Below the pieces are notes generated by a model. That model was not told where the DNA came from and ran no database searches. It saw nothing but the letters and a program-made list of their open reading frames with translations. The translations under genes and the position numbers were made by a program. From positions 12,063,524-12,127,523 of the forward strand of contig OY725488.1 in NCBI GenBank assembly GCA_963281255.1: a stretch of 64,000 nucleotides of DNA, written 5' to 3'. Numbering within the stretch: position 1 is the stretch's first letter; each line of letters begins with the position of its first letter. Source of the stretch: Aphrocallistes beatrix (Eukaryota; Porifera; Hexactinellida; Sceptrulophora; Aphrocallistidae). Of this stretch, positions 1 to 64,000 are shown piece after piece.

Positions 1-36
1 GTTGGTACTTCTACCACTCCCACATCTCGAATCATA
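1..36. repeat. Third fragment of the duplicated segment (edge of window)
   Basis: The first 36 bases match 4437-4472 and 11641-11676 closely (gttggtacttct followed by the cccacatctc core). Similarity stops after that, so only a small fragment of the segment described at 3978-6475 lies here. Confidence 0.5.
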
Positions 37-299
37 TTTAAGAATTCAATTGCAACAACTCTTTTTACTTCTAACACCATTTGAAATATATCCAAAACGA
101 CCAACTTCGAAACCATCTACGATGAACACCTTTCACATTTATTGGATAATAACTGGACACATTTATACAAAAGATTGTTTAGCAACATTTATCTCTCCAC
201 AAGGATTAAGAGAGAATAGCACTGCTCTGGCCTATTGGCAATGGGAAATGACCGGCAAGGAAAGCATGTCGCGTCAGGGAAAATCTTAAAGGATTAGTA

Positions 300-803
300 T
301 ATTCGTGTCTTCAGCCCAGAATTCAATTATTAGTATTTTGATGGGACGATTAATGATGGTGAACAGGCAACAATTGACCTTAAAATGCGCATAATATGCA
401 AATATAGATTAGTTTCAGCGAATTCAAAGTTACTTTGAACTACAAAGAATAGTAGCCACCATCTCAATACAGCTATTTAGAGATATAACTAATAATAGTG
501 ATGCTGTATCTAGTCTGATATACAGAGTGGTCCATAAGTAGTGACCTAATTTTGATTTGCTATCATTTCAAAATGAATAACGGCAAACTTAATTTGCTAA
601 AAAGTATTAAATATTCTACACTTGGGAGATATAGAATCCATCCTCAACAGGAATCTAGTCATTTATGATGTGCTCTATCCTGTCTCCACGATTTCTGATG
701 GTTTTCTGCATGTTTGATGCTTTCTAGAGACCTAGCAGTCTTTGGAGCTCACCATGTATAAGATATTGATAGTTTTATTTTATTTTCGTATCGGATAGCT
801 GTA
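300..803. other. Intergenic, no gene seen
   Basis: AT-rich sequence without a convincing ORF. Around 521-545 there is a stretch (cagagtggtccataagtag) that resembles a mariner-type transposon end. A similar one is at 25616. Nothing else can be supported. Confidence 0.4.
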
Positions 804-1750
804 GGCGTGACCTACGTTATAATAAGGCCTATTCACTGGACTTTGGATTTGTACCATGGATATTTTCGAAGGTCATTGATATTTCAATATAGTAGAAAAG
901 TTTATTTGTAATATTGCTAATATTAATAAAAATAGACGAATCAATGTGTAGTTATATCATTAGCAATAAAATAAATGCATTTTAATAAGTGAAATTGCAT
1001 TTGCTAAAAATGTAATTCTGGAATGTAATCTATGTAGAAAGGTGGATGAAGACAAGACTTAGTTAGGTTTCAATTTCTTTATAAGTAACTGGGACAGTTA
1101 GAGAGGACTCTGGGGATCTCGTTTTTACGTAATTTGGGAATAGTTCGCTGAATTTCCAAAACGGATCCATCCAGTTGAGGTATTGAGAAATTGGTCTCGA
1201 TGTCTTCGGGAAGAAAATGTTTCGCACAGACATATATGTTCTTCAGGTCTTCAATACCTTCCCTGGAGAGTGCTCGCAACCACTGATTGACCAAGTCAGG
1301 TGGACAAGTCGGGAGTTTGAAAATTGGAGTATAAGATTCTCCTGCATAGTTGCTTCGGCATCCTGGTGCAGAACACTTGTTGGGCATGACGTTATAAGCC
1401 AATAAAACAATATAGGTATCAAATACTTAGTAGAGTGATCAAGTTGTTTAATAATCTAAACTCATAAAATATAAAAAATATTTTTAAAAATCAATTGACT
1501 GGGGGAAAAAATATACGTAATGAGAATAATAATATTCTCTAGCCATATACGCCAGCACAATGGAAACATTTAACTAATTTAGAATATTTTATAATATAAT
1601 ATAGCTATTGTTGTATGAGGAAATGCATTGCTAATTACCATTTAACGAATTTTTCAAGATTATGGGTAATTAACAAAATGGCCTTCGAAAATATCCATGG
1701 TACAAATCCAAAGTCCAGTGAATAGGCCTTATTATAACGTAGGTCACGCC
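804..1750. mobile_element. 947-bp element with 69-bp perfect terminal inverted repeats
   Basis: Bases 804-872 are the exact reverse complement of 1682-1750. Both arms begin ggcgtgacctacgtt at the outer end. Between the arms lies a THAP-domain ORF (1079-1402, minus). No transposase catalytic domain is visible and I see no clear target-site duplication. It is either a non-autonomous DNA transposon carrying only the THAP DNA-binding module of a P-element- or Kolobok-like transposase, or a domesticated THAP gene inside a fold-back. The sequence shows the first reading; the class is inference. Confidence 0.65.
1079..1402 (-). CDS. THAP-domain protein (DNA-binding module only)
   Basis: A 107-residue ORF that is almost entirely one THAP zinc finger. 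The C2CH ligands are Cys10, Cys15, Cys59 and His62, with the family's aromatic residue after the histidine (Phe63) and the invariant-type Trp41. THAP fingers bind DNA in transposases (P element) and in host transcription factors. The ORF ends soon after the domain, so there is no effector or catalytic part. It is enclosed by the 69-bp inverted repeats at 804/1682, which argues for transposon origin. It could be the first exon of a longer protein, but no downstream exon is apparent before the inverted repeat. The start is the first ATG in frame, nine residues before the first ligand, as is usual for THAP N-termini. Confidence 0.65.
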   Translation of the reverse strand: MAYNVMPNKCSAPGCRSNYAGESYTPIFKLPTCPPDLVNQWLRALSREGIEDLKNIYVCAKHFLPEDIETNFSIPQLDGSVLEIQRTIPKLRKNEIPRVLSNCPSYL

Positions 1751-1888
1751 CCTCCATTACTCGGGAAATAAAGAAAGATGACAATGAGGTTATCACCCAT
1801 GATGAGTGAGAGCATTCTCGACCATAATGGAATAATAAAGCAAATATTACTACGTATCATGCATGAGTGGATCCATTTATTAGTACTA

Positions 1889-2513
1889 CGGGCGTTCAAT
1901 AAGTAGTCGTTATTGCAATTTATCTTGGTTGTTCCATTTAATTCAGAATTGGGTTAGCATATCTAATGTAGCCCTACCGATGCTCTTTCAAATGATACTT
2001 TACTTTTTCAATTCTGAGCTTTGGTTTTTATACTGTGGCTATTATTAGTTTGGCATTTTTATATACTGGCATTTATTATGGCTTCCGAGAGTGCAGATTT
2101 CAAAACTGAGCAGCGAGCCTATGTAAAGATTCATACACTGCTCCAAGTTTCTTCAACCGACATTCACAAGGATTTGATGGAGGTTTATAATGATAGAACT
2201 CTTCCATATTCCACGATAGTTGACAGGACCCGACGTTTTCGTGAGGGAAGAGAGTCGATAGAAGATAAGCCCAGAGCAGGGAGGCCGATTTCCGGCGCCA
2301 GTGACAAATTTGTCCTCGAGGTTTCCGAAATACTTGAAGAAGACCCCCTATTTCATTGATGGAGATAGCTAATGCAGTTGGGGTCTCAACGGGAACCGCT
2401 CATACCATTGTGCATGACAATTTTCAATTTAGGAAAATCTGCGCTCGGTGAGTCCCGCATGCACTAGCACAGGCCCAGAAAACTAAGAGGGTTCAATGTG
2501 CTCAAAAGTTGCT
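1889..2513 (+). pseudogene. Mariner-type transposase, 5' part, broken
   Basis: A mariner-like terminal repeat begins right after a TA (cgggcgttcaataagtag, 1889). The transposase N-terminus starts at 2078 (MASESADFKTEQ). Its paired helix-turn-helix region contains the motif KPRAGRP typical of mariner/SETMAR proteins. The frame breaks at about 2357 and continues in another frame (IANAVGVSTGTAHTIVHD). A stop then sits in the conserved stretch that reads RKICAR-stop-VPHALA. Homology ends near 2513, where receptor pseudogene A begins in mid-gene. The catalytic DDD domain and the 3' inverted repeat are absent. This is a dead, 3'-truncated copy. Its fusion to the receptor fragment marks a deletion or recombination breakpoint. 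Confidence 0.8.
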
Positions 2514-3403
2514 TTCTAATAATCAACATCACTGAGGTTGGTTATTTGTCATTGTTTTTATTAGGATTTAGTTTAGCTGAGATACCAAATGCTTACAGAT
2601 TTAGTGACTCTAACTGTACTCAAATGTTAAAACAACTTTTAAATATCAAGTTAATGTATGAAAATCCGATTAATTCGATCATATCCATTGGAAAATCAGG
2701 AGGATTGATATTCCTAGCATTTGGCATTTGTCTGATGAAGTTCCTTCATGAAAACTTCCATAACATCCGTTCCACTGCATTTCATTACATAAGACGCCTG
2801 CTGGTAGTCACATGCCTGCTTGAAGTTCTTCTCATCACTACGGGATCTGTACCACAGCTGATGATCATTAACATTGTTCTTGTACCAATACTGACCTTCA
2901 TCTATTTCCTTATTTGGGTTAAGCACACTCGGATGTTCTACAGAACTCTAAGATGGAGGTCAGTAGAGTTGAGAATAAGAAGTAACAACGAAAGATTGAT
3001 CAGAAGAGCAGTCATCAGCTGTTATCAGTTTCTCGTAGTCATGTACTGTTTCGGAATAGCAATTCTGTGCTTAAATTTGTCTTAATTTCTAGACAATATC
3101 CTCACACTACTCACTATCGCTCTACAAAACGGTCCGTGTCTATTCAATCATCTTTATGGAATTGCTTACTACAAGCCAGTGCTTATTAGTGAACAACAGA
3201 TTGAAGCGTTTAGACTCGCTTATGATATAGAGGATTCTGCCACTTTCATACTTGAATCAATAGCATTTATTTTACTTGGATCTCAATACCTGTTGTGCAC
3301 TGCTGTGTTCTTTGGTCGCATCCTTATCAATCAACTGAAATACCGCTATGGATACGCGCAAACTAGATTTACACCTAACCTGACTCAGAGCCTTATCAAG
3401 TGA
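2510..3403 (+). pseudogene. 7TM receptor family, copy A (5'-truncated pseudogene)
   Basis: Reads from the second helix of the family (FLIINITE) to the usual C-terminus (RFTPNLTQSLIK). The first ~75 codons, including helix 1 and the SDPFGN loop, are missing because a mariner fragment abuts directly upstream. An in-frame stop at 3083-3085 (cttaa) interrupts the protein just after helix 6, where other copies read NLSEFLDN. The frame is otherwise open on both sides, so the stop is a single lesion. No promoter of the family type is present. The copy shares about 480 bp of 3' flank with copy B. Confidence 0.9.
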
Positions 3404-3890
3404 ACAAAGCTGATTTTATTAAATCCTGTCATGTGTAGAGAATTGTAGCTGTTTATTAGTTTATTTGTATCACAAGTATTTTTAAAAACTCTACACTAGT
3501 GGTTGTTGTGCTTACATTGAAATATTCAACTCAATATACATTTTACATTTTCGCTTAAGGAGGAATTACAGCAAGGGGCTGGTCGACAACAACCCATATT
3601 TTAGTACTATTTAGCTAGTTAGTAGTATACTCAATGAAATGCATTGTTAAATCGTTATTGGGTTTTCAATAAACTGGAATGTTTTACCAAATGAAAGAAG
3701 TTAGTATTGTTTATTAACAATGTAATTATGCGTTTGAAATAGTGTCAAACTGAAAATAAAAGTGGCTTTTTTCATGGAATATTGCTACATTCCAGCGTTG
3801 CTGTGGTAACGTATTTTGGTCAGTTGGGGTCATATCTTGAGAACAGCACTAACTAGGCTAAATTTTGATCCAATTTGATCCCAATAGACT
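3404..3890 (+). repeat. 3' flank duplicated with copy B (8789-9275)
   Basis: The sequence after the stop of copy A (aaagctgattttattaaatc onward) is closely similar to that after copy B up to the shared ttgatcccaatagact near 3890/9275. The duplication that made A and B therefore included the 3' flank. There is no gene in it. Confidence 0.75.
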
Positions 3891-4334
3891 ACTTTCTATT
3901 AAGCGATTATATAATTTCTACGTCAAAATTCAATGATTTAGTTACTAGAAAATTTATCATATTGGTCACATTTGGTAATTTTTAGAATATTAACTCTAAC
4001 TAAATCATTGTAAGATGTACCATGGAGTGATGTGGGATGTGCGTTGATAATGCAGGCTATTATCCATGATTTGACACGATTGTTGTTTGACTCGGTGATA
4101 AATACGTCTAGATCAAGTAGAGAGTTTTCTAGGCTCAGTGAACTGTCCAATACCAGACCCTCTTCCTCCTAGCTCAGCGACGAGACGGACTTTTGTTTTC
4201 GCATTGAATAATTTTACATAAGTATTTCTCCATGGGTGTAAACGTGTTCAGAAACTATCTGAAAATTTTGACACTCGTACTATGGTATTTAGATCTGTTT
4301 CCCTATCTAAGTTCTTTTTGAGATATAAAATTGA

Positions 4335-4853
4335 TTATCAGAACTGATTGTAACTACACGAAGTTACTAGAGTTCTCCCAGGGCACATTCTACCTTCGCT
4401 ACAGCTTCTGTAGCTTGCATTCTTTCGTAGCGGGGGACAGTTATTACTTCTACCTCTCCCACATCTCGGATCAGCTGTTCCAACTCTCGAGTGTCATCTT
4501 CGGAACACCAGACGTATTTCAAGATGGAGTCCATGAATTACTGCCAGCTTTTCTTCAGCATTTTCTTCAACTTCAGCTAGCATTCATTCTTGAAATTCAC
4601 AAAGTGGGTACATTTGGAGAAGACTTTCAATATCGCTTCTCAATCCGATTAGTTCTTGTTCTCGTGTGAGTGCTATGGATCTGGCGGCCATTTCTAGGCG
4701 GGAATAACGGATTTTATCGAGGAAAATCTTCTCTGGTTGAGACAAGCGATCAAGTCGATCGATGAAACGGTTAATCTGTGTCTCTGCTGGGTGTGCAGCT
4801 TGAGATATGTTGAGTAGAAGAGCTGCATTATGATAACCATAAATATGGTTCAA
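4335..4853 (-). pseudogene. Unknown protein remnant in duplicated segment, copy 1
   Basis: Minus-strand ORF of 89 codons at 4584-4853 (contains RLSQPEKIFLDKIRYSRLE), followed in another frame by an open stretch down to about 4335 (contains TRELEQLIRDVGEVEV). The same two stretches recur at 11555-12055 with changes that often keep the amino acid. This suggests a once-coding sequence, perhaps two exons or a frameshifted gene. I recognise no domain. The helical, charged composition gives no function. Both copies have stops, so neither looks active. Confidence 0.35.
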
Positions 4854-4957
4854 TCTATTTGTTAAAAAAGTAAATACAGTTGATTCTGATTATATTAATC
4901 GGAAAACCACTGAAATGGGATAAATCTCCAGGAACAGAATAGTTTTATACATAGAGG

Positions 4958-5307
4958 CAGGGCTGGGGTTGGTTAACCGATATTCGGGATCGGTTATTTT
5001 GGTTTCCTCCAGGGCGGTTAACCGGTTAACCGATGTCAATATTAAATAGTATAATTATGGATTTGTCGACTAATAACCTGATATTGAAAAATTTACAATC
5101 TTCAGTGGTCTCGAAATATACTATTTGGTTAGAAAAATTGTAATAATATTGTAATATCAAAATTTTAGAACTAATATTCACGAATCTTCATCGAAAAACA
5201 ATGAAATTAGTCTAAGTATTTAAAGCAGAACGGCTAACCGATCCAAAATTTTCTTAACCGTTAACCGTGATTGACGGCGGTTAACCGGTTAACCGAATCC
5301 AGCCTTG
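4958..5307. mobile_element. hAT-like MITE, 350 bp, 7-bp target duplication
   Basis: Begins CAGGGCTGGGG and ends CCAGCCTTG, with imperfect inverted ends rich in the motif GGTTAACCGGTTAACCG. It is flanked by ATAGAGG on both sides (4951-4957 and 5308-5314). The partner segment at about 12170 has a single atagagg and no insertion, so the empty site is preserved in the window. The CAGGG end and short duplication fit hAT-type non-autonomous elements. No ORF. Confidence 0.75.
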
Positions 5308-5654
5308 ATAGAGGCTATTAAGAAATTTAATCGGCTATTAACTTGGGACTCCCTTAATCGGGACAAATTATATTGTCCTGATTAATAAGCAGATTCGATT
5401 GTAGTTAATTAGAAACCGAGAGTTGAGGCATGCCTCATCTGGGCTTATATGGACTACCTTTAATTTGGAACTCCACAGCTTCTATCCCGGATTTGAAGCA
5501 TTTCTAGATGTGCATAGTCAAGGGCCTAGCAGCAGCCCATTAAACCTGGTAGGCCGCAAGGAACAGATTTGTCGTTTACGTTGCTGCAAGCTCTCAGTGA
5601 TTGGCTGCGCCCATGTGCCTGTATAAGGTGTGAACACGAGTGACCAAATTAGTA

Positions 5655-5883
5655 CCGTAAACTGGGGCGACTATGGCCCTAAGAGGTTGCTTTGTCCCAC
5701 AATAGCAATCTTAATAAAATATACTCAAACTTTGAAATATTGCGGTTTAAATACCTTTAGATATATTGAGAGTTTCACTTAAAATACTATCAATGATTCA
5801 AAAGTTTGACTATATTTTAATAAAATTGCTACATATTGTGGAACAACGAAACCTCTTAGGGTTAAAGTCGGCCCAGTTTACGG
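5655..5883. mobile_element. Palindromic TA-site MITE, family 'CCGTAAACTGG', copy 1
   Basis: Starts CCGTAAACTGGGGCGAC after TA and ends with its reverse complement (ccagtttacgg). The two halves are long inverted repeats meeting near 5770. Two further copies lie at 12511-12718 and 48158-48393. The TA flanks fit a Tc1/mariner/pogo-type target. Confidence 0.8.
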
Positions 5884-6140
5884 CACACAAAATTCCCGAA
5901 AACCGACATAAATATCACCAATTCCATTCCAATATACCTCTTGAAATTTCCAGGAATCTTAAACCAAACCTGAGATTAGAGATGATTAACATAGCTTGAT
6001 AGTATAAACAGGTGCGGCTGAGAACTAAAACCGGATATTTCATATTGAATCTGCATTTATTCTGAATAGGCACACGTGTGCATATACTAAATTGCTAGTA
6101 GGTGCTAAAATTAGAATGGAACTGCTGTCACTGAGTGTCG

Positions 6141-6383
6141 TTAATCTCCTCGGCTGATCCGGCGCTGCTGGCTAGCTTTGAATCTTGAATATCTTGCCAG
6201 TGTTGCTCTGAGACTTTGAAAATAATCTGAACTTGTTCCTGTAACTCTAACGACATCTGTTGGGATAGAAAGCTTAGTTAAACCTAAAAGCTCCCATACA
6301 CATGACGCAACAATGTTGCCCGTAAATAGAACATGTTCTATTTCCATGCTAGATGTTGCATGAAAAATGTTTGAAGATGGCAT
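6141..6383 (-). pseudogene. ORF in duplicated segment, unknown
   Basis: Open frame of 80 codons (contains TGNIVASCVWELLGLTKLS). It is almost identical in the partner segment (about 12980-13223), where codon 9 has become a stop. The nucleotide identity is so high that conservation proves little about coding. No domain recognised. It may be an exon of the same lost gene as 4335-4853, since strand and order agree. Confidence 0.25.
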
Positions 6384-6475
6384 CTAGCGATTTTAACGAT
6401 CTTAAAACTTCAGCTGTGTAGTATAGTTAATACAGTAGATGCAAGACATAACAACATTCTGCTAGAAAACGGTTG

Positions 6476-7676
6476 GCATATACCCATATAATTTATGCCG
6501 GTTATAAGAACATTATATGGAGTTCCCAACGGTGTTCTTATAACTAGCATCCACGAAAGCAATTTCACTGATTGAGCAACCGAAGTACAAACAAATGCGA
6601 CATGCAATTAGCCATACACTGAAGATTCATGGGCAGCGCCAGCTTCCTGAACAAGGGGTGCAGGGAGTGTGCCGAAAGTTGGGCAAGGGTGCTGATTTTA
6701 CCAATCGTTTATGTATGCATACGTATATATCAGAGTATTATACAGCCTTCCAGAGATACCTCCTAGTCTCAAAGCCCTAATTTTCATCGTCTAAATCGAT
6801 TAATAACATCATAATATAGGGTAAATTGGGTATTATTTTGGATTTCTCGCTCCAAAACACTTTGAGGTTTTTACATTCTAGATTTTAATCAAAATATGCA
6901 TTTTGCGTCAAAGGAAAATGTTGGAGTTGTACTGATCTTAAAGCTTTTACATAGTAGATTTGATCTAGTAAATCTTGAACGCCTGGACAAGTGATGGAAT
7001 ACTTACATAGTAAGCATGCATGCACTTTACTTTAGAGCCTTACAACTAAAATCATTTACAAACTTTATTTTGTAATCTTAAATTAGTGACAACTCATTAA
7101 ATTTAATAATTTGTAGAATAAGTATTATTATCCTTTAAATCAGCTGATTCCAAATATAATCAAATAAGGCATTAAAGTAAATACTTTCAGTGAAGATATC
7201 CTTTCAGAAACATAAATCACAATTCTAAAACACAAACCAAATCCAACTTTGCATGAACTTTGTGCAAGCATACGTTACTTTCAGGAGTGTCTTGAAATAA
7301 TTATGAATAAATTATATAATAAATATTTACTAAGGTATTAATTCTAAAACTGTGTAGCCAATACTGTTTGTATTTACGTTTAGTTGCATTCTAAAATACC
7401 AATTTGGGACTTATCAGTATCTCAATAGAGAATATCCTATAGTATATAGTGGCTGACTAATTTGGAAAAAACAATTCATTCACCACCAAACTTTAAGATT
7501 ATGAAATATATATGCTTTCATAATTCTGTAATCATTGTACTTAGTTGGATGAAAACAATATTAAATTTCAAATCAGTCAGCAGAGCATATCAGATTTTAG
7601 AATATAAGCAATTTTTTGAATATAAATTAACACAATCTTATTCAATAATATAATTAGTCAAATCCAAAATAGAGAA
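6476..7676. other. Intergenic with a dispersed repeat, and 5' flank of copy B
   Basis: At 6728-6930 there is a copy of a dispersed repeat that recurs at 59359-59550 and 62348-62560 (core tattatacagcc, then gggtaaatt). The last 60 bases before copy B (7614-7676: tataaattaacacaatctta) align with the core promoter of the intact receptors, but the TATA motif is altered. No other gene seen. Confidence 0.5.
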
Positions 7677-8788
7677 ATGATTTATAACTTGACTGTAACC
7701 TTGGGATCCGTGATAGCTTTGCTACTTACTGTAGTCTGTGCGTTGGTGTCCATTATCTGGAATCTATATTTCGTGAGAAAGATAGTACAGTTTAACCGCT
7801 CATACCGTCATTGCGTCAAAAAGGCAAAATCAGATCCATTTGGAAATCTTTCAGAAGAAGCCTTCCATCACAAATCGGAATTAATTAAATACGCATTTCT
7901 ACTAATAATCAACATCACTGAGTTTGGTTCCACGTCATTATTTGTATTAGGAGATAGTTTAGCTGAGATATCTAATAATTACAGACTTACAGACGCAAAC
8001 CGCACTAAAATGTTGACACAATTTTTAAATGTAGAAACCAAGCTAATGTATGGAAATCCGATCAATTCCATCCTACTGTCTATTGGAAAATCAGGGACGT
8101 TGATATTTCTAGCATTTGGCATTTGTCTGATGAAGTTCCTTACTTCCATAACATCCGTTCCACTGCATTTCATTACATAAGACGCCTGCTGGTAGTCACG
8201 TGCCTGCTTGAAGTTCTCATCACTACGGGATCTGTACCACAGCTGATGATCATCAACATTGTTCTTGTACCAATACTGAGCTTCATCTATTTCCTTATTT
8301 GGGTTAAGCACACTCGGATGTTCTACAGAACTCTAAGATGGAGGTCAGTAGAGTTGAGAATAAGAAGTAACAATAAAAGATTGGTCAGAAGAGCAGTCAT
8401 CAGCTGTTATCAGTTTCTCGTCATTATGTGCTGCTTTGGATTAGGAATTCTGTGCTTAAATTTGTCTGAATTTCTAGACAGAATCTTCGCACTACTCACT
8501 ATCGCTCTGCAAAACGGTCCGTATCTATTTAATCATCTTTACGGAACTGCTTATTACAAGCCAGTGCTTGTTACTGAACAACAAATTGAAGCGTTTAGAG
8601 TCGCTTATTATATTAAGGGTTCTGTTACTTTCATCCTTGACATAATAGCATTTCTTTTACTTGGATCTCAGTACCTGTTGTGCACTGCTGTGTTCGTTAG
8701 TCGCATCCTTATCAATCAGCTGAAATACCGCTATGGCTACGTGCAAACTAGGTTTACACCTAACCTGACCCAGAGGCTTCTCAAGTGA
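7677..8788 (+). pseudogene. 7TM receptor family, copy B (frameshifted)
   Basis: Nearly full-length. It starts at an ATG equivalent to that of the intact copies (MIYNLTVTLGSVIALL) and ends RFTPNLTQRLLK. At 8141 seven bases (catgaaa in the intact copies) are missing between FLMKFL and FHNIRS, which throws the second half into another frame. An additional 3-bp loss at about 8216 removes one leucine of EVLLITTG without a shift. All other family marks are there: SDPFGN, the basic loop RWRSVELRIRSNN, and NGPYLFNHLYG (where the usual Cys is Tyr). The residue that normally forms the N-C-T sequon is N-R-T, so both putative extracellular cysteines are lost. It is a recent pseudogene. Confidence 0.9.
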
Positions 8789-9275
8789 ACAAAGCTGATT
8801 ATATTAAATCCTGTTATGTGTAGAGAATTGTAACTGTTTATTAGTTTATTTGTATCACAAAGAATTTTTAAAAAGTCTACACTATTGGTTGTTGTGCTTA
8901 CATTAAAAAATTCAACTCAATATACATTTTACATTTTTCTAACGGAGGAATTACAGCAGGGGGCTGGTCGACAACAACACATATTTTAGTGCTATTTTGC
9001 TAGTTAGTAGTAGACTCAATGAAATGCATTGTTATACGTTATTGGCTTTTCAATAAATTGTAATGTTTTGCCAAATGAATGAAGTTATTAGTATTATTTA
9101 TTAACAACATATTTATGCGTTTGGAAGAGTGTCAAACTGAAAAGAAAAGTGACTTTTTTCATGGAATGTTACTACATTCGAGCGTTGCTGTGGAAACGTA
9201 TTTTGGTCAGTTGGGGTCATATCTTGAAATCCACAATAACTAATTGCTAAAATTTGATCTACGTAATTTGATCCC
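8789..9275 (+). repeat. 3' flank of copy B, duplicate of 3404-3890
   Basis: Homologous to the 3' flank of copy A as described there. No gene. Confidence 0.75.
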
Positions 9276-9451
9276 AATAGACTCGTCCGTCCGTTGTATG
9301 TATGTATGTGCGCAGGCGCGCTACTGCGAAATCTAACAGTCCGATATTTGCCAAATTTCGCATGTAGTATCTCATTATGATGTAGATGTGCGAATTTTTT
9401 CACAAAGAGAATTTTTTCACAAAATCTCAACATTTCCGGTTTTATAAGTAC

Positions 9452-9945
9452 AAGCGCGCTTCGCTTGCTTCCGCTGCGCGGCTGGCGGACACTATGTGTC
9501 CGCCGGAGACGCCCTGCGGGCGCCTGGGGTCACAATGGCTAATTAGAAGGGAGATGACATCTCTAAATACGTCTGTCTTACTGTTATAATCGATATTGCA
9601 CGAAAAAAATCACCAAATATGTCAATTTTCAAAATTTGGATGCGTAATGATGACGTCATAACAGAGTGATGAGTCACTATTTTTTGATGATAGTTGCATC
9701 ATATGTGAGATATATGAATATACATATTCTATTAAAATTTCAGCCTTTTATCACCTAAAAAGGTTGAGTTATTGTCGAAAAACTGAAATTTCTAATTCTA
9801 AATAAAGGTTACAATGACGTCATAATTCGATTATGAGTCGACATTTTGGTCTGAGGTCAGAACTTAGTGAAGCCATAGCCAAAATACTCCTACATGCCAA
9901 AAATCAGCTTTCTGTGACTGGCAGTTTCTTCAATCAATTCGTTAC
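9452..9945 (-). mobile_element. Triple-hairpin element, copy 1
   Basis: A family seen five times (17640-18521, 37680-38143, 40360-40746, 47110-47377). Read on the minus strand it has an AT-rich body with tgacgtcat motifs. It then ends in a GC-rich cap of three successive hairpins: ccaggcgcc/ggcgcctgg, ggcggacac/gtgtccgcc, and a last one around agcgcgctt. It terminates at tacaagcgcg (plus-strand 9449). It has no ORF. Short 5' sequence (gaattgattgaagaa) is shared with the copy at 17640. A structured 3' cap suggests a Helitron-like or other single-strand-dependent element, but the canonical CTRR end is not evident. Confidence 0.6.
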
Positions 9946-10070
9946 AGATATATATACAGTCGACTCCGCTTATTAATTAATTAATTAAACAAAGCTTTGC
10001 AGTGGTGGTGTTAAAATATGAATATATCCTTACTATTAAAACTCGATTAATGTTTGTTTATTTATTTATT

Positions 10071-10082
10071 TATATATATATA

Positions 10083-10165
<83 letters not shown>

Positions 10166-10188
10166 CAATATATACGTATATATATATA
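10071..10188. repeat. (AT)n microsatellite
   Basis: About 115 bases of almost pure AT dinucleotide. It sits between a fragment of a pogo-like end (9956-9973, cagtcgactccgcttatt) and the pogo-like MITE that follows. Confidence 0.95.
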
Positions 10189-10360
10189 GTCGACTCCGCT
10201 TAATAGGGCCACATCGGTCAGAGGACATTTTGCCCCGATTAAGCGGAGAACCTTATTAACCGAAAATATTTTGTATTAGCTTCTATGTGTGAGAGCTATT
10301 CCGCTCCTGCCAAAAGTGGCCCGATTAAGCGGTTGACCCTATTAAACAGTGACCCTATTA
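10187..10360. mobile_element. Pogo-like MITE 'AGTCGACTCCGCTTA', copy 1 (3' end decayed)
   Basis: Begins AGTCGACTCCGCTTAATAGG. Its right half (gattaagcggttgaccctat) is partly rearranged. Better copies at 45651-45805 and 63668-63840 show the full inverted repeat and TA flanks. Confidence 0.7.
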
Positions 10361-10727
10361 ATAAACACTTGCATGCCCATAGTGAAAGTGAAAATGGGGT
10401 CATTTCTATTTATACCTTTGACCCCAAAGGCATTGCAGGGGTATCATATCTATTATCTAATTATTAATAATTATTAATTAAAGATATAAGCAAGATCTCA
10501 ACGACTAATATAGAGTATTCCACCATGTAGGACCGATTTTCGCGCTTTGAAAGTAATAACATGAATATTTTATGAGTTATTAACATATGATATATACATA
10601 TCTTCACACCTTTAAAAAAATCTTATTTTGAGTTAAATGCGAGCTGTCAACGGCTAATATAGGATAAGATGTATATTCCGATTTTCGCACTTTGAAAGAA
10701 ATAGTGTGAATATTTTATGAGCTATTA
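10361..10727. other. Repeat-derived intergenic sequence
   Basis: Contains the fragment aaatggggtcatttctatttatacctttgacccc (10394-10431), which recurs in the inverted repeat that follows, and two diverged copies of an AT-rich unit (aacggctaatatagg). No gene seen. Confidence 0.4.
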
Positions 10728-11007
10728 ACCCGAGCACGTCCAGGAATGTTGAATTGAAAGTGAAAGTTAATTGAAAGTGAACTGAAAATGAAAGTGAAAG
10801 CTGGGTCATTTCTATTTATACCTTTGACCCCAAGTAATCCTCGGGTTAAATATTGATATATACATATTTTCACACCTATTGAAAAAAATCGTATTTAACC
10901 CTACTTGGACTTGGGGTCAAAGGTATAAATAGAAAATTCCCACTTTCATTTTCACTTTCAATTAACTTTCACTTTCACTTCAACATTCCAAGTCCAATTA
11001 GGGTTAA
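10728..11007. repeat. Inverted repeat with purine/pyrimidine tracts
   Basis: Bases 10728-10849 (gttgaattgaaagtgaaag, then tacctttgaccccaag) are the imperfect reverse complement of 10897-11007 (cttggggtcaaaggta, then tttcactttcaattaac). The arms carry GAAAGT / ACTTTC tracts and the tataaatagaaatgaccc motif shared with 46830 and 54360. It is probably two facing copies of one small element. Confidence 0.65.
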
Positions 11008-11554
11008 GCTACAAGCGAGCTCTCAACGGCTATCATAAGGTATTTTAATATGTAGATTCCAAATTTCACACTCAGAATGCCCTAAAATGAGTATTTCCTG
11101 ATGTATTCCGATATTCACATTTCATGTTCCTTCGATTCACTTCCTGGAGCTGCACTTTCGGTCTGTCGACCGACATTTTTCTAATATTAACTCATAAATC
11201 ATTGTAAGATGTACCATGGAGTGATGTGGGATGTGTCGTTGATAATGCAGGCTACTATCCATGATTCGAACTCGATTGTCGTTTGAATCAGTGATAAAGA
11301 CAACTTCGCTGGTAGAGAAAGGGACTTATCTAGATCCATTGAACTGTCCAATACCAGACCCTATTCCCCTAGCTCAGCGACGACATGGACTTCTGATTTC
11401 GCTTTGAAATATTTTACATAAGTATTTTCTCCATGGGTGTAAAAATGTTTAGAATATATCTGGAAATATTGACACTCGTACTATAGTATTAATTCTGTTT
11501 CCATAATCTAAAATCTGTTTGAGATATAAAAATTGATTATTAGCACTGATTGCG

Positions 11555-12055
11555 ATCACATGAATTACTAGAGTTCTCCCAGGGCACATTCTGCCTTCGC
11601 TACAGCTACTGTAACTTGCATTCTTTCGTAGCGGGAGACAGTTGGTACTTCTGCACCTCCCACATCTCAGATCAGCTGTTCCAACTCTCGAGTGTCAACT
11701 CCGGGACACCAGATGTGTTTCAAGATGGAGTCCATGAATTCCTGCCAGCTTTTCTTCAGCATTTTCTTCAACATTTTTCTTCAACTTCAGCTAGCATTCA
11801 TTCTTGAAATTCACAAAGTGGGTACATTTGGAGGAGACATTCAATATCGCTTCTCAATCCGATTAGTTCTTCTTCTTCTCGTGTGAGTGCTATGGATCTG
11901 GCGGCTGTTTCTAGACGGAGATAACGGATTTTATCGAGGACAATCTTCTCTGGTTGAGACAAGCGATCTGTGATCGATGAAACGGTTAATCTGTGTCTCT
12001 GCTGGGTTTGCGGCTTGAGATATGTTGAGTAGAAGAGCTGCATTATGATAACCAT
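11555..12055 (-). pseudogene. Unknown protein remnant, copy 2
   Basis: Counterpart of 4335-4853. Minus-strand ORF 11798-12055 (contains DRLSQPEKIVLDKIRYLRLE), then the second stretch in another frame down to 11555 with an added stop (LEQLI-stop-DVGGAEV). Compared with copy 1 it has one more codon in the run TREEEELIG. Decayed, function unknown. Confidence 0.35.
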
Positions 12056-12510
12056 AAATATGGTTCAATCTATTTGTTAAAAAAGTAAATACAGTTGATT
12101 CTGATTATATTAATCGGAAAACCGTTGAAATGGGTTAAATTTCCAGGAACAGAATAGTTCTATACATAGAGGGTGTTAAGAAATTTATTCGGTTTCACTT
12201 GGGACTCCCTTAATCGGGACAAATTATCTTGTCCCGATTAATAAGCGGATTCGATTGTAGTTAGTAAGAAACTGAGAGTTGAGGCATGCCTCATCTGGGT
12301 TTATATGGACTACCTTTAAATTGGAACTCCACAACTTCTATCCCGGATTTGAAGCATTTCTAGATGTGCATAGCCAAGGGCCTACCAGCAGCACATTAAA
12401 CCTGGCATGCCGCAAGGAACAGATTTGCCGTTTACGTTGCTGCAAGCTCTCACTGATTGGCTGCCCCCATGTGCCTGTATAAGGTGTGAACACGAGTGAC
12501 TAAATTAGTA

Positions 12511-12718
12511 CCGTAAACTGGGACAACTATGGCCCCCACAATACCAACTTTAATAAAATATACTCAAACTTTCAAATATTGCGGTTTAAATATCTTTGGA
12601 TATATTGAGAGTTTCATTCAAAATATTATCAATGATTCAAAGGTTTGACTATATTTTAATAAAATTGCTATTGTGGAACAAAGAAACCTCTTAGGGCTAA
12701 AGTCGGCCCAGTTTACGG
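12511..12718. mobile_element. Palindromic TA-site MITE 'CCGTAAACTGG', copy 2
   Basis: Inverted-repeat element with TA on both sides (12509-12510, 12719-12720). It lies at the same place in the duplicated segment as 5655-5883, so it predates the duplication. Confidence 0.8.
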
Positions 12719-13404
12719 TACACAAAATTCCCGAAACCCGACATAAATATCACCAATTCCATTCCAATATACCTCTTGAAATTTCCAGGTATCTTAAACC
12801 AAACCTGAGATTAGAGATGATTAACATAGCTTGATAGTATAAACAGGTGCGGCTGAGAACTAAAACCGGATATTTCATATTGAATCTGCATTTATTCTGA
12901 ATAGGCACACGTGTGCATATACTAAATTGCTAGTAGGTGCTAAAATTAGAATGGAACTGCTGTCACTGAGTGTCGTTAATCTCCTCGGCTGATCCGGCGC
13001 TGCTGGCTAGCTTTGAATCTTGAATATCTTGCCAGTGTTGCTCTGAGACTTTGAAAATAATCTGAACTTGTTCCTGTAACTCTAACGACATCTGTTGGGA
13101 TAGAAAGCTTAGTTAAACCTAAAAGCTCCCATACACATGACGCAACAATGTTGCCCGTAAATAGAACATGCTCTATTTCAATGCTAGATGTTTAATGAAA
13201 AATGTTTGAAGATGGCATCTAGCGATTTTAACGATCCTAAAACTTCGACCGTGTGTAGTTAATACAGTAGATGCAGGGTATAAGAGCACCGGTTATAAGA
13301 ACAAGGAGGAAATAACAACATTCTGCTAAAAAAGTTTGGCAATCAGAATGTGTAGATTATGAAGTATTTCTTACAGTTTGAATATTCCTTTATGAATAGA
13401 GTCA

Positions 13405-13480
13405 ATAGACCCACTTTAATACTATTTATATGGAGATTTTCGTGGTGGTCGAATACTTTTGTCCGGGTAGTGTATATGTA
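13405..13480. repeat. Tc1-like transposon end fragment
   Basis: Read on the minus strand: actacccggacaaaagtattcg, then taaagtgggtct. It is similar to 47929-48000 (actgcctggccataagtattcg, then taaagtgggtct). These look like terminal repeats of a Tc1-type family. No transposase nearby. Confidence 0.5.
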
Positions 13481-13541
13481 TTTACCCTGGCCGCCCATGC
13501 AAAAATACACACTGAAGGAGATGAGTGGAGCTAGAACCTAC

Positions 13542-14223
13542 CTGTGACACGAGTAGGGAGTAGATCGGGGCATTCTGCTGGTTGAGAGATTGTAGAAGAG
13601 CTTTGAAAGCTACGAATTCGTCGTAATCAATCTCCACATCCACCAATGTCTCATACTCACTCTCAAACTCTGTCTTTTGCAGGGTTCCAGACTCTAAATC
13701 CGAACTCTCCGAGCTCTCTTCCTCCCCTCCTGTCCCTCCGCCAGCCTTCTTTATCAATCGCTGGAACACTTTCACTTCCTTCTCGTCGTCTAGGACATCC
13801 TCCCCGTCGCTGACAAGAGTGACCTCTGGATTTCCAGCCTCGGAATTCTCCTCCTCCCCTGATTCCCCTTCAGAGGCCCCTTCAGCGTCCGAATCCTCCC
13901 CACTCTCATCCGCGCTATTCTCCTCGTAGGCCCGCACCAACTGATTCAGCATCTGCACCATGCAGGGGAGTATCTTCGGCGCTAGCTGTTGGAAGCTCAG
14001 GAGCTGAGGAGCACTCGCGCTTTGTAACAGGGAACAGAGGGCCAGCACGGAGACTTTGCGGTCGTGGATGCCGTCGAATTGGTCCGGGTTCTCTATCCAG
14101 CTGACTAACAGCTGAGACGTGACACTCTCCTGACAGTTCGGGAACCTGGTACTCTCCAGCAGTTGTAGCACAGGGTCTGGGGAGGTGAATAGGGCGGCGA
14201 TTATCACGATCAGACACTGAGTC
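13542..14223 (-). CDS. Importin exon 8 with acidic region
   Basis: Acceptor cccacag. Reads TQCLIVIIAALFTSPDP, then GIHDRKVSVLALCSLL (family GLHDRKMCVLGLCAL). A long acidic, Ser-rich segment (EENSADESGEDSDAEG and following) is equivalent to the acidic tract of importin-7. It ends DEFVAFKALLQSLNQQN..SLLVSQ before a gtaggt donor. The remaining C-terminus is not found to the left; the frame read through the donor stops after 19 residues and looks non-coding. Confidence 0.9.
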
Positions 14224-17200
14224 CTGTGGGTGGAAAAATGGTCATAATTTAGACCGGAAACGTATAAGATAAGTACAGGTCTAATTACAATGGATTAAGT
14301 ATTTATATAATGTGAGGAAGACTCTTGGGGTAGCTGTCACAGATAATAATAGAGGTAAAGCGACATATTGGTGTATGTACTCTGTATTATACTACTTAGG
14401 GCGGTCAGAAAGTTCTAATCAGTGCTATCATATACTCTTATTGTACCTTATTGGATCGATATTGAAGCTTGAATTTACTTCTTAACACATTCACAAGTGA
14501 TACCAATTTACAGAATCAAAATCTAGAGAAAACTCTTTGTATACCACGTCCTATATATTGTGTCGCTTGAGCCACCGTGTAAAATTATGGCCACAAATCA
14601 CCCGTTCACCACTCGTCCTTCCCTCAAGAGTAGGCTCCATTATCAGATATTTGAATCTGAGAGAGTATCATTCCCATCAACTTCCTAAGATTGATTTGTA
14701 TTTGAGCATTCGTATCGCTTAGTAATGCCCTTGTAATGTCGTTACTCTTGAGGGAAGGACGAGCGGTGGTCGGGTGGTTTGTGGCCATAATTTTACACGG
14801 TGGCTCAAGCGACACAATATATAGGAAGTGGTATACAAAGAGTTTTCTCTAGATTTTGATTTTGTAAATTGGTATCACTTGTGAATGTGTTAAGAAGTAA
14901 ATTCAAGCTTCAATATCAATCTAATTAGGTACAATAAGAGTGTATGATAACACTGATTAGAACTTTCTGACCGCCCTAAGTATATTAATTAGGGATAAAA
15001 CAAATATTAGAAATCTTAACGAACGAATAATTGAATATTCGTTCGTTTAGAATCTTTAGATGAGTAAGAATTCATACACTCAACCTGATACAGTATAACT
15101 CGGTTAGTAGGCCGAAGTACGTCTTACCCGAGTACGTACTAACCGAGTTCTACTGTATTTGTACATATTTGTGGGTCAAGTCTAGAAAAGGTGTGAATTC
15201 TTTGGGAAGTAATCCTAAATCGATTTCTTAAGAATATGGTTCAAATTATACACAAGGTAAAATCCAAATTCACAATAAGTGCAAAATTATTTTCGACTGA
15301 AGAGCTCAGCAATGTCACATTTAATTGTAATACTTGTATTTCCCATTCAACGCAAATTAATATTCATTTTGAAACGAACGAGTTTGCTAGAATCATTTTG
15401 AACGAATATCCGAATATTAGTATAGTAAGTATTATTCGTGAGTACATCTAACCGAGTTGATATTACATATAATCTATATATTAAATGAAATTTGGTTCAG
15501 AGAAATGAGTACGTACTAACCGAGTTATACCATATTGTTTCAGCCTTAATATTAATGAACTAATTTTATCGATTCGTACGGAGATCTAAATACAATGTTG
15601 ATCTTAGAATTTGAATTTTCCAATCGGGATTAGAGTTTGTATTACCTCAGTTCGGGAGTGTGTGTTGTCTGTGTGAGTTTGAGCATTGGAGGTGTGAGAA
15701 TGGCAGGCAGCCACTGATCAACTTTCCCCTTCAAATTGAGCAGTACTATCTCCAACATCTTACAAGCATACTGCTGACTGCTCTCCTCCTCCGATTTCTC
15801 TAGCACATCAGTACACATCTGTAGCACACACTCCATGTATTTAGGATCTGAGAGGAAGGTGTCTTCATCTACACACACGTAGTTGTAGAGAGACGGCATC
15901 ATGCTCTGGAAGTAGTCGAACCCATCCCGCAGAAAGCATTCCAGCATTAGGAATAGCATCTCCCACATTCCACTGCTCACCTAAGGGAGTTAGGATATTA
16001 TTTTAATAACAAACATACACACAAACAAAAAAGAAGCAAACAAACAAACAAACAAAAACAAACAAACAAACAAACAAACAAACAAACAAACAAACAAACA
16101 AAATAAATAAACAAACCTGTTCATCAGTGAGTCTCTCGAGTATTTGGAACACTTCCTCATACAGGTCTATAACTCCAGTCCTTAGGAGATAGGCTAACAG
16201 CTGACTGATACAATTCTCCAGCTGTGACAACAGCTGTAGGTTATTGGACATGGCAGTACAGAGGGAGAGGATAGAGTTGAGAATGCCCATGCCCACCAGA
16301 GACTTCGAAAACTCACCATCATCTCTCTGATCCTCATCCTCCCCCTTATCTGCAGCCTCTTCCCCTACGTCGTATATCTCAGAGAAAGTCTGCACCAGAC
16401 TGGCACACAGCTCCACAGCTATCCCCGATATCTCCTCCCCGTAGATTCGAATTATATCTCTGAGAGCGTCTGCTATGTCGTCATTCTCTGTCTCCTTGAC
16501 CAGTAGGAGTAGCTCGCGTAGGAGGGTGCCCACGTGAGGTTTCAGGAGGTTGACACTCTCCTCGTTACCCTCAAACAGACTTAGGACACCAATGGCGGCC
16601 TCCACTCGCACTGGGAGCTCTTTCTCTCCTGGATAACGGTACAGCTTATAGCACGCGATATCTCGTAGATTTCATAATTTGTAATCGTTAATTAATTAAG
16701 TTAATTAACCAAAGACTGTATCTACATTGTACGTATTTGGCGAAAATTTCAAAAAGAGTAATGTTTTATCGAAGAACTTGTGAGACTTATTCTCTACCTA
16801 AAACCCCCAAAAACCTTCGGGGTTTTAGGTGGAGAACAAGTCTAACAAGTTCTTCGACAAAACATGACACATTTTGAAATTTTCAAAATCGACTCATTGC
16901 ACTGAGTGTCAACAAAGCAAGAGCAATGAAAGAAAAGAGGCCGAGGTTTGCCAACGGTAAACGCACTATTTATTCAGAACTGATGAAATATTCACAGTAG
17001 ACTGCACCGAATCAAATCCTGAGTATTAAGTGTTGAAATATCAAAACGGTTCGCACCTACCTATGAGACAGCCCATGAGTCCTTGAATGGCAAGAGAGAG
17101 GTTCTGTACGTCAGAAAACTCGAGGCCCTCGAAGCTGTGGAACATCCAACAGGCCCTCGCTCTGAGATATGGGACAGGAGACGGGAATAAGGGGAAGACA

Positions 17201-20200
17201 TAACGGACATACAAACTCTCCACTTCCTGTTTATACGCCTTATGCTCGTTAATCGCATCACAAGCACATGATATGACATGTAGAGCTCCGTCAGTTCGCT
17301 GTGCGTCCCACTCATCTTGACTAGCTCCCAGCACTCGCATACAATGCTGTAACACGAGGTCTAGAATGCCTCTGCGCTTCTGCACACATTCTTGAATCAG
17401 AGATTCTGCTGCTGACACAGGAGATAGGAAATCGTCGAAAATGTCAAACCTAGATAAAAATTGTAATATTTACAACAACCACAAACAATCAAATACGGGA
17501 TAGAAGTGTGCTTCTGCTCTTCTTAAGAATGTGGACTCATACTTGTACTATGTCTTTCGCCACGGAATAATCGTGTGATATACTTTCACGATAACACGTG
17601 GATATATTTTTGCTATGTCATCATGGGATCATAATTACGTTAGCATCTTATATATTAAAACGCTAGGATTTTGTTTGTTTGTCTGAATTGATTGAAGAAT
17701 TAGAAAGTCATAGAGATATGAAAATTGGCATGTAGGTATCAAATGATATGACTACGATTAAGTTCTAAGATCTAAGCGAAATTTTCACACCTCTGCAAAA
17801 AATGGAAAACAATTTTTCACAACTTTTCTATACAAAATAAATGACTACACTATCACAATAGAAATCATTGTACGACACTACAATAGATCGTCATTTTTTT
17901 AAAAACTTCAAAGCCACAACTTAAGTTTAATATCTTAAATGTATTATAGTGTATGGCAATAAAAAAGATTATGTGCATATTTCCACATCTTTATATACAT
18001 ATTTTCACACCATTTGATGAATTTTGAAAAATATGCTAGAGACTAGCATCAAGTTTTTAGGGGTGTAGATTTCGAATATCATATTTTCAGATCTATATGA
18101 TAAATTATGTGTATACTTTTGTTTACTTTAGATACATAAAGTAAACAAATCTCAAAGATATGCTAGAAACTTGCTTTCAACGGTTGACATGGGGGTTTCA
18201 GGGGTGTAGATTTCGAATACCATATTTTCGAGTAAACTTTCTAATTAATTTTACTTTTGGTTACAATAGATACATAAAGTAAACAAATTTCCAAAATAGG
18301 CTAGAGACTAGCTTCCAACGGTTGACATGGGTTTTAAGTGCTCTAGATCTCGAATATTATATTTCCGGATTCATATGAGAAATTATTCGTTAACTTATTT
18401 ATATAAAGAAAAATTTCCAAAAATAGGTTAGATTGAGTAACTCCAGGCGCCCGCAGGGCGACTCTGTGGACACGCAGTGTCTGCAAGCCGCACAGCGCAA
18501 GCAAGCGAAGCGCGCTTGTAATATTGAATAGATAAAGCGGACTTTGTGGATGAATTCTCGCTACGAATCGAGCCTATAAGGTTGGCACTACTAATTTCGT
18601 AAAGTGTCTACTCATCATGGATGTCTACATTAATGATATCATTGTTAACTTTAAGTATGTACATACATATACTTTAATCATTTGGTAACTACAAAAATGT
18701 ACAGAATGACAGGAAAGTGAAAACACTTTTGAAATCAGATATGTTTATGTTTATATATACTGGTAATACATTCTTAATGCCTATCCTACATGGTTAACGA
18801 TTTTAGGCTAATTGTGTACTAATCCATTCGGCTATTATCGCACCCTTGGTTATTTTACTGTGAGGTATTATTAGAGTAGGCTATGGTGGTATATAGAAAT
18901 TCCGCTGGACCCCAGGAAACGTTCGATGGGCTAAATTTGGTGCAAAAGAATGCCTAATGAGTCCAACTATGATTGTTTACTTTAGGGGGAAGGGACCAGT
19001 GTTGCCATATCATGCACAAAGTTCATAGATTTGACCATTTTCATGAACTTTTGAGTTGTGGCATGAACATGGCATGAACTTTTTCAGTTTCGTAAATTGT
19101 CGTTTCATGAATTCAATATCTTGTCAATGTTAAACGAGTTTATTTTGATAAATAACCTCAACTAAAACTTGAGTATCCATATTATGTTTATATCAATCAG
19201 AATCTCATGCACTGGTGTATTATTGATAACCTGAAATATAATTTGGATGATAATAACTTTTTAATTTTCACACTCGGCATGAACCTTTAACGTTTTATGG
19301 CATGAACTTGGTATGAACATTTGGAGGTATGTGGCGTGAACATGCTAAACAACTCATCTGGCAACACTGAAAGGGACCCAGTAGAAAATACGTTGCAGGC
19401 CCCGCACAACTAATCCGGGCCTAGATAAATGCAATACGAATGGATACCATGTTATTATCACAAGTTAATAAATAATCACAGCAATGACAAAATAAATATT
19501 TTAATATCAATCAATGTTGGTCACTCAGATATAAGGCTCTGAGTAAGATTAGGTGTAAACCTAGTTTGCACGTAGCCATAGCGATATTTCAGCTGATTGA
19601 TGAGGAAGCGACCAAAGAACACAGCAGTGCACAACAGGTACTGAGATCCAAGTAAAAACATTGCTATTGATTCTAGTAAGAAAAGGGCAGAATCTTCTAT
19701 ATCATAAACGTGACGAAACACTTCAATCTGTTGTTCTGTAACAAGCACTGGCTTGTAGTAAGCAGTTCCGTAAAGATGATTGAATAGACATGGACCGTTT
19801 TGTAGAGCGATAGTGAGTAGTGCGAAGATATTGTCTAGAAATTCAGACAAATTAAAGAATAGAATTGCTATTCCGAAACAGCACATAACGACGAGAAACT
19901 GATAACAGCTGATGACTGCTCTTCTGATCAATCTTTCGTTGTTACTTCTTATTCTCAACTCTACTGACCTCCATCTTAGAGTTCTGTAGAACATTCGAGT
20001 GTGCTTAACCCAAATAAGAAAATAGATGAAGCTCAAGAGGAGTATAAGACGACTTTTTTTAAAAGTGGATTCAGTGAAATCAAAGCTAGTAATTGAGCAG
20101 AAGGGAGACTACTTTGAACATTTAATGTAGTTTTGGATGTTTAGGTTCATAATAATAAAAATAATTGCATGGTTACGAACTAATTGAATGCTCTGAGTAT

Positions 20201-23200
20201 ATATATATGTTACAGGGTATCTGTAAAATCAGGGTAATTGTAATTACCCTGACTTTTTCAGGGTAATTGTAATTACAGTATAGCCTCCATAAGTGGGGGA
20301 GCATGGGACGGGATAAAACTGGTTTATCCCCCATTCCCCGGTTAAAATTCAATTATAATTTTCTAGATGAGAACATCTAACAGCCTATTTGAAACTTGTA
20401 GAATTTCAGAAAATACATAGTACATAGTACATATAACACACCCATTAATGTACCAGTTGAGTTTTATAAGTTACATAATTACATTTAGAAAACTCCACTT
20501 CCTAATATGGTACTTAGGTGGTATAATTGTTAACTTATAGTATGGAAGGGGGCGAATTCAGGGGGGGAAATTCAGGGTGGGAAAATGCCAACCTAGTTGC
20601 TCCTATGCCCATTGTAATAGTGTACTATTGATATTACTGTATATTTATTTCAGATAATGATCATTTACATTAGGAAAAATGATTACCTGTTAATTTTTTT
20701 AGCAAACTATATTCTTTGTGACAATTGCTCTTAGGTGAGCTAAATTGTGTTTCCCGTACTTGTGCATTACAGGCTGAGCAAATCTGGATGGACATGTGAA
20801 AATGGCCCAAGTTGCGCCTATACAAATGATCCACTATACAATGAGTGGTCACTATAATTAACCTAAAAAAACAAAGTAATTACAATTACCCTGATTGAAC
20901 CAGGGTAATTACAATTACCCTAAAAAAATCAGGGTAATTACAATTACCCTGATTTTACAGATACCCTGTAACATATATATATATATATAATAGATATACA
21001 AGTAGATATATATCTACATATACTTATACATATACATATAGTTCGCTTTAGGAACAAGGAACCCGGTGTAGAAAATACGTCGCAGGCCCCTCATAAAGCT
21101 CATCTGGGTCTAGGTAAAATGCAATACGAATGGATACCAAGTTATTATCACAAATTAACAAATAACCACAGTAATGCACAAAATAAAGAGTTAAATATTA
21201 ATCAATGTTGTTCACTCAGATATCAGGCTCTGAGTAAGATTAGGTGTAAACCTAGTTTGCACGTAGCCATAGCGATACTTCAGCTGATTGATAAGAATGC
21301 GACCAAAGAACACAGCAGTGCACAACAGGTACTGAGCTCCAAGTAAAAGAAATGCTATTAATTCAAGGATGAAAGTAGCAGAATCTTTAAAATCAAAAGT
21401 GTCTCTTAACGCTTCCAACTGTTGTTCCGTAACAAGCACTGGCTTGTAGTAATCAGTTCCGTAAAGATGATTGAAAATACACGGACCATCTTGTAGAGCA
21501 ATAGTGAGTAGTATGAAAACCCCGGTTAGAAATTCTAACAAATTTAAGCACAGAATTGCTATTCCGAAACAGGACATAACGACGAGAAACTGATAACAGC
21601 TGATGACTGCTCTTCTGATCAATCTTTTATTGTTACTTCTTATTCTCAACTCTACTGACCTCCATCTTAGAGTTCTGTAGAGCATCCGAGTGTGCTTAAT
21701 CCAAATAAGGAAATAGATGAAGCTCAGTATTGGTACAAGAACAATGTTAATGATCATCAGCTGTGGTACAGATCCCGTAGTGATGAGAAGAACTTCAAGC
21801 AGGCACGTGACTACCAGCAGGCGTCTTATGGAATGAGATGCAGTGGAATGGATGTTATGGAAGTTTTCATGAAGGAACTTCATCAGACAAATACCTAATG
21901 CTACGGATATCAATGGTCCTGATTGTCCAATGGATAGTATGATAGAATTAATAGGATTTTCATACATTAGCTTCGTTTGTAGATTAAAAAATTGTGTCAA
22001 CATTTTGGTGCAGTTTGAGTCAATAAGTCTGTAAGCACTCGGTATCTCAGCTAAACTATCCCCCAAAAGAAACAATGACATGGAACCAAACTCAGTGATG
22101 TTGATTAGTAGTAGAAATACATATTTAATGAACTCAGATTTGTGATGGATGGCTTCTTCTGAAAGATTTCCGAATGGATCTGATTTTGCCTTTTCAACGC
22201 AATGACGGTATGATCGGTTAAACTGTACTATCTTTCTCACGAAATATACATTCCAGATAATGGACACCAACGCACAGATCACAGTAAGTGGTAAAGCTAT
22301 CACGTATCCGAATATTACATCTATATGCATGTAATGAAACATTTTCTTTATATTTAGATGTGAACTTATTTTATTATTGGTTATGATTGCCTAGTTCTTA
22401 TAGTCAATAAATTGCTTACATAAGTCTAAAATTTGATGTATTATTGCTTTGTTGGATGAATAGGATGTAAGATTTTATTGTTATCATTAAATTATATAGA
22501 TGATCACAGCAAGGTGAAAGCGCATTATTAGAAATTAAGACACTAAGCAATAGTAATCAAACACGACAATATTAATCAGGCACGGCAATAATAATAGTCT
22601 CGAAGTCATTTAAGTTTAATTTTGGTCGTCAATTTTGGACTAAACTGAATTATGATAAATTTGTGGTCCGAATCACATTTGAGAGGTAATGTAATTGAGC
22701 CACTCTACCCTGATTTTAGATTTTGCTGATTCATCATGACGTCGTCATAATCCAATGAGGATAATATCGTAGAGTAATCCATACTGAACATTTTATCAGT
22801 AAATCTTTCATTTTTCTTATCCCCACCACTCGTAAGATAGGCACCTTCTCAGGAAAAAGTGGATCCATATTATTTTGCTGTGTCACAATGATCATGCTCA
22901 AAATCATCATGACGATGTTGATAGCATCATTTTGTAGAGACATCCATAATGTTCCTTTGGTATTAATATGGACTTGATCCATGTTTAGGTAATGTCTAAG
23001 TAATGTATAAGTAATGTATAAGTAGTGTTGAAGAAATGTTGAAGTAATGTCTAAGTAATCTTTAGTAATGTTTTAAATGTTAAGTAATTTAAACCCCTGG
23101 ATAGCTTGGGTTTTTTCTATTTATAGTAAATACCCTGAATTTGTATGGCTTCCACGCCCAAAATGGCTTAAGCCGGAAATGACGAGACACATTCCAGGGG

Positions 23201-26200
23201 TAACGGAGGGTTTAAGTAATATTTGGTAATGTTTTAAATGTTAAGTAATTAAGTAATTAGTACGAAAGTTATATAAGCATTCATTTGAATTCCAATGCTG
23301 GCACTAGTTTAATTAAAAATTAGATGCGTATATATCAACTGATATTAGTCTGAATTATATCTTAACGTAAAGTATATTAATAAAAAAATTTTATAATTAT
23401 AATTATTAGAGGGTCATTCGATAAGTTTTGAGCCTGGAGTAGTTGCTTCCATTTGATTGTGTTGAAAATTGCTAGGATTATTGATCTACCTATTATTACT
23501 TATATCTTTGGCTTTTAAGTTAGATTGGACGAGTTTCTAAAATATTATGCCACATATAATGGAGTATCCTTGTCAGGGTTGCCGTGGGAATGGAATTTCA
23601 ATACCCATTCTCATCCCATTCCCACAGAAAAACCCACAGAAAAACCCACAGAAACCCACAGAACTCACATGTGGGAATACCCATAGGCTTAAAGTCATTC
23701 CCATTCCCACGGCAACCCTGGTCCTTGTGGACTCCGACGCATTTGCAAACCATTTCCAATGGAATTTTATACAACACTTGTGGTTGTGTTTTTATGGATG
23801 CTAATACAAAATATCTTAGACAATTTCTTCATTACAAAATCAAACTCAAAGTCAAAGATAATAATAGGTAGGTGAATAATCCTAGAAATTTTCAACAAAA
23901 TCAATCGGAAGCAACTACTCCTAGGCTCAAAACATATTGAGTGACCCTTGTAAATGTATACAAACATGTTATTTATTTCGTTTATTAAAATACGTTCAGA
24001 TATTATTCGGAAAAATCGGTTGGCATATATCCAACCTTTGAACTAATGCCAAAACCAAAATGAGCAACATAAATTCGAACTAATGCCAGCATATAGATTC
24101 GAACTAATGCAGCGTCCTCTATAAGGGCTATTCTACAGTTGACTTATCATGGACAACGATATTAAGGTTCCAACGGTAAAATTCTTAATTTTAACTATGT
24201 ACATATACTAATGATATTTTAGTGTACAATAAGCACCAAAAGATACATCATACGAAGGAACTTCATCAGACCAATGCCTAATGCTGCGGATATCAATGGT
24301 CCTGATTGTCCAATGGATATTATAATAGAATTGATCGGAATTCCATACATTAGCTTGGTGTCCATGTTTAAAAATTGTGTCAACATTTTGGTGGAGTTTG
24401 AGTTACTAAAAGTACTTGGTATCTCGGCTAAACTATACCCAAATACAAATAATGACGTGGAACCAAACTCAGTGATGTTGATTATTAGTAGAAATATGTA
24501 TTTAATGAACTCCGATTTGTGATGGAAGGCTTTTTCTGAAAGATTTCCGAATAGATCTGATTTTGCCATTTCAACGCAATGATGGTATGAGCGGGTAAAC
24601 TGTACTATCTTTTTCACGAAATATACATTCCAGATAATAGATACAAACGCACAGACCACAGTAAGCGGTAAAGCTATCGCGTTGCAAAAGAATTCATCTA
24701 TATATATGAATAATGAAACATTCTATTTGTATTTGGATAGGGATTTGTTTAATTAAGAACAGGATTACATAGTTCTTATAGTCAATAAATTGCTTATGGT
24801 CCAAATCTGATCTGCTATTTCGTTAAAAATGGAAAGTAATATGGCTTTATCCTCATTCATAAAACAAATGATTACAGTAAATAAATGCACAATATTCGAT
24901 ATTTGGACGCTAAGCAATGATAATACGTTTGAAAACCAATTTCAAAGTCATTTAGGGTAAATTTTGGGTACAGAGTTAAGTATTTGATTTGGGACAAGAT
25001 TTACTCAATTTTGTAGCTCGCATCATATGTAGAGGTGATGTAATTGAGTCATCACGCGTATATCCCGATTTTAGATTTTGATGACTCATCATGGCAGTAT
25101 CATAATGGAACTAACATCATATTGCATAGCGCAGCTTCTCTAGCCATCTGTGTCCCATGAACTAAATTTATGTGGCCATAGGTGGTAATCAAAATTTTTT
25201 AAAATCGAGAATTAGTATTGCAACTCTCATATTAGCAACAAATTTAGGTACATATTTCGAAGATTATTTGTTCATTCTGAAGGTATGGCAGGTGCTCAAT
25301 TTAAAACTGGTTAGAAATCCTTTTCCTATGAACTTGAAACTATCCTATTTGGGCTATAAGATGAGCTTATTGATGTTATCAAAGACTTAACATTATTTCG
25401 AAAAGGAAGACCTGGTAAGCGCGTGGTGTAGTATTCCTTCTTCAGACCCATCAACCTGGAAGTATGTGTTGAAAATGTTATTGATGTTCCCAACACGTTT
25501 CTGCAATTAAGCCACGATTTTCACATTTCAGCGATGTACAATGCCAATGCTCGCATGTAATTTCTCAATATTTTCTATAAAACATCGTATACATTCTTGA
25601 TTATTACCAGTACTACAGGGTGGGCCATAAGTTCTGTCACAAGCTTTATTTGGTATAAAATTTCTTATACTCAAACTATATTAGTTATTATTGTCTTCAG
25701 AGATTGTAATTCGAATACTTTCAATGATTTAAAAAGATTTTTCGAGTCTGAGACCTAGAACTGTTTTGTACGGTGAGTTTGGTGAATAAAAAATGTGCCC
25801 TGGTTCGCAGCGAAAATGGCGAATCAGGTCTCGCTGCTTCTGTATAAATTGTCTACATAATCGATGTTCCATGACGATTTAACACCAGATACCTTTCATT
25901 CACCATAGAAATATTTCACGAATCTACTGAATTCATTTTCAGACATAAGAAAAAGTTATTCATTCGCAGTTCAAATTAGGTATATTTTGCAAAATTCCCT
26001 AAAATAGCATTAAGACCAAAAATGCTACACAGTATACCCTCTCACGAAAGATAATTCAATTTTCACACTTAATTGAACACTATTTCAAACCTAAAATGCC
26101 ACCTTTGGCACTCTATCCAATTTTAGGTCTTAATCCTACTTCGAAAATAATAAAACCACGTAACTCAGTCAGCAAACATTTCAGATAAGGCGACATGCCA

Positions 26201-29200
26201 ATGGACAAAAAAAAGTCTACTTAATTAACAACACACATTTCCACATTCAACTTCATAACGAGATGTCAAAAATATTCCAATGATCCAAGTTCAAAGATCT
26301 GAGAGTGAGTGCCTACAGTCCTTAGATAAAGGAGGTAATTAAACAAATTAACAAGAGAGCCATACAGCGGCCTTTGGGAAAGAATTCTCGCAACAAGACA
26401 AACGAGTCTATAAGGTTCAACCAAATTCTGTAAATGTTTACAAATCGTGGATGCCGACATTAATGTCTCACCTTTATTATTCTTAATTTTAAGAATGTAC
26501 AGACAAAATTTATAGTTTAGTATGCAAAACCTATAATGTGTACAGAGTACAGAGTTTAATATTAACCAAATGTTCACTTAATTAAGAAGCCTCTGAGTCA
26601 GGTTAGGTGTAAACCTAGTTTGCACGTAACCATAGCGATATTTCAGCTGATTGATAAGGAAGCGACCAAAGAACACAGCAGTGCATAACAGGTACTGAGA
26701 TCCAAGCAAAAACAACGCTATTGAATCTAGTAAGAAAAGGACAGAATCCTCTATATCATAAACGTGACGAAACGCTTCAAACTGTTGTTCAGTAACAAGC
26801 ACTGGCTTGTAGTAAGCAGTTCCGTAAAGATGATTGAATAGACACGGACCGTTTTGTAGAGCGATAGTGAGTAGTGCGAAGATATTGTCCAGAAATTCAG
26901 ACAAATTAAAGATTAGAATTGCTAATCCGAAACAGCACATGATGACGAGAAACTGATAACAGCTGATGACTGCTCTTCTGACCAATCTTTCGTTGTTACT
27001 TCTTATTCTCAACTCTACTGACCTCCATCTTAGAGTTCTGTAGAACATCCGAGTGTGCTTAACCCAAATAAGGAAATAGATTAAGCTCAGTATTGGTACA
27101 AGAACAATGTTAATGATCATCAGCTGTGGTACAGATCCCGTAGTGATGAGAAGAACTTCAAGCAGGCACGTGACTACCAGCAGGCGTCTTATGAAACGAA
27201 ATGCAGTAGAACGGATGTTATGGAAGTTTTCATGAAGGAACTTCATCAGACAAATGCCAAATGCTAGAGATATCAATGGTCCTGATTGTCCAATGGATAA
27301 TATGATAGAATTGATCGGATTTCCATACATTAGTTTAGTGTGTAGATTTATAAACTGTGTTAACATTTTTGTGCAGTTTGAATCATCATTGAGTTTGTAA
27401 GCATTTGGTATCTCAGCTAATCTATCCCCCAATAGACCCAAAAACATGGAACCAAACTCAGTGATGTTGATTAGTAGTAGAAATACGTATTTAATGAACT
27501 CCGATTTGTGATGGAAGGCTGCTTCTGAAAGATTTCCGAATGGATCTGTTTTTGACTTTTCAACGTATTGACGGTATGAGCAGATAAACTGTACTATCTT
27601 CCTCACGAAATATACATTCCAGATAATAGACACCAACGCACAGATCACAGTAAGTGGTAAAGCTATCACATATCCGAAGATTATATCTATATGCATGTAA
27701 TGAAACATTTTCCTTATATTTAGATGTGAACTTATTTTATTATTGGTTAAGATTGCCTAGTTCTTATAGTCAATAAATTGCTTACATAAGTCTAAAATTT
27801 GATGTATTATTGCTTTGTTGGATTAATGGGATGTAAGATTTTATTGTTATCATTAAATTATATAGATGATTACAGTAAGGGGAACGCTGAATCTGTCCTA
27901 CGCCTGAGTTCGGAATCTGTCCCACGATTATTTCGAGTTCGGAATCTGTCCTACGACTATTTCGAGTTCGGAATCTGTCCTATGCCTGAGTTCGGAATCT
28001 GTCCTACGATTATTCCGAGTTCGGAATCTGTCCTATGTCTGAGTTCGGGATCTGTCCTACGATTATTCCGAGTTTTCCAGTGCGTTTTGTGGGTTTTTTG
28101 TGTGGGTTTTTCTTTGGGTTTTGGGGGTTTTTATGTGTGGGTTTGTGTGGGTTTTTCTGTGGGTTTTTGTGGGTTTTGTTTGTGTGGGTTTCTGTGAGTT
28201 TTTGTGGGTATTCCCACTGATATCCTGTGGGAATGGGTTTTGAAATTCTATTCCCACGACAACCCTGATAGATTCCGAACTCAGGCGTAGGACAGATTCC
28301 GAACTCGAAATAATCGTAGGACAGATTCCGAACTCAGGCGTAGGACAAATTCCGAACTAGAAATAGTCGTAGGACAGATTCCGAACTCAGGCGTAGGACA
28401 GATTCCGAACAGTTTGGTTGTAGGACAGATTCCGGTAATATCGTTGTACAGAATCAGGCGACTCACAGTAAGGTGAAAGTGCATTATTAGAAATTAAGAT
28501 ACTAAGCAATAGTAATCAAACACGGCAATAATATTCAGGCACGGCAATAATGATATTCTCGAAGTCATTTAAGGTTAATTTTGGTCGCGGATTTTGAACT
28601 AAACTGAATTATGATAAATTCGTGGTTCGAATCACATTTGAGAGGTAATGTTATTGAGCCACTCTACCCTGATTTTAGATTTTGCTGATTCATCATGACC
28701 TCGTCATAATGCAATGAGGATAATATTGTAGAGTAATCCATACTGAACATTTTATCAGTAAATCTCTCATTTTTCTTATCCCCACCATTCGTAAGATAGG
28801 AACATTTCAGGAAAAAGTGGATCTATATTCTTTTGCTGTGTCACAATGATCATGCTCAAAATCATCATGACGATGTTGATAGCATCATTTTGTAGAGACA
28901 CCCATAATGTTCCTTTGGTATTAATATGGACTTGATCCATGTTTAGGTAATGTATAAGTAACGTATAAGTAATGTATAAGTAACGTATAAGTAATGTATA
29001 AGTAATGTATAAGTAACGTATAAGTAATGTATAAGTAAGGTTGAAGAAATGTTGAAGTAATGTCTAAGTAATCTTTAGTAATGTTTTAAATGTTAAGTAA
29101 TTAAAACCCCTGGATGGCTTGGGTTTTTTCTATTTATAGTAAATACGTTGAATTTGTATGGCTTCCACGCCCAAAATGGCTTAAGTCGGAAATGACAAGA

Positions 29201-32200
29201 CACATTCCAGGGGTAACGGAGGGTTTAAGTAATGTTAAAGTACGAAAGTTATATAAGCATTCGTTTAAATAATTCCGATGCTGGTGCTAGTTTAATTAAG
29301 AATTAGATGCGTATATGTCAACTGATATTAGTCTGAATTATATCTTAACGTATATTAATAAAAAAATTTTATAATTATAATTATTACGAGGGTCATTCGA
29401 TAAGTTTTGAGCCTGGAGTAGTTGCTTCCATTTGATTGTGTTGAAAATTCCTAGGATTATTCATCTACCTATTATTACTTATATCTTTGGCTTTAAGTTA
29501 GATTGGACTAAGTTTCTAAAATATTATGCCACATATAATGGAGTGTCCTTGTGGACTCCGACACATTTGCAAGCCATTTCCTATGGAATTTTTTTTATTC
29601 TCTTTATGGAAAAATGAGTTGGGAACAAATTTTTGATACTTCAATATTATCAATGATGCAATATATTCACAATCCGGGGGGATTCTATGATTATCATAGT
29701 TAAATTTCGTTTGCAAAACTTAAATAAATGTTTTTAGTATTCCAATTCAACACTTGTGGTTGTGTTTTCATAGATGCTAATACAGAGGTTTTCAACCTTT
29801 TTTTACTGTGGACCCCTATATCAATTTTCCTATATTCTGTGAACTCCCTCCTATTAACCGTAATACATAATTTCGAATCCTGTGGACCCCCTGATATCTT
29901 CTGTGGACCACTAAGGGGTCCATGGACCCCAGGTTGGGAACCGCTGTGCTAATACAAAATATCTTAGACAATTTCTTCATTACAATATTTTAGAAACTTT
30001 GTCCGATTGAAATCAAACTCAAAGCCAAAGATAATAATAGGTAGGTGAATAATCCTAGAAATTTTCAACAAAATCAAACGGAAGCAACTACTCCAGGCTC
30101 AAAACATATTGAGTGACCCTCATAAATGTATACAAACATGTTATTTATTTCGTATATTAAAATACGGTAAAATTCTTAATTTTAACTATGTACATATACT
30201 AATTATATTTTAGTGTACAATAAGTACCAAAAGATACATCATACAGAGTTTAATATTAATCAAATGTTCACTTAATTAAGAAGCCTCTGAGTCAGATTAG
30301 GTGTAAACCTAGTTTGTACGTAGCCATAGCGGTATTTCAGTTGATTGATAAGGATGCGACCAAAGAACATAGCAGTGCACAACAGGTACTGAGATCCAAG
30401 TAAATACACTGCAATTGATTCAAGAATGAAAATGGCAGACTCCTTAATGTCATATGCGAGTTTAAACGCTTCAAACTGTTGTTCAGTAACAAGCACTGGC
30501 TTGTAGTAAGCAATTCCGTAAAGATGATTGAATAGACACGGACCGTTTTGTAGAGCGATAGTGAGGAATGTGAAAAGCCCGGCAAGAGATTCACACAAAT
30601 TTAAGCACAAAATCGCAAATCCAATACAGCACATAAGGACGAGAAACTGATAACAGCTGATGACTGCTCTTCTGACCAATCTTTCGTTGTTACTTCTAAT
30701 TCTCAACTCTACTGACCTCCATCTTAGAGTTCTGTAGAACATTTGAGTCTGCTTAACCCAAATAAGGAAATAGATGAAGCTCAGTATTGGTACAAGAACA
30801 ATGTTAATGATCATCAGCTGTGGTACAGATCCCGTAGTGATGAGAAGAACTTCAAGCAGGCACGTGACTACCAGCAGTCGTCTTATGGAATGAAATGCAG
30901 TGGAACGGATGTTATGGAAGTTTTCCTGAAGAAACTTCATCAGACAAATGCCAAATGCTAGAGATATCAATGTCCCAGATTGTCCAATGGATAGTATGAT
31001 AGAATTGATCGGATTTCCATACATTAGCTTGGTGTCTATGTTTAAAAATTGAGTCAACATTTTGGTGCAGTTTGAGTCACTAAAATCATTTGATATCTCA
31101 GCTAAACTATATCCTAAAACATATAATGAAACGGAACCAAACTCAGTGATGTTGATTATTAGTAGAAATGCGTATTTAATCAACTCAGATTTGTGATGTA
31201 AGGCTGCTTCTGAAAGATTTCCGAATGGATCTGATTTTGCCTTTTCAACGCAATGACTGTATGAGCGGATATACTCTATTATCTTTCTCACGAAATATAC
31301 ATTCCAGATAATGGACACCAACGCACAGACCACAGTAAGTGGTAAAGCTATCACGTAGCAAAAGAATTCATCTATATATGAGTAATGAAACATTCTATTT
31401 GTATTTGGATGTGAACTTATTTAATTATTGAACAGGATTACATAGTTTTTATAGTCAATAAATTGCTTATGGTCCAAATCTGATTTGTTAGCGCTTTGTT
31501 GAAAAATGGAAATGGAAAGTAACTGTCATTTTAAAAACTATACAAATGATTACAGGTAAGTAAATGCACATTATTCGATATTTGGACGCTAAGCAATGAT
31601 AATAAGTTTGAAAACCAATTCAAAGTCATTTAGGGTAAATTTTGGGTATAGAGTAAAATATTTGATTTAGGACAAGATTTGCTCAATTTTGTAGCTCGCA
31701 TCACATGTAGGAGATTATGCAATTGAGTCATCACGTGTATATCCCGATTTTAGTTTTCGATGACTAATCACGGTATTTCATAATGAAACTAACATCATAT
31801 TGCATAGCACAGCTGCTCTACCTGTTTCTCTACCTACCTGTGGTCCATGAACCTATATTATGTTGATCATGGAGGGTGACTAAAATAATGTTTAATATCA
31901 GAATTTAAAATCATTCAAAACTTCCTTTGAAAATTATTTCTTCATACCCATTAATCGGAAAGTATGTGTTGAAAATGTTATTGATGTTCACAATTATGCA
32001 CGTATTTCTGCAATTAAGCCACGCATTTCACATTTCGTGATGTAAATGTACAACAATCTCGCATTAAAACCTTTTGTTGCCTAGGAATTTTGCTGCGTCA
32101 TTTCCGGTTTAAGCTATTTTTAGAGGTAAGCCATATAAAAACTGGGGTAGTTAATAGAAATAGGATGTACCTCAATGCATCTGAGGTCCTCACTATTTTC

Positions 32201-35200
32201 TACAAACCATCGTATACATTCTTGATTATTACCAGTAATATATTCGAGTAAAATAGTATGCATGTCATAACAATGTATAGTGTGGGACACAGTTTTGTCT
32301 GCGGTACGCTGGTGGGTCACGGTTAGAAAAAGAAAGTTGAGAACCACTGTTGTAGAGCCATCCATATTGAACACTTTATCAGTCATAAGTTTTCTTATCT
32401 CTTACCATTCGTAAAATAAGCACCTTTTCAGCAAAAGATATTTGAATAAAGAAGTCAATTAAACAGTAAATATTTCCAAACGGGTATCTATATTGGATCG
32501 GTATATGGAGTATCGTTGTTCGAGTTCAACCACTTGCTGAATGCAATAGATGCAAAAGCCTGCATGTCTACATGGCATTAAAATCCAAACTGCTGTTCTA
32601 GGGGAGACAACACATAAATCATTTCGGGTAAATGAAAATATTCAAAATGACATTTCAGAACAAATGACGACTTACAAATTCAGACAAATGCTGCGACCCT
32701 AGGAGATCAAGTATAGTTCAATAATCTCCTGCCCCATCCCTAGTCCAAAATCCTAAAGTTACTCTGAGGTTCAATGTATAATAAAGAGTCGTCGGAATAA
32801 GACCTAATTTGTAGTAGGAATACGTAAGAGCTAAAATATTTTCCAAGTAGGAATAAGAGCTAAAACACGCGAAGTAGGATTAAGACAAAGAATGCCACTC
32901 AGTACCCCCCTCACGAATAAAAATCCACTTTGACACTCAATTGAACCTATTTCAAACCTAAAATGCCACCTTTCGCTCTCTTTCCAATTTTAGGTTTTAA
33001 TCCTACTTCGAAAATATTAAAACCACGTAACTCACAGTCAGCAAACATTTGGCAACATGCCAATGGGCAACATGCCAATGGACAAAAAAATAAGTCTACC
33101 TAATTAACAACACACATTTCCACATTCAACTTCATAACGAGATGTCAAAAATATTCCAAGGATCCAAGTTCAAAGATCTGAGAGTGAGCGCTACAGTCCT
33201 TAGATAAAGGAGGCAATGAAATAAATTAACAAGAGAGCCATACAACGGCCTTTGGGAAAGAATTCTCGCAGCGAGACAAATGAGTCTATAAGGTTCAACC
33301 AAATTTCGTAAATGTTTACTCATCGTGGATGCCGACATTAATGTCTCACCTTTATTATTCCTAATTTTAAGAATGTACAGATAAAATTCATAATTTAGTA
33401 TGCAATTCCTACAATAATGACAGAATACAGAGTTTAATATTAATCAAATGTTGTTCACTTAATTAAATAGAAGCTTTTGAGTCAGGTTAGGTGTAAACCT
33501 AGTTTGCACGTATCCATAGCGGTATTTCAGCTGATTGACAAGGATGCGACCAAAGAACACAGCAGTGCACAACAGGTACTGAGAAACAAGTAAAAACACT
33601 GCTAATGATTCAAAAATGAAAGTAACAGAATCGTTAATATCATTAGCGTGTCTAAACGCTTCAATCTGTTGTTCAGTAACAATCACTGGCTTGTAGTAAG
33701 CAATTCCGTAAAGATGATTGAAAAGACAAGGACCGTTTTCTAGAGCAATGGAGAGTAGTGTTAGGATATTGTTCAAAAATTCACACAAATTTAAGCACAG
33801 AATTGCTATTCCGATACAGCACATGACGACGAGAAACTGATAACAGCTGATGACTGCTCTTCTGACCAATCTTTCGTTGTTACTTCTTATTCTCAACTCT
33901 ACTGACCTCCATCTTAGAGTTCTGTAGAACATCCGAGTGTGCTTAACCCAAATAAGGAAATAGACGAAGGTCAGGATTGGTACAAGAACAATGTTAATGA
34001 TCATCAGCTGTGGTACATATCCCGTAGTGATGAGAAGAACTTCAAGCAGGTACGTGACTACCAGCAGGCGTCTTATGGAATGAAATGCAGTGGAACGGAT
34101 GTTATGGAAGTTTTCATGAAGGAACTTCATCAGACAAATGCCAAATGCTAGAGACATCAATACTCCTGATTGTCCAATGGATAGTAGGATAGAATTGATA
34201 GGATTCCCATACATTAGCTTAGTGTGTAGATTCAAAAATGGTGCCAACATTTTGGTGCAGTTGGAGTCACTAGGTATGTAAGCACTTGGTATCTCAGCTA
34301 AGCTAAAGCCTAACAAATACAATGACATGGAACCAAACTCAGTGATGTTGATTATTAGTAGAAATACGTATTTAATGAACTCCGATTTGTGATGTAAGGC
34401 TGCTTCTGAAAGATTTCCGAATGGATCTGATTTTGCCTTTTCAACGCAATGACGGTATGAGCGGATAAACTGTACTATCTTTCTCACGAAATATACATTC
34501 CAGATAATGGACACTAACGCACAGACAACAGTAAGTGGTAAAGCTATCACGTATCCGAAGATTATATCTACATGTAAATGAAACATTTTATTTGTATTTG
34601 GATGTGGACTTTTATTATCGAATAAGATTGCCTAGTTTTTATAGTCAATAAATTGATTAGTCTAAAATCTGATTTGTTATTGATTTGTTGATTTAATGGA
34701 AAGTATTAAGGTTTCATTGTCATTTTAAAACTATACAATTGTAATAGGAAAGTGGAACATATTGTTTGAAATTAGACATTAGGCAATAAAAATAAGTGTT
34801 AAAATCAATTTCTAAATCATTTAGAGTAAAATATTTGATTTGGGGAAAAAGGTTTGGTAAAGTTTGTAGTTCCAATCAGATATGAAGTCATTTTAATTGA
34901 GTCACCACGCGTATACCCCGAATTTTAAATCTGCTGATTCACCATGATGTCAACATAATGAGTTTAACATCATAATGTAGAGACATCCATATTGAACACA
35001 CAACTCTAAGATAGGCACCTTTTCAGCAAAAAAAGTTCCATAATGTCAGTAAACTAATCAGTCAATATTTCAAAACGGTTGTTTATATTGGATGGTCATA
35101 TTGGGCATCGTTGTTCGAGTTCAATCGCTTGCTGACTGCAATGGATGCAAAGGTTCGTATGCATACATGGCATGAAAATCCAAGTTGTTTTCTATGCGAG

Positions 35201-38200
35201 AGGCGGCATACAACACAAAAATCGATAAAAACATTCCAAATTACCATTAGGCCAAATGAAGAAATACAAATTTAGACAAAAGCTGCATTCCCAGGAGATT
35301 ATTTATTAGTTGAATAATCTCCTGCCCCATCCATAGTCCAAAACAAAAAAAAACTAATGGACTCAAAATATGACTTTCTATTTAACAATAATATATTTCC
35401 CAAATTTAACCGGATGACGAGGTATCAAAAATATTTCACAAAGGATTCAAGTTCCATTACACGAGAATGAGCGCCTAGAGTCCTTACGTAAAGTAGTCCA
35501 TTAAACAAACTAACATAGGAGCAATGAAGGAGCCTCTGCGAATGAATTTTTGCCGCGAGGCGAACGAGTATGACTATAAGGTTTTCTATACTAAATTTCA
35601 TAAGTGTTTACTCATCGTGGATGTCGACATTGATATCTCATCTCTATCATCCTTAATTTTGGGTTTATACAGGCACTATTCAGAATTTAGTGTAAGTATG
35701 AACAAACTATTAATGTGCATCATGAAATTCTCAAAAATTAATTAACAACTACATTAATGTACAGAATACAGAGTTCAATATTAATCAAATGTTGTTCACT
35801 CAGATATAAGGCTCTGGGTCAGATTAGGTGTAAACCTAGTTTGCACGTAGCCATAGCGGTATTTCAGTTGATCGATGAGGATGCGACCAAAGAACACAGC
35901 AGTGCACAACAGGTACTGAGATGCAAGTAAAAAAAATGCCATTGATTCAAGGATGAAAGTAGCAGAATCCTTAAAATCAAAAGTGTCTCTTAACGCTTCA
36001 AACTGTTGTTCAGTAACAATCACTGGCTTGTAGTAATCAGTTCCGTAAAGATGATTGAATAGACACGGACCGTTTTGTAGAGCGATAGTGAGTAGTGTGA
36101 AAACCCCGGTTAGAAATTCTAACAAAATTAAGCACAGAATTGCTATTCCGAAACAGCACATGATGACGAGAAACTGATAACAGCTGATGACTGCTCTTCT
36201 GATCAATCTTTCGTTGTTACTTCTAATTCTCAACTCTACTGACCTCCATCTTAGAGTTCTGTAGAACATCCGAGTGTGATTAACCCAAATAAGGAAATAG
36301 ATGAAGCTCAGTATTGGTACAAGAACAATCTTAATGATCATCAGCTGTGGTACAGATCCCGTAGTGATGAGAAGAACTTCAAGCAGGCACGTGACTACCA
36401 GCAGGCGTCTTATGGAATGAAATGCAGTGGAACGGATGTTATGGAAGTTTTCATGAAGGAACTTCATCAGACAAATACCAAATGCTAGAGATATCAATGT
36501 CCCTGATTGTCCAATAGATAGTATGATAGAATTGATAGGATTTTCATACATTAGCTTCATTCGAAGATTAAAAAATTGTATCAACATTTTGGTGCAGTTT
36601 GGGTCACTAAATCTGTAAGCACTTGGTATCTCAGCTAAACTATCCCCCAAAAGAAACAATAACATCGAACCAAACTCAGTGATGTTGATTAGTAGTAGAA
36701 ATATGTATTTAATGAACTCAGATTTGTGATGGAAGGCTTCTTCTGAAAAATTTCCGAATGGATCTGATTTTGCCTTTTCAACACATTGACGGTATGAGCG
36801 GATAAACTGTACTATCTTTCTCACGAAATATACATTCCAGATAATGGACACCAATGTACAGATCACAGTAAATGGTAAAGCTATCACGTATCCGAAGGCA
36901 ACATCTATATGTATGTAATGAAACATTTTCCTTATATTTAGATGTGAACTTATTTTATTATTGGTTATGATTGCCTAGTTCTTATAGTCAATAAATTGCT
37001 TACGTAAGTATAAATTACATGTATTATTGGTTTGTTAGATTAATGAAATGTAAGATTTTATTGTTATCATTAAATTATATAGATGATTTCAGCAAGGTGA
37101 AAGCACATTATTTTAAATTAAGACACTAAGCAATAGTAATCAAACACGGCAATAATGATATTCTCGAAGTCATTTAAGGTTAATTTTGGCCGCATATTTT
37201 GGACTAAACTGAATTATGCTAAAATTAATAGTTCGAGTCACATTTGAGAGGTAATGTAATTGAGCCACTATACCCTGATTTTAGATTTTGCTGATTCATC
37301 ATGACGTCATCATAATGCAATTTGGATAACATTGTAGAGTAATCGTTAAAAAAGGAACATTTTATCAGTAAATTTTTAGATCATACAAAACTCCATTCGG
37401 ACAAATGCAGAACTTACAAAACTTCAATCGGATAAATGCAGAACATACAAAAATCCATTCGGACAAATGTAGAACTTGCAAAAATCCATTCGGACAAATG
37501 CAGAACTTACAAAAATTAGTAAGAAATTCAGACAAATGCAGAACTTACAAAACTCCATTCGGACAAATGCAGAACTTACAAAAATTAGTAAGAAATTCGG
37601 ACAAATCCATGCGCCCCGATTACCTAGTTCTTATAGTCAATAAATTGCTTACAGTCTAAATTGAGGAAACTGCCCGGCGTAGAAAGCTGATTTTTGGGAT
37701 GTGGGAACTTTTTGGCTATGGCTCCAGTAAGTTCTGAGCTCAGAGCAAAATGTTGACTCATCATGGAATTATGACGTCATTGTCACATTTTTAAAAGTTA
37801 AGCAATACAGTTATTCGAGCATAACTCAGTCATTATAGGAGATAGAAGGCTGAAATTTTAATAGAATCTGTATACTAACATACCTCACACATGATGCAAC
37901 TATCACCAAAAAAGGATAACTCATCACTTTGATATGACGTCATCATTACTCATCAAAATTTTTAAAATTGATAAATTTGGTGCTTTTTCGTGCGATATAG
38001 ATTATAACAGTAGGACATACGTATTTAGAGATGTTATCTCCCTTATAATTAACCAATGTGACTCCAGGCGACCGAAGGGAGCCTCCAGCGGACACTTTGT
38101 ATCCGCCAGCCGCGCAGCGCAAGCAAGCGAAGCGCGCTTGTACCCATTAATCGGAAAACATAAATCAATTCGGGTAAATGAAAATATTCAAAATAACAAT

Positions 38201-41200
38201 TCAGAACAAATGACGACTTACAAATTCAGAACAAATGACGACTTACAAAATCAGACAAATGCTGATACCCTAGGAGATCAAGTATAGTTCAATAATCTCC
38301 AGCTCCATCCCTGGTCCAAAATCCTAAAGTTACTCGGAGGTCTAATGTATAATAAGGAGTCGCAAGAATAAGACCTAAAACATGCGAAATAGGATTAAGA
38401 CCAAAGGGTACACAGTACATCCCCCTCACGAATAAAGATTCCACTTTCACACTCAATTAAGCACTATTTCAGACCTAAAATGCTCCATTTCGCTGTCCCT
38501 CTAACTTTAGGTCTTAATCCTACTTCGAAGGTTTTAGGTCTTATTCCTACTTCGAAAATATCGAAACCACATAACTCACAGTCAGCAAACATTTTAGGTA
38601 AGGCAACATGCCAATGGACTAAAAAATAAGTGAAATTAAAAATGGAGCCATGAAGCGGCCTTTGGGAATAAATTCTCCCAACGAGACGAATGAGTCTATA
38701 AGGATTGTTCAACCCAATTTGTAAACTGTTTACTCATCGTGGATGCCAACATTAATGTCTCACCTTTATTATTATTAATTTTAAGAATGTATAGATAAAA
38801 TTTATAATTTAGTATGCAATTACTACAATAATGTACAGAATACAGAGTTTAATATTAACCAAAAGTTGTTCACTTAAATAGAAGCCTCTGAGTCAGGTTA
38901 GGTGTAAACCTAGTTTGTACGTAGCCATAGCGATATTTCAGCTGATTGACAAGGAAGCGACCAAAGAACACAGCAGTGCACAACAGGTACTGAGATCCAA
39001 GTAAAAACACTGCGATTGATTCAAAAATGAAAGTAACAGAATCCTTGATATCATTAGCGTGTCTAAACGTTCCAATCTGATGTTCAGTAACGAGCACTGG
39101 CTTGTAGTAAGCAGTTCCGTAAAGATGATTGAATAGACACGGACCGTTTTGTAGAGCGAGAGTGAGTAGTGCGAAAACCCCGGCTAGAAATTCACCCAAA
39201 TTTAAGCACAGAATTGCTAATCCGAAAGACATGATGACAAGAAACTGATAACAGCTGATGATTGCTCTTCTGACCAATCTTTTATTGTTACTTCTAATTC
39301 TCAACTCTACTGACCTCCATCTTAGAGTTCTGTAGAACATCCGAGTGTGCTTAACCCAAATAAGGAAATAGATGAAGCTCAGTATTGGTACAAGAACAAT
39401 GTTAATGATCATCAGCTGTGGTACAGATCCCGTAGTGATGAGAAGAACTTCAAGCAGGCACGTGACTACCAGCAGGCGTCTTATGGAATGAAATGCAGTG
39501 GAATGGATGTTATGGAAGTTTTCATGAAGGAACTTCATCAGACAAATACCAAATGCTAGGAATATCAATACTCCTGATTGTCCAATGGATAGTATGATAG
39601 AATTGATCGGATTTTCATACATTAGCTTAGTGTGTAGATTTAATAATGGTGTTAACACTTTGGTGCAGTTTGAGTCACTAAATCTGTAAGCATTTGGTAT
39701 TTCAGCTAAACTATTTCCTAATAAATACCATAACATGGAACCAAACTCAGTGATGTTGATTATTAGTAGAAATATGTATTTAATGAACTCCGACTTGTGA
39801 TGGAAGGCTTGTTCTGAAAGATTTCCGAATGGATCTGATTTTGCCTTTTCAACGCAATGACGGTATGAGCGGATAAACTGTACTATCTTTCTCACGAAAT
39901 ATACATTCCAGATAATGGACACTAACGCACAGACAACAGTAAGTGGTAAAGCTATCACGTATCCAAAGGTTACATCTACATGTACATAATGAAACATTTT
40001 AATTGTATTTGGATGTGGACTTATTATCGAATAAGATTGCCTAGTTTTTATAGTCAATTAATTGATTAGTCTAAAATCTGATTTGTTGATTTACTGGAAA
40101 GTATTAGGTTTCAATGTCATTTTAAAACTATACAATTAACAGGAAAGTGGAAACATATTGCTCGAAATTAGACATTAGGCAATAAAAATAAGTTTAAAAT
40201 CGATTTCCAAATCACTGACAAGAAAATATTTGATTTGGGGCAGAAGATTTGGTACTATTTGTAGTTCCAATCAGATGTGAGGTCATGTAATTGAGTCACT
40301 ACGCATATACCCCGAATTTTAAATTGCTGATTCATCATGACGTCATCATAATGTAGAGACGGCTATGGCTCCACTAAGTTCAGACCTCAGACGAAAATGT
40401 CGCCTCATCATGGAATTATGACATCATTGTCACCTTTTTATAATTAGAATTTTCAGTTTCTCGACTTTAACTCAGTCACTTTAAGTGCTATCATAGAAGG
40501 ATGAAATTTTAATAGAATGTGTAGATTAATGTCCAACTCTCATCAAATAATGATGATTCAGAACCCTGTTATGACGTCATCATGACGCATCAAAATTGAA
40601 AAATTGGAAAATTTTGTGATTTTTCGAGTGATATCGATTATACCAGTAAGACAGATGTATTTAGAGATGTTATCTCCCATTTAATTAATCAATGTGACCC
40701 CAGGCGTTCAAAGGGCGCGTCCGCCAGCCGCGCAGCGCACGCTTGTGATCTTTAAAATAGAATATATTAGCATTCAAATCTTCATGTTTTCTTGTATTTT
40801 GCAATAAGTTTCATTGTCTAACCCATTGTTTTCGAAAAGTATATTAAAGGAGCCATAGATGAGCGCGTATTTTTCCAGGAGCGGAGGCTGGAGTTCGCTC
40901 CAATTATAGGTAAGGGAGCGTGGAGAGGGAGCGCGCTCCTAATTTTGAGGATTACAGTCAGGGTTGCTTATTGTGAACCACCAGGGGACCAAATAATATG
41001 TTATAATAAGGATAATTCATACTTGTATTAAGCGAACTTGGTTGATACAAATCCTATCTAAAAAATGAAATTGGGACCACGAGGTTAGTTCATAATAAAC
41101 GAATGTTCATATTAAGTAGGTTCATAATAAGCGACCCTGATTGTATTCATAATTCAGTTTGAGTAATTATAAACTCCCGCATCGTACTAAAGGCAGGCCT

Positions 41201-44200
41201 GGACTAACCAATAACCATATGGCAGATGTGGCATATGCCGCGGACCCGCGCTTTGGGGGCACTGAGCCTTTTGAATCCGTGTTTCATGTTAGAAAGTCCA
41301 GAGTCCGCTGGGCCCAGTTCGATGGGCTAAGTTTAGGTCCTCTATACTGTCTACAGACTGAGACCAATTATGTATTACATACTCAGGCTCAGTCGAGATG
41401 TTAACTAACCTTAACTTCTATGTACGTCATTTTGAGATGAAGTTAACTGCGTTAATTCAATCCGTTCGTGAACCTTTCATTCTCTCCTCGTTGAGAACTC
41501 TGCTTTAACTTTGCAGAAGTTCAATAAAATATTACCAAAAAAACAATGTAAACTGAGCTGACATAGTACGACACTGTTGTTATTGAAAAGTACAGTAGAT
41601 TTAGGAAAAATGTAATCATAAATATATATTCTTTCTGAGTGGGGCACAATTTTACACGCATACTACTACCCACCCAAGTTTAGCGATCAGTGCGCTAATG
41701 AGTCCTACTTTGATTGTTCGCTTCAGGAGCGAGGGGTTCCGCGTACAAAATATGCCGTGGGAACCACATAACCTTAATCTGGTCCTGGCTAAATGCTATA
41801 TGAATGTGAGTCATGTCATTATCACAAATAAACAACACAATAATGTACAAAATAAAGAGTTTAATATTAATCAAATGTGGCTCACTCAGATATAAGGCTC
41901 TGAGTCAGGTTAGGTGTAAACCTAGTTTGGACGTATCCATAGCGATATTTCAGCTGATTGATAAGAATGCGACCAAAGAAAAGAGCTGTGCATAACAGAT
42001 ACTGAGAAACAAGTAAAAACACTGCAATTGATTCAAGTATGAAAGTGGCAGAATTTTCTATATCATTAACGAGTCTAAACGCTTCAAACTGCTTTTCCGT
42101 AACAATCACTGGCTTGTAGTAAGCAATTCCGTAAAGATGATTGAATAGACACGGACCGTTTTGTAGAGCGATAGTGAGTAGTGCGAGGATATTGTCTAGA
42201 AATTCAGACAAATTTAAGCACAGAATTGCTATTCCGAAACAGCACATAACGACGAGAAACTGATAACAGCTGATGACTGCTCTTCTGACCAATCTTTTAT
42301 TGTTACTTCTTATTCTCAACTCTACTGACCTCCATCTTAGAGTTCTGTAGAACATCCGAGTGTGCTTAACCCAAATAAGGAAATAGATGAAGCTCAGTAT
42401 TGGTACAAGAACAATGTTAATGATCATCAGCTGTGGTAGGGATCCCGTAGTGATGAGAAGAACTTCGAGCAGGCACGTGACTACCAGCAGGCGTCTTATG
42501 TAATGAAATGCAGTGGAACGGATGTTATGGAAGTTTTCATGAAGGAACTTCATCAGACCAATGCCTAATGCTACGGATATCAATGGTCCTGATTGTCCAA
42601 TGGATAATATGATAGAATCGATAGGATTTCTATACAATAGCTTAGTGTGTAGAGTTAATAATGGTGTTAACATTTTGGTGCAGTTTGAATCATCATTGAG
42701 TTTGTAAGCATTTGGTATCTCAGCTAAACTATATCCTAACAAATACAATGACATGGAACCAAACTCAGTGATGTTGATTATTAGTAGAAATACGTATTTA
42801 ATGAACTCCGATTTGTGATAGAAGGCTTCTTCTGAAAGATTTCCGAATGGATCTGATTTTGCATTTTCAACGCAATGACGGTATAAGCGGATAAACTGTA
42901 CTATCTTTCTCACGAAATATACATTCCAGATAATAGACACTAACGCACAGACAACAGTAAGTGGTAAAGCTATCACGAATCCAAATATTATATCTACATG
43001 TAAATGAAACATTTTATTCGTGCTTGGATGTAGACTTATAATACTATTGAATAAGATCGCCCAGTTTTATAGTCAATAAATTGTCTAGGATGTTTTGATT
43101 TGTAGCCATTTTGTGATGTGGCCATTTTTTGCTGTGGCCGTTTTTTTGTGGCTGATTTATCTTCGCCAATTGCTTACTATTTAGTCCAAAATCTGATTAG
43201 TCATTGCTTTGTTGGATTAATTGAGACTTTGAGAGTAATATAGCTTTATTCTTGCAATCTTTAAAATTCAGACATTAGGCAATAATATTAAGTATTAAAA
43301 TTATTTTAGAGGACATTTAACGTTAATTTTGGCCACAGAGCATAATATTTGATTTTGGACAAAAGATGTGTTAACAATTGTAGTTCGAAAGTGTTGAATA
43401 CGATTTTCTCATTTTGAAAGTAAGATAATGGGGATATTTTAGTTACTATGCGACAACCTCCAAATATCCGGTACGAGCGCTGCTCCCAAAAGTGTCCAAT
43501 TTCGGAGGTTTATCTGTATACATATTTTGACACCTGTTTGGAAAATTTGTATTTTAAATTTCTTATAAGCAATATGTCAACAGCAAATATAGTGTATTTG
43601 AATGTGTAGAATCCGATTTTTTAAAAATGAATCAAAGAACAACACCCAAAAATCGTGGTGTAATTTTCACACCAAAATTGCCCTAAAAAGCATGTCATAG
43701 AGAAGTAAAAAATTCCACAATTTCTTATTCTACTCCTTTACCTGATCCTGATGTACTCTGTAGGATCTTCGTCCCACATCATCTGATCCTTCTGGGAGTG
43801 GCACATGAGGGGGAAGAGGAGAGAGAGGAAGAGAGGCTCGAAGTGGGGACGAATCAGTTTCCAGCTGACAGAGTGTGAGATGGAGTAAGCGAGGTAGGAT
43901 AGGGAGATCTGGAGGGTGGCGTCTGTGAGGAGAGTTCCCTTGGTGTGCTGATCCAACTGCTGTAGGATCAGTGTCACTACCTATATTTAGATACAACATT
44001 TATATCGTTATAACAAAATAGAATCTAACATCACATATCCCATTGATGCAGTCAGTCCTTAATATGAATTCATTCATTATGAACCAGTGGAGGAGATATG
44101 TTCGTTCGTAACAGGTCCTGTAATAAACACAAAAAAAAGTGAAAAAGGTGATTGCCGTTATAGACAGGTAGTGGCCGTATTACACAGTTTTAGGGTAGTA

Positions 44201-46671
44201 AGGGACTACAAACGGGTGGCCGCTGGCCGCGTTGAGCAAGTGACCGCTATACACAGGTTCAATATTATGGAATTTCGGACGGGACTGTTCATTGGTGACC
44301 GCTATAGACAGGTGACCGTTATAGCAGGTTCGACTGTATATTTAGACTCAATTAACATAATTTTCGGGTTTAGTTATAACCTATAAGTTTGTGTGGAGTC
44401 CTGCCATACCACAGCTTGCTCCACTTCTCCATTGCCCAGCACCACGCCCCCAGGTACCCACACTTGGTGCCTATGGGTATGTAGGTATTTCTTAAAATAT
44501 GTAGTGCACTATATGGAGGTGTTCACTAAACATAGTTGTTCATGATGTTTAATGTTTTATGTCGTTCACGCTAAATAGCCTTGCAAACCCACCCAATGCT
44601 AATCCTTGAAATAATAATCCAGAATTACCCTCCTACCTTCTCCGAGTAATGCTGAGTGAAGAACTTCTTAAACTTCACATACTTCTTCTGCTCGACATCG
44701 AAATACTTCACAATCAGCTGATATAGTGTTCGTAGCGCCCACTTCTTACATTTCCACCATTGTGCACCAGCTCGCGTCTCTGCATCCATGGTCGCATCCT
44801 GTGGCGGGACGGGTTTACTGATGACACAGAGCCACAACGGAAACCATTGGTGGAACACGTGGTCTTGAAACAGAGACAGAGGCAGGTGGCAGTTGATGAC
44901 GTAGTGGATGGATTTGAGGATGAAGTGCTGGATGTAGTATGACTGGTCGGATTCCTGTTCTATTAATAGACTACAGCGCTGGTAGAGGAGTGGAAGGAGG
45001 GTTTGTATCAGACCGAGGAATTCTCCTCGCTCACTGTCCTGCTTAAACTGGTACTTCCTCCCGACCTATGTGGTAGATAAGAATGTCATATCTTCATTTG
45101 CTAGAATCAAGGTTGTCTAGGAGCGCGATACGACCCTTTAGGCATATGATTTTAAGCCGAAAGTGTTTAAGAGTGTGGAAATTTGGAATATTGTACCCAG
45201 TTATATATTATAATGTTATTTAGCGATTTTGGTGTATAAAAATTTATGGGTTTGAGAGTAAGAGTGTGTCTCTGGAGGGCTGATAATGTCCTGTTTAGAA
45301 TGCAATGAAAGGTTCAACAGTAAATATCTATAATAAATAAGCAATATTCTCTACATTAGTATTGCAGAATGCCGCTAATCATTGATAATGACGTCATTAT
45401 CATTATACTTTAACACTGCCCAGTATTTTTATGGCTTCAGTATATTTTGTTGACCCTTACATACTCAAATATCTATCTACAACCCCTTCACCCCTAGATC
45501 TAATTCGGCCCTGTTAATTAACAATGAATTTTGCTAACTCATTTCCGATTTAGTCATTTTGAGCGGGGAAACCTTAGAAATACGGGGTCCAAGCTATAAA
45601 TAGAATGGACCGGTCATTGATGGTTAAGGAACAGCATTAGAATGGTACTACAGTCGACTCCGCTTAATAGGGTCACATCGGTCAGAGCACATTTTGCCCT
45701 GATTAAGCGGTGAACCCTATTAACTGAAAATATTTTGTATTAGCTTATATGTGTGAGAGCTATTCCGGTCCTGCCAAAAGTGACCCGATTAAGCGGAGTC
45801 GACTGCATTTATAGTAGCACTAGAATGGTACTATTTCTAGCCACTACCTGATAGGCAGCAAGAGCGGCTCCTCTCCACTGCTCCACAGAATCAGTCTCCA
45901 GGTAGCCTCTCAACCTCACCACCAGGTCCGGCCAGAACTTGGGGAAGTCAGACCTGGACATTAGCTCCAGACAGTAGCACAGAGGCCGTACGGTGTTGTC
46001 CTCTGTTAAGACGAGTGCGTCGATTATGCCTCCACGCATCAGCTGTTTGTCCTCTGGGGATATGACGTAGGGAGAGTCCCCCTCTTTGTCTGTCCGGTCC
46101 TTCCATAAACGACCGATCGTGTTCTTGAGGTAGACTGCTGCAGATAAGCGGATGTGAGGAGGAATGTCTACTGTCCTATTGACACAGGAGTAATGATTAC
46201 ATTCTTAGTTTGCCGAATATGCTATTGTATTTCTGTAACGAGTAGCTATTCTAATGCAGCTCCTAGTATAGGAGATGCCTTATGTCATGATCTGCTAAGA
46301 ACGTACGTCCGTCCGTCTGCTCTCTCCTGGAAAATCTACTAGACCAAATTGCACCAAATTTGGACCATATATTCCCTATATATAGTGGATATTTGAACCT
46401 GGGTGCAAATTTTCACACCTTTTCACAAAAGGTGTGAGTCTAGGCGCGTAGAAAAATGGTGGCGCCCATTTAGGCGTATGACTTGGAAAGCTAGATGAAA
46501 CCCTGCCTGTATGAAATTAATGCTATGCACTCACCTATCCACTGCTATCTTGAGCAGCAGGGGACAGAATCCTTGGTGCGAGGAGCTATTTTCCAGGAAC
46601 TTCTCAGCTTCTTGTCTCACTCCCGCGTCTATCTCCACAGTCTTACTCAGAGCTGTCACCAGGGATTCCAT
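13542..46671 (-). CDS. Importin-7/8-type nuclear import receptor (gene span, 8 exons found)
   Basis: Joined exons (minus): 46671-46535, 46175-45848, 45065-44637, 43980-43742, 17449-17061, 16628-16117, 15980-15646, 14223-13542. They sum to 3051 nt, 1017 codons. All eight phases fit and all introns are GT-AG. Importin-beta-superfamily carriers of this class bind cargo and Ran-GTP and pass through the nuclear pore. The protein begins MESLVTALSKTVEIDAGVRQ, matching the N-terminal repeat region of IPO7/IPO8, and carries the family landmarks VYLKNTI, WWKCKKWAL, FPLMC, EDPTEYIRI, RARACWM and VEAAI, plus a C-terminal acidic stretch. IPO7 has about 1038 residues, so only a short last exon (some 45-55 residues) is lacking; I did not find it. 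Intron 4 is 26.3 kb and hosts the receptor array. IPO7 versus IPO8 cannot be decided; a single pre-duplication ancestor is likely. Confidence 0.9.
14393..14982. mobile_element. Fold-back element with 240-bp arms (importin intron 7)
   Basis: Bases 14393-14632 are the near-perfect reverse complement of 14743-14982, separated by about 110 bp. The outer ends read TACTTAGGGCGGTCAG. No ORF of weight. A long-TIR MITE or fold-back transposon inserted in the intron. Confidence 0.85.
15091..15155. mobile_element. 65-bp Tigger/pogo-like mini-MITE
   Basis: CAGTATAACTCGGTTAGTA at the left end, its imperfect complement (tactaaccgagttctactg) at the right end, TA on both sides. Related fragments at 15443 and 15510 (taaccgagtt). 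Confidence 0.65.
15646..15980 (-). CDS. Importin exon 7
   Basis: Reads VSSGMWEMLFLMLECFLRDG and then FDYFQSMMPSLYNYV, matching the DGFDYFTDMMPLLHNYV block. Donor ctgag/gtaata. The final AG plus the next G makes the Arg of PELR-T. Confidence 0.92.
16011..16112. repeat. (AAAC)n microsatellite in importin intron 6
   Basis: About 100 bases of aaac repeats fill nearly the whole 136-bp intron between exons 6 and 7. Confidence 0.95.
16117..16628 (-). CDS. Importin exon 6
   Basis: Begins after ccag with GAGAGAAAGAG, giving (G)EKELPVRVEAAIGVL, then VKETENDDIADAL and GMGILNSI. These match the VKVEAAIAL, RETENDDL and AMGILNTI blocks of importin-7. The donor cag/gtttgt runs straight into a TTTG microsatellite. 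Confidence 0.92.
16743..16896. repeat. Palindrome in importin intron 5
   Basis: Arms gaaaatttcaaaa, ttatcgaagaacttgt and ctacctaaaaccccc are repeated in reverse complement around aaccttcggggtttt. About 150 bp, no ORF. Probably a MITE. Confidence 0.7.
17061..17449 (-). CDS. Importin exon 5 (first after the giant intron)
   Basis: Acceptor tctag/gtttgac. Reads FDIFDDFLSPVSAAESLIQE, corresponding to FDVFEDFISPTTAAQTLL, then DGALHVI, YVFPLFPS and RARACWMFHSF. Ends ATA-G before gtaggt. It continues the protein from exon 4 without loss or gain of a residue. Confidence 0.92.
17640..18521 (+). mobile_element. Triple-hairpin element, copy 2 (long, diverged)
   Basis: Starts near tatattaaaacgctagg, shares gaattgattgaagaa and ggcatgtagg with copy 1. 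The body has two or three diverged tandem units (agactagcttccaacggttgac). It ends in the GC-rich cap (aggcgcccgcagggcg, then gcaagcgaagcgcgcttgta). Confidence 0.55.
18537..18720 (-). repeat. Relic of the receptor 3' flank
   Basis: Diverged copy of the unit found downstream of copies G, H, I and J (gaattctcgctacga, then catggatgtctacattaatg). No receptor is attached on this side except copy C about 0.8 kb away. Confidence 0.5.
18997..19369. mobile_element. hAT-like MITE, 373 bp
   Basis: Ends CAGTGTTGCCA and TGGCAACACTG. Flanking 8 bp are GAAGGGAC (left) and AAAGGGAC (right), seven of eight equal. The interior has many GGCATGAAC / GTTCATG motifs in both orientations. Confidence 0.75.
19521..20035 (-). 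pseudogene. 7TM receptor family, copy C (5'-truncated)
   Basis: Open for 171 codons, from helix 5 (SFIYFLIWVKHTRMF) to the usual end LTQSLISE. Upstream of 20035 the family sequence breaks off abruptly into unrelated DNA. The first 205 codons and the promoter are therefore missing. What remains has no stop or frameshift. The helix-7 region (HVYDIEDSALFLLESIA) is closest to copy G. It could not fold as a full receptor, so I call it a pseudogene. Confidence 0.85.
20209..20972. mobile_element. Long inverted-repeat MITE with nested AGGGTAATT palindromes
   Basis: The left end (gttacagggtatctgtaaaa) and right end (ttttacagataccctgtaac) are exact complements. Both sub-terminal zones carry several copies of the palindrome agggtaattgtaattaccct. 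Outside lie AT repeats that continue the symmetry. The 0.5-kb interior has no convincing gene. Confidence 0.8.
21212..22342 (-). CDS. 7TM receptor-like protein, copy D (intact)
   Basis: Single-exon ORF of 376 residues; reference copy for the family. Hydrophobic segments at about 10-35, 72-95, 131-156, 172-190, 196-217, 248-270 and 320-347, with an extra apolar stretch at 271-284. Basic residues in the loops after segments 1, 3 and 5 and after the last one place the N-terminus outside, as in GPCRs. Marks: SDPFGN (54-59, first inner loop), an N-C-T sequon at 110-112 and a Cys at 288 in predicted outer loops, the very basic loop RTLRWRSVELRIRSNN (223-238), and the tail RFTPNLTQ (364-371). There is no DRY or NPxxY motif and no resemblance I can name to rhodopsin, adhesion, frizzled or insect-type receptors. 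The ligand is unknown. ATG lies 53 bp after a TATA motif. It is closest to copy I in helix 7 (DTFDFKDSATFI). Confidence 0.88.
   Translation of the reverse strand: MFHYMHIDVIFGYVIALPLTVICALVSIIWNVYFVRKIVQFNRSYRHCVEKAKSDPFGNLSEEAIHHKSEFIKYVFLLLINITEFGSMSLFLLGDSLAEIPSAYRLIDSNCTKMLTQFFNLQTKLMYENPINSIILSIGQSGPLISVALGICLMKFLHENFHNIHSTASHSIRRLLVVTCLLEVLLITTGSVPQLMIINIVLVPILSFIYFLIWIKHTRMLYRTLRWRSVELRIRSNNKRLIRRAVISCYQFLVVMSCFGIAILCLNLLEFLTGVFILLTIALQDGPCIFNHLYGTDYYKPVLVTEQQLEALRDTFDFKDSATFILELIAFLLLGAQYLLCTAVFFGRILINQLKYRYGYVQTRFTPNLTQSLISE
22391..22416 (-). promoter_or_regulatory. Core promoter of copy D
   Basis: On the minus strand: aatttattgactataagaactag. The TATA motif (tataagaa, 22395-22402) is 53 bp before the ATG. 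The same block precedes every intact minus-strand copy and copy E. Confidence 0.65.
22417..23407. other. Shared 5' flank of copies D, G and I
   Basis: Homologous to 27781-27880 plus 28450-29385 and, in part, to 37000-37370. Contains a short tandem tract (taatgtctaagtaatgtataag, 22985-23090) and a dispersed repeat (aaacccctggatagcttggg, 23093-23210). No gene. Confidence 0.6.
23408..23951. mobile_element. Mariner-like MITE in the D flank
   Basis: The left end gagggtcattcgataagttt and right end (aacatattgagtgaccctt) are inverted, followed inward by cctggagtagttgcttcc and its complement. This is a typical mariner-style terminus. It is the same insertion as 29386-30122, duplicated with its surroundings. 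It carries a nested hAT-like element. Confidence 0.75.
23574..23720. mobile_element. hAT-like MITE, 147 bp, nested
   Basis: Ends CAGGGTTGCCGTGGGAATGG and its complement. Flanks ATCCTTGT / GTCCTTGT (8 bp). The paralogous site at 29541-29563 reads gtgtccttgtggactcc with no insertion. Confidence 0.85.
24219..24720 (-). pseudogene. 7TM receptor family, copy E (frameshift and 3' deletion)
   Basis: Begins at the family ATG (about 24720), but a 2-bp expansion in a short AT run (tcatatatatag instead of tcatatatag) creates a stop at codon 8. The rest is open (VCAFVSIIWNVYFVKKIVQF onward) through helix 3 (GIGLMKFL). At 24252 it jumps into the 3' flank (gatacatcat) that in sister copy F lies beyond the stop codon. 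About 0.75 kb, helices 4-7, is deleted. Start and flanks show E and F are sisters (MFHYSYIDEFF). Confidence 0.88.
24773..24796 (-). promoter_or_regulatory. Core promoter relic of copy E
   Basis: gcaatttattgactataagaac on the minus strand is still intact although the gene is dead. Confidence 0.6.
24797..26265. other. 5' flank of E and intergenic
   Basis: 24800-25100 is similar to the F flank (31455-31760). At 25617 a mariner-like end (cagggtgggccataagttc) starts a stretch without usable ORF. 26000-26180 carries a repeat (ttaggtcttaatcctacttcg) also at 32790-33015 and 38350-38560. No gene. Confidence 0.5.
26266..26460 (-). CDS. Small ORF downstream of copy G, SOCS-box-like (doubtful)
   Basis: 64 codons starting MSASTICKHLQ. 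The centre reads EPYRLVCLVARILSQRPLY and then LVNLFNYLLYLRTV. The spacing of Pro/Cys and the following Leu-rich half are reminiscent of a SOCS box (elongin-binding BC box plus a cullin half), but key positions deviate (Tyr for Leu). Related frames lie after copies H (open), I and J (broken). The ORF starts within a few bases of the presumed poly(A) signal of copy G (26473-26478). It may be a captured exon remnant or chance. Confidence 0.25.
   Translation of the reverse strand: MSASTICKHLQNLVEPYRLVCLVARILSQRPLYGSLVNLFNYLLYLRTVGTHSQIFELGSLEYF
26578..27708 (-). CDS. 7TM receptor-like protein, copy G (intact)
   Basis: 376 residues, single exon, with all the marks described for copy D. First outer loop NAYKLNDDSNCT, one residue longer than in D and shared only with copy K. 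Helix-7 region HVYDIEDSVLFLLDSIALFLL as in broken copy C. C-terminus RLLN as in F. An AATAAA signal on the minus strand lies 100 nt after the stop (26473-26478). ATG is 53 bp from TATA. Its combination of segments points to exchange between paralogues. Confidence 0.88.
   Translation of the reverse strand: MFHYMHIDIIFGYVIALPLTVICALVSIIWNVYFVRKIVQFICSYRQYVEKSKTDPFGNLSEAAFHHKSEFIKYVFLLLINITEFGSMFLGLLGDRLAEIPNAYKLNDDSNCTKMLTQFINLHTKLMYGNPINSIILSIGQSGPLISLAFGICLMKFLHENFHNIRSTAFRFIRRLLVVTCLLEVLLITTGSVPQLMIINIVLVPILSLIYFLIWVKHTRMFYRTLRWRSVELRIRSNNERLVRRAVISCYQFLVIMCCFGLAILIFNLSEFLDNIFALLTIALQNGPCLFNHLYGTAYYKPVLVTEQQFEAFRHVYDIEDSVLFLLDSIALFLLGSQYLLCTAVFFGRFLINQLKYRYGYVQTRFTPNLTQRLLN
27755..27786 (-). 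promoter_or_regulatory. Core promoter of copy G
   Basis: attgactataagaactaggc on the minus strand; TATA at 27761-27768, 53 bp before the ATG. Confidence 0.65.
27885..28450. repeat. Inverted minisatellite inserted in the G flank
   Basis: 27888-28070 is a tandem array of a ~28-bp unit (gagttcggaatctgtcctac). 28269-28412 is the same array in reverse complement. The centre (28071-28268) is a G/T-rich tract of gtgggttttt units ending in the terminus of the CAGGGTTGTC hAT-like family (cccacgacaaccctg). The D flank lacks all of it, so it is an insertion in this duplicate. Confidence 0.8.
28451..29385. other. 5' flank of copy G, second part
   Basis: Homologous to 22480-23407. A tandem taatgtataagtaacgtataag tract (28945-29040) is longer than in the D flank. 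No gene. Confidence 0.6.
29386..30122. mobile_element. Mariner-like MITE in the G/F interval
   Basis: Left end TA-cgagggtcattcgataag, right end (ttgagtgaccctc) complementary. Same ancestral insertion as 23408-23951, carrying a different nested element. Confidence 0.75.
29783..29946. mobile_element. hAT-like MITE, 164 bp, perfect 8-bp target duplication
   Basis: Ends CAGAGGTTTTCAACC and GGTTGGGAACCGCTG, the classical hAT-type ends. Flanked by TGCTAATA on both sides (29775-29782, 29947-29954). The paralogous D flank has the empty site (ggatgctaatacaaaat, near 23797). Confidence 0.9.
30272..31393 (-). CDS. 7TM receptor-like protein, copy F (intact)
   Basis: 373 residues, the shortest intact copy, because the first outer loop is reduced (SNDFSDSNCT). 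N-terminus MFHYSYIDEFFCYVIALP, shared with dead copy E. The loop after helix 5 reads VKQTQMFYRTLRW where others have VKHTRMF. Helix-7 start LAYDIKESAIFILES. The N-C-T sequon, the NGPC cysteine, the basic loop and RFTPNLTQRLLN are kept. No stop or frameshift. TATA box 52 bp before ATG. Confidence 0.88.
   Translation of the reverse strand: MFHYSYIDEFFCYVIALPLTVVCALVSIIWNVYFVRKIIEYIRSYSHCVEKAKSDPFGNLSEAALHHKSELIKYAFLLIINITEFGSVSLYVLGYSLAEISNDFSDSNCTKMLTQFLNIDTKLMYGNPINSIILSIGQSGTLISLAFGICLMKFLQENFHNIRSTAFHSIRRLLVVTCLLEVLLITTGSVPQLMIINIVLVPILSFIYFLIWVKQTQMFYRTLRWRSVELRIRSNNERLVRRAVISCYQFLVLMCCIGFAILCLNLCESLAGLFTFLTIALQNGPCLFNHLYGIAYYKPVLVTEQQFEAFKLAYDIKESAIFILESIAVYLLGSQYLLCTAMFFGRILINQLKYRYGYVQTRFTPNLTQRLLN
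31440..31467 (-). promoter_or_regulatory. Core promoter of copy F
   Basis: caatttattgactataaaaac on the minus strand; the A-rich TATA variant (tataaaaa, 31445-31452). Confidence 0.65.
31468..33131. other. Intergenic between H and F
   Basis: 31470-31870 is similar to the E flank. 32130-32350 ends with a decayed hAT-like terminus (gttgagaaccactg). 32590-33110 carries repeat units shared with 38150-38600. No gene supported; an 88-codon minus-strand frame at 32120-32386 has no recognisable content. Confidence 0.5.
33132..33338 (-). CDS. Small ORF downstream of copy H, SOCS-box-like (doubtful)
   Basis: 68 codons, MSASTMSKHLRNLVEPYRLI and following, with LSQRPLYGSLVNLFHCLLYL. Best-preserved member of the unit described at 26266. 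It begins some 120 nt after the stop of copy H and 13 nt past its AATAAA signal (33351-33356 on the complementary strand). No promoter or splice evidence ties it to the receptor. Confidence 0.28.
   Translation of the reverse strand: MSASTMSKHLRNLVEPYRLICLAARILSQRPLYGSLVNLFHCLLYLRTVALTLRSLNLDPWNIFDISL
33459..34586 (-). CDS. 7TM receptor-like protein, copy H (intact)
   Basis: 375 residues. N-terminus MFHLHVDIIFGYVIALP, two residues shorter than D and shared with copy K. First outer loop SAYIPSDSNCT. Substitution TGYVPQ for the otherwise constant TGSVPQ after helix 4. Helix-7 region HANDINDSVTFIFESLAVFLL, like copy J. C-terminus KLLFN. AATAAA 103 nt past the stop. ATG 49 bp after TATA. Confidence 0.88.
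   Translation of the reverse strand: MFHLHVDIIFGYVIALPLTVVCALVSIIWNVYFVRKIVQFIRSYRHCVEKAKSDPFGNLSEAALHHKSEFIKYVFLLIINITEFGSMSLYLLGFSLAEIPSAYIPSDSNCTKMLAPFLNLHTKLMYGNPINSILLSIGQSGVLMSLAFGICLMKFLHENFHNIRSTAFHSIRRLLVVTYLLEVLLITTGYVPQLMIINIVLVPILTFVYFLIWVKHTRMFYRTLRWRSVELRIRSNNERLVRRAVISCYQFLVVMCCIGIAILCLNLCEFLNNILTLLSIALENGPCLFNHLYGIAYYKPVIVTEQQIEAFRHANDINDSVTFIFESLAVFLLVSQYLLCTAVFFGRILVNQLKYRYGYVQTRFTPNLTQKLLFN
34629..34657 (-). promoter_or_regulatory. Core promoter of copy H
   Basis: caatttattgactataaaaact on the minus strand; TATA at 34635-34642. Confidence 0.65.
34658..35795. other. Intergenic between I and H
   Basis: 34660-35350 is a diverged version of the flanks of F and J. 35440-35745 holds the broken SOCS-box-like unit of copy I (frame reads RLAAKIHSQRLLHCSYVSLF, start lost, upstream stops). 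No working gene. Confidence 0.5.
35796..36926 (-). CDS. 7TM receptor-like protein, copy I (intact)
   Basis: 376 residues. N-terminus MFHYIHIDVAFGYVIALP. First outer loop reads SDPNCT. It differs from the rest by VNHTRMF in the third inner loop and IDQLKYRYGY near the end. Helix 6-7 region (LEFLTGVFTLL, DTFDFKDSATFILE) is shared with copy D. TATA box 53 bp upstream. The 5' flank up to about 37370 is shared with D and G. Confidence 0.88.
   Translation of the reverse strand: MFHYIHIDVAFGYVIALPFTVICTLVSIIWNVYFVRKIVQFIRSYRQCVEKAKSDPFGNFSEEAFHHKSEFIKYIFLLLINITEFGSMLLFLLGDSLAEIPSAYRFSDPNCTKMLIQFFNLRMKLMYENPINSIILSIGQSGTLISLAFGICLMKFLHENFHNIRSTAFHSIRRLLVVTCLLEVLLITTGSVPQLMIIKIVLVPILSFIYFLIWVNHTRMFYRTLRWRSVELRIRSNNERLIRRAVISCYQFLVIMCCFGIAILCLILLEFLTGVFTLLTIALQNGPCLFNHLYGTDYYKPVIVTEQQFEALRDTFDFKDSATFILESMAFFLLASQYLLCTAVFFGRILIDQLKYRYGYVQTRFTPNLTQSLISE
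36974..37001 (-). promoter_or_regulatory. Core promoter of copy I
   Basis: caatttattgactataagaact on the minus strand; TATA at 36979-36986. Confidence 0.65.
37383..37615. repeat. Minisatellite, ~28-30 bp unit
   Basis: About eight copies of a unit built on cattcggacaaatgcagaac and ttacaaaa, with some units extended by attagtaagaa. Degraded relatives occur at 38160-38280 and 32640-32700. The 84-codon ORF it creates is a repeat artefact. Confidence 0.85.
37621..37650 (-). promoter_or_regulatory. Orphan copy of the receptor core promoter
   Basis: On the minus strand: caatttattgactataagaa and ctaggtaatc, equal to the block of D/G/I. Downstream on that strand comes the minisatellite instead of a receptor ATG. 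It marks a lost family member. Confidence 0.7.
37680..38143 (+). mobile_element. Triple-hairpin element, copy 3
   Basis: Full plus-orientation copy: agaaagctgatttttggg, several tgacgtcat motifs, then the cap (ccaggcgaccgaaggg, agcggacactttgtatccgc, gcaagcgaagcgcgcttgta). Confidence 0.65.
38144..38869. other. 3' flank of copy J with broken SOCS-box-like unit
   Basis: 38640-38760 on the minus strand reads MLASTMSKQFTNWVE, then after a shift PYRLIRLVGRIYSQRPLHG. AATAAA of copy J at 38765-38770 (complement). Remainder is flank repeat. Confidence 0.5.
38870..39997 (-). CDS. 7TM receptor-like protein, copy J (intact)
   Basis: 375 residues from the family ATG at 39997 (MFHYVHVDVTFGYVIALP). The frame is open 20 codons further upstream to 40057, but that stretch overlaps the core promoter, so I use the inner ATG. 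One codon is lost in helix 6: IMSFGLAIL where others read IMCCFGLAIL. Helix-7 region HANDIKDSVTFIFESIAVFLL is shared with H, and the C-terminus RLLFK resembles H. EHQIGTFR replaces EQQIEAFR. AATAAA 100 nt after the stop. Confidence 0.87.
   Translation of the reverse strand: MFHYVHVDVTFGYVIALPLTVVCALVSIIWNVYFVRKIVQFIRSYRHCVEKAKSDPFGNLSEQAFHHKSEFIKYIFLLIINITEFGSMLWYLLGNSLAEIPNAYRFSDSNCTKVLTPLLNLHTKLMYENPINSIILSIGQSGVLIFLAFGICLMKFLHENFHNIHSTAFHSIRRLLVVTCLLEVLLITTGSVPQLMIINIVLVPILSFIYFLIWVKHTRMFYRTLRWRSVELRIRSNNKRLVRRAIISCYQFLVIMSFGLAILCLNLGEFLAGVFALLTLALQNGPCLFNHLYGTAYYKPVLVTEHQIGTFRHANDIKDSVTFIFESIAVFLLGSQYLLCTAVFFGRFLVNQLKYRYGYVQTRFTPNLTQRLLFK
40040..40066 (-). promoter_or_regulatory. Core promoter of copy J
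   Basis: caattaattgactataaaaac on the minus strand; TATA at 40045-40052, 48 bp before the chosen ATG. Confidence 0.65.
40360..40746 (+). mobile_element. Triple-hairpin element, copy 4 (cap shortened)
   Basis: Body as in copy 3 (ggctatggctccactaag, tgacgtcat motifs). In the cap the second hairpin is deleted (gggcgcgtccgccagccgcg). Confidence 0.6.
40955..41143. mobile_element. Pogo-like MITE 'CAGTCAGGGTTGC', copy 1
   Basis: Ends CAGTCAGGGTTGCTTATT and ataagcgaccctgattg, TA on both sides. Second copy at 48749-48926. Confidence 0.75.
41146..41881. other. 3' flank of copy K
   Basis: 41690-41880 matches the flanks after C and D (gtcctactttgattgttcgc, aatgctatatgaatg). No gene; 41159-41404 is an uncharacterised open stretch without homologue in the window. 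Confidence 0.45.
41882..43012 (-). CDS. 7TM receptor-like protein, copy K (intact)
   Basis: 376 residues, nearest copy to importin exon 4. It is visibly mosaic. The N-terminus MFHLHVDIIFGF is that of H, the first outer loop NAYKLNDDSNCT that of G, TM3 GPLISVALGIGLMKFL that of D/E, and the C-terminus QSLISE that of D, I and C. Substitution TGSLPQ after helix 4, TEKQFEAF in the last outer loop. TATA box 52 bp before ATG, in a slightly altered block. Confidence 0.88.
   Translation of the reverse strand: MFHLHVDIIFGFVIALPLTVVCALVSIIWNVYFVRKIVQFIRLYRHCVENAKSDPFGNLSEEAFYHKSEFIKYVFLLIINITEFGSMSLYLLGYSLAEIPNAYKLNDDSNCTKMLTPLLTLHTKLLYRNPIDSIILSIGQSGPLISVALGIGLMKFLHENFHNIRSTAFHYIRRLLVVTCLLEVLLITTGSLPQLMIINIVLVPILSFIYFLIWVKHTRMFYRTLRWRSVELRIRSNNKRLVRRAVISCYQFLVVMCCFGIAILCLNLSEFLDNILALLTIALQNGPCLFNHLYGIAYYKPVIVTEKQFEAFRLVNDIENSATFILESIAVFLLVSQYLLCTALFFGRILINQLKYRYGYVQTRFTPNLTQSLISE
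43060..43085 (-). promoter_or_regulatory. Core promoter of copy K
   Basis: acaatttattgactataaaac on the minus strand; TATA at 43065-43071. Confidence 0.6.
43086..43741. other. 5' flank of K up to importin exon 4
   Basis: Diverged flank repeat, a short run of gtggccatttttt units (43110-43160), then unique AT-rich DNA. No gene. Confidence 0.5.
43742..43980 (-). CDS. Importin exon 4 (last before the giant intron)
   Basis: 79 codons plus AG. Contains SVSWKLIRPHFE and FPLMCHSQKDQMMWDEDP, equal to the LTWKNLKPHIQ / FPLMC / LWQEDPYEYIR region of importin-7. The donor is cag/gtaaag. The AG joins the first G of exon 5 to give Arg, exactly at the family sequence EYIR-(K/R)-FD. Confidence 0.92.
44361..44476. 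mobile_element. Fragment of the 'TCATAGGCGCC' element (importin intron 3)
   Basis: Reverse-complement match to 53187-53320 (caagtttgtgtgaagtcctgcc and caggtacccacacttgg). Ends ggtgcctatg. Truncated relative of the element at 53187. Confidence 0.65.
44637..45065 (-). CDS. Importin exon 3
   Basis: 143 codons in phase 0. Contains QWWKCKKWALRTLYQL, a signature of importin-7/8 (WWKCKKWAL). Donor aag/gtagga, acceptor acatag. Confidence 0.92.
45651..45805. mobile_element. Pogo-like MITE 'CAGTCGACTCCGC', copy 2 (importin intron 2)
   Basis: 155 bp. Ends CAGTCGACTCCGCTTAATAG and taagcggagtcgactg. TA at the left, CA at the right. Confidence 0.8.
45848..46175 (-). CDS. Importin exon 2
   Basis: Acceptor caatag, donor cag/gtagtg. 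Encodes the stretch with VYLKNTIGRLWKDR and the ISPEDKQLMRGGIIDAL segment that corresponds to the SPYTI..EDR..IRENIVEAI region of importin-7. A pogo-like MITE starts 43 bp beyond the donor. Confidence 0.9.
46176..46534. repeat. Importin intron 1 with dispersed repeat
   Basis: Contains gcagctcctagta, ttatgtcatgatc and ttgcaccaaatttgga, shared with the lectin gene intron at 61215-61570. A dispersed family, class unknown. Confidence 0.6.
46535..46671 (-). CDS. Importin exon 1 (start codon)
   Basis: ATG at 46671; 45 codons plus two bases, ending AG before a gtgagt donor. It reads MESLVTALSKTV, then AEKFLEN, like the first HEAT-type helix pair of importin-7. Methionine choice: the first ATG that gives the family N-terminus. 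Confidence 0.88.
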
Positions 46672-47440
46672 TCTAATCATAGAACACAGCCAATACGTAT
46701 TTACGGTATGGTGGAAATAGTTCGACTTTCCAAAAAGGAAATACGTAGTTCGAAAAAAACACCATTATTTTACCTCTAAATAGACCTAGATTTTTGCTAA
46801 CTCATTCCCGGTTAAGTCATTTTGGGTGGGGAAGCTATAAATAGAAATGACCCCAGGTAATCTAACGGTTAATCCTAATAATAAAAAGTTGAATTCGGAC
46901 TATTTCCTTTTTCGAAAAGTCGAACCATTTCCGTATTATCGTATTTACAACAGTCAGTTGTTTACTAACAAACATTCGGTGTGAACAAGTTGTTCAAATG
47001 AATCGACTGAGAATGATTTAATTTGGGAGTTCAGAACTCAAAATTGGATGTTTTCTAAAAGTAGAAAAATATTTGGGGATCATTGAATCCTGTGCCACTT
47101 CATAGCGACACAATGAGTGCCACAATGACACATTTATGATACAAATATCATCAAAAAATAATGACGCATCACTCTGTTATGAGGCCACCATTAAGCATTA
47201 AAAAATTGAAAAATTGACAAATTTTGTGGTTTTTCGAGTGATATTGAATATAACAGTAAGACAGACATATTTAGAGATTATAATTAATCAATGTAGCTTA
47301 GGCGCCCAAAGGACGCCTCTGACGGACACTTTGTGTCCGCAGCCGCGCAGAGCAAGCAAGCGAAGTGCGCTTGTATAATATAAAATAGCATCAAAAATAT
47401 AAACATAATATACTAATTCAACCAATCAAATCCTCGCATT
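46672..47440. other. Importin 5' region / Hikeshi 3' region
   Basis: 46795-46855 holds the tataaatagaaatgacccc repeat. 47110-47377 holds triple-hairpin element copy 5 (gtagcttaggcgcccaaagg through gcgcttgta). I see no clear TATA for the importin. Confidence 0.5.
47110..47377 (+). mobile_element. Triple-hairpin element, copy 5 (5'-truncated)
   Basis: Retains the last part of the body (gtggtttttcgagtgatat) and the cap (ggcgcccaaaggacgcc, gacggacactttgtgtccgc, gcaagcgaagtgcgcttgta). Confidence 0.6.
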
Positions 47441-47745
47441 TCATTTGCTCGAGAACATTGCATTATAAGTCAGCTGTCTCTGGAATTTGTCCATCCATGA
47501 CTTAACAGCCTTGGAAGGTATGTACATCTGAGAATCAGTTGTGTGGATGTCAGAAGTTGACACCTCATACGACATCACGTGGTTAGAGAATGATTCGAGC
47601 ATATTCGTAACGAACTGAGTCTGATAGTCGACTGTGATGGGTTGAGAACTGGGATTGGGTTGTTTCTCAGAGATGAGAGAGAGAGGTTCAACTGAGATTG
47701 CAATCAGGGCTGTGCTCTCTGAGGTGTTAAGTGGCAGAGTGGCAC
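47441..47745 (-). CDS. HIKESHI: Hikeshi exon 2
   Basis: Acceptor ttttcacag. Encodes ATLPLNTSESTALIAISVEP to the stop. Confidence 0.92.
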
Positions 47746-49274
47746 CTGTGAAAAGAAACACCGTAAATCCCTGAACCAATCTAAATTGAGTCTGTATTTT
47801 TTTTAGAAAAAATGTAGAATTTCATTTTACAATTTCCACATTTCCATGGATTTAATGAAAAATCCAGTTATTTTGAACTTTAACTAGCCTCTAATCATCT
47901 CCATTATTGAAATATACTGCCTGGCCATAAGTATTCGAACAACATATTGCTTTGCGTCATAAATAGTACTAAAGTGGGTCTACCCATGGAGGCCAAATCA
48001 TTCAAACCACGACAGTTACTGATAATGTAAAATCAAATTCGAAATCTGTACACCCGAATTACTCGGTTTAGAAGCTTACCATATATTAATCCTTTCTAAA
48101 GCGGAATTCCTACCAACGTTGTCACCCTGTGCCACTCTCAACTTGCCATTACCATTACCGTAAACTGGGGCGACTTTGGCCCTAAGAGGTGACTTTGTCC
48201 CACAATAGCAATTTTAATAAAATATACTCAAACTTATGAATCAATGTAATCACATTGCTAATATGTTGAATGAAACTCTCAATGTATCCAAAGGTATTTA
48301 AACCGCAATATTTCTAAGTTTGAGTATATTTTATTTAAATTGCTATTGTGGGACAAAGTCACCTCCTAGGGCCAAAGTCGCCCCCGTTTACGGTATATAA
48401 AATAAGAGTAAGTGGATCAAGATGGCACAAACGATATAAATTTACTTCAAGTGATCATTTAACGAGTTATATTAAATTAAAATATATCAACATCTTGGAA
48501 TTTACCATTGAAATCCAGGGAAGTATGGTTGCGCCAAAGGTTAAATATCATACATGCCAACTGTCCCGTTTTTGGTGGGACGACCCTATTTTTTCACTTC
48601 TATCGAGCTAATTTTCGCGAGTGTCCCGCTGAAATTTCCCCGTTATGTCCCGCTTTTTTTATTCCATTTCTAATACTTTATATTGCGTCCCGCCATGTCC
48701 CGCGAAATTCAATGCTTCACCATAGCTCAAGTTGTCATGTATGGAATACAGTCATGTTCGCTTCGCTTAATATGAACATTCGTTTATTGTGAACAAACTC
48801 CCTGGTCCCAATTCAACAGATTCCATAGGATTTGTATTGGGTCAAGTTTGCTTAATATGAAGTCTCTCTATTATGAACATACTTTTTGCTCCCCAAGGTG
48901 TTAATAATAATAAGCGACCCTGACTGTATTCATAATAGAATTAAGAGCTAAAATGAGAACATCCGATTACCAGTGAGATTGAACGCTTCCTTGTACACAC
49001 TTCCAGGATCTGTCTTGTTGATTCTGAAGACAGCTGACGGTTTCTCATTAGAGATAAATCCCAAATACTGCCAGGGCGGTTCACTGCCATCAGGTGACGG
49101 CCACCCAAGATGAATGGAGCCACCGAATCCATCAGAGAATGGAACTGTTCCTGTCATGAAGACAGAGAGATGGTTGATAGTGCTAGCTCCTTCCACCTGG
49201 AGGAGGAAGCCGGACTCACTCAGCTGGGTGACAGCTGTGTTAGGGAGACGTCCTGATGCTAGAACACCGAACAT
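47441..49274 (-). CDS. HIKESHI: Hikeshi homologue, HSP70 nuclear import carrier (2 exons)
   Basis: Exons 49274-48971 and 47745-47441 join in phase 1 (ACT-G / GT-GCC) to a 202-residue protein; human Hikeshi has 197. The N-terminal half reads MFGVLASGRLPNTAVTQLSE, then VFMTGTVPFSDGFGGSIHLG and WQYLGFISNEKPSAVFRI. These match the family blocks MFGCLVAGRL, FMLGTIPFPEGMGGSVY and WQLLGFVTNGKPSAIFKI. The C-terminal half has ISVEPL, SFSNHVMSYEVS, MYIPSKAVKSWMDKFQRQL and the end NAMFSSK, like MFIPANVVLKWYENFQRRL..NPLFWKT. Hikeshi carries ATP-bound HSP70 into the nucleus during heat stress and binds FG nucleoporins. It lies 770 bp upstream of the importin on the same strand. The start methionine is the one that begins the MFG motif. 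Confidence 0.93.
47929..48000. repeat. Tc1-like end fragment in Hikeshi intron
   Basis: actgcctggccataagtatt and taaagtgggtct, relative of 13405-13480. Confidence 0.5.
48158..48393. mobile_element. Palindromic TA-site MITE 'CCGTAAACTGG', copy 3 (Hikeshi intron)
   Basis: 236 bp, the best-preserved copy, with perfect TA flanks (48156-48157, 48394-48395) and long complementary arms. Confidence 0.85.
48545..48720. repeat. 'Catgccaactgtcccg' dispersed repeat
   Basis: catgccaactgtcccgtttt, then tgtcccgctttttttatt. Parts recur at 49850-49925 and 56903-56945. Confidence 0.55.
48749..48926. mobile_element. Pogo-like MITE 'CAGTCAGGGTTGC', copy 2
   Basis: Ends cagtcatgttcgcttcgc and gcgaccctgactg, TA on both sides; inside the Hikeshi intron. 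Confidence 0.7.
48971..49274 (-). CDS. HIKESHI: Hikeshi exon 1
   Basis: ATG at 49274, donor actg/gtaatc. Encodes the N-terminal beta-rich domain to AFNLTG. Confidence 0.92.
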
Positions 49275-49980
49275 GTCTCTGAGTGGGTTGCTAGGGTGAA
49301 GTGGTGAATTTATATATAAGTATTTGGATGTAGTACCATAATTATATATTATGAACCAAATTGTGTTCTTTTTGGCAAAAAATCCTGAAATGTCATTATT
49401 TTGCCACACAAGATAGAAGTCAATAAAATTATTTGTCAACAAAATAATGGACATATCTAATTTACGGAATGGAACGGAACCATTCCGGGAAATCTTAGTA
49501 CTGTTGCGTGAATATCTTGAGATCGTAATATTTTGAGATCCTAGTATTAAGTAACCATGGATGATTTAGTACGTGATATCTTGAGATCGTAATATTTTGA
49601 GATATGGTAGCATTCTGAGATTTTGTTTGGCTTACTCAAATGGCCTTGTGGTTCAATTGGTCTCATTGTGGCATATGACAAAATTTGATGGCACGCGACA
49701 CAATTTAGTGGCAAGCGACACAATTTCCTATGTAAAACCCCATATGGACCATGGATCAATTATATTTTAATAATTTATGGTCCATATGGGGTTCTACATA
49801 TAAAATTGTGTCGTGTACCACTAAATTGTGTCGCGTGCCATCAAATTTTGTTGAAATTTCCCCATTATGTCCCGCTTTTTTTAATTCTGTGTATAATACT
49901 TATCTATTGTGTCCCGCCATGTCTCAACTCAGGATACATCATTTATACATTTATTATATTTTAGTTTGGTCAACCAATAT
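49275..49980. other. Hikeshi 5' flank with palindrome
   Basis: 49500-49620 has three copies of a tcttgagatcgtaatatt unit. 49677-49751 and 49777-49852 are inverted repeats (gacacaatttagtggca, catatggaccat). No gene. Confidence 0.6.
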
Positions 49981-49983
49981 CCG

Positions 49984-50976
49984 AACGGATAACTGAAGTG
50001 TTCGGATAACTGAAGTGTTCGGATAACTGAAGTTCGGATAACTGAAGTGTTCGGATAACTGAAGTTCGGATAACTGAAGTGTTCGGATAACTGAAGTGTT
50101 CGGATAACTGAAGTGTTCGGATAACTGAAGTGTTCGGATAACTGAAGTTCGGATAACTGAAGTGTTCGGATAACTGAAGTGTTCGGATAACTGAAGTGTT
50201 CGGATAACTGAAGTGTTCGGATAACTGAAGTGTTCGGATAACTGAAGTGTTCGGATAACTGAAGTGTTCGGATAACTGAAGTTCGGATAACTGAAGTGTT
50301 CGGATAACTGAAGTGTTCGGATAACTGAAGTTCGGATAACTGAAGTGTTCGGATAACTGAAGTGTTCGGATAACTGAAGTGTTCGGATAACTGAAGTGTT
50401 CGGATAACTGAAGTTCGGATAACTGAAGTGTTCGGATAACTGAAGTGTTCGGATAACTGAAGTTCGGATAACTGAAGTGTTCGGATAACTGAAGTTCGGA
50501 TAACTGAAGTGTTCGGATAACTGAAGTTCGGATAACTGAAGTGTTCGGATAACTGAAGTTCGGATAACTGAAGTGTTCGGATAACTGAAGTTCGGATAAC
50601 TGAAGTGTTCGGATAACTGAAGTTCGGATAACTGAAGTGTTCGGATAACTGAAGTTCGGATAACTGAAGTTCGGATAACTGAAGTTCGGATAACTGAAGT
50701 GTTCGGATAACTGAAGTTCGGATAACTGAAGTGTTCGGATAACTGAAGTTCGGATAACTGAAGTTCGGATAACTGAAGTGTTCGGATAACTGAAGTTCGG
50801 ATAACTGAAGTTCGGATAACTGAAGTGTTCGGATAACTGAAGTGTTCGGATAACTGAAGTTCGGATAACTGAAGTGTTCGGATAACTGAAGTTCGGATAA
50901 CTGAAGTGTTCGGATAACTGAAGTTCGGATAACTGAAGTGTTCGGATAACTGAAGTTCGGATAACTGACGTTCTAC
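49984..50976. repeat. Minisatellite with 15-bp core and optional TG spacer
   Basis: About 60 copies of ttcggataactgaag. Neighbouring units are joined either directly (15-bp step) or through an added tg (17-bp step). The cores are almost free of substitutions. The array ends in gacgttctactgta, which resembles a pogo-like transposon terminus, so the unit may derive from such an end. Confidence 0.95.
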
Positions 50977-51011
50977 TGTATGTACTTTACATTCTAAGTT
51001 ACATTATCTGT

Positions 51012-51085
51012 TCCTTGATAGTATAGTGGTATTATTTCTTGGCCTGTCACGCCGAGAGACCCGGGTTCGATTCCCGGTCAAGGAA
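51012..51085 (+). tRNA. tRNA-Asp (GTC), irregular, possibly a pseudo-tRNA
   Basis: Acceptor arms tccttga / tcaagga pair fully. Anticodon loop ctgtcac with stem ttggc/gccga, T arm cccgggttcgattcccgg. It is 74 nt, two more than the intact gene at 53766: one base extra between the D arm and anticodon stem, one in the variable region. A and B boxes are present. Confidence 0.75.
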
Positions 51086-51501
51086 TTCCTTTTTTTAGAT
51101 ATACTTTGCAATATCTAAGCTAATAACATACAATTGTTGTTTATTTGTATGTTCATAAAGGTTAAATCATGATGTAGATGTTAAAATTGAAAATTTGTTT
51201 AAAAGCTGACTTTCAGGCGGGAAATTCCCAACTTCGAATCCAAAAAACAAAATCGAACAAATTACATCAAAGTCGAGTCCGAGGGATTATTAGCCCAAAC
51301 CTGAACTGTCTGACTCAAAATTGGATACCTGGTAACTTTACTCCCATGTTAATAAAACAATCTGCAATTTTACCTACTACAATGAAGCACTTTCATTATG
51401 TTTTAGATAAAATAAAACCTTCACAATTATCTCAATTTTCAGTATTAATTTCTTTTAATTTTTCAATTTTTGGCAGAAAGCAAGATTTGAGCATTATCTC
51501 A
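51086..51501. other. Intergenic / 5' flank of the divergent receptor
   Basis: A frame open at 51178-51555 has no domain and overlaps the promoter of the next gene; I treat it as chance. Confidence 0.4.
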
Positions 51502-51509
51502 TATAAAAA
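51502..51509 (+). promoter_or_regulatory. TATA box of the divergent receptor L
   Basis: tataaaaa, 53 bp before the ATG at 51562: the same spacing as in the intron array although the surrounding sequence is different. Confidence 0.55.
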
Positions 51510-51561
51510 CCACTCTTGTCCAATAAAAAATAGTACAATTCTACAACAAGTATAATTGAAA

Positions 51562-52719
51562 ATGGCTTTCTCCAATATTTACAATGTAATACTCACCACC
51601 GAGTGCCTGATAATGCTAGCTTTGCTAATTATTGGTGCGTTTTTGTCTATCATTTGGGATATCTATTTGGTTAAAAGGATAATAGACCTATTCAGGTTGT
51701 ACCGCTATTGCGTTGAAAAGGCAGAATCCGATCCTTTTGGAAATTACATAGAAGCAGCACTCCACCACAAACTAGATATCATTAAATACTCATTTTTGAT
51801 CTCAATAAACATAATTGAATTTTTGCCCTTGATCCTCTATGCAGTTGCGTATGCATTGGCTAGCGAACCCAACTCATATGAACATATATATCTTCCTGAC
51901 AGGATCACAACTCCCAACTGCACTAGTGAGTTAACAAATTCAGGAATCTTTTATTTGAGGCTATTATACGAAAATCAAATCAATGCTATACTGCAATCCA
52001 TTGGAAAATCAGGGTTAGTGTTGTCTTTGTCATTGGTTATTTGTTTGATGAAGTTCCTTCATGAAACTTTTCACAATACCAATGCCAATCCATTTCGCTA
52101 CATTAGAAGTTTCCTGTTAGTTGCATCCCTGGTGTCAGTTGCAATGATCATTACAGGATCTGTACCACAGGTGAAGATGATTCACATCATGACTGATTCT
52201 ATAATTTATTTAGTCTATTTTATTATTTGGGTTAAACACGCAAGAATATTTCGCAGAACATTAAAGTGGCGGTCGTTAGAGCTTAGAGTGAGAGGCAATA
52301 ATGCAAGACTATTGAGAAGAGCAACCGCTAGCTACTACCAGTTTAAAGTCATCATGTGGTGTATGGGAGTGTCTTATGCTCTCATCATTCTCGCTCTATT
52401 TCTGGGAGAATATTTCTCTCTAATCGCTACAGTTATTTACTATGGTCCATGTGTGTTCAATTATCTGTATGGAACTCATTACTATGAGCCACTGCTAACC
52501 ACGCATAAACAAATTGAAATTCTCTACCTAAGTAATGGCATGGAAAATTTAGTTGGAGCTATACTCTGTTTGATAGCAGTTTTCATTCTGGTATCTCAAT
52601 ACTTTCTGAGCACACTCGTGTTTTTTGGAGGAATTCTGATTAACAAGTTGAAATATCGCTTCGATAGGGTACGTATCAGGTTCACCCCCAGTCTCACTCA
52701 ACATCTTCTCCACAAATAG
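51562..52719 (+). CDS. Divergent 7TM receptor-like protein, copy L (intact)
   Basis: Single-exon ORF of 385 residues from ATG 51562 (MAFSNIYNVILTTECLIM). Clearly the same family as D-K but far more distant. It keeps ESDPFGN, a PNCT sequon in the first outer loop, SIGKSG in helix 3, MKFLHETFHN, TGSVPQ, IWVKHARIFRRTLKWRSLEL, YGPCVFNYLYGTHYYEP and RFTPSLTQHLL. The first outer loop is longer (inserted segment around YEHIYLPDRITTP). The residues it shares with the array are good candidates for structural constraint: both putative outer cysteines and the basic inner loop. It lies outside the importin gene, on the opposite strand, and shares no flank with the array. Ligand unknown. Confidence 0.88.
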   Translation: MAFSNIYNVILTTECLIMLALLIIGAFLSIIWDIYLVKRIIDLFRLYRYCVEKAESDPFGNYIEAALHHKLDIIKYSFLISINIIEFLPLILYAVAYALASEPNSYEHIYLPDRITTPNCTSELTNSGIFYLRLLYENQINAILQSIGKSGLVLSLSLVICLMKFLHETFHNTNANPFRYIRSFLLVASLVSVAMIITGSVPQVKMIHIMTDSIIYLVYFIIWVKHARIFRRTLKWRSLELRVRGNNARLLRRATASYYQFKVIMWCMGVSYALIILALFLGEYFSLIATVIYYGPCVFNYLYGTHYYEPLLTTHKQIEILYLSNGMENLVGAILCLIAVFILVSQYFLSTLVFFGGILINKLKYRFDRVRIRFTPSLTQHLLHK

Positions 52720-53186
52720 CAGGAAACCTGAGTTAGTATTTTTTATTTGACCCAAATCTGTATGAATGATATTTCAATAATTGCTTTTGTAACAAATTCG
52801 TAAAATAGTTGTATAAAAAAGTGTTTATGTCCCAACCAATTCACTATATGATTTTTGTACAATAGTTCGCAACACTATTGGGGTGCTTTGAGTCTCTTCC
52901 CTTATAAATCGAAAAATATACAACTTATTTTTTCGAACTTAACACCGTCCCCGGCGGAATCAAACTGAAGGTGATATGGCAAAAATCATATTTGAAAAAA
53001 TGTTGTATGGAAAAATTGTGGCATTGAGTCTTTGACAAATCTGTAATACAAATTCTGAAAATAAAGTCATACGGAAAATGCCGTACCTGCAGTAAAATGA
53101 AGTAAACTATACACATACATAATTAAATTGAGCATAGAGGTAATCCTAGTTCAGAAATGTATTGAAAATGCCAGAAAAAACTATAC
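52720..53186. other. 3' flank of receptor L
   Basis: No gene or repeat recognised. Confidence 0.5.
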
Positions 53187-53568
53187 TCATAGGCGCCAAG
53201 TGTGGGTACCTGGGGGGGGGGGTCCCCCAGGTCTGGAGCCTGTAGGGAGCCGTGGAACGGCGGTGCCGGGCAGTGGAGCAAGCTGTGGTATGGCAGGACT
53301 TCACACAAACTTATAGGTTATAACTAAAACCGCAAATTATTTTAATTGAGTCTACATATATATATCCCAATTACATTTTTATTCCACTATAGTCCGAGAT
53401 TTTCTTTCCGCTAAGCACCAACAATAGCTGCATATCGATATTTGAGAATCTAAGATTAAAAAGATTTTCTGGGGGGCAAGCCCCCCAGACTCCCTCGTAC
53501 CGTCGTTCGTTTCGTTCGGTCTTGCCCCCCCCAGGTTTTATTATATTTTCAAAAATTGGTGCCTATGA
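53187..53568. mobile_element. 'TCATAGGCGCC' inverted-end element
   Basis: Ends TCATAGGCGCCAAG and ttggtgcctatga are complementary. Inside are G-rich/C-rich tracts (ctggggggcaagcccccc, tgccccccccagg). Truncated inverse copy at 44361-44476. Confidence 0.7.
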
Positions 53569-53765
53569 TGCTATAGCACATCAATGGTTCAAACAATAAA
53601 GTCATGCTATTGATTTAGTGTGTATAGAATGCTGTGATAGAAACTAATTCATAGTTCCACGATTCAGTATAGTATTAGAGGGAGGCAGTATAAATGAGTT
53701 ATGTGCATACATTAATACCTGACTTTGATTTAAAAATATTTTGTATTTGTAAATCTCTCATCTGT

Positions 53766-53837
53766 TCCTCGATAGTATAGTGGTAAGTATCTCCGCCTGT
53801 CACGTGGAAGACCCGGGTTCGATTCCCGGTCGGGGAG
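53766..53837 (+). tRNA. tRNA-Asp (GTC)
   Basis: 72 nt cloverleaf: acceptor tcctcga/tcgggga (one G-T pair) with discriminator G, D arm tagtatagtggtaagtat, anticodon loop ctgtcac (anticodon GTC), stem tccgc/gtgga, T arm ccgggttcgattcccgg. Typical eukaryotic tRNA-Asp sequence. Confidence 0.95.
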
Positions 53838-54527
53838 CTCTTTTTGTCCCGAACTGAAATATTATTTCCATATCGATTACATATATCCAATCCATTAAGA
53901 TGGTGCGTTACTAATGCTCTATATGGTATTTGAATTGTGGGGAATTTCTTGAGCTATTTTAAAGTAGCGCATGCGCTGTATTTGAACTTAGGCATTTTGA
54001 CTAATGAAGGTGAAAGAAATGAATGTGAAGGCGGAACAATCCTAGATATAAAGTTGAATTAAAGAGACTTATATTTCCTAGTTGATTTTGGCAAGACGGG
54101 TGAAAAGGCTGGTTAAATAATAGTCTGCAAATTAAAAACCCTATTCTGTTATTGAATTGCATTCATTCATCACATTTATGCCAAGCAACAATCTTACATA
54201 CGTTCCCACTAGCAATGCGCTGCATGCGCTACTCAAGTGCAGCGCATGCACTACTTGCTTTTTAAATATATGATTTCTTCGATATAAAAAGAAAAACCTA
54301 GAATTATACTTCCTTATTTCCGGTTTAAACCATTTTGTGCAGGGAAGCTAAATAATTTAGGGTCGTTACTAGAAATAGGAGACCCCAAGTTGTACTCTTA
54401 TCCGGCTCCTTTCTTGAAATAATGAATCATTCAAAATTTATCTCCACTGTCCTTGGTAACAATACATAATCGATTGAAGTTACTCACTATAATTTACAAT
54501 TTCTGATTGAACAAGTGATAAAATTGT
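53838..54527. other. 3' region of CCDC112
   Basis: Contains a pair of agcgcatgc(a/g)ct motifs (53967, 54240) and the dispersed ttatttccggtttaaacc repeat (54310-54405). No gene. Confidence 0.5.
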
Positions 54528-55988
54528 TTACAAGTTCTGTCTCCAGGAGGGAGTAGCAAGACGATGAGTCCCTAGTTTCATCACGGGTGCAGATACACTT
54601 CCATCTCTACTCGATAGCGGTCGTCCTCTCTCCTCCTCACTCGCTTTCTCCCTAGCTCTACTCCCCTCTGTCTTGCCTAAAGCTCGCTCTGTGTCTCGAT
54701 TAACTTCTATCCTGACTTTACTCTTCAATCTCTGTAGCCGTTCTTCCCTTTCTAACTCCTGTTGCACAACCCGCTGTCCTCTCTCTCTATGCCTATCCGC
54801 TATCTCTCTGTCGCGAACGAGGAACTTTACAACTTCCTGGTTCGCTGATATTCCCTTATCCCTCTCCACTTCTAGCTCAGCAGCCCGTGTCTCCTCATCC
54901 TGTCGCTGTGCCTCTCTCCGTCTTGATACATACTCTGCTACGTGTAGTTTCACTTCCTCCTTCATGCTATTCTCCCTCTCCATTTCAATTCGTCTCTTCT
55001 CCTCCTGTTCTCGGTCTTCAACCCGGCGCTTTGCCATGTCTCTCTCCTTCTCGAGCCGCCATTCCATCAGCTGGGTCTGTTTCTCCTCTCTCTCCTCTCT
55101 ACGTCTTGCCTCTTCCCTTTCCTGCTTCTCGTCCCTCTCAGGAGAATCCACTTCCAGTTGAGACTTTACATTTTGTTCTGCTTTCAACTTTGCTTTGTTT
55201 TCTCTCCACTCTTTTATCGCGTCTCTACTCTTCTGTGATAGCTCACCATACGTGATGTGCCATTGCTCGTGTTTAGCAATCGCTTCCGAAGAATGGACTG
55301 GGATAAAAGGGACTAGAAACTCTCCGATATTCTGACCATCCTTCACTCTCCCTCTGTGCTTCAGGAATGTGGCATGATCCACTTCATCCCACCCCCCTGT
55401 GTGTCCTCCCTCTTGTGAAACGAACTCTTGGAACCGCCGGATATCAACATGGACCCCTTCATTATCAGCTTGACACGGTCTCACTGTCTTCTGATCAAAG
55501 TTGGCTTGTATCTTCCAAGAGAACTTTCTCTTCTCCCAAATCTCAAGTCTCTTCTCGTGTGAGCCTATCTCTTGCCAGAGTCTCTGCTCTTCGAACTGTA
55601 GTTCGTCGAACTCGCTCCTCTGCACACTCCGAATTGCCTCAATACAGCTCTCGATCTCTTGCATCAGTGCCTTTATCCGTGAAACTGACTCTGTGGTCGG
55701 TTGAATCTCCTCAGCTCGATGCTGCAGCAGTAGTAACCGATGCTTCAACTTGTCAATGTTATCTCTGAATCTGCCTGCATCCCTGTTATACGCCTTGGAA
55801 ATGCCAGTACTGTAAGCATGTAACTGTGTGTAGACATTCCTGGAGTCACTAACGTCGCTACGTAGACGGAATATCCCCCAGACCTCTTTCTGGAGAGTTG
55901 TGAACTGGTTGGCTAGCTGGGATCTCTTCTCGGAGAAAGTTTGGAACTCTCGCCGCTTCTCACTGCTTGGGTCGCAAGACGTACTCAT
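54528..55988 (-). CDS. CCDC112: CCDC112-like coiled-coil protein
   Basis: 486-residue single-exon ORF, MSTSCDPSSEKRREFQTFSE. Residues about 75-170 form a first coiled coil. A conserved block follows at about 180-265: FQEFVSQEGGHTGGWDEVDH, then FLKHRGR, EFLVPFIPVHSSEAIAKHEQW and ..KEWRENKAK. It corresponds to the GGWDDYDHQ / FVKVRNKH / EDVQQHEKWYQKF..IQIWK region that defines CCDC112. From about 270 to 455 there is a long, highly charged Arg/Glu helix. CCDC112 is a centriolar-satellite/ciliary protein in vertebrates; the role here is inferred from that. The start is the first ATG in frame and gives no other choice. No introns, although the vertebrate gene is split; retrotransposition or intron loss is possible. 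Confidence 0.8.
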   Translation of the reverse strand: MSTSCDPSSEKRREFQTFSEKRSQLANQFTTLQKEVWGIFRLRSDVSDSRNVYTQLHAYSTGISKAYNRDAGRFRDNIDKLKHRLLLLQHRAEEIQPTTESVSRIKALMQEIESCIEAIRSVQRSEFDELQFEEQRLWQEIGSHEKRLEIWEKRKFSWKIQANFDQKTVRPCQADNEGVHVDIRRFQEFVSQEGGHTGGWDEVDHATFLKHRGRVKDGQNIGEFLVPFIPVHSSEAIAKHEQWHITYGELSQKSRDAIKEWRENKAKLKAEQNVKSQLEVDSPERDEKQEREEARRREEREEKQTQLMEWRLEKERDMAKRRVEDREQEEKRRIEMERENSMKEEVKLHVAEYVSRRREAQRQDEETRAAELEVERDKGISANQEVVKFLVRDREIADRHRERGQRVVQQELEREERLQRLKSKVRIEVNRDTERALGKTEGSRAREKASEEERGRPLSSRDGSVSAPVMKLGTHRLATPSWRQNL

Positions 55989-57535
55989 TCGATGAAGTAT
56001 TCCTGTCTGTTTTATGACCTTGGATTACTGCAGTGAGATATTGTGAAACGGATTCGTAGTACATTTACCTCATTATTAAAACAGATAGAGTCAAACCCTC
56101 GCTAATCCGAACACGCAAAATAGAATCTTATTCGCCTCTAACTAACGTTTATAATCTTATATCTTTCAATAAGATTGAGAAACCTCGTTAATCATAACAA
56201 AAGAAATTCCTTAATTCTAACAATACAAATTTATTACAGTAGTTACACCCATTGAATTAGTGGTATATTTCACTAATCCGAACGATTTTTTCGATCATTG
56301 TCGTTGATGTTTTTCGGATTAGCGAGGGTGTACTGTATTATGCAATACCATTGTTGATAGCACAAGTTTGCTCTTTCTGCAGTATAGCAGGGTGTGCCTC
56401 ATGTCTTATCCATAAACAAAAAGCACACTCTATATTTCCGCTTCTTTAAAAATGCGCGATTATATCTCCTCTCACCTGGAGGAGTATTTGGAGATAGGAG
56501 AGAGAGAATAAATTGTGGGTAAGGAGATATCCACTATCTGTGGTCAGGGCCATGAATCAAATGGAAATGGCGGGGCTGGATCAGAGTTGCACGCGGAGCG
56601 GGCCGAAATTTGTAACTGCAGCCCGCATAATATTTTTGGCCCGCTTTGTAAGTTACTAACTAACTATAAACAAAAAGTGAGTTTCAGCAAACACAAATAA
56701 GTGGAAACTAACAAAGTTCCATTTACGTAAGTATTCCTTAATTGGTACCTCGTGACAATTAAAAACATCGTCTCGGTTGTCGTCGCGGGGAGTCCTGCCA
56801 AGATTTCCGGCCCGCGGAGCCCGCAAACTATTATATTCGACCCGCACAGCCCGAGTGCGACTCTGGGCTGGATAAAGAGATAAGATCGTTGGTGGGAGTG
56901 GATGCATACTTGCCAACTGTCCCGTTTTTTCTCTATTCTATTGAGCATTTTAAGTAGGATATTCTTTCAAGCAGGTCAGGATGAACACACATCTAAACAA
57001 CTGATCAACGGTTTCGTCCGTTTTATCATAAGCGCACCTGAATGTATGTTATTTCCAATAATACAGATCAATTACCTTCTAACTTGCTTTGCGAAACAAA
57101 GAATTATTGGCATAACAATGTTACAATACACAACGGAGTCTTGCCATAATTAAACATAAATCAATCAATACTTAGGTTATGTTAGACAATGTAGAGTTCG
57201 CATATTAGCAATATTGCTTAGCAACCAATTTTCATGTCACAGGTGTAGATTTGGTACAATTATGCTCCCCTATTAGCAACCTTTTTGTCAACAAAGCTGC
57301 TAATAACCGAATTCCAATGTATAAGGTATGTTTTCCAATAACAACATCTTCAGTTGATAACTTATTCAATCTAGTATTTTGGAACTTGGGATATTATGTA
57401 AGAATTGTTACATTAGAGTCCCATACAGTATGCAAAGTGGTACTCGTGGTTGTGGAGTAATAATGTTTCCCGTACGACAACACCATCACAGCAGTACCCA
57501 ACACAAGTACCGTAACCTGTTACTCAATAATAACG
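55989..57535. other. Intergenic between CCDC112 and the transporter
   Basis: Holds the Tigger-like element at 56081-56337, an imperfect inverted GC-rich repeat at 56572-56872 (agttgcacgcggagcggg / agcccgagtgcgactctggg) and a catacttgccaactgtcccg fragment at 56906. No gene seen. Confidence 0.55.
56081..56337. mobile_element. Tigger/pogo-like MITE
   Basis: Inverted ends around accctcgctaatccgaa and ttcggattagcgagggt, outer acagatagag / tgtactgta. About 257 bp, no ORF. Confidence 0.75.
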
Positions 57536-57543
57536 TATAAAAG
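57536..57543 (+). promoter_or_regulatory. TATA box of the SLC37-like gene
   Basis: tataaaag, 43 bp before the ATG at 57587. Confidence 0.55.
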
Positions 57544-57586
57544 ATACGAATACGAACGGTTAAAATAATACAAGTACATTTCAGAA

Positions 57587-59107
57587 ATGAGCAACGTTAA
57601 CAAGTTTATTGCGATGCAATATCCAATTGAGTTATTCGATAAAGTAATAACAGTGCTAAGATTTCCTGGAAAATACAAGCAGTCGCTCTATAAGGTGCTA
57701 GCATGGATAGTTACATACTACTTCTACTTTGCACTTCATTACTCCATCACGCTGCTCGGTTCTGTCAAAGGCACTCTCAACCCACCGTGCATATTCAAAA
57801 ATGAAACAGGAAACCTGTCCATTGCAAACTCAACTCAGAATAAAAACTGCTCGGCCTGGGAACCATTCGTTGGAGACCACGGGAACACTTTGCTGGGGGC
57901 GCTTAATTTTGTCACTTTATTTTCATATGCAATCCTAAATTTAATAATCGGGAATGTCACGGATCATTTCGACTATCGCTACAACATCTGCTTTACTGGG
58001 GTGATTCTGCTCATCTACTCCACTCTATTTGGATCTGCATATTATCTCGAAATCCACTCTTTCCCCTACTACGTGTTCGCACAGATCTTGCTAGGACTTG
58101 GTTGCTGTGGGGTGTGTGGGTGCCTGGGGGTTCTTGGGAAGTGGTTTGATGGAAAGAGAAGTGGCATCATCATTGGCATATGGTCTACTTCGGCTCCAGT
58201 TTCTCGAATCATTGGTAGGCCTCTTGCCAGTATCTGGTCAGATTATGCGTGGGGTGCTTCCTTCTACTCTTCATCAATAATTACTGCCACTGCTACCATT
58301 TTAGCATTTCTATTTCTAGTCCCTGGTCCGAAATACCTCCATCACAATCAGAAAGAGTCCATACTATGCACTCCAACTCCAAACAAAAAACAAAAACCTA
58401 AAGAGAGAGGGGTCATCATTTGGAAAGCCCTCCGCATCCCAGGAGTTGTGGAATATTCACTCTCACAATTTTTCCTCTACGTCGCTTTCTATTCTTTGTT
58501 TTTCTGGTTTCCTTATATCATAAAACATTCAGAGATCGAAGGAATTTCTTATGCAACCTCGATTTCTTCCATCTTTTCGATCGTTTTTGACTTAGGAAGC
58601 ATGGCAGGGATAGCTACAGGAGGGGGGCTGTCCTACCTACTGACATCCCACTCAATCGTCATCACACTCTACCTCTACCTCTCTATCCTGCTGGTTTCCT
58701 GCTACTACCTCCTCTACACGGTTAAGCTAGTCTACAACCTGGTGATACTCTTCTCTATAGGCTTCACTTTGGGAGGAGCTTACGTGACTATGGCAAACTC
58801 AATCCCAATAGCTTTAAGTAATCACAAATCCTTGAAAGGTAACACCAACTCGGTTGCCACTATTTTAGGTATCACTGATTGTATTGGAGGCATTGGGGGT
58901 GCATTAGGAGGCTTTCTACCGGGTTATCTAATACAATTCGGGATTCCAGCAGTTCTTTTCTTCATCATGATGAATACACTGATCTCTGGTCTCTCCATAA
59001 CCAGAATTACCTTCAGAGATTGCTGCAAGGTAGTGAAGAATATCTACTCTTGTCTGATGTGTAACCGTCATGTTTATGTCCTACACGCAGACAGTATTGA
59101 TATGTAG
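57587..59107 (+). CDS. SLC37-type sugar-phosphate transporter (MFS)
   Basis: 506-residue, single-exon major facilitator with 12 predicted helices. Marks of the SLC37 family: LFSYAILNLIIGNVTDHFDYR (helix 2 and loop), VFAQILLGLGCCG, LGKWFDGKRSGIIIGIWSTS (family GNWFGKGRRGLIMGVWNS), WKALRIPGVVEYSLSQ (GALRIPGVIEFSL) and HKSLKGNTNSVATILGITDCIGGIGGALG (HKSLKGNAHALSTVTAIIDGTGSVGAALG). The first outer loop has three N-glycosylation sequons. SLC37 proteins exchange glucose-6-phosphate or glycerol-3-phosphate for phosphate, mostly in the ER. Best fit is the SLC37A1/A2 branch; family members are usually intron-rich, so the lack of introns is notable. Substrate not certain. Confidence 0.88.
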   Translation: MSNVNKFIAMQYPIELFDKVITVLRFPGKYKQSLYKVLAWIVTYYFYFALHYSITLLGSVKGTLNPPCIFKNETGNLSIANSTQNKNCSAWEPFVGDHGNTLLGALNFVTLFSYAILNLIIGNVTDHFDYRYNICFTGVILLIYSTLFGSAYYLEIHSFPYYVFAQILLGLGCCGVCGCLGVLGKWFDGKRSGIIIGIWSTSAPVSRIIGRPLASIWSDYAWGASFYSSSIITATATILAFLFLVPGPKYLHHNQKESILCTPTPNKKQKPKERGVIIWKALRIPGVVEYSLSQFFLYVAFYSLFFWFPYIIKHSEIEGISYATSISSIFSIVFDLGSMAGIATGGGLSYLLTSHSIVITLYLYLSILLVSCYYLLYTVKLVYNLVILFSIGFTLGGAYVTMANSIPIALSNHKSLKGNTNSVATILGITDCIGGIGGALGGFLPGYLIQFGIPAVLFFIMMNTLISGLSITRITFRDCCKVVKNIYSCLMCNRHVYVLHADSIDM

Positions 59108-60093
59108 TTTGTTGTAGAGTGATGATAAAATTGATAAGTACCTAGGACTGCTATTTAGTGTTGTTAGGAGAGCTATTGTTATACTTCTTAGTTCAAGATG
59201 TTGCATCAATTCTGATTTTTGTTAAAAAACTTTTGTACGTTTTCATTATGAAATGTATGTATGTCTGATGTTTTGGGAACATTCTTTTGTTCTTTATTTT
59301 TAGATCCCTATAGGGGTTCTAAACATTACTATCGATTATTATAACTCAAACTGCCAATCAGGGTATTATACAGCCCTCCAGAGATACGCTCCTAGTCTCA
59401 AACCCATACATTTTCAAACGCCTAAATTTATAAATAACATTATAATTTAGGGTAAATTAACAAAGATTCTAAATTTTCACGCTCCTAAACACTTTCGAGC
59501 TTAAAATCATACGGCTAAAGGGGCGTCTCTCGCTCCTAGATAATCTCTTGATGCCAATACTTCGTCACAGAGCCACTTGAACCACCTGTGTTGCTCTAAA
59601 AATGACACATTTTTGTTGCGAAATTTACGACAGTAATTTCCACTCAATTTTTGACTACAACCTTATCAATCTATGTTAAGTGAGATATGGATTTCCCGTG
59701 CCAGTAAAATTCATATTAGACTATATATTACTTCAATTATCATTAATACAATTGCTTGTCTGTTCCAAAATTTCATTACACAGGCACCCGCAGGTATCAC
59801 ACATATATATGTATATATAACCACAGTATAGTATTAGATCAAATTTACATAAAGAGCATTCTGACATATTGTTCATCTTTTAACAGTTCAAATATATAGA
59901 ACAATCTGTTCTGAGTATGTCTCTACAGTGAATGAAGCAGTATGAATAAAAGTTGTATAGCAAGCCTAGAAGGGAACAATTAGATCAAGTACACTTTCAG
60001 AGAATATGAACTCTCACATTATACGGGGATGCTAAACCTATATTTCAGTAACATTATTTATCTTCCGACTGTTTCTCTTCCCTTTTTTCGACA
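59108..60093. other. Intergenic between the transporter and the lectin receptor
   Basis: 59359-59550 is a copy of the dispersed repeat also at 6728 and 62348 (gggtattatacagccctcc). The rest is AT-rich without genes. The two genes converge here. Confidence 0.55.
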
Positions 60094-61163
60094 TCAGCAT
60101 GCATTTGGCTTTGTCTTTCCGTCGTTACCCTCAGATTCCCCCAAATTAGAGTAATAAGGACTCGCATCTCTAGAATCATGGACATTGGTGACTTTCATTC
60201 CATCAGTTTCAGGTAGAATCAATGGTATCTCACCAATTGTTGCATAGCTTTCTTCTTGCCTCGGTGTTGAATTCGACATATCAACATATTCCTTTGGTTC
60301 ATTTGACAACTCTTCAAGGTTAGTGTATCCAGAAACGTCAGCATTGTTATTTACCATCATTTGAGATCTTTTAGCAGCCTTCAGATTAAACATATGTTTT
60401 TTCCTCCACCATAAGAGAAATGATATTCCAAGCCCAATCGATGTACTAACAATCCCGATGATAACTGATACTACTACTATTAAGATTATAGTCATTGTAG
60501 TTATATTCGAGCTTTCAACCACTGTCTCAATTCCTTTAATAGCAATAGACGCAGTGTTATATTGCTTTCCGGAGTTAGAAGTCACATAAAGTGAATAGAT
60601 TCCTTCATCTTCTTTATGGAATATTGGAATACTTAACTCAAACGGTTTAGTTTTCTTTTCTGTATTATTTGGATATCGGATATTCCAAATGCAAACAGAA
60701 GAATTGCATGTTAAAATGAAGTTCGCGGTGTTCAGAGGTACATATATCTGTTGGGGGCTAGGAAAGGACGGATTATTCACATCACTAAAAGTCCTTTCAA
60801 AGCCGGAATAAATAATTGTCACAGTCGCTGTATCTAAAAATACATTTATATAAAAAAGATTATTCTGATTGCAAAATGTGTCACACAAACCTTTCAAATT
60901 AACTTCAACACTGCCTAAAACTGTTGCAACACTATTTCTATAGAAGCATGTGAAATTATGTTGTCCTGCTCCAGCATTAGAGAATACAGCACTCAAAGGA
61001 ACAAGGTTTCTGTACTCGGGACTGTAGATCGCTACATCTCCTGAGTTTACTCTTTCCGTAGTCCAACGTATCAGTATATCGGGTACTGAAGCGTCGGAGT
61101 AGTACAGCAATGCAGGAGATCCAATTGTGTAGTTGACGCTTACTGTGAAATCGATGACTTTAT
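60094..61163 (-). CDS. Lectin receptor, last exon (second Ig-like region, TM, tail)
   Basis: Begins after atatag with DKVIDFTVSVNYTIGSPALL. Contains HNFTCFYRN and a second stretch with ILTCNSSVCIW, many N-glycosylation sequons, the transmembrane helix followed by WWRKKH, and the tyrosine-rich tail. Stop at 60094-60096. Confidence 0.83.
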
Positions 61164-64000
61164 CTATATTTAAATTTGTATTATCAATCAGAAATATCGA
61201 CCAGCATTTTTAGTGCAGCTCCTAGTATGCCTTATGTCATGATCGGGAGGCGACGTCCGTCCTTACGTACGTACTTCCGTCCTAATACGTGAATTATCAA
61301 TGAATTACTCAAAATTCTAAACTAAATAATGAAAAAAATATTCGATATTTCGCTTAGGGACAGCAATGTTAGAGGTATATAACATGAGCAACCTTGTAAC
61401 CACTTTTGGGCATAGAATTTGTACTAATGTTTAAGATTTTGAATAATTCATAATTCTTCATCATCTTTCAATGAATTAGTCAACTTAGCTTCCGTCTGCT
61501 CGCTCTGGAAATTCTATTGAATCAAATTGCACCAAATTTGGATCATATAATATTCCTTATATGATGGAAATTTGAACCTGTTTCCAAATCCTGGAAAAGA
61601 CATTGAGGAAATTGTTTACAACGCAATTAAGGATGTATCTATTATGCAAATACCCTACACGTCAAGTTTCTTAATGGAGCTGCACTATCAGTCTGTCGAT
61701 TGACATTTTTTAATTGTTCCTAGCCTTAACCTACCTGTAGTTAAAGATTTATCGAATACACCAACTGTGTAAACAGAGACAGTTGCATTCTTCTCAATGC
61801 GACACTGGTAGAATCCCTGTTTTGTAGTGCTAAGTCCAATCCAGCTTAGACCTCCCTGAGTGTTGGCACTAGTAACAGGAAGTTCAACTTTACTTTCAGT
61901 ATTACTGGAATATAGCCACTGTACTGTCCTGCTAGCATCCGCATCTCCACATAGCAATGTAGCGTCACGGTACAATATTGTGTTATTTGGAATATGTCGA
62001 AATACTAAAGTATCATTGATCAGTTCTCCAAATACTTGACCTATGACAATAAACAATTAATAGATTGTGTAAAACATAGTAAAGAAATTAGGTATAATTT
62101 GTTAACTTAAGCCAGCAGTTCCCAAACTGGGGTGCATGAACCACCTAGGGGTGCACGGGTCCTTAGTCGGGGGTGCACGGGACAAGGATTCGTCCTTATT
62201 ATTAGTTGTCTTTATTGCAATGACAAGTCGGATCAATAGAGTTTTTCAGAGATAGGTGGGTCCTGGGGTGCACAAAATAATTTTTAGGTGTCAGGGGGTG
62301 CACGAAGTAAATGAGGTTGGGAACCACTGACTTAAGCTGTGAAACCCAGGGTATTATACAACCCTCCAGACATACGCTCCTAATCTCAAACCCCTAAATT
62401 CTCATACGCCTAAATCGACAAATAACATTATAATATAGGGTAAGTTGGGTTATAAAATTCTAAATTTTCACTCTCCTAAACACTTTCGGGCTTAAAATCA
62501 TACGTGTATTCCTAAAGGAGCGTCTCGCGCTCCTAGAAAATTCCTTGACTGAAACCTAGCTAAAGTTTAGGAACTCTGGTGTTAAAAACGCGAGTATTAC
62601 TATCTTAAATGGCAACCTGCATTGGATATTTCCATTATATGCTACAGTTTCCATTTTGGAGCATCAGATTATTCACCATGATTTTTAGCATCATGCATCA
62701 TAGTGAAAATAATATCAAACAAAATTGAAATTTAAATAATGTAAAAACCTGAATCGTTTCGAGCATTTATATCTCTTTTACAAATGTAGCATTTAGTTGT
62801 AGCTTTACAGTCAGTTATATTCCAACTATCCAATCCTTCAAACTTATTTCTACCACAGTGATCAACATTTGTTTCATTACTAGATACTCCATGTAACTTA
62901 TTATAGCTGAAATGCTCTCCATCAATCCAATAGTATTGCCCTGCATTCCCTTCCGTCAATCCAATCCAGCAATCTTCAGCTGAATAAGGCATTCTGTCGT
63001 ATAGAAGTGTATTCTCTGCTTCAGATGTTATACTAGCTAGATTACCTCCCCATCCTATGCAGCTTAATTGAGCAGCAGACCAGTTGATGGTTGGGTAGAC
63101 TAACTGGAATGCTCGATAACAGAAACCATCATTAGTAAATTGACATTCTCTGTCGGTCACTAAAGAGTAGAAATGTCTCGCATTAGCATCTAGTTATTGC
63201 GAAGCAAGAAAGTCATTGGCATACCTGGTCTTTGGCATATGAAGCAGGAAAGAGCTTCATGTCGATTCTTACCTTCCCATCCACCTGTTCTATTTCCACC
63301 CCTAGCTCTCAATGAGTAGTACTCTGAAGTTTGATCAATGATTGGAGTCTGTCTTGGATAATTTCTATATGTACTCACACTACCATCTGCCCAGATACTC
63401 GTCTCATTACCACTAATTCTCTTCTCCAGACCAATCCAGCACTCTGTATCATTACTAACTGCTAAGTCATACAGCAATTGATCTAGTTCTGCTGAGTCTA
63501 TGGTTGCAAGGTTTCCACCTGTACGTATACAGTGGAACAGTTGTACAGTCCCAACAAACAACCCAGCTCTGTGCGTAGTATAGTAGCTGAATATGGAACC
63601 ATTGAATGCCATTTCACGCTCTAATCCTTTAAAATAAAATAGAAATATTTAAATCATAATTTATATACAGTCAACTCCGCTTAATAGGGTCACATCAGTC
63701 AGAGGATATTTTGCCCCAATTAAGCGGATAACCCTATTAACCGAAAACATTTTTGTATTAGCTTCTACGTGTGAGAGCTATTCAGGTCCTGCCAGAAGTG
63801 ACCCCATTAAGCGATTGACCCTATTTAGCGGAGTCGAATGTATTTTAGCTAATATGCACTTCAACTTACTTGGATTTCGTGCGATGCTTAGGTCTCTTTT
63901 ACAAATGTAACATTTTGTTAGATTCCTACACCTCAAATTTTCCCATTCATCCATTCCATTAATATTAGATTGAGCACAATCAGCAGAAGGATCACTATTA
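60094..64000 (-). CDS. C-type lectin / immunoglobulin transmembrane receptor (5' end off window)
   Basis: Exons (minus): 64000-63870 (partial), 63626-63225, 63159-62749, 62040-61735, 61163-60094. Every internal junction is phase 1, the pattern of shuffled extracellular domains. Order: end of one C-type lectin domain (CTLD), two more CTLDs, an Ig-like domain, a second cysteine-containing Ig-like region, a helix (about IILIVVVSVIIGIVSTSIGL), then about 105 residues of cytoplasmic tail. The tail holds SGYTNL (fits the ITIM consensus S-x-Y-x-x-L), EYVDM (YxxM, PI3K-type), SYATI and YYSNL. The CTLDs keep WIGL and the cysteines, but the Ca/sugar motifs EPN/QPD and WND are not intact (WNI in the third). 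An innate-recognition receptor with an inhibitory-type tail is inferred. At least one more exon lies to the right. Confidence 0.85.
61215..61600. repeat. Dispersed repeat in lectin receptor intron
   Basis: Shares gcagctcctagtatgcctta, cgtccgtccttacgtacg and ttgcaccaaatttggat with importin intron 1. Confidence 0.6.
61735..62040 (-). CDS. Lectin receptor, Ig-like exon
   Basis: Cysteine pair in ATLLCGDAD and GFYQCRIE with the W in VQWLYS: an Ig fold of about 100 residues. 306 nt, phase 1-1. Confidence 0.8.
62113..62329. mobile_element. hAT-like MITE, 217 bp, perfect 8-bp target duplication
   Basis: Ends CAGCAGTTCCCAAAC and GGTTGGGAACCACTG; ACTTAAGC on both sides (62105-62112, 62330-62337). Several ggggtgcac motifs inside. 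In an intron. Confidence 0.9.
62348..62560. repeat. Dispersed repeat, third copy
   Basis: agggtattatacaaccctcc, cgcctaaatcgacaaataac and gagcgtctcgcgctcctag. Relatives at 6728 and 59359. Confidence 0.65.
62749..63159 (-). CDS. Lectin receptor, CTLD exon
   Basis: FCYRAFQLVYPTINWSAAQL, GGNLASITSEAENTLLYDRM, CWIGLTEGNAGQYYWIDGE, KCYICKRD. 411 nt, phase 1-1. Confidence 0.87.
63225..63626 (-). CDS. Lectin receptor, CTLD exon
   Basis: GGNLATIDSAELDQLLYDLA and CWIGLEKRISGNE, end CFICQRP. Acceptor tttaaag, donor ccag/gtatgc; 402 nt, phase 1-1. Confidence 0.85.
63668..63840. mobile_element. Pogo-like MITE 'CAGTCGACTCCGC', copy 3 (intron)
   Basis: 173 bp, ends cagtcaactccgcttaata and tagcggagtcgaatg, TA on both sides (63666-63667, 63841-63842). 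Confidence 0.85.
63870..64000 (-). CDS. Lectin receptor, partial exon (C-terminal part of a CTLD)
   Basis: Reads SDPSADCAQSNINGMDEWEN, then NLTKCYICKRDLS, the last two disulphide cysteines of a CTLD. Donor ccaa/gtaagt. Confidence 0.75.

Follow-up and report, generated by a model that had tools for sequence, protein, structure and literature searches.

We analyzed a 64,000-nt stretch of the Aphrocallistes beatrix genome (contig OY725488.1; hereafter the window), which contains a complete importin-7 gene on the minus strand (46671-12963). The gene consists of nine exons rather than the eight implied by the preliminary description, and its spliced product of 1059 aa is free of internal stop codons. 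A phmmer search matched residues 7-1046 of this product to Xenopus importin 7 (6n88_A, E 2.5e-197) in an alignment crossing the exon 4/5 junction, and an IBN_N domain was found above the Pfam cut-off in exon 2. Full-length similarity, including the N-terminal importin-beta domain, places the gene in the importin-7/8 group; the name importin-7 follows the match to the Xenopus protein.

Intron 4 spans 26,292 bp, whereas the remaining seven introns measure 136-1422 bp. Exon 4 ends in GAG TAC ATC AGG ATC AG, followed by the donor gtaaag, and the acceptor ...tttttatctag precedes G TTT GAC ATT TTC at the start of exon 5. The splice sites, the open 1059-aa product and the Xenopus alignment all agree with the in-phase join EYIRI-R-FDIFDDF proposed earlier; judged by structure and phase in genomic DNA, exons 4 and 5 appear to form one gene around the intron's contents.

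The intron harbors seven intact (373-376 aa) and two partial intronless membrane-protein genes, all on the host strand (Table 1). They agree in number and strand with the seven intact receptor ORFs and two broken copies of the preliminary description. Eight of the nine copies are 76-89% identical to the ninth. A single clade of the intron copies was absent from the best tree, yet it was not rejected either (AU p 0.089).

Table 1. Features of the importin-7 locus in the window, in window coordinates.
Feature	Coordinates	Strand	Remarks
Importin-7 exon 1	46535..46671	-	ATG at 46671
Importin-7 exon 2	45848..46175	-	
Importin-7 exon 3	44637..45065	-	
Importin-7 exon 4	43742..43980	-	
Importin-7 intron 4	17450..43741	-	Host of the receptor array
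Receptor upstream flank	43231..43441	-	By the first intronic receptor; counterpart in the C6 intron
Intact receptor gene	41882..43012	-	376 aa; first in intron
Intact receptor gene	38870..39997	-	375 aa
Intact receptor gene	35796..36926	-	376 aa
Intact receptor gene	33459..34586	-	375 aa
Intact receptor gene	30272..31393	-	373 aa
Intact receptor gene	26578..27708	-	376 aa
Broken receptor copy	24255..24710	-	N-terminal part only
Intact receptor gene	21212..22342	-	376 aa
Broken receptor copy	19524..20048	-	C-terminal part only
Importin-7 exon 5	17061..17449	-	
Importin-7 exon 6	16117..16628	-	
Importin-7 exon 7	15646..15980	-	
Importin-7 exon 8	13542..14223	-	
Importin-7 exon 9	12963..13091	-	Contains the stop
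Receptor copy outside host gene	7686..8785	+	Same subfamily; frame broken
Importin 3'-end duplicate	5308..6451	-	Includes an exon 9 copy; matches 12166-13283; lies in a tandem segmental duplication that also contains a receptor copy
Receptor copy outside host gene	2516..3400	+	Same subfamily; partial and broken
More distant family receptor	51562..52716	+	48% identity; upstream of importin gene

The array, described earlier as nested in the intron, is not confined to it: it belongs to a receptor cluster of ~140 kb that straddles the importin gene and continues past its 3' end on the opposite strand. Genome-wide, the receptor family occupies at least 109 places. A tyrosine-kinase gene near C1:10.40 Mb was considered as a further host of a nested receptor and dismissed, as one exon holds the whole kinase stretch and the other piece is a separate kinase-like fragment, not the second of two halves.

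Hydropathy peaks and loop charges of the receptor proteins fit a seven-helix layout with the N-terminus outside and the C-terminus inside, with helix borders set by eye and one additional hydrophobic stretch (276-296) read as non-spanning. Per protein, loops 1, 3 and 5 and the C-terminus contain 6.1, 2.9, 9.0 and 5.4 K+R residues, compared with 2.2, 0.0 and 1.7 in loops 2, 4 and 6; loop 2 carries a glycosylation sequon in 38 of 38 receptors. By these simple rules, the family would have a GPCR-like topology, and we infer a receptor function for the nested genes. Insect-type odorant and gustatory receptors are seven-transmembrane (7TM) proteins with the N-terminus inside; a simple charge count points to the opposite orientation here and speaks against this assignment. 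Pfam and PDB searches revealed no similarity to a known 7TM family: three members matched zero Pfam families at E up to 1, 13 members and fragments reached a best E of 0.45 (DUF2254), and 11 diverse members a best E of 0.19, neither of the latter two scans giving a 7TM family, while the best hits of the PDB profile searches (E 0.067 and 2.1) were both unrelated proteins. No relative was present among the 180 pattern matches in viral contigs or the 28 in prokaryote contigs.

Matches to transcription signals accompany most of the receptor copies examined. As consensus matches in DNA, each of 13 copies has a TATA-like box 55-62 bp ahead of its ATG (5.5 copies expected from shuffled sequence), and nine have A[AT]TAAA no more than 60 nt past the stop codon (1.6 expected), a signal missing from the other four; among the intact intronic genes, five of seven carry the latter signal and two lack it. 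The earlier statement that each receptor has its own promoter holds as far as these matches go. Most likely, each nested receptor is transcribed separately, from a TATA-type promoter to its own poly(A) signal, and the host transcript would pass through the array and splice out the whole 26 kb.

A second importin-7 copy was found on contig C6, with exons 1-8 open over 982 codons. Its intron 4 measures only ~0.6 kb, and the corresponding exons 4 and 5 are joined across it in the same phase. The two importins differ by dN 0.067 and dS 0.167, and the array-bearing copy retains 32 Xenopus residues against 11 in the C6 copy, indicating that the array-bearing copy evolves more slowly. The host had been called an essential transport gene; since it is one of two importin-7 genes, its essentiality may be buffered.

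The first ~510 bp of the window intron are common to the C6 intron, and the 3' end of the latter consists of ~200 bp of receptor upstream flank. A profile built from the flanks of ten other receptors gave E values of 3e-24 for the window flank and 1.5e-21 for the C6 intron. When the flank of one intronic receptor was used as the query, all nine genome matches (query included) lay upstream of a receptor or broken receptor, and the idea of an ordinary dispersed repeat was dropped on this ground. One flank copy, on contig C3 (about 2236315), is not directly followed by a receptor. Sequence lying more 5' in the importin intron (query positions 122-309) does match many dispersed places. We propose that the flank sequence in the C6 intron is a relic of a lost nested receptor.

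The divergence of noncoding sequence suggests an order of events. In an unrooted flank tree, the C6 and window flanks pair with 98/98 support. In all of 1000 bootstraps, these two flanks were closer to each other than to the remaining twelve on average, and in 952 they were closer than to any single one of the twelve. The K2P distance between these two flanks (0.19-0.22) compares with 0.07-0.16 for other importin introns and 0.31-0.56 between the first intronic receptor's flank and the others. Segment duplicates within the array differ by 0.045-0.12 in seven of eight comparisons, the eighth, over 103 bases, reaching 24%. On the strength of these flank, intron and segment divergences, we suggest that intron 4 already contained a receptor of the subfamily when the importin gene duplicated, that this receptor disappeared from the C6 copy, and that block duplication later enlarged the window array. 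The comparison behind this timing covers about 145-170 aligned noncoding bases and presupposes similar rates; the unrooted tree does not by itself decide the order. Coding dS between receptor pairs (0.12-0.25) is not clearly above the importin dS unless it has been lowered by conversion. Loss from C6 probably occurred by deletion between short repeats (TATTAC), which would have left the upstream flank in a shortened intron whose acceptor still works.

An alternative is that the importin gene duplicated first and a receptor was inserted near the 3' end of the window intron alone. The C6 intron would then be the original empty site, the flank would be importin intron sequence taken along as the intronic receptor spread within the intron and to contigs C3 and C8 and the distal left array, and the intron would be the birthplace of the group. 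Five receptors, located close to the 3' end of importin or on contig C11, lack the ~200-bp sequence upstream (a profile search for homology was not significant, with a best E of 1.3 and shuffled controls starting from 1.7), so the flank could instead be importin intron sequence acquired by receptors. By eye, C6-window homology stops within ~10-15 bp of the start of homology to the flank-less receptors; those flank-bearing receptors that the tree included form a single group of 14 rows (95/94), and the unrooted flank tree is compatible with this order. However, this order would require the upstream flanks of the remaining receptors, including some within this very intron, to have evolved two to three times faster than the flank of the first receptor. 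Many other flanks among the matches listed also share further upstream sequence that is absent from the window importin intron, and the window flank matches only positions 103-240 of the 304 in the profile. On balance, we regard insertion after the importin duplication as unlikely.

Growth of the array, claimed in the preliminary description, is supported by the 4.5-12% divergence of seven of the eight segment pairs compared. Copies also have extended flanks in common, 22504-23573 pairing with 28463-29552 and 24254-25142 with 30928-31820, for example, which indicates duplication in place. Across 66 receptor pairs among those listed, dN/dS ranged from 0.32 to 0.74, i.e., below one. Within the linked subfamily, dS is 0.02-0.14 at codons 151-240 versus 0.24-0.65 at codons 91-150. 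A general constraint on the family was rejected as the cause of this trough: among four comparisons made in other subfamilies, the trough is missing from two, and the remaining two involve sequences too similar to judge. Gene conversion between copies inside and outside the host gene may instead keep the middle of the receptor genes alike.

Together, these observations are best explained by a same-orientation birth-and-death array of intronless 7TM receptor-like genes in importin-7 intron 4, with nesting before the importin duplication, loss from C6, later growth by blocks and separate transcription. We consider this reading as a whole probable.

The preliminary description regarded a growing array of one receptor family inside an essential transport gene as unusual; for arrays of one family in one intron, precedents exist. 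The GMC oxidoreductase cluster of Drosophila is a tandem family array in the 83.2-kb intron 2 of flotillin-2, proposed as the birthplace of the family (PMC1891103). It resembles the importin-7 array as a duplication-grown set of one family in a single very large intron of an unrelated gene. The GMC genes encode enzymes, run nearly all opposite to the host and are conserved in four insect species (PMC1891103), whereas the importin-7 array genes are receptor-like, lie on the host strand in a mid-gene coding intron, and seem to have been lost from the host's paralogue. The TipE sodium-channel subunit cluster likewise nests several family members in one intron, the last of CG18675, and some lineages escape nesting (PMC3240667). 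That cluster is an old, stable set of four family members and an unrelated gene, in contrast to nine copies here, some recently duplicated and two broken.

Nested genes as such are common: they make up 12.4% of genes in Aphrocallistes vastus and number 3358 in the Amphimedon annotation and 2357 in Hormiphora, many of the last parallel with the host (PMC10282587, PMC8527503). The sections consulted on sponge and ctenophore nested intronic genes mention no single intron in which a receptor family is expanding as an array, and among the open-licence PMC papers listed, no title described a receptor array in an importin intron. Another lineage-specific 7TM receptor expansion in gene runs is that of AqRho-A to E of Amphimedon, described as sponge-specific Rhodopsin-family GPCR clusters in runs of 2-8 adjacent genes (PMC4302439). 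The family studied here, putatively distinct from AqRho, gave no Pfam match to a 7TM family in any of its scanned members.

In a broader scenario, importin-7 intron 4 would long have served as the nursery of a chemoreceptor-like 7TM family not described before, breeding receptors before the importin duplication and seeding the distal cluster and contigs C3 and C8; the paralogue that shed its receptors would evolve faster, and same-strand receptor transcription and poly(A) signals would set the output of the array copy. We find this picture rather doubtful. Co-option of the array for host control, with same-strand promoters and poly(A) signals lowering or tuning importin-7 output and the array-free C6 copy supplying importin free of that control, would draw on the sense-strand A[AT]TAAA signals in five of the seven intact nested genes and on the presence of the array in one paralogue and its absence from the other. 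The host and nested genes of the TipE precedent, however, show poor expression correlation (PMC3240667), and the slower evolution of the array-bearing copy is unlike that of a damaged host, which makes co-option improbable. Finally, near-identical tandem copies mis-assemble easily, but an artefact joining two half-genes or a collapsed cluster across an unreal 26-kb intron is very improbable, given no N in the 192.5 kb examined, the fit of splice sites and phase, the first ~510 bp shared by the two introns, and the C6 copy, whose identical exon junction argues strongly against it.

One-intron family arrays are thus known, and the importin-7 array is another instance with a built-in control. Such a control is usually missing, which makes it hard to test if a host is harmed, helped or left alone by genes nested on its own strand. 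Here, two importin-7 genes in one genome, one with nine nested copies and one with a proposed relic, would allow premature ending, splicing yield and promoter interference to be compared in the same cell. The receptor family itself, for which the searches found no Pfam or PDB relative, is a candidate for an undescribed group of animal 7TM receptors.

The host importin was rebuilt exon by exon, yielding nine exons on the minus strand (46671 to 12963; 1059 aa) instead of the eight given in the preliminary description. The introns start with GT and end with AG, the reading frame contains no internal stop, and Xenopus importin 7 (6n88_A) aligned with the host protein over 7–1046 (E 2.5e-197). Intron 4 measures 26,292 bp (43741 to 17450), and the remaining seven introns 136–1422 bp. 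At the exon 4/5 junction, EYIRI-R-FDIFDDF of the host aligned against EYIRM-K-FDVFEDF of Xenopus. Seven intact ORFs (373–376 aa) and two partial copies occupy intron 4, all on the minus strand. Gene structure, junction alignment and these copies bear out the earlier claim of a real 26-kb importin intron with a nested receptor array.

A search of the window’s own genome (100.5 Mb, 28 contigs) with one receptor as query revealed at least 109 places, a lower bound as 109 were scored among 469 candidates; the matched stretches were stop-free in 102 of the 109. Pfam scans of three members, of 13 window members and fragments, and of 11 diverse members returned nothing below E 0.19 and no 7TM family, and profile searches of PDB sequences with the family gave weak matches to unrelated proteins only. 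Hydropathy and loop charges in a 38-member alignment agree with seven helices, whose borders were placed by eye, and an outside N-terminus; basic residues are concentrated in loops 1, 3, 5 and the C-terminus, and loop 2 carries an N-glycosylation sequon in 38/38 receptors. We infer that an extra hydrophobic stretch (276–296) is not membrane-spanning, because spanning would place the basic C-terminus outside. The label ‘receptor’ is thus our reading of topology and family size rather than of homology.

A TATA-like box was found 55–62 bp upstream of the ATG in 13/13 copies examined (shuffle expectation 5.5), and an A[AT]TAAA signal within 60 nt after the stop in 9/13 (1.6 expected), among them five of the seven intact intronic genes. 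Together, these motifs suggest that the receptor genes are probably self-contained transcription units. The host polymerase would pass the receptor signals on the sense strand, and the receptor sequence would be spliced out.

The intron 4 array is part of a larger receptor cluster. In the 192.5 kb surrounding the window, nine further copies of the same subfamily and one short fragment lie past the 3' end of importin on the plus strand; four of the copies have a full-length open frame. They are spread between 98 kb left of the window and position 8785, an empty stretch of ~68 kb intervening. A receptor remnant of 26 codons near −84 kb follows a copy of the flank, the ~200-bp sequence upstream of several receptors. 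The importin 3' end is itself duplicated: 5308–6451 matches 12166–13283, contains an exon 9 copy (90% protein identity) and adjoins a receptor copy, which the tandem segmental duplication also carries.

Growth within the intron was by duplication of blocks: 19.4–25.1 kb partly corresponds to 26.5–31.8 kb, and 33.2–35.0 to 38.6–40.4 kb. The receptor tree pairs the copies at 19.5 and 26.6 (97/99), 21.2 and 35.8 (100/100), and 24.3 and 30.3 kb (89/90); the nine intronic copies do not form one clade, and a single clade was not rejected (AU p 0.089). The receptor at 26.6 kb is the sole intact intronic one without an upstream flank seen; upstream of it, at 27906–28434, a repeat (GAGTTCGGAATCTGTCC...) is followed about 200 bases on by its reverse complement. 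Receptor dN/dS was 0.32–0.74 among the 66 pairs listed, which exclude those with the copy on contig C11, the more distant receptor upstream of the importin and four other distant members. Receptor dS was 0.02–0.14 at codons 151–240 versus 0.24–0.65 at codons 91–150, and 0.04–0.13 at codons 31–60 (0.25 there against contig C3). This contrast along the gene appears when intronic copies are compared with one another and likewise when they are compared with those from the left, C11 or C3; in other subfamilies, the trough at codons 151–240 was absent in two of four comparisons, the other two being too close to tell. The few silent differences of the importin-linked receptors at codons 31–60 and 151–240, even across contigs, probably reflect gene conversion or an embedded constraint; the simplest reading would be conversion among receptor copies, those outside the host included.

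The preliminary description called the host gene essential; an importin-7 paralogue, which may buffer that essentiality, exists on contig C6 of the same genome. Its exons 1–8 comprise 982 stop-free codons (E 1.3e-175 against the same Xenopus chain), and exon 9 aligned only partially, with a one-base gap and an indistinct end. The two genes differ by dN 0.067 and dS 0.167. At 43 differing sites the Xenopus residue is kept by one copy only, the window copy in 32 and C6 in 11 (p 0.002); the array-bearing importin is therefore the more conserved of the two. At 73 further differing sites, neither residue matches Xenopus. No receptor matches were detected in 25 kb around the C6 gene.

Intron 4 of the C6 gene is ~0.6 kb long, has the same donor and phase as its window counterpart, and matches the start of the latter with its own start. 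Its last ~210 bp, reaching almost to the exon 5 acceptor, match window 43441–43231, the flank that precedes the first nested receptor. When the flanks of ten other receptors (intronic, distal left, C3) were combined into a profile, it matched about 135–140 bases in the intron of the window gene (E 3.3e-24) as well as in that of C6 (E 1.5e-21); against five flanks of receptors on C11 or nearer the 3' end of importin it gave nothing significant. In a genome search with one intronic receptor’s flank, 9/9 matches (query included) lay upstream of a receptor copy, the one downstream of the C8 match having an internal gap; C6 was not among these matches. A C3 flank copy near 2236315 has no receptor directly downstream. 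The hexamer TATTAC lies close to either end of the window insert (43240–43235, 17468–17463) and is present once at the C6 junction, as deletion between short repeats, or insertion, would leave it. One further repeat (84%) is common to C6:5391806–5392872, in importin intron 2, and window 17645–18523, close to the 3' end of the long intron 4.

Fourteen flanks were compared, leaving out the receptor at 26.6 kb (flank not seen), C3_2232 (incomplete flank) and C8. The unrooted tree paired C6 with the first intronic receptor (support 98/98), and the distance between these two was smaller than the mean of those to the remaining twelve in 1000/1000 bootstraps and smaller than each of them in 952/1000. 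In gap-lenient pairwise alignments, K2P was 0.19–0.22 for the C6–window flank, 0.07–0.16 for other importin introns, 0.31–0.56 between the first intronic receptor’s flank and the other twelve, and 0.045–0.12 in seven of eight comparisons of duplicated segments within the array (0.24 in the eighth, of 103 bases). Tree, bootstraps and distances point to an order in which receptor lineages would predate the importin duplication, intron 4 would already have held a receptor at that duplication, the C6 copy would then have lost it, and the window array would have grown later. Alternatively, the C6 intron would never have been filled, and the flank would be of importin origin and exported by receptors; this is compatible with the unrooted tree, and C6–window homology stops, by eye, within ~10–15 bp of the start of the sequence shared with flankless receptors, but it requires a two- to three-fold rate difference, partly inside one intron. 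Against ancient nesting followed by loss counts the receptor coding dS of 0.12–0.25, not clearly above that of the importin, which we attribute to putative gene conversion.

At C3:2228001–2248000, a pair of receptors alternates with a repeated coiled-coil-like ORF of ~420 aa (MATAIVAPPEILSFENEISEAKRE...), and an ORF near the receptor at C1:9.03 Mb resembles it. Since such ORFs lie near receptors on both contigs, the two families may have been amplified together.

Features in the window upstream of the importin gene, and the second importin-7 gene
Feature	Position	Remarks
More distant receptor (48%)	51562-52716	upstream of importin gene
Large minisatellite, about 60 copies of 17-base unit CGGATAACTGAAGTGTT	49986-50968	upstream of importin gene
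Two tRNA-Asp (GTC) genes, 2.7 kb apart	51011-51086 and 53766-53838	on either side of the distant receptor
MFS transporter	57587-59107	upstream of importin; PF07690, E 9e-27
Putative single-pass receptor, several tail tyrosines	60094-61110	upstream of importin; Pfam I-set only E 0.12
Second importin-7 gene	C6 5390199 to about 5399800	plus strand

Family arrays inside one intron, as in importin-7, were already known. Flotillin-2 of several insects contains a cluster of 10–12 GMC oxidoreductase genes, almost all in the orientation opposite to the host’s; the cluster is called a possible birthplace of the family (PMC1891103). The TipE cluster in CG18675 is poorly correlated with its host in expression (PMC3240667). 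Nested genes are described as common in sponges and ctenophores, many running in the host’s direction in a ctenophore (PMC10282587, PMC8527503), and sponge-specific Rhodopsin GPCRs occur in runs of 2–8 neighbours (PMC4302439). Less usual in the importin-7 case is that the family has no detected relatives, that the receptors run with the host, and that the paralogous host seems to have lost its receptors.
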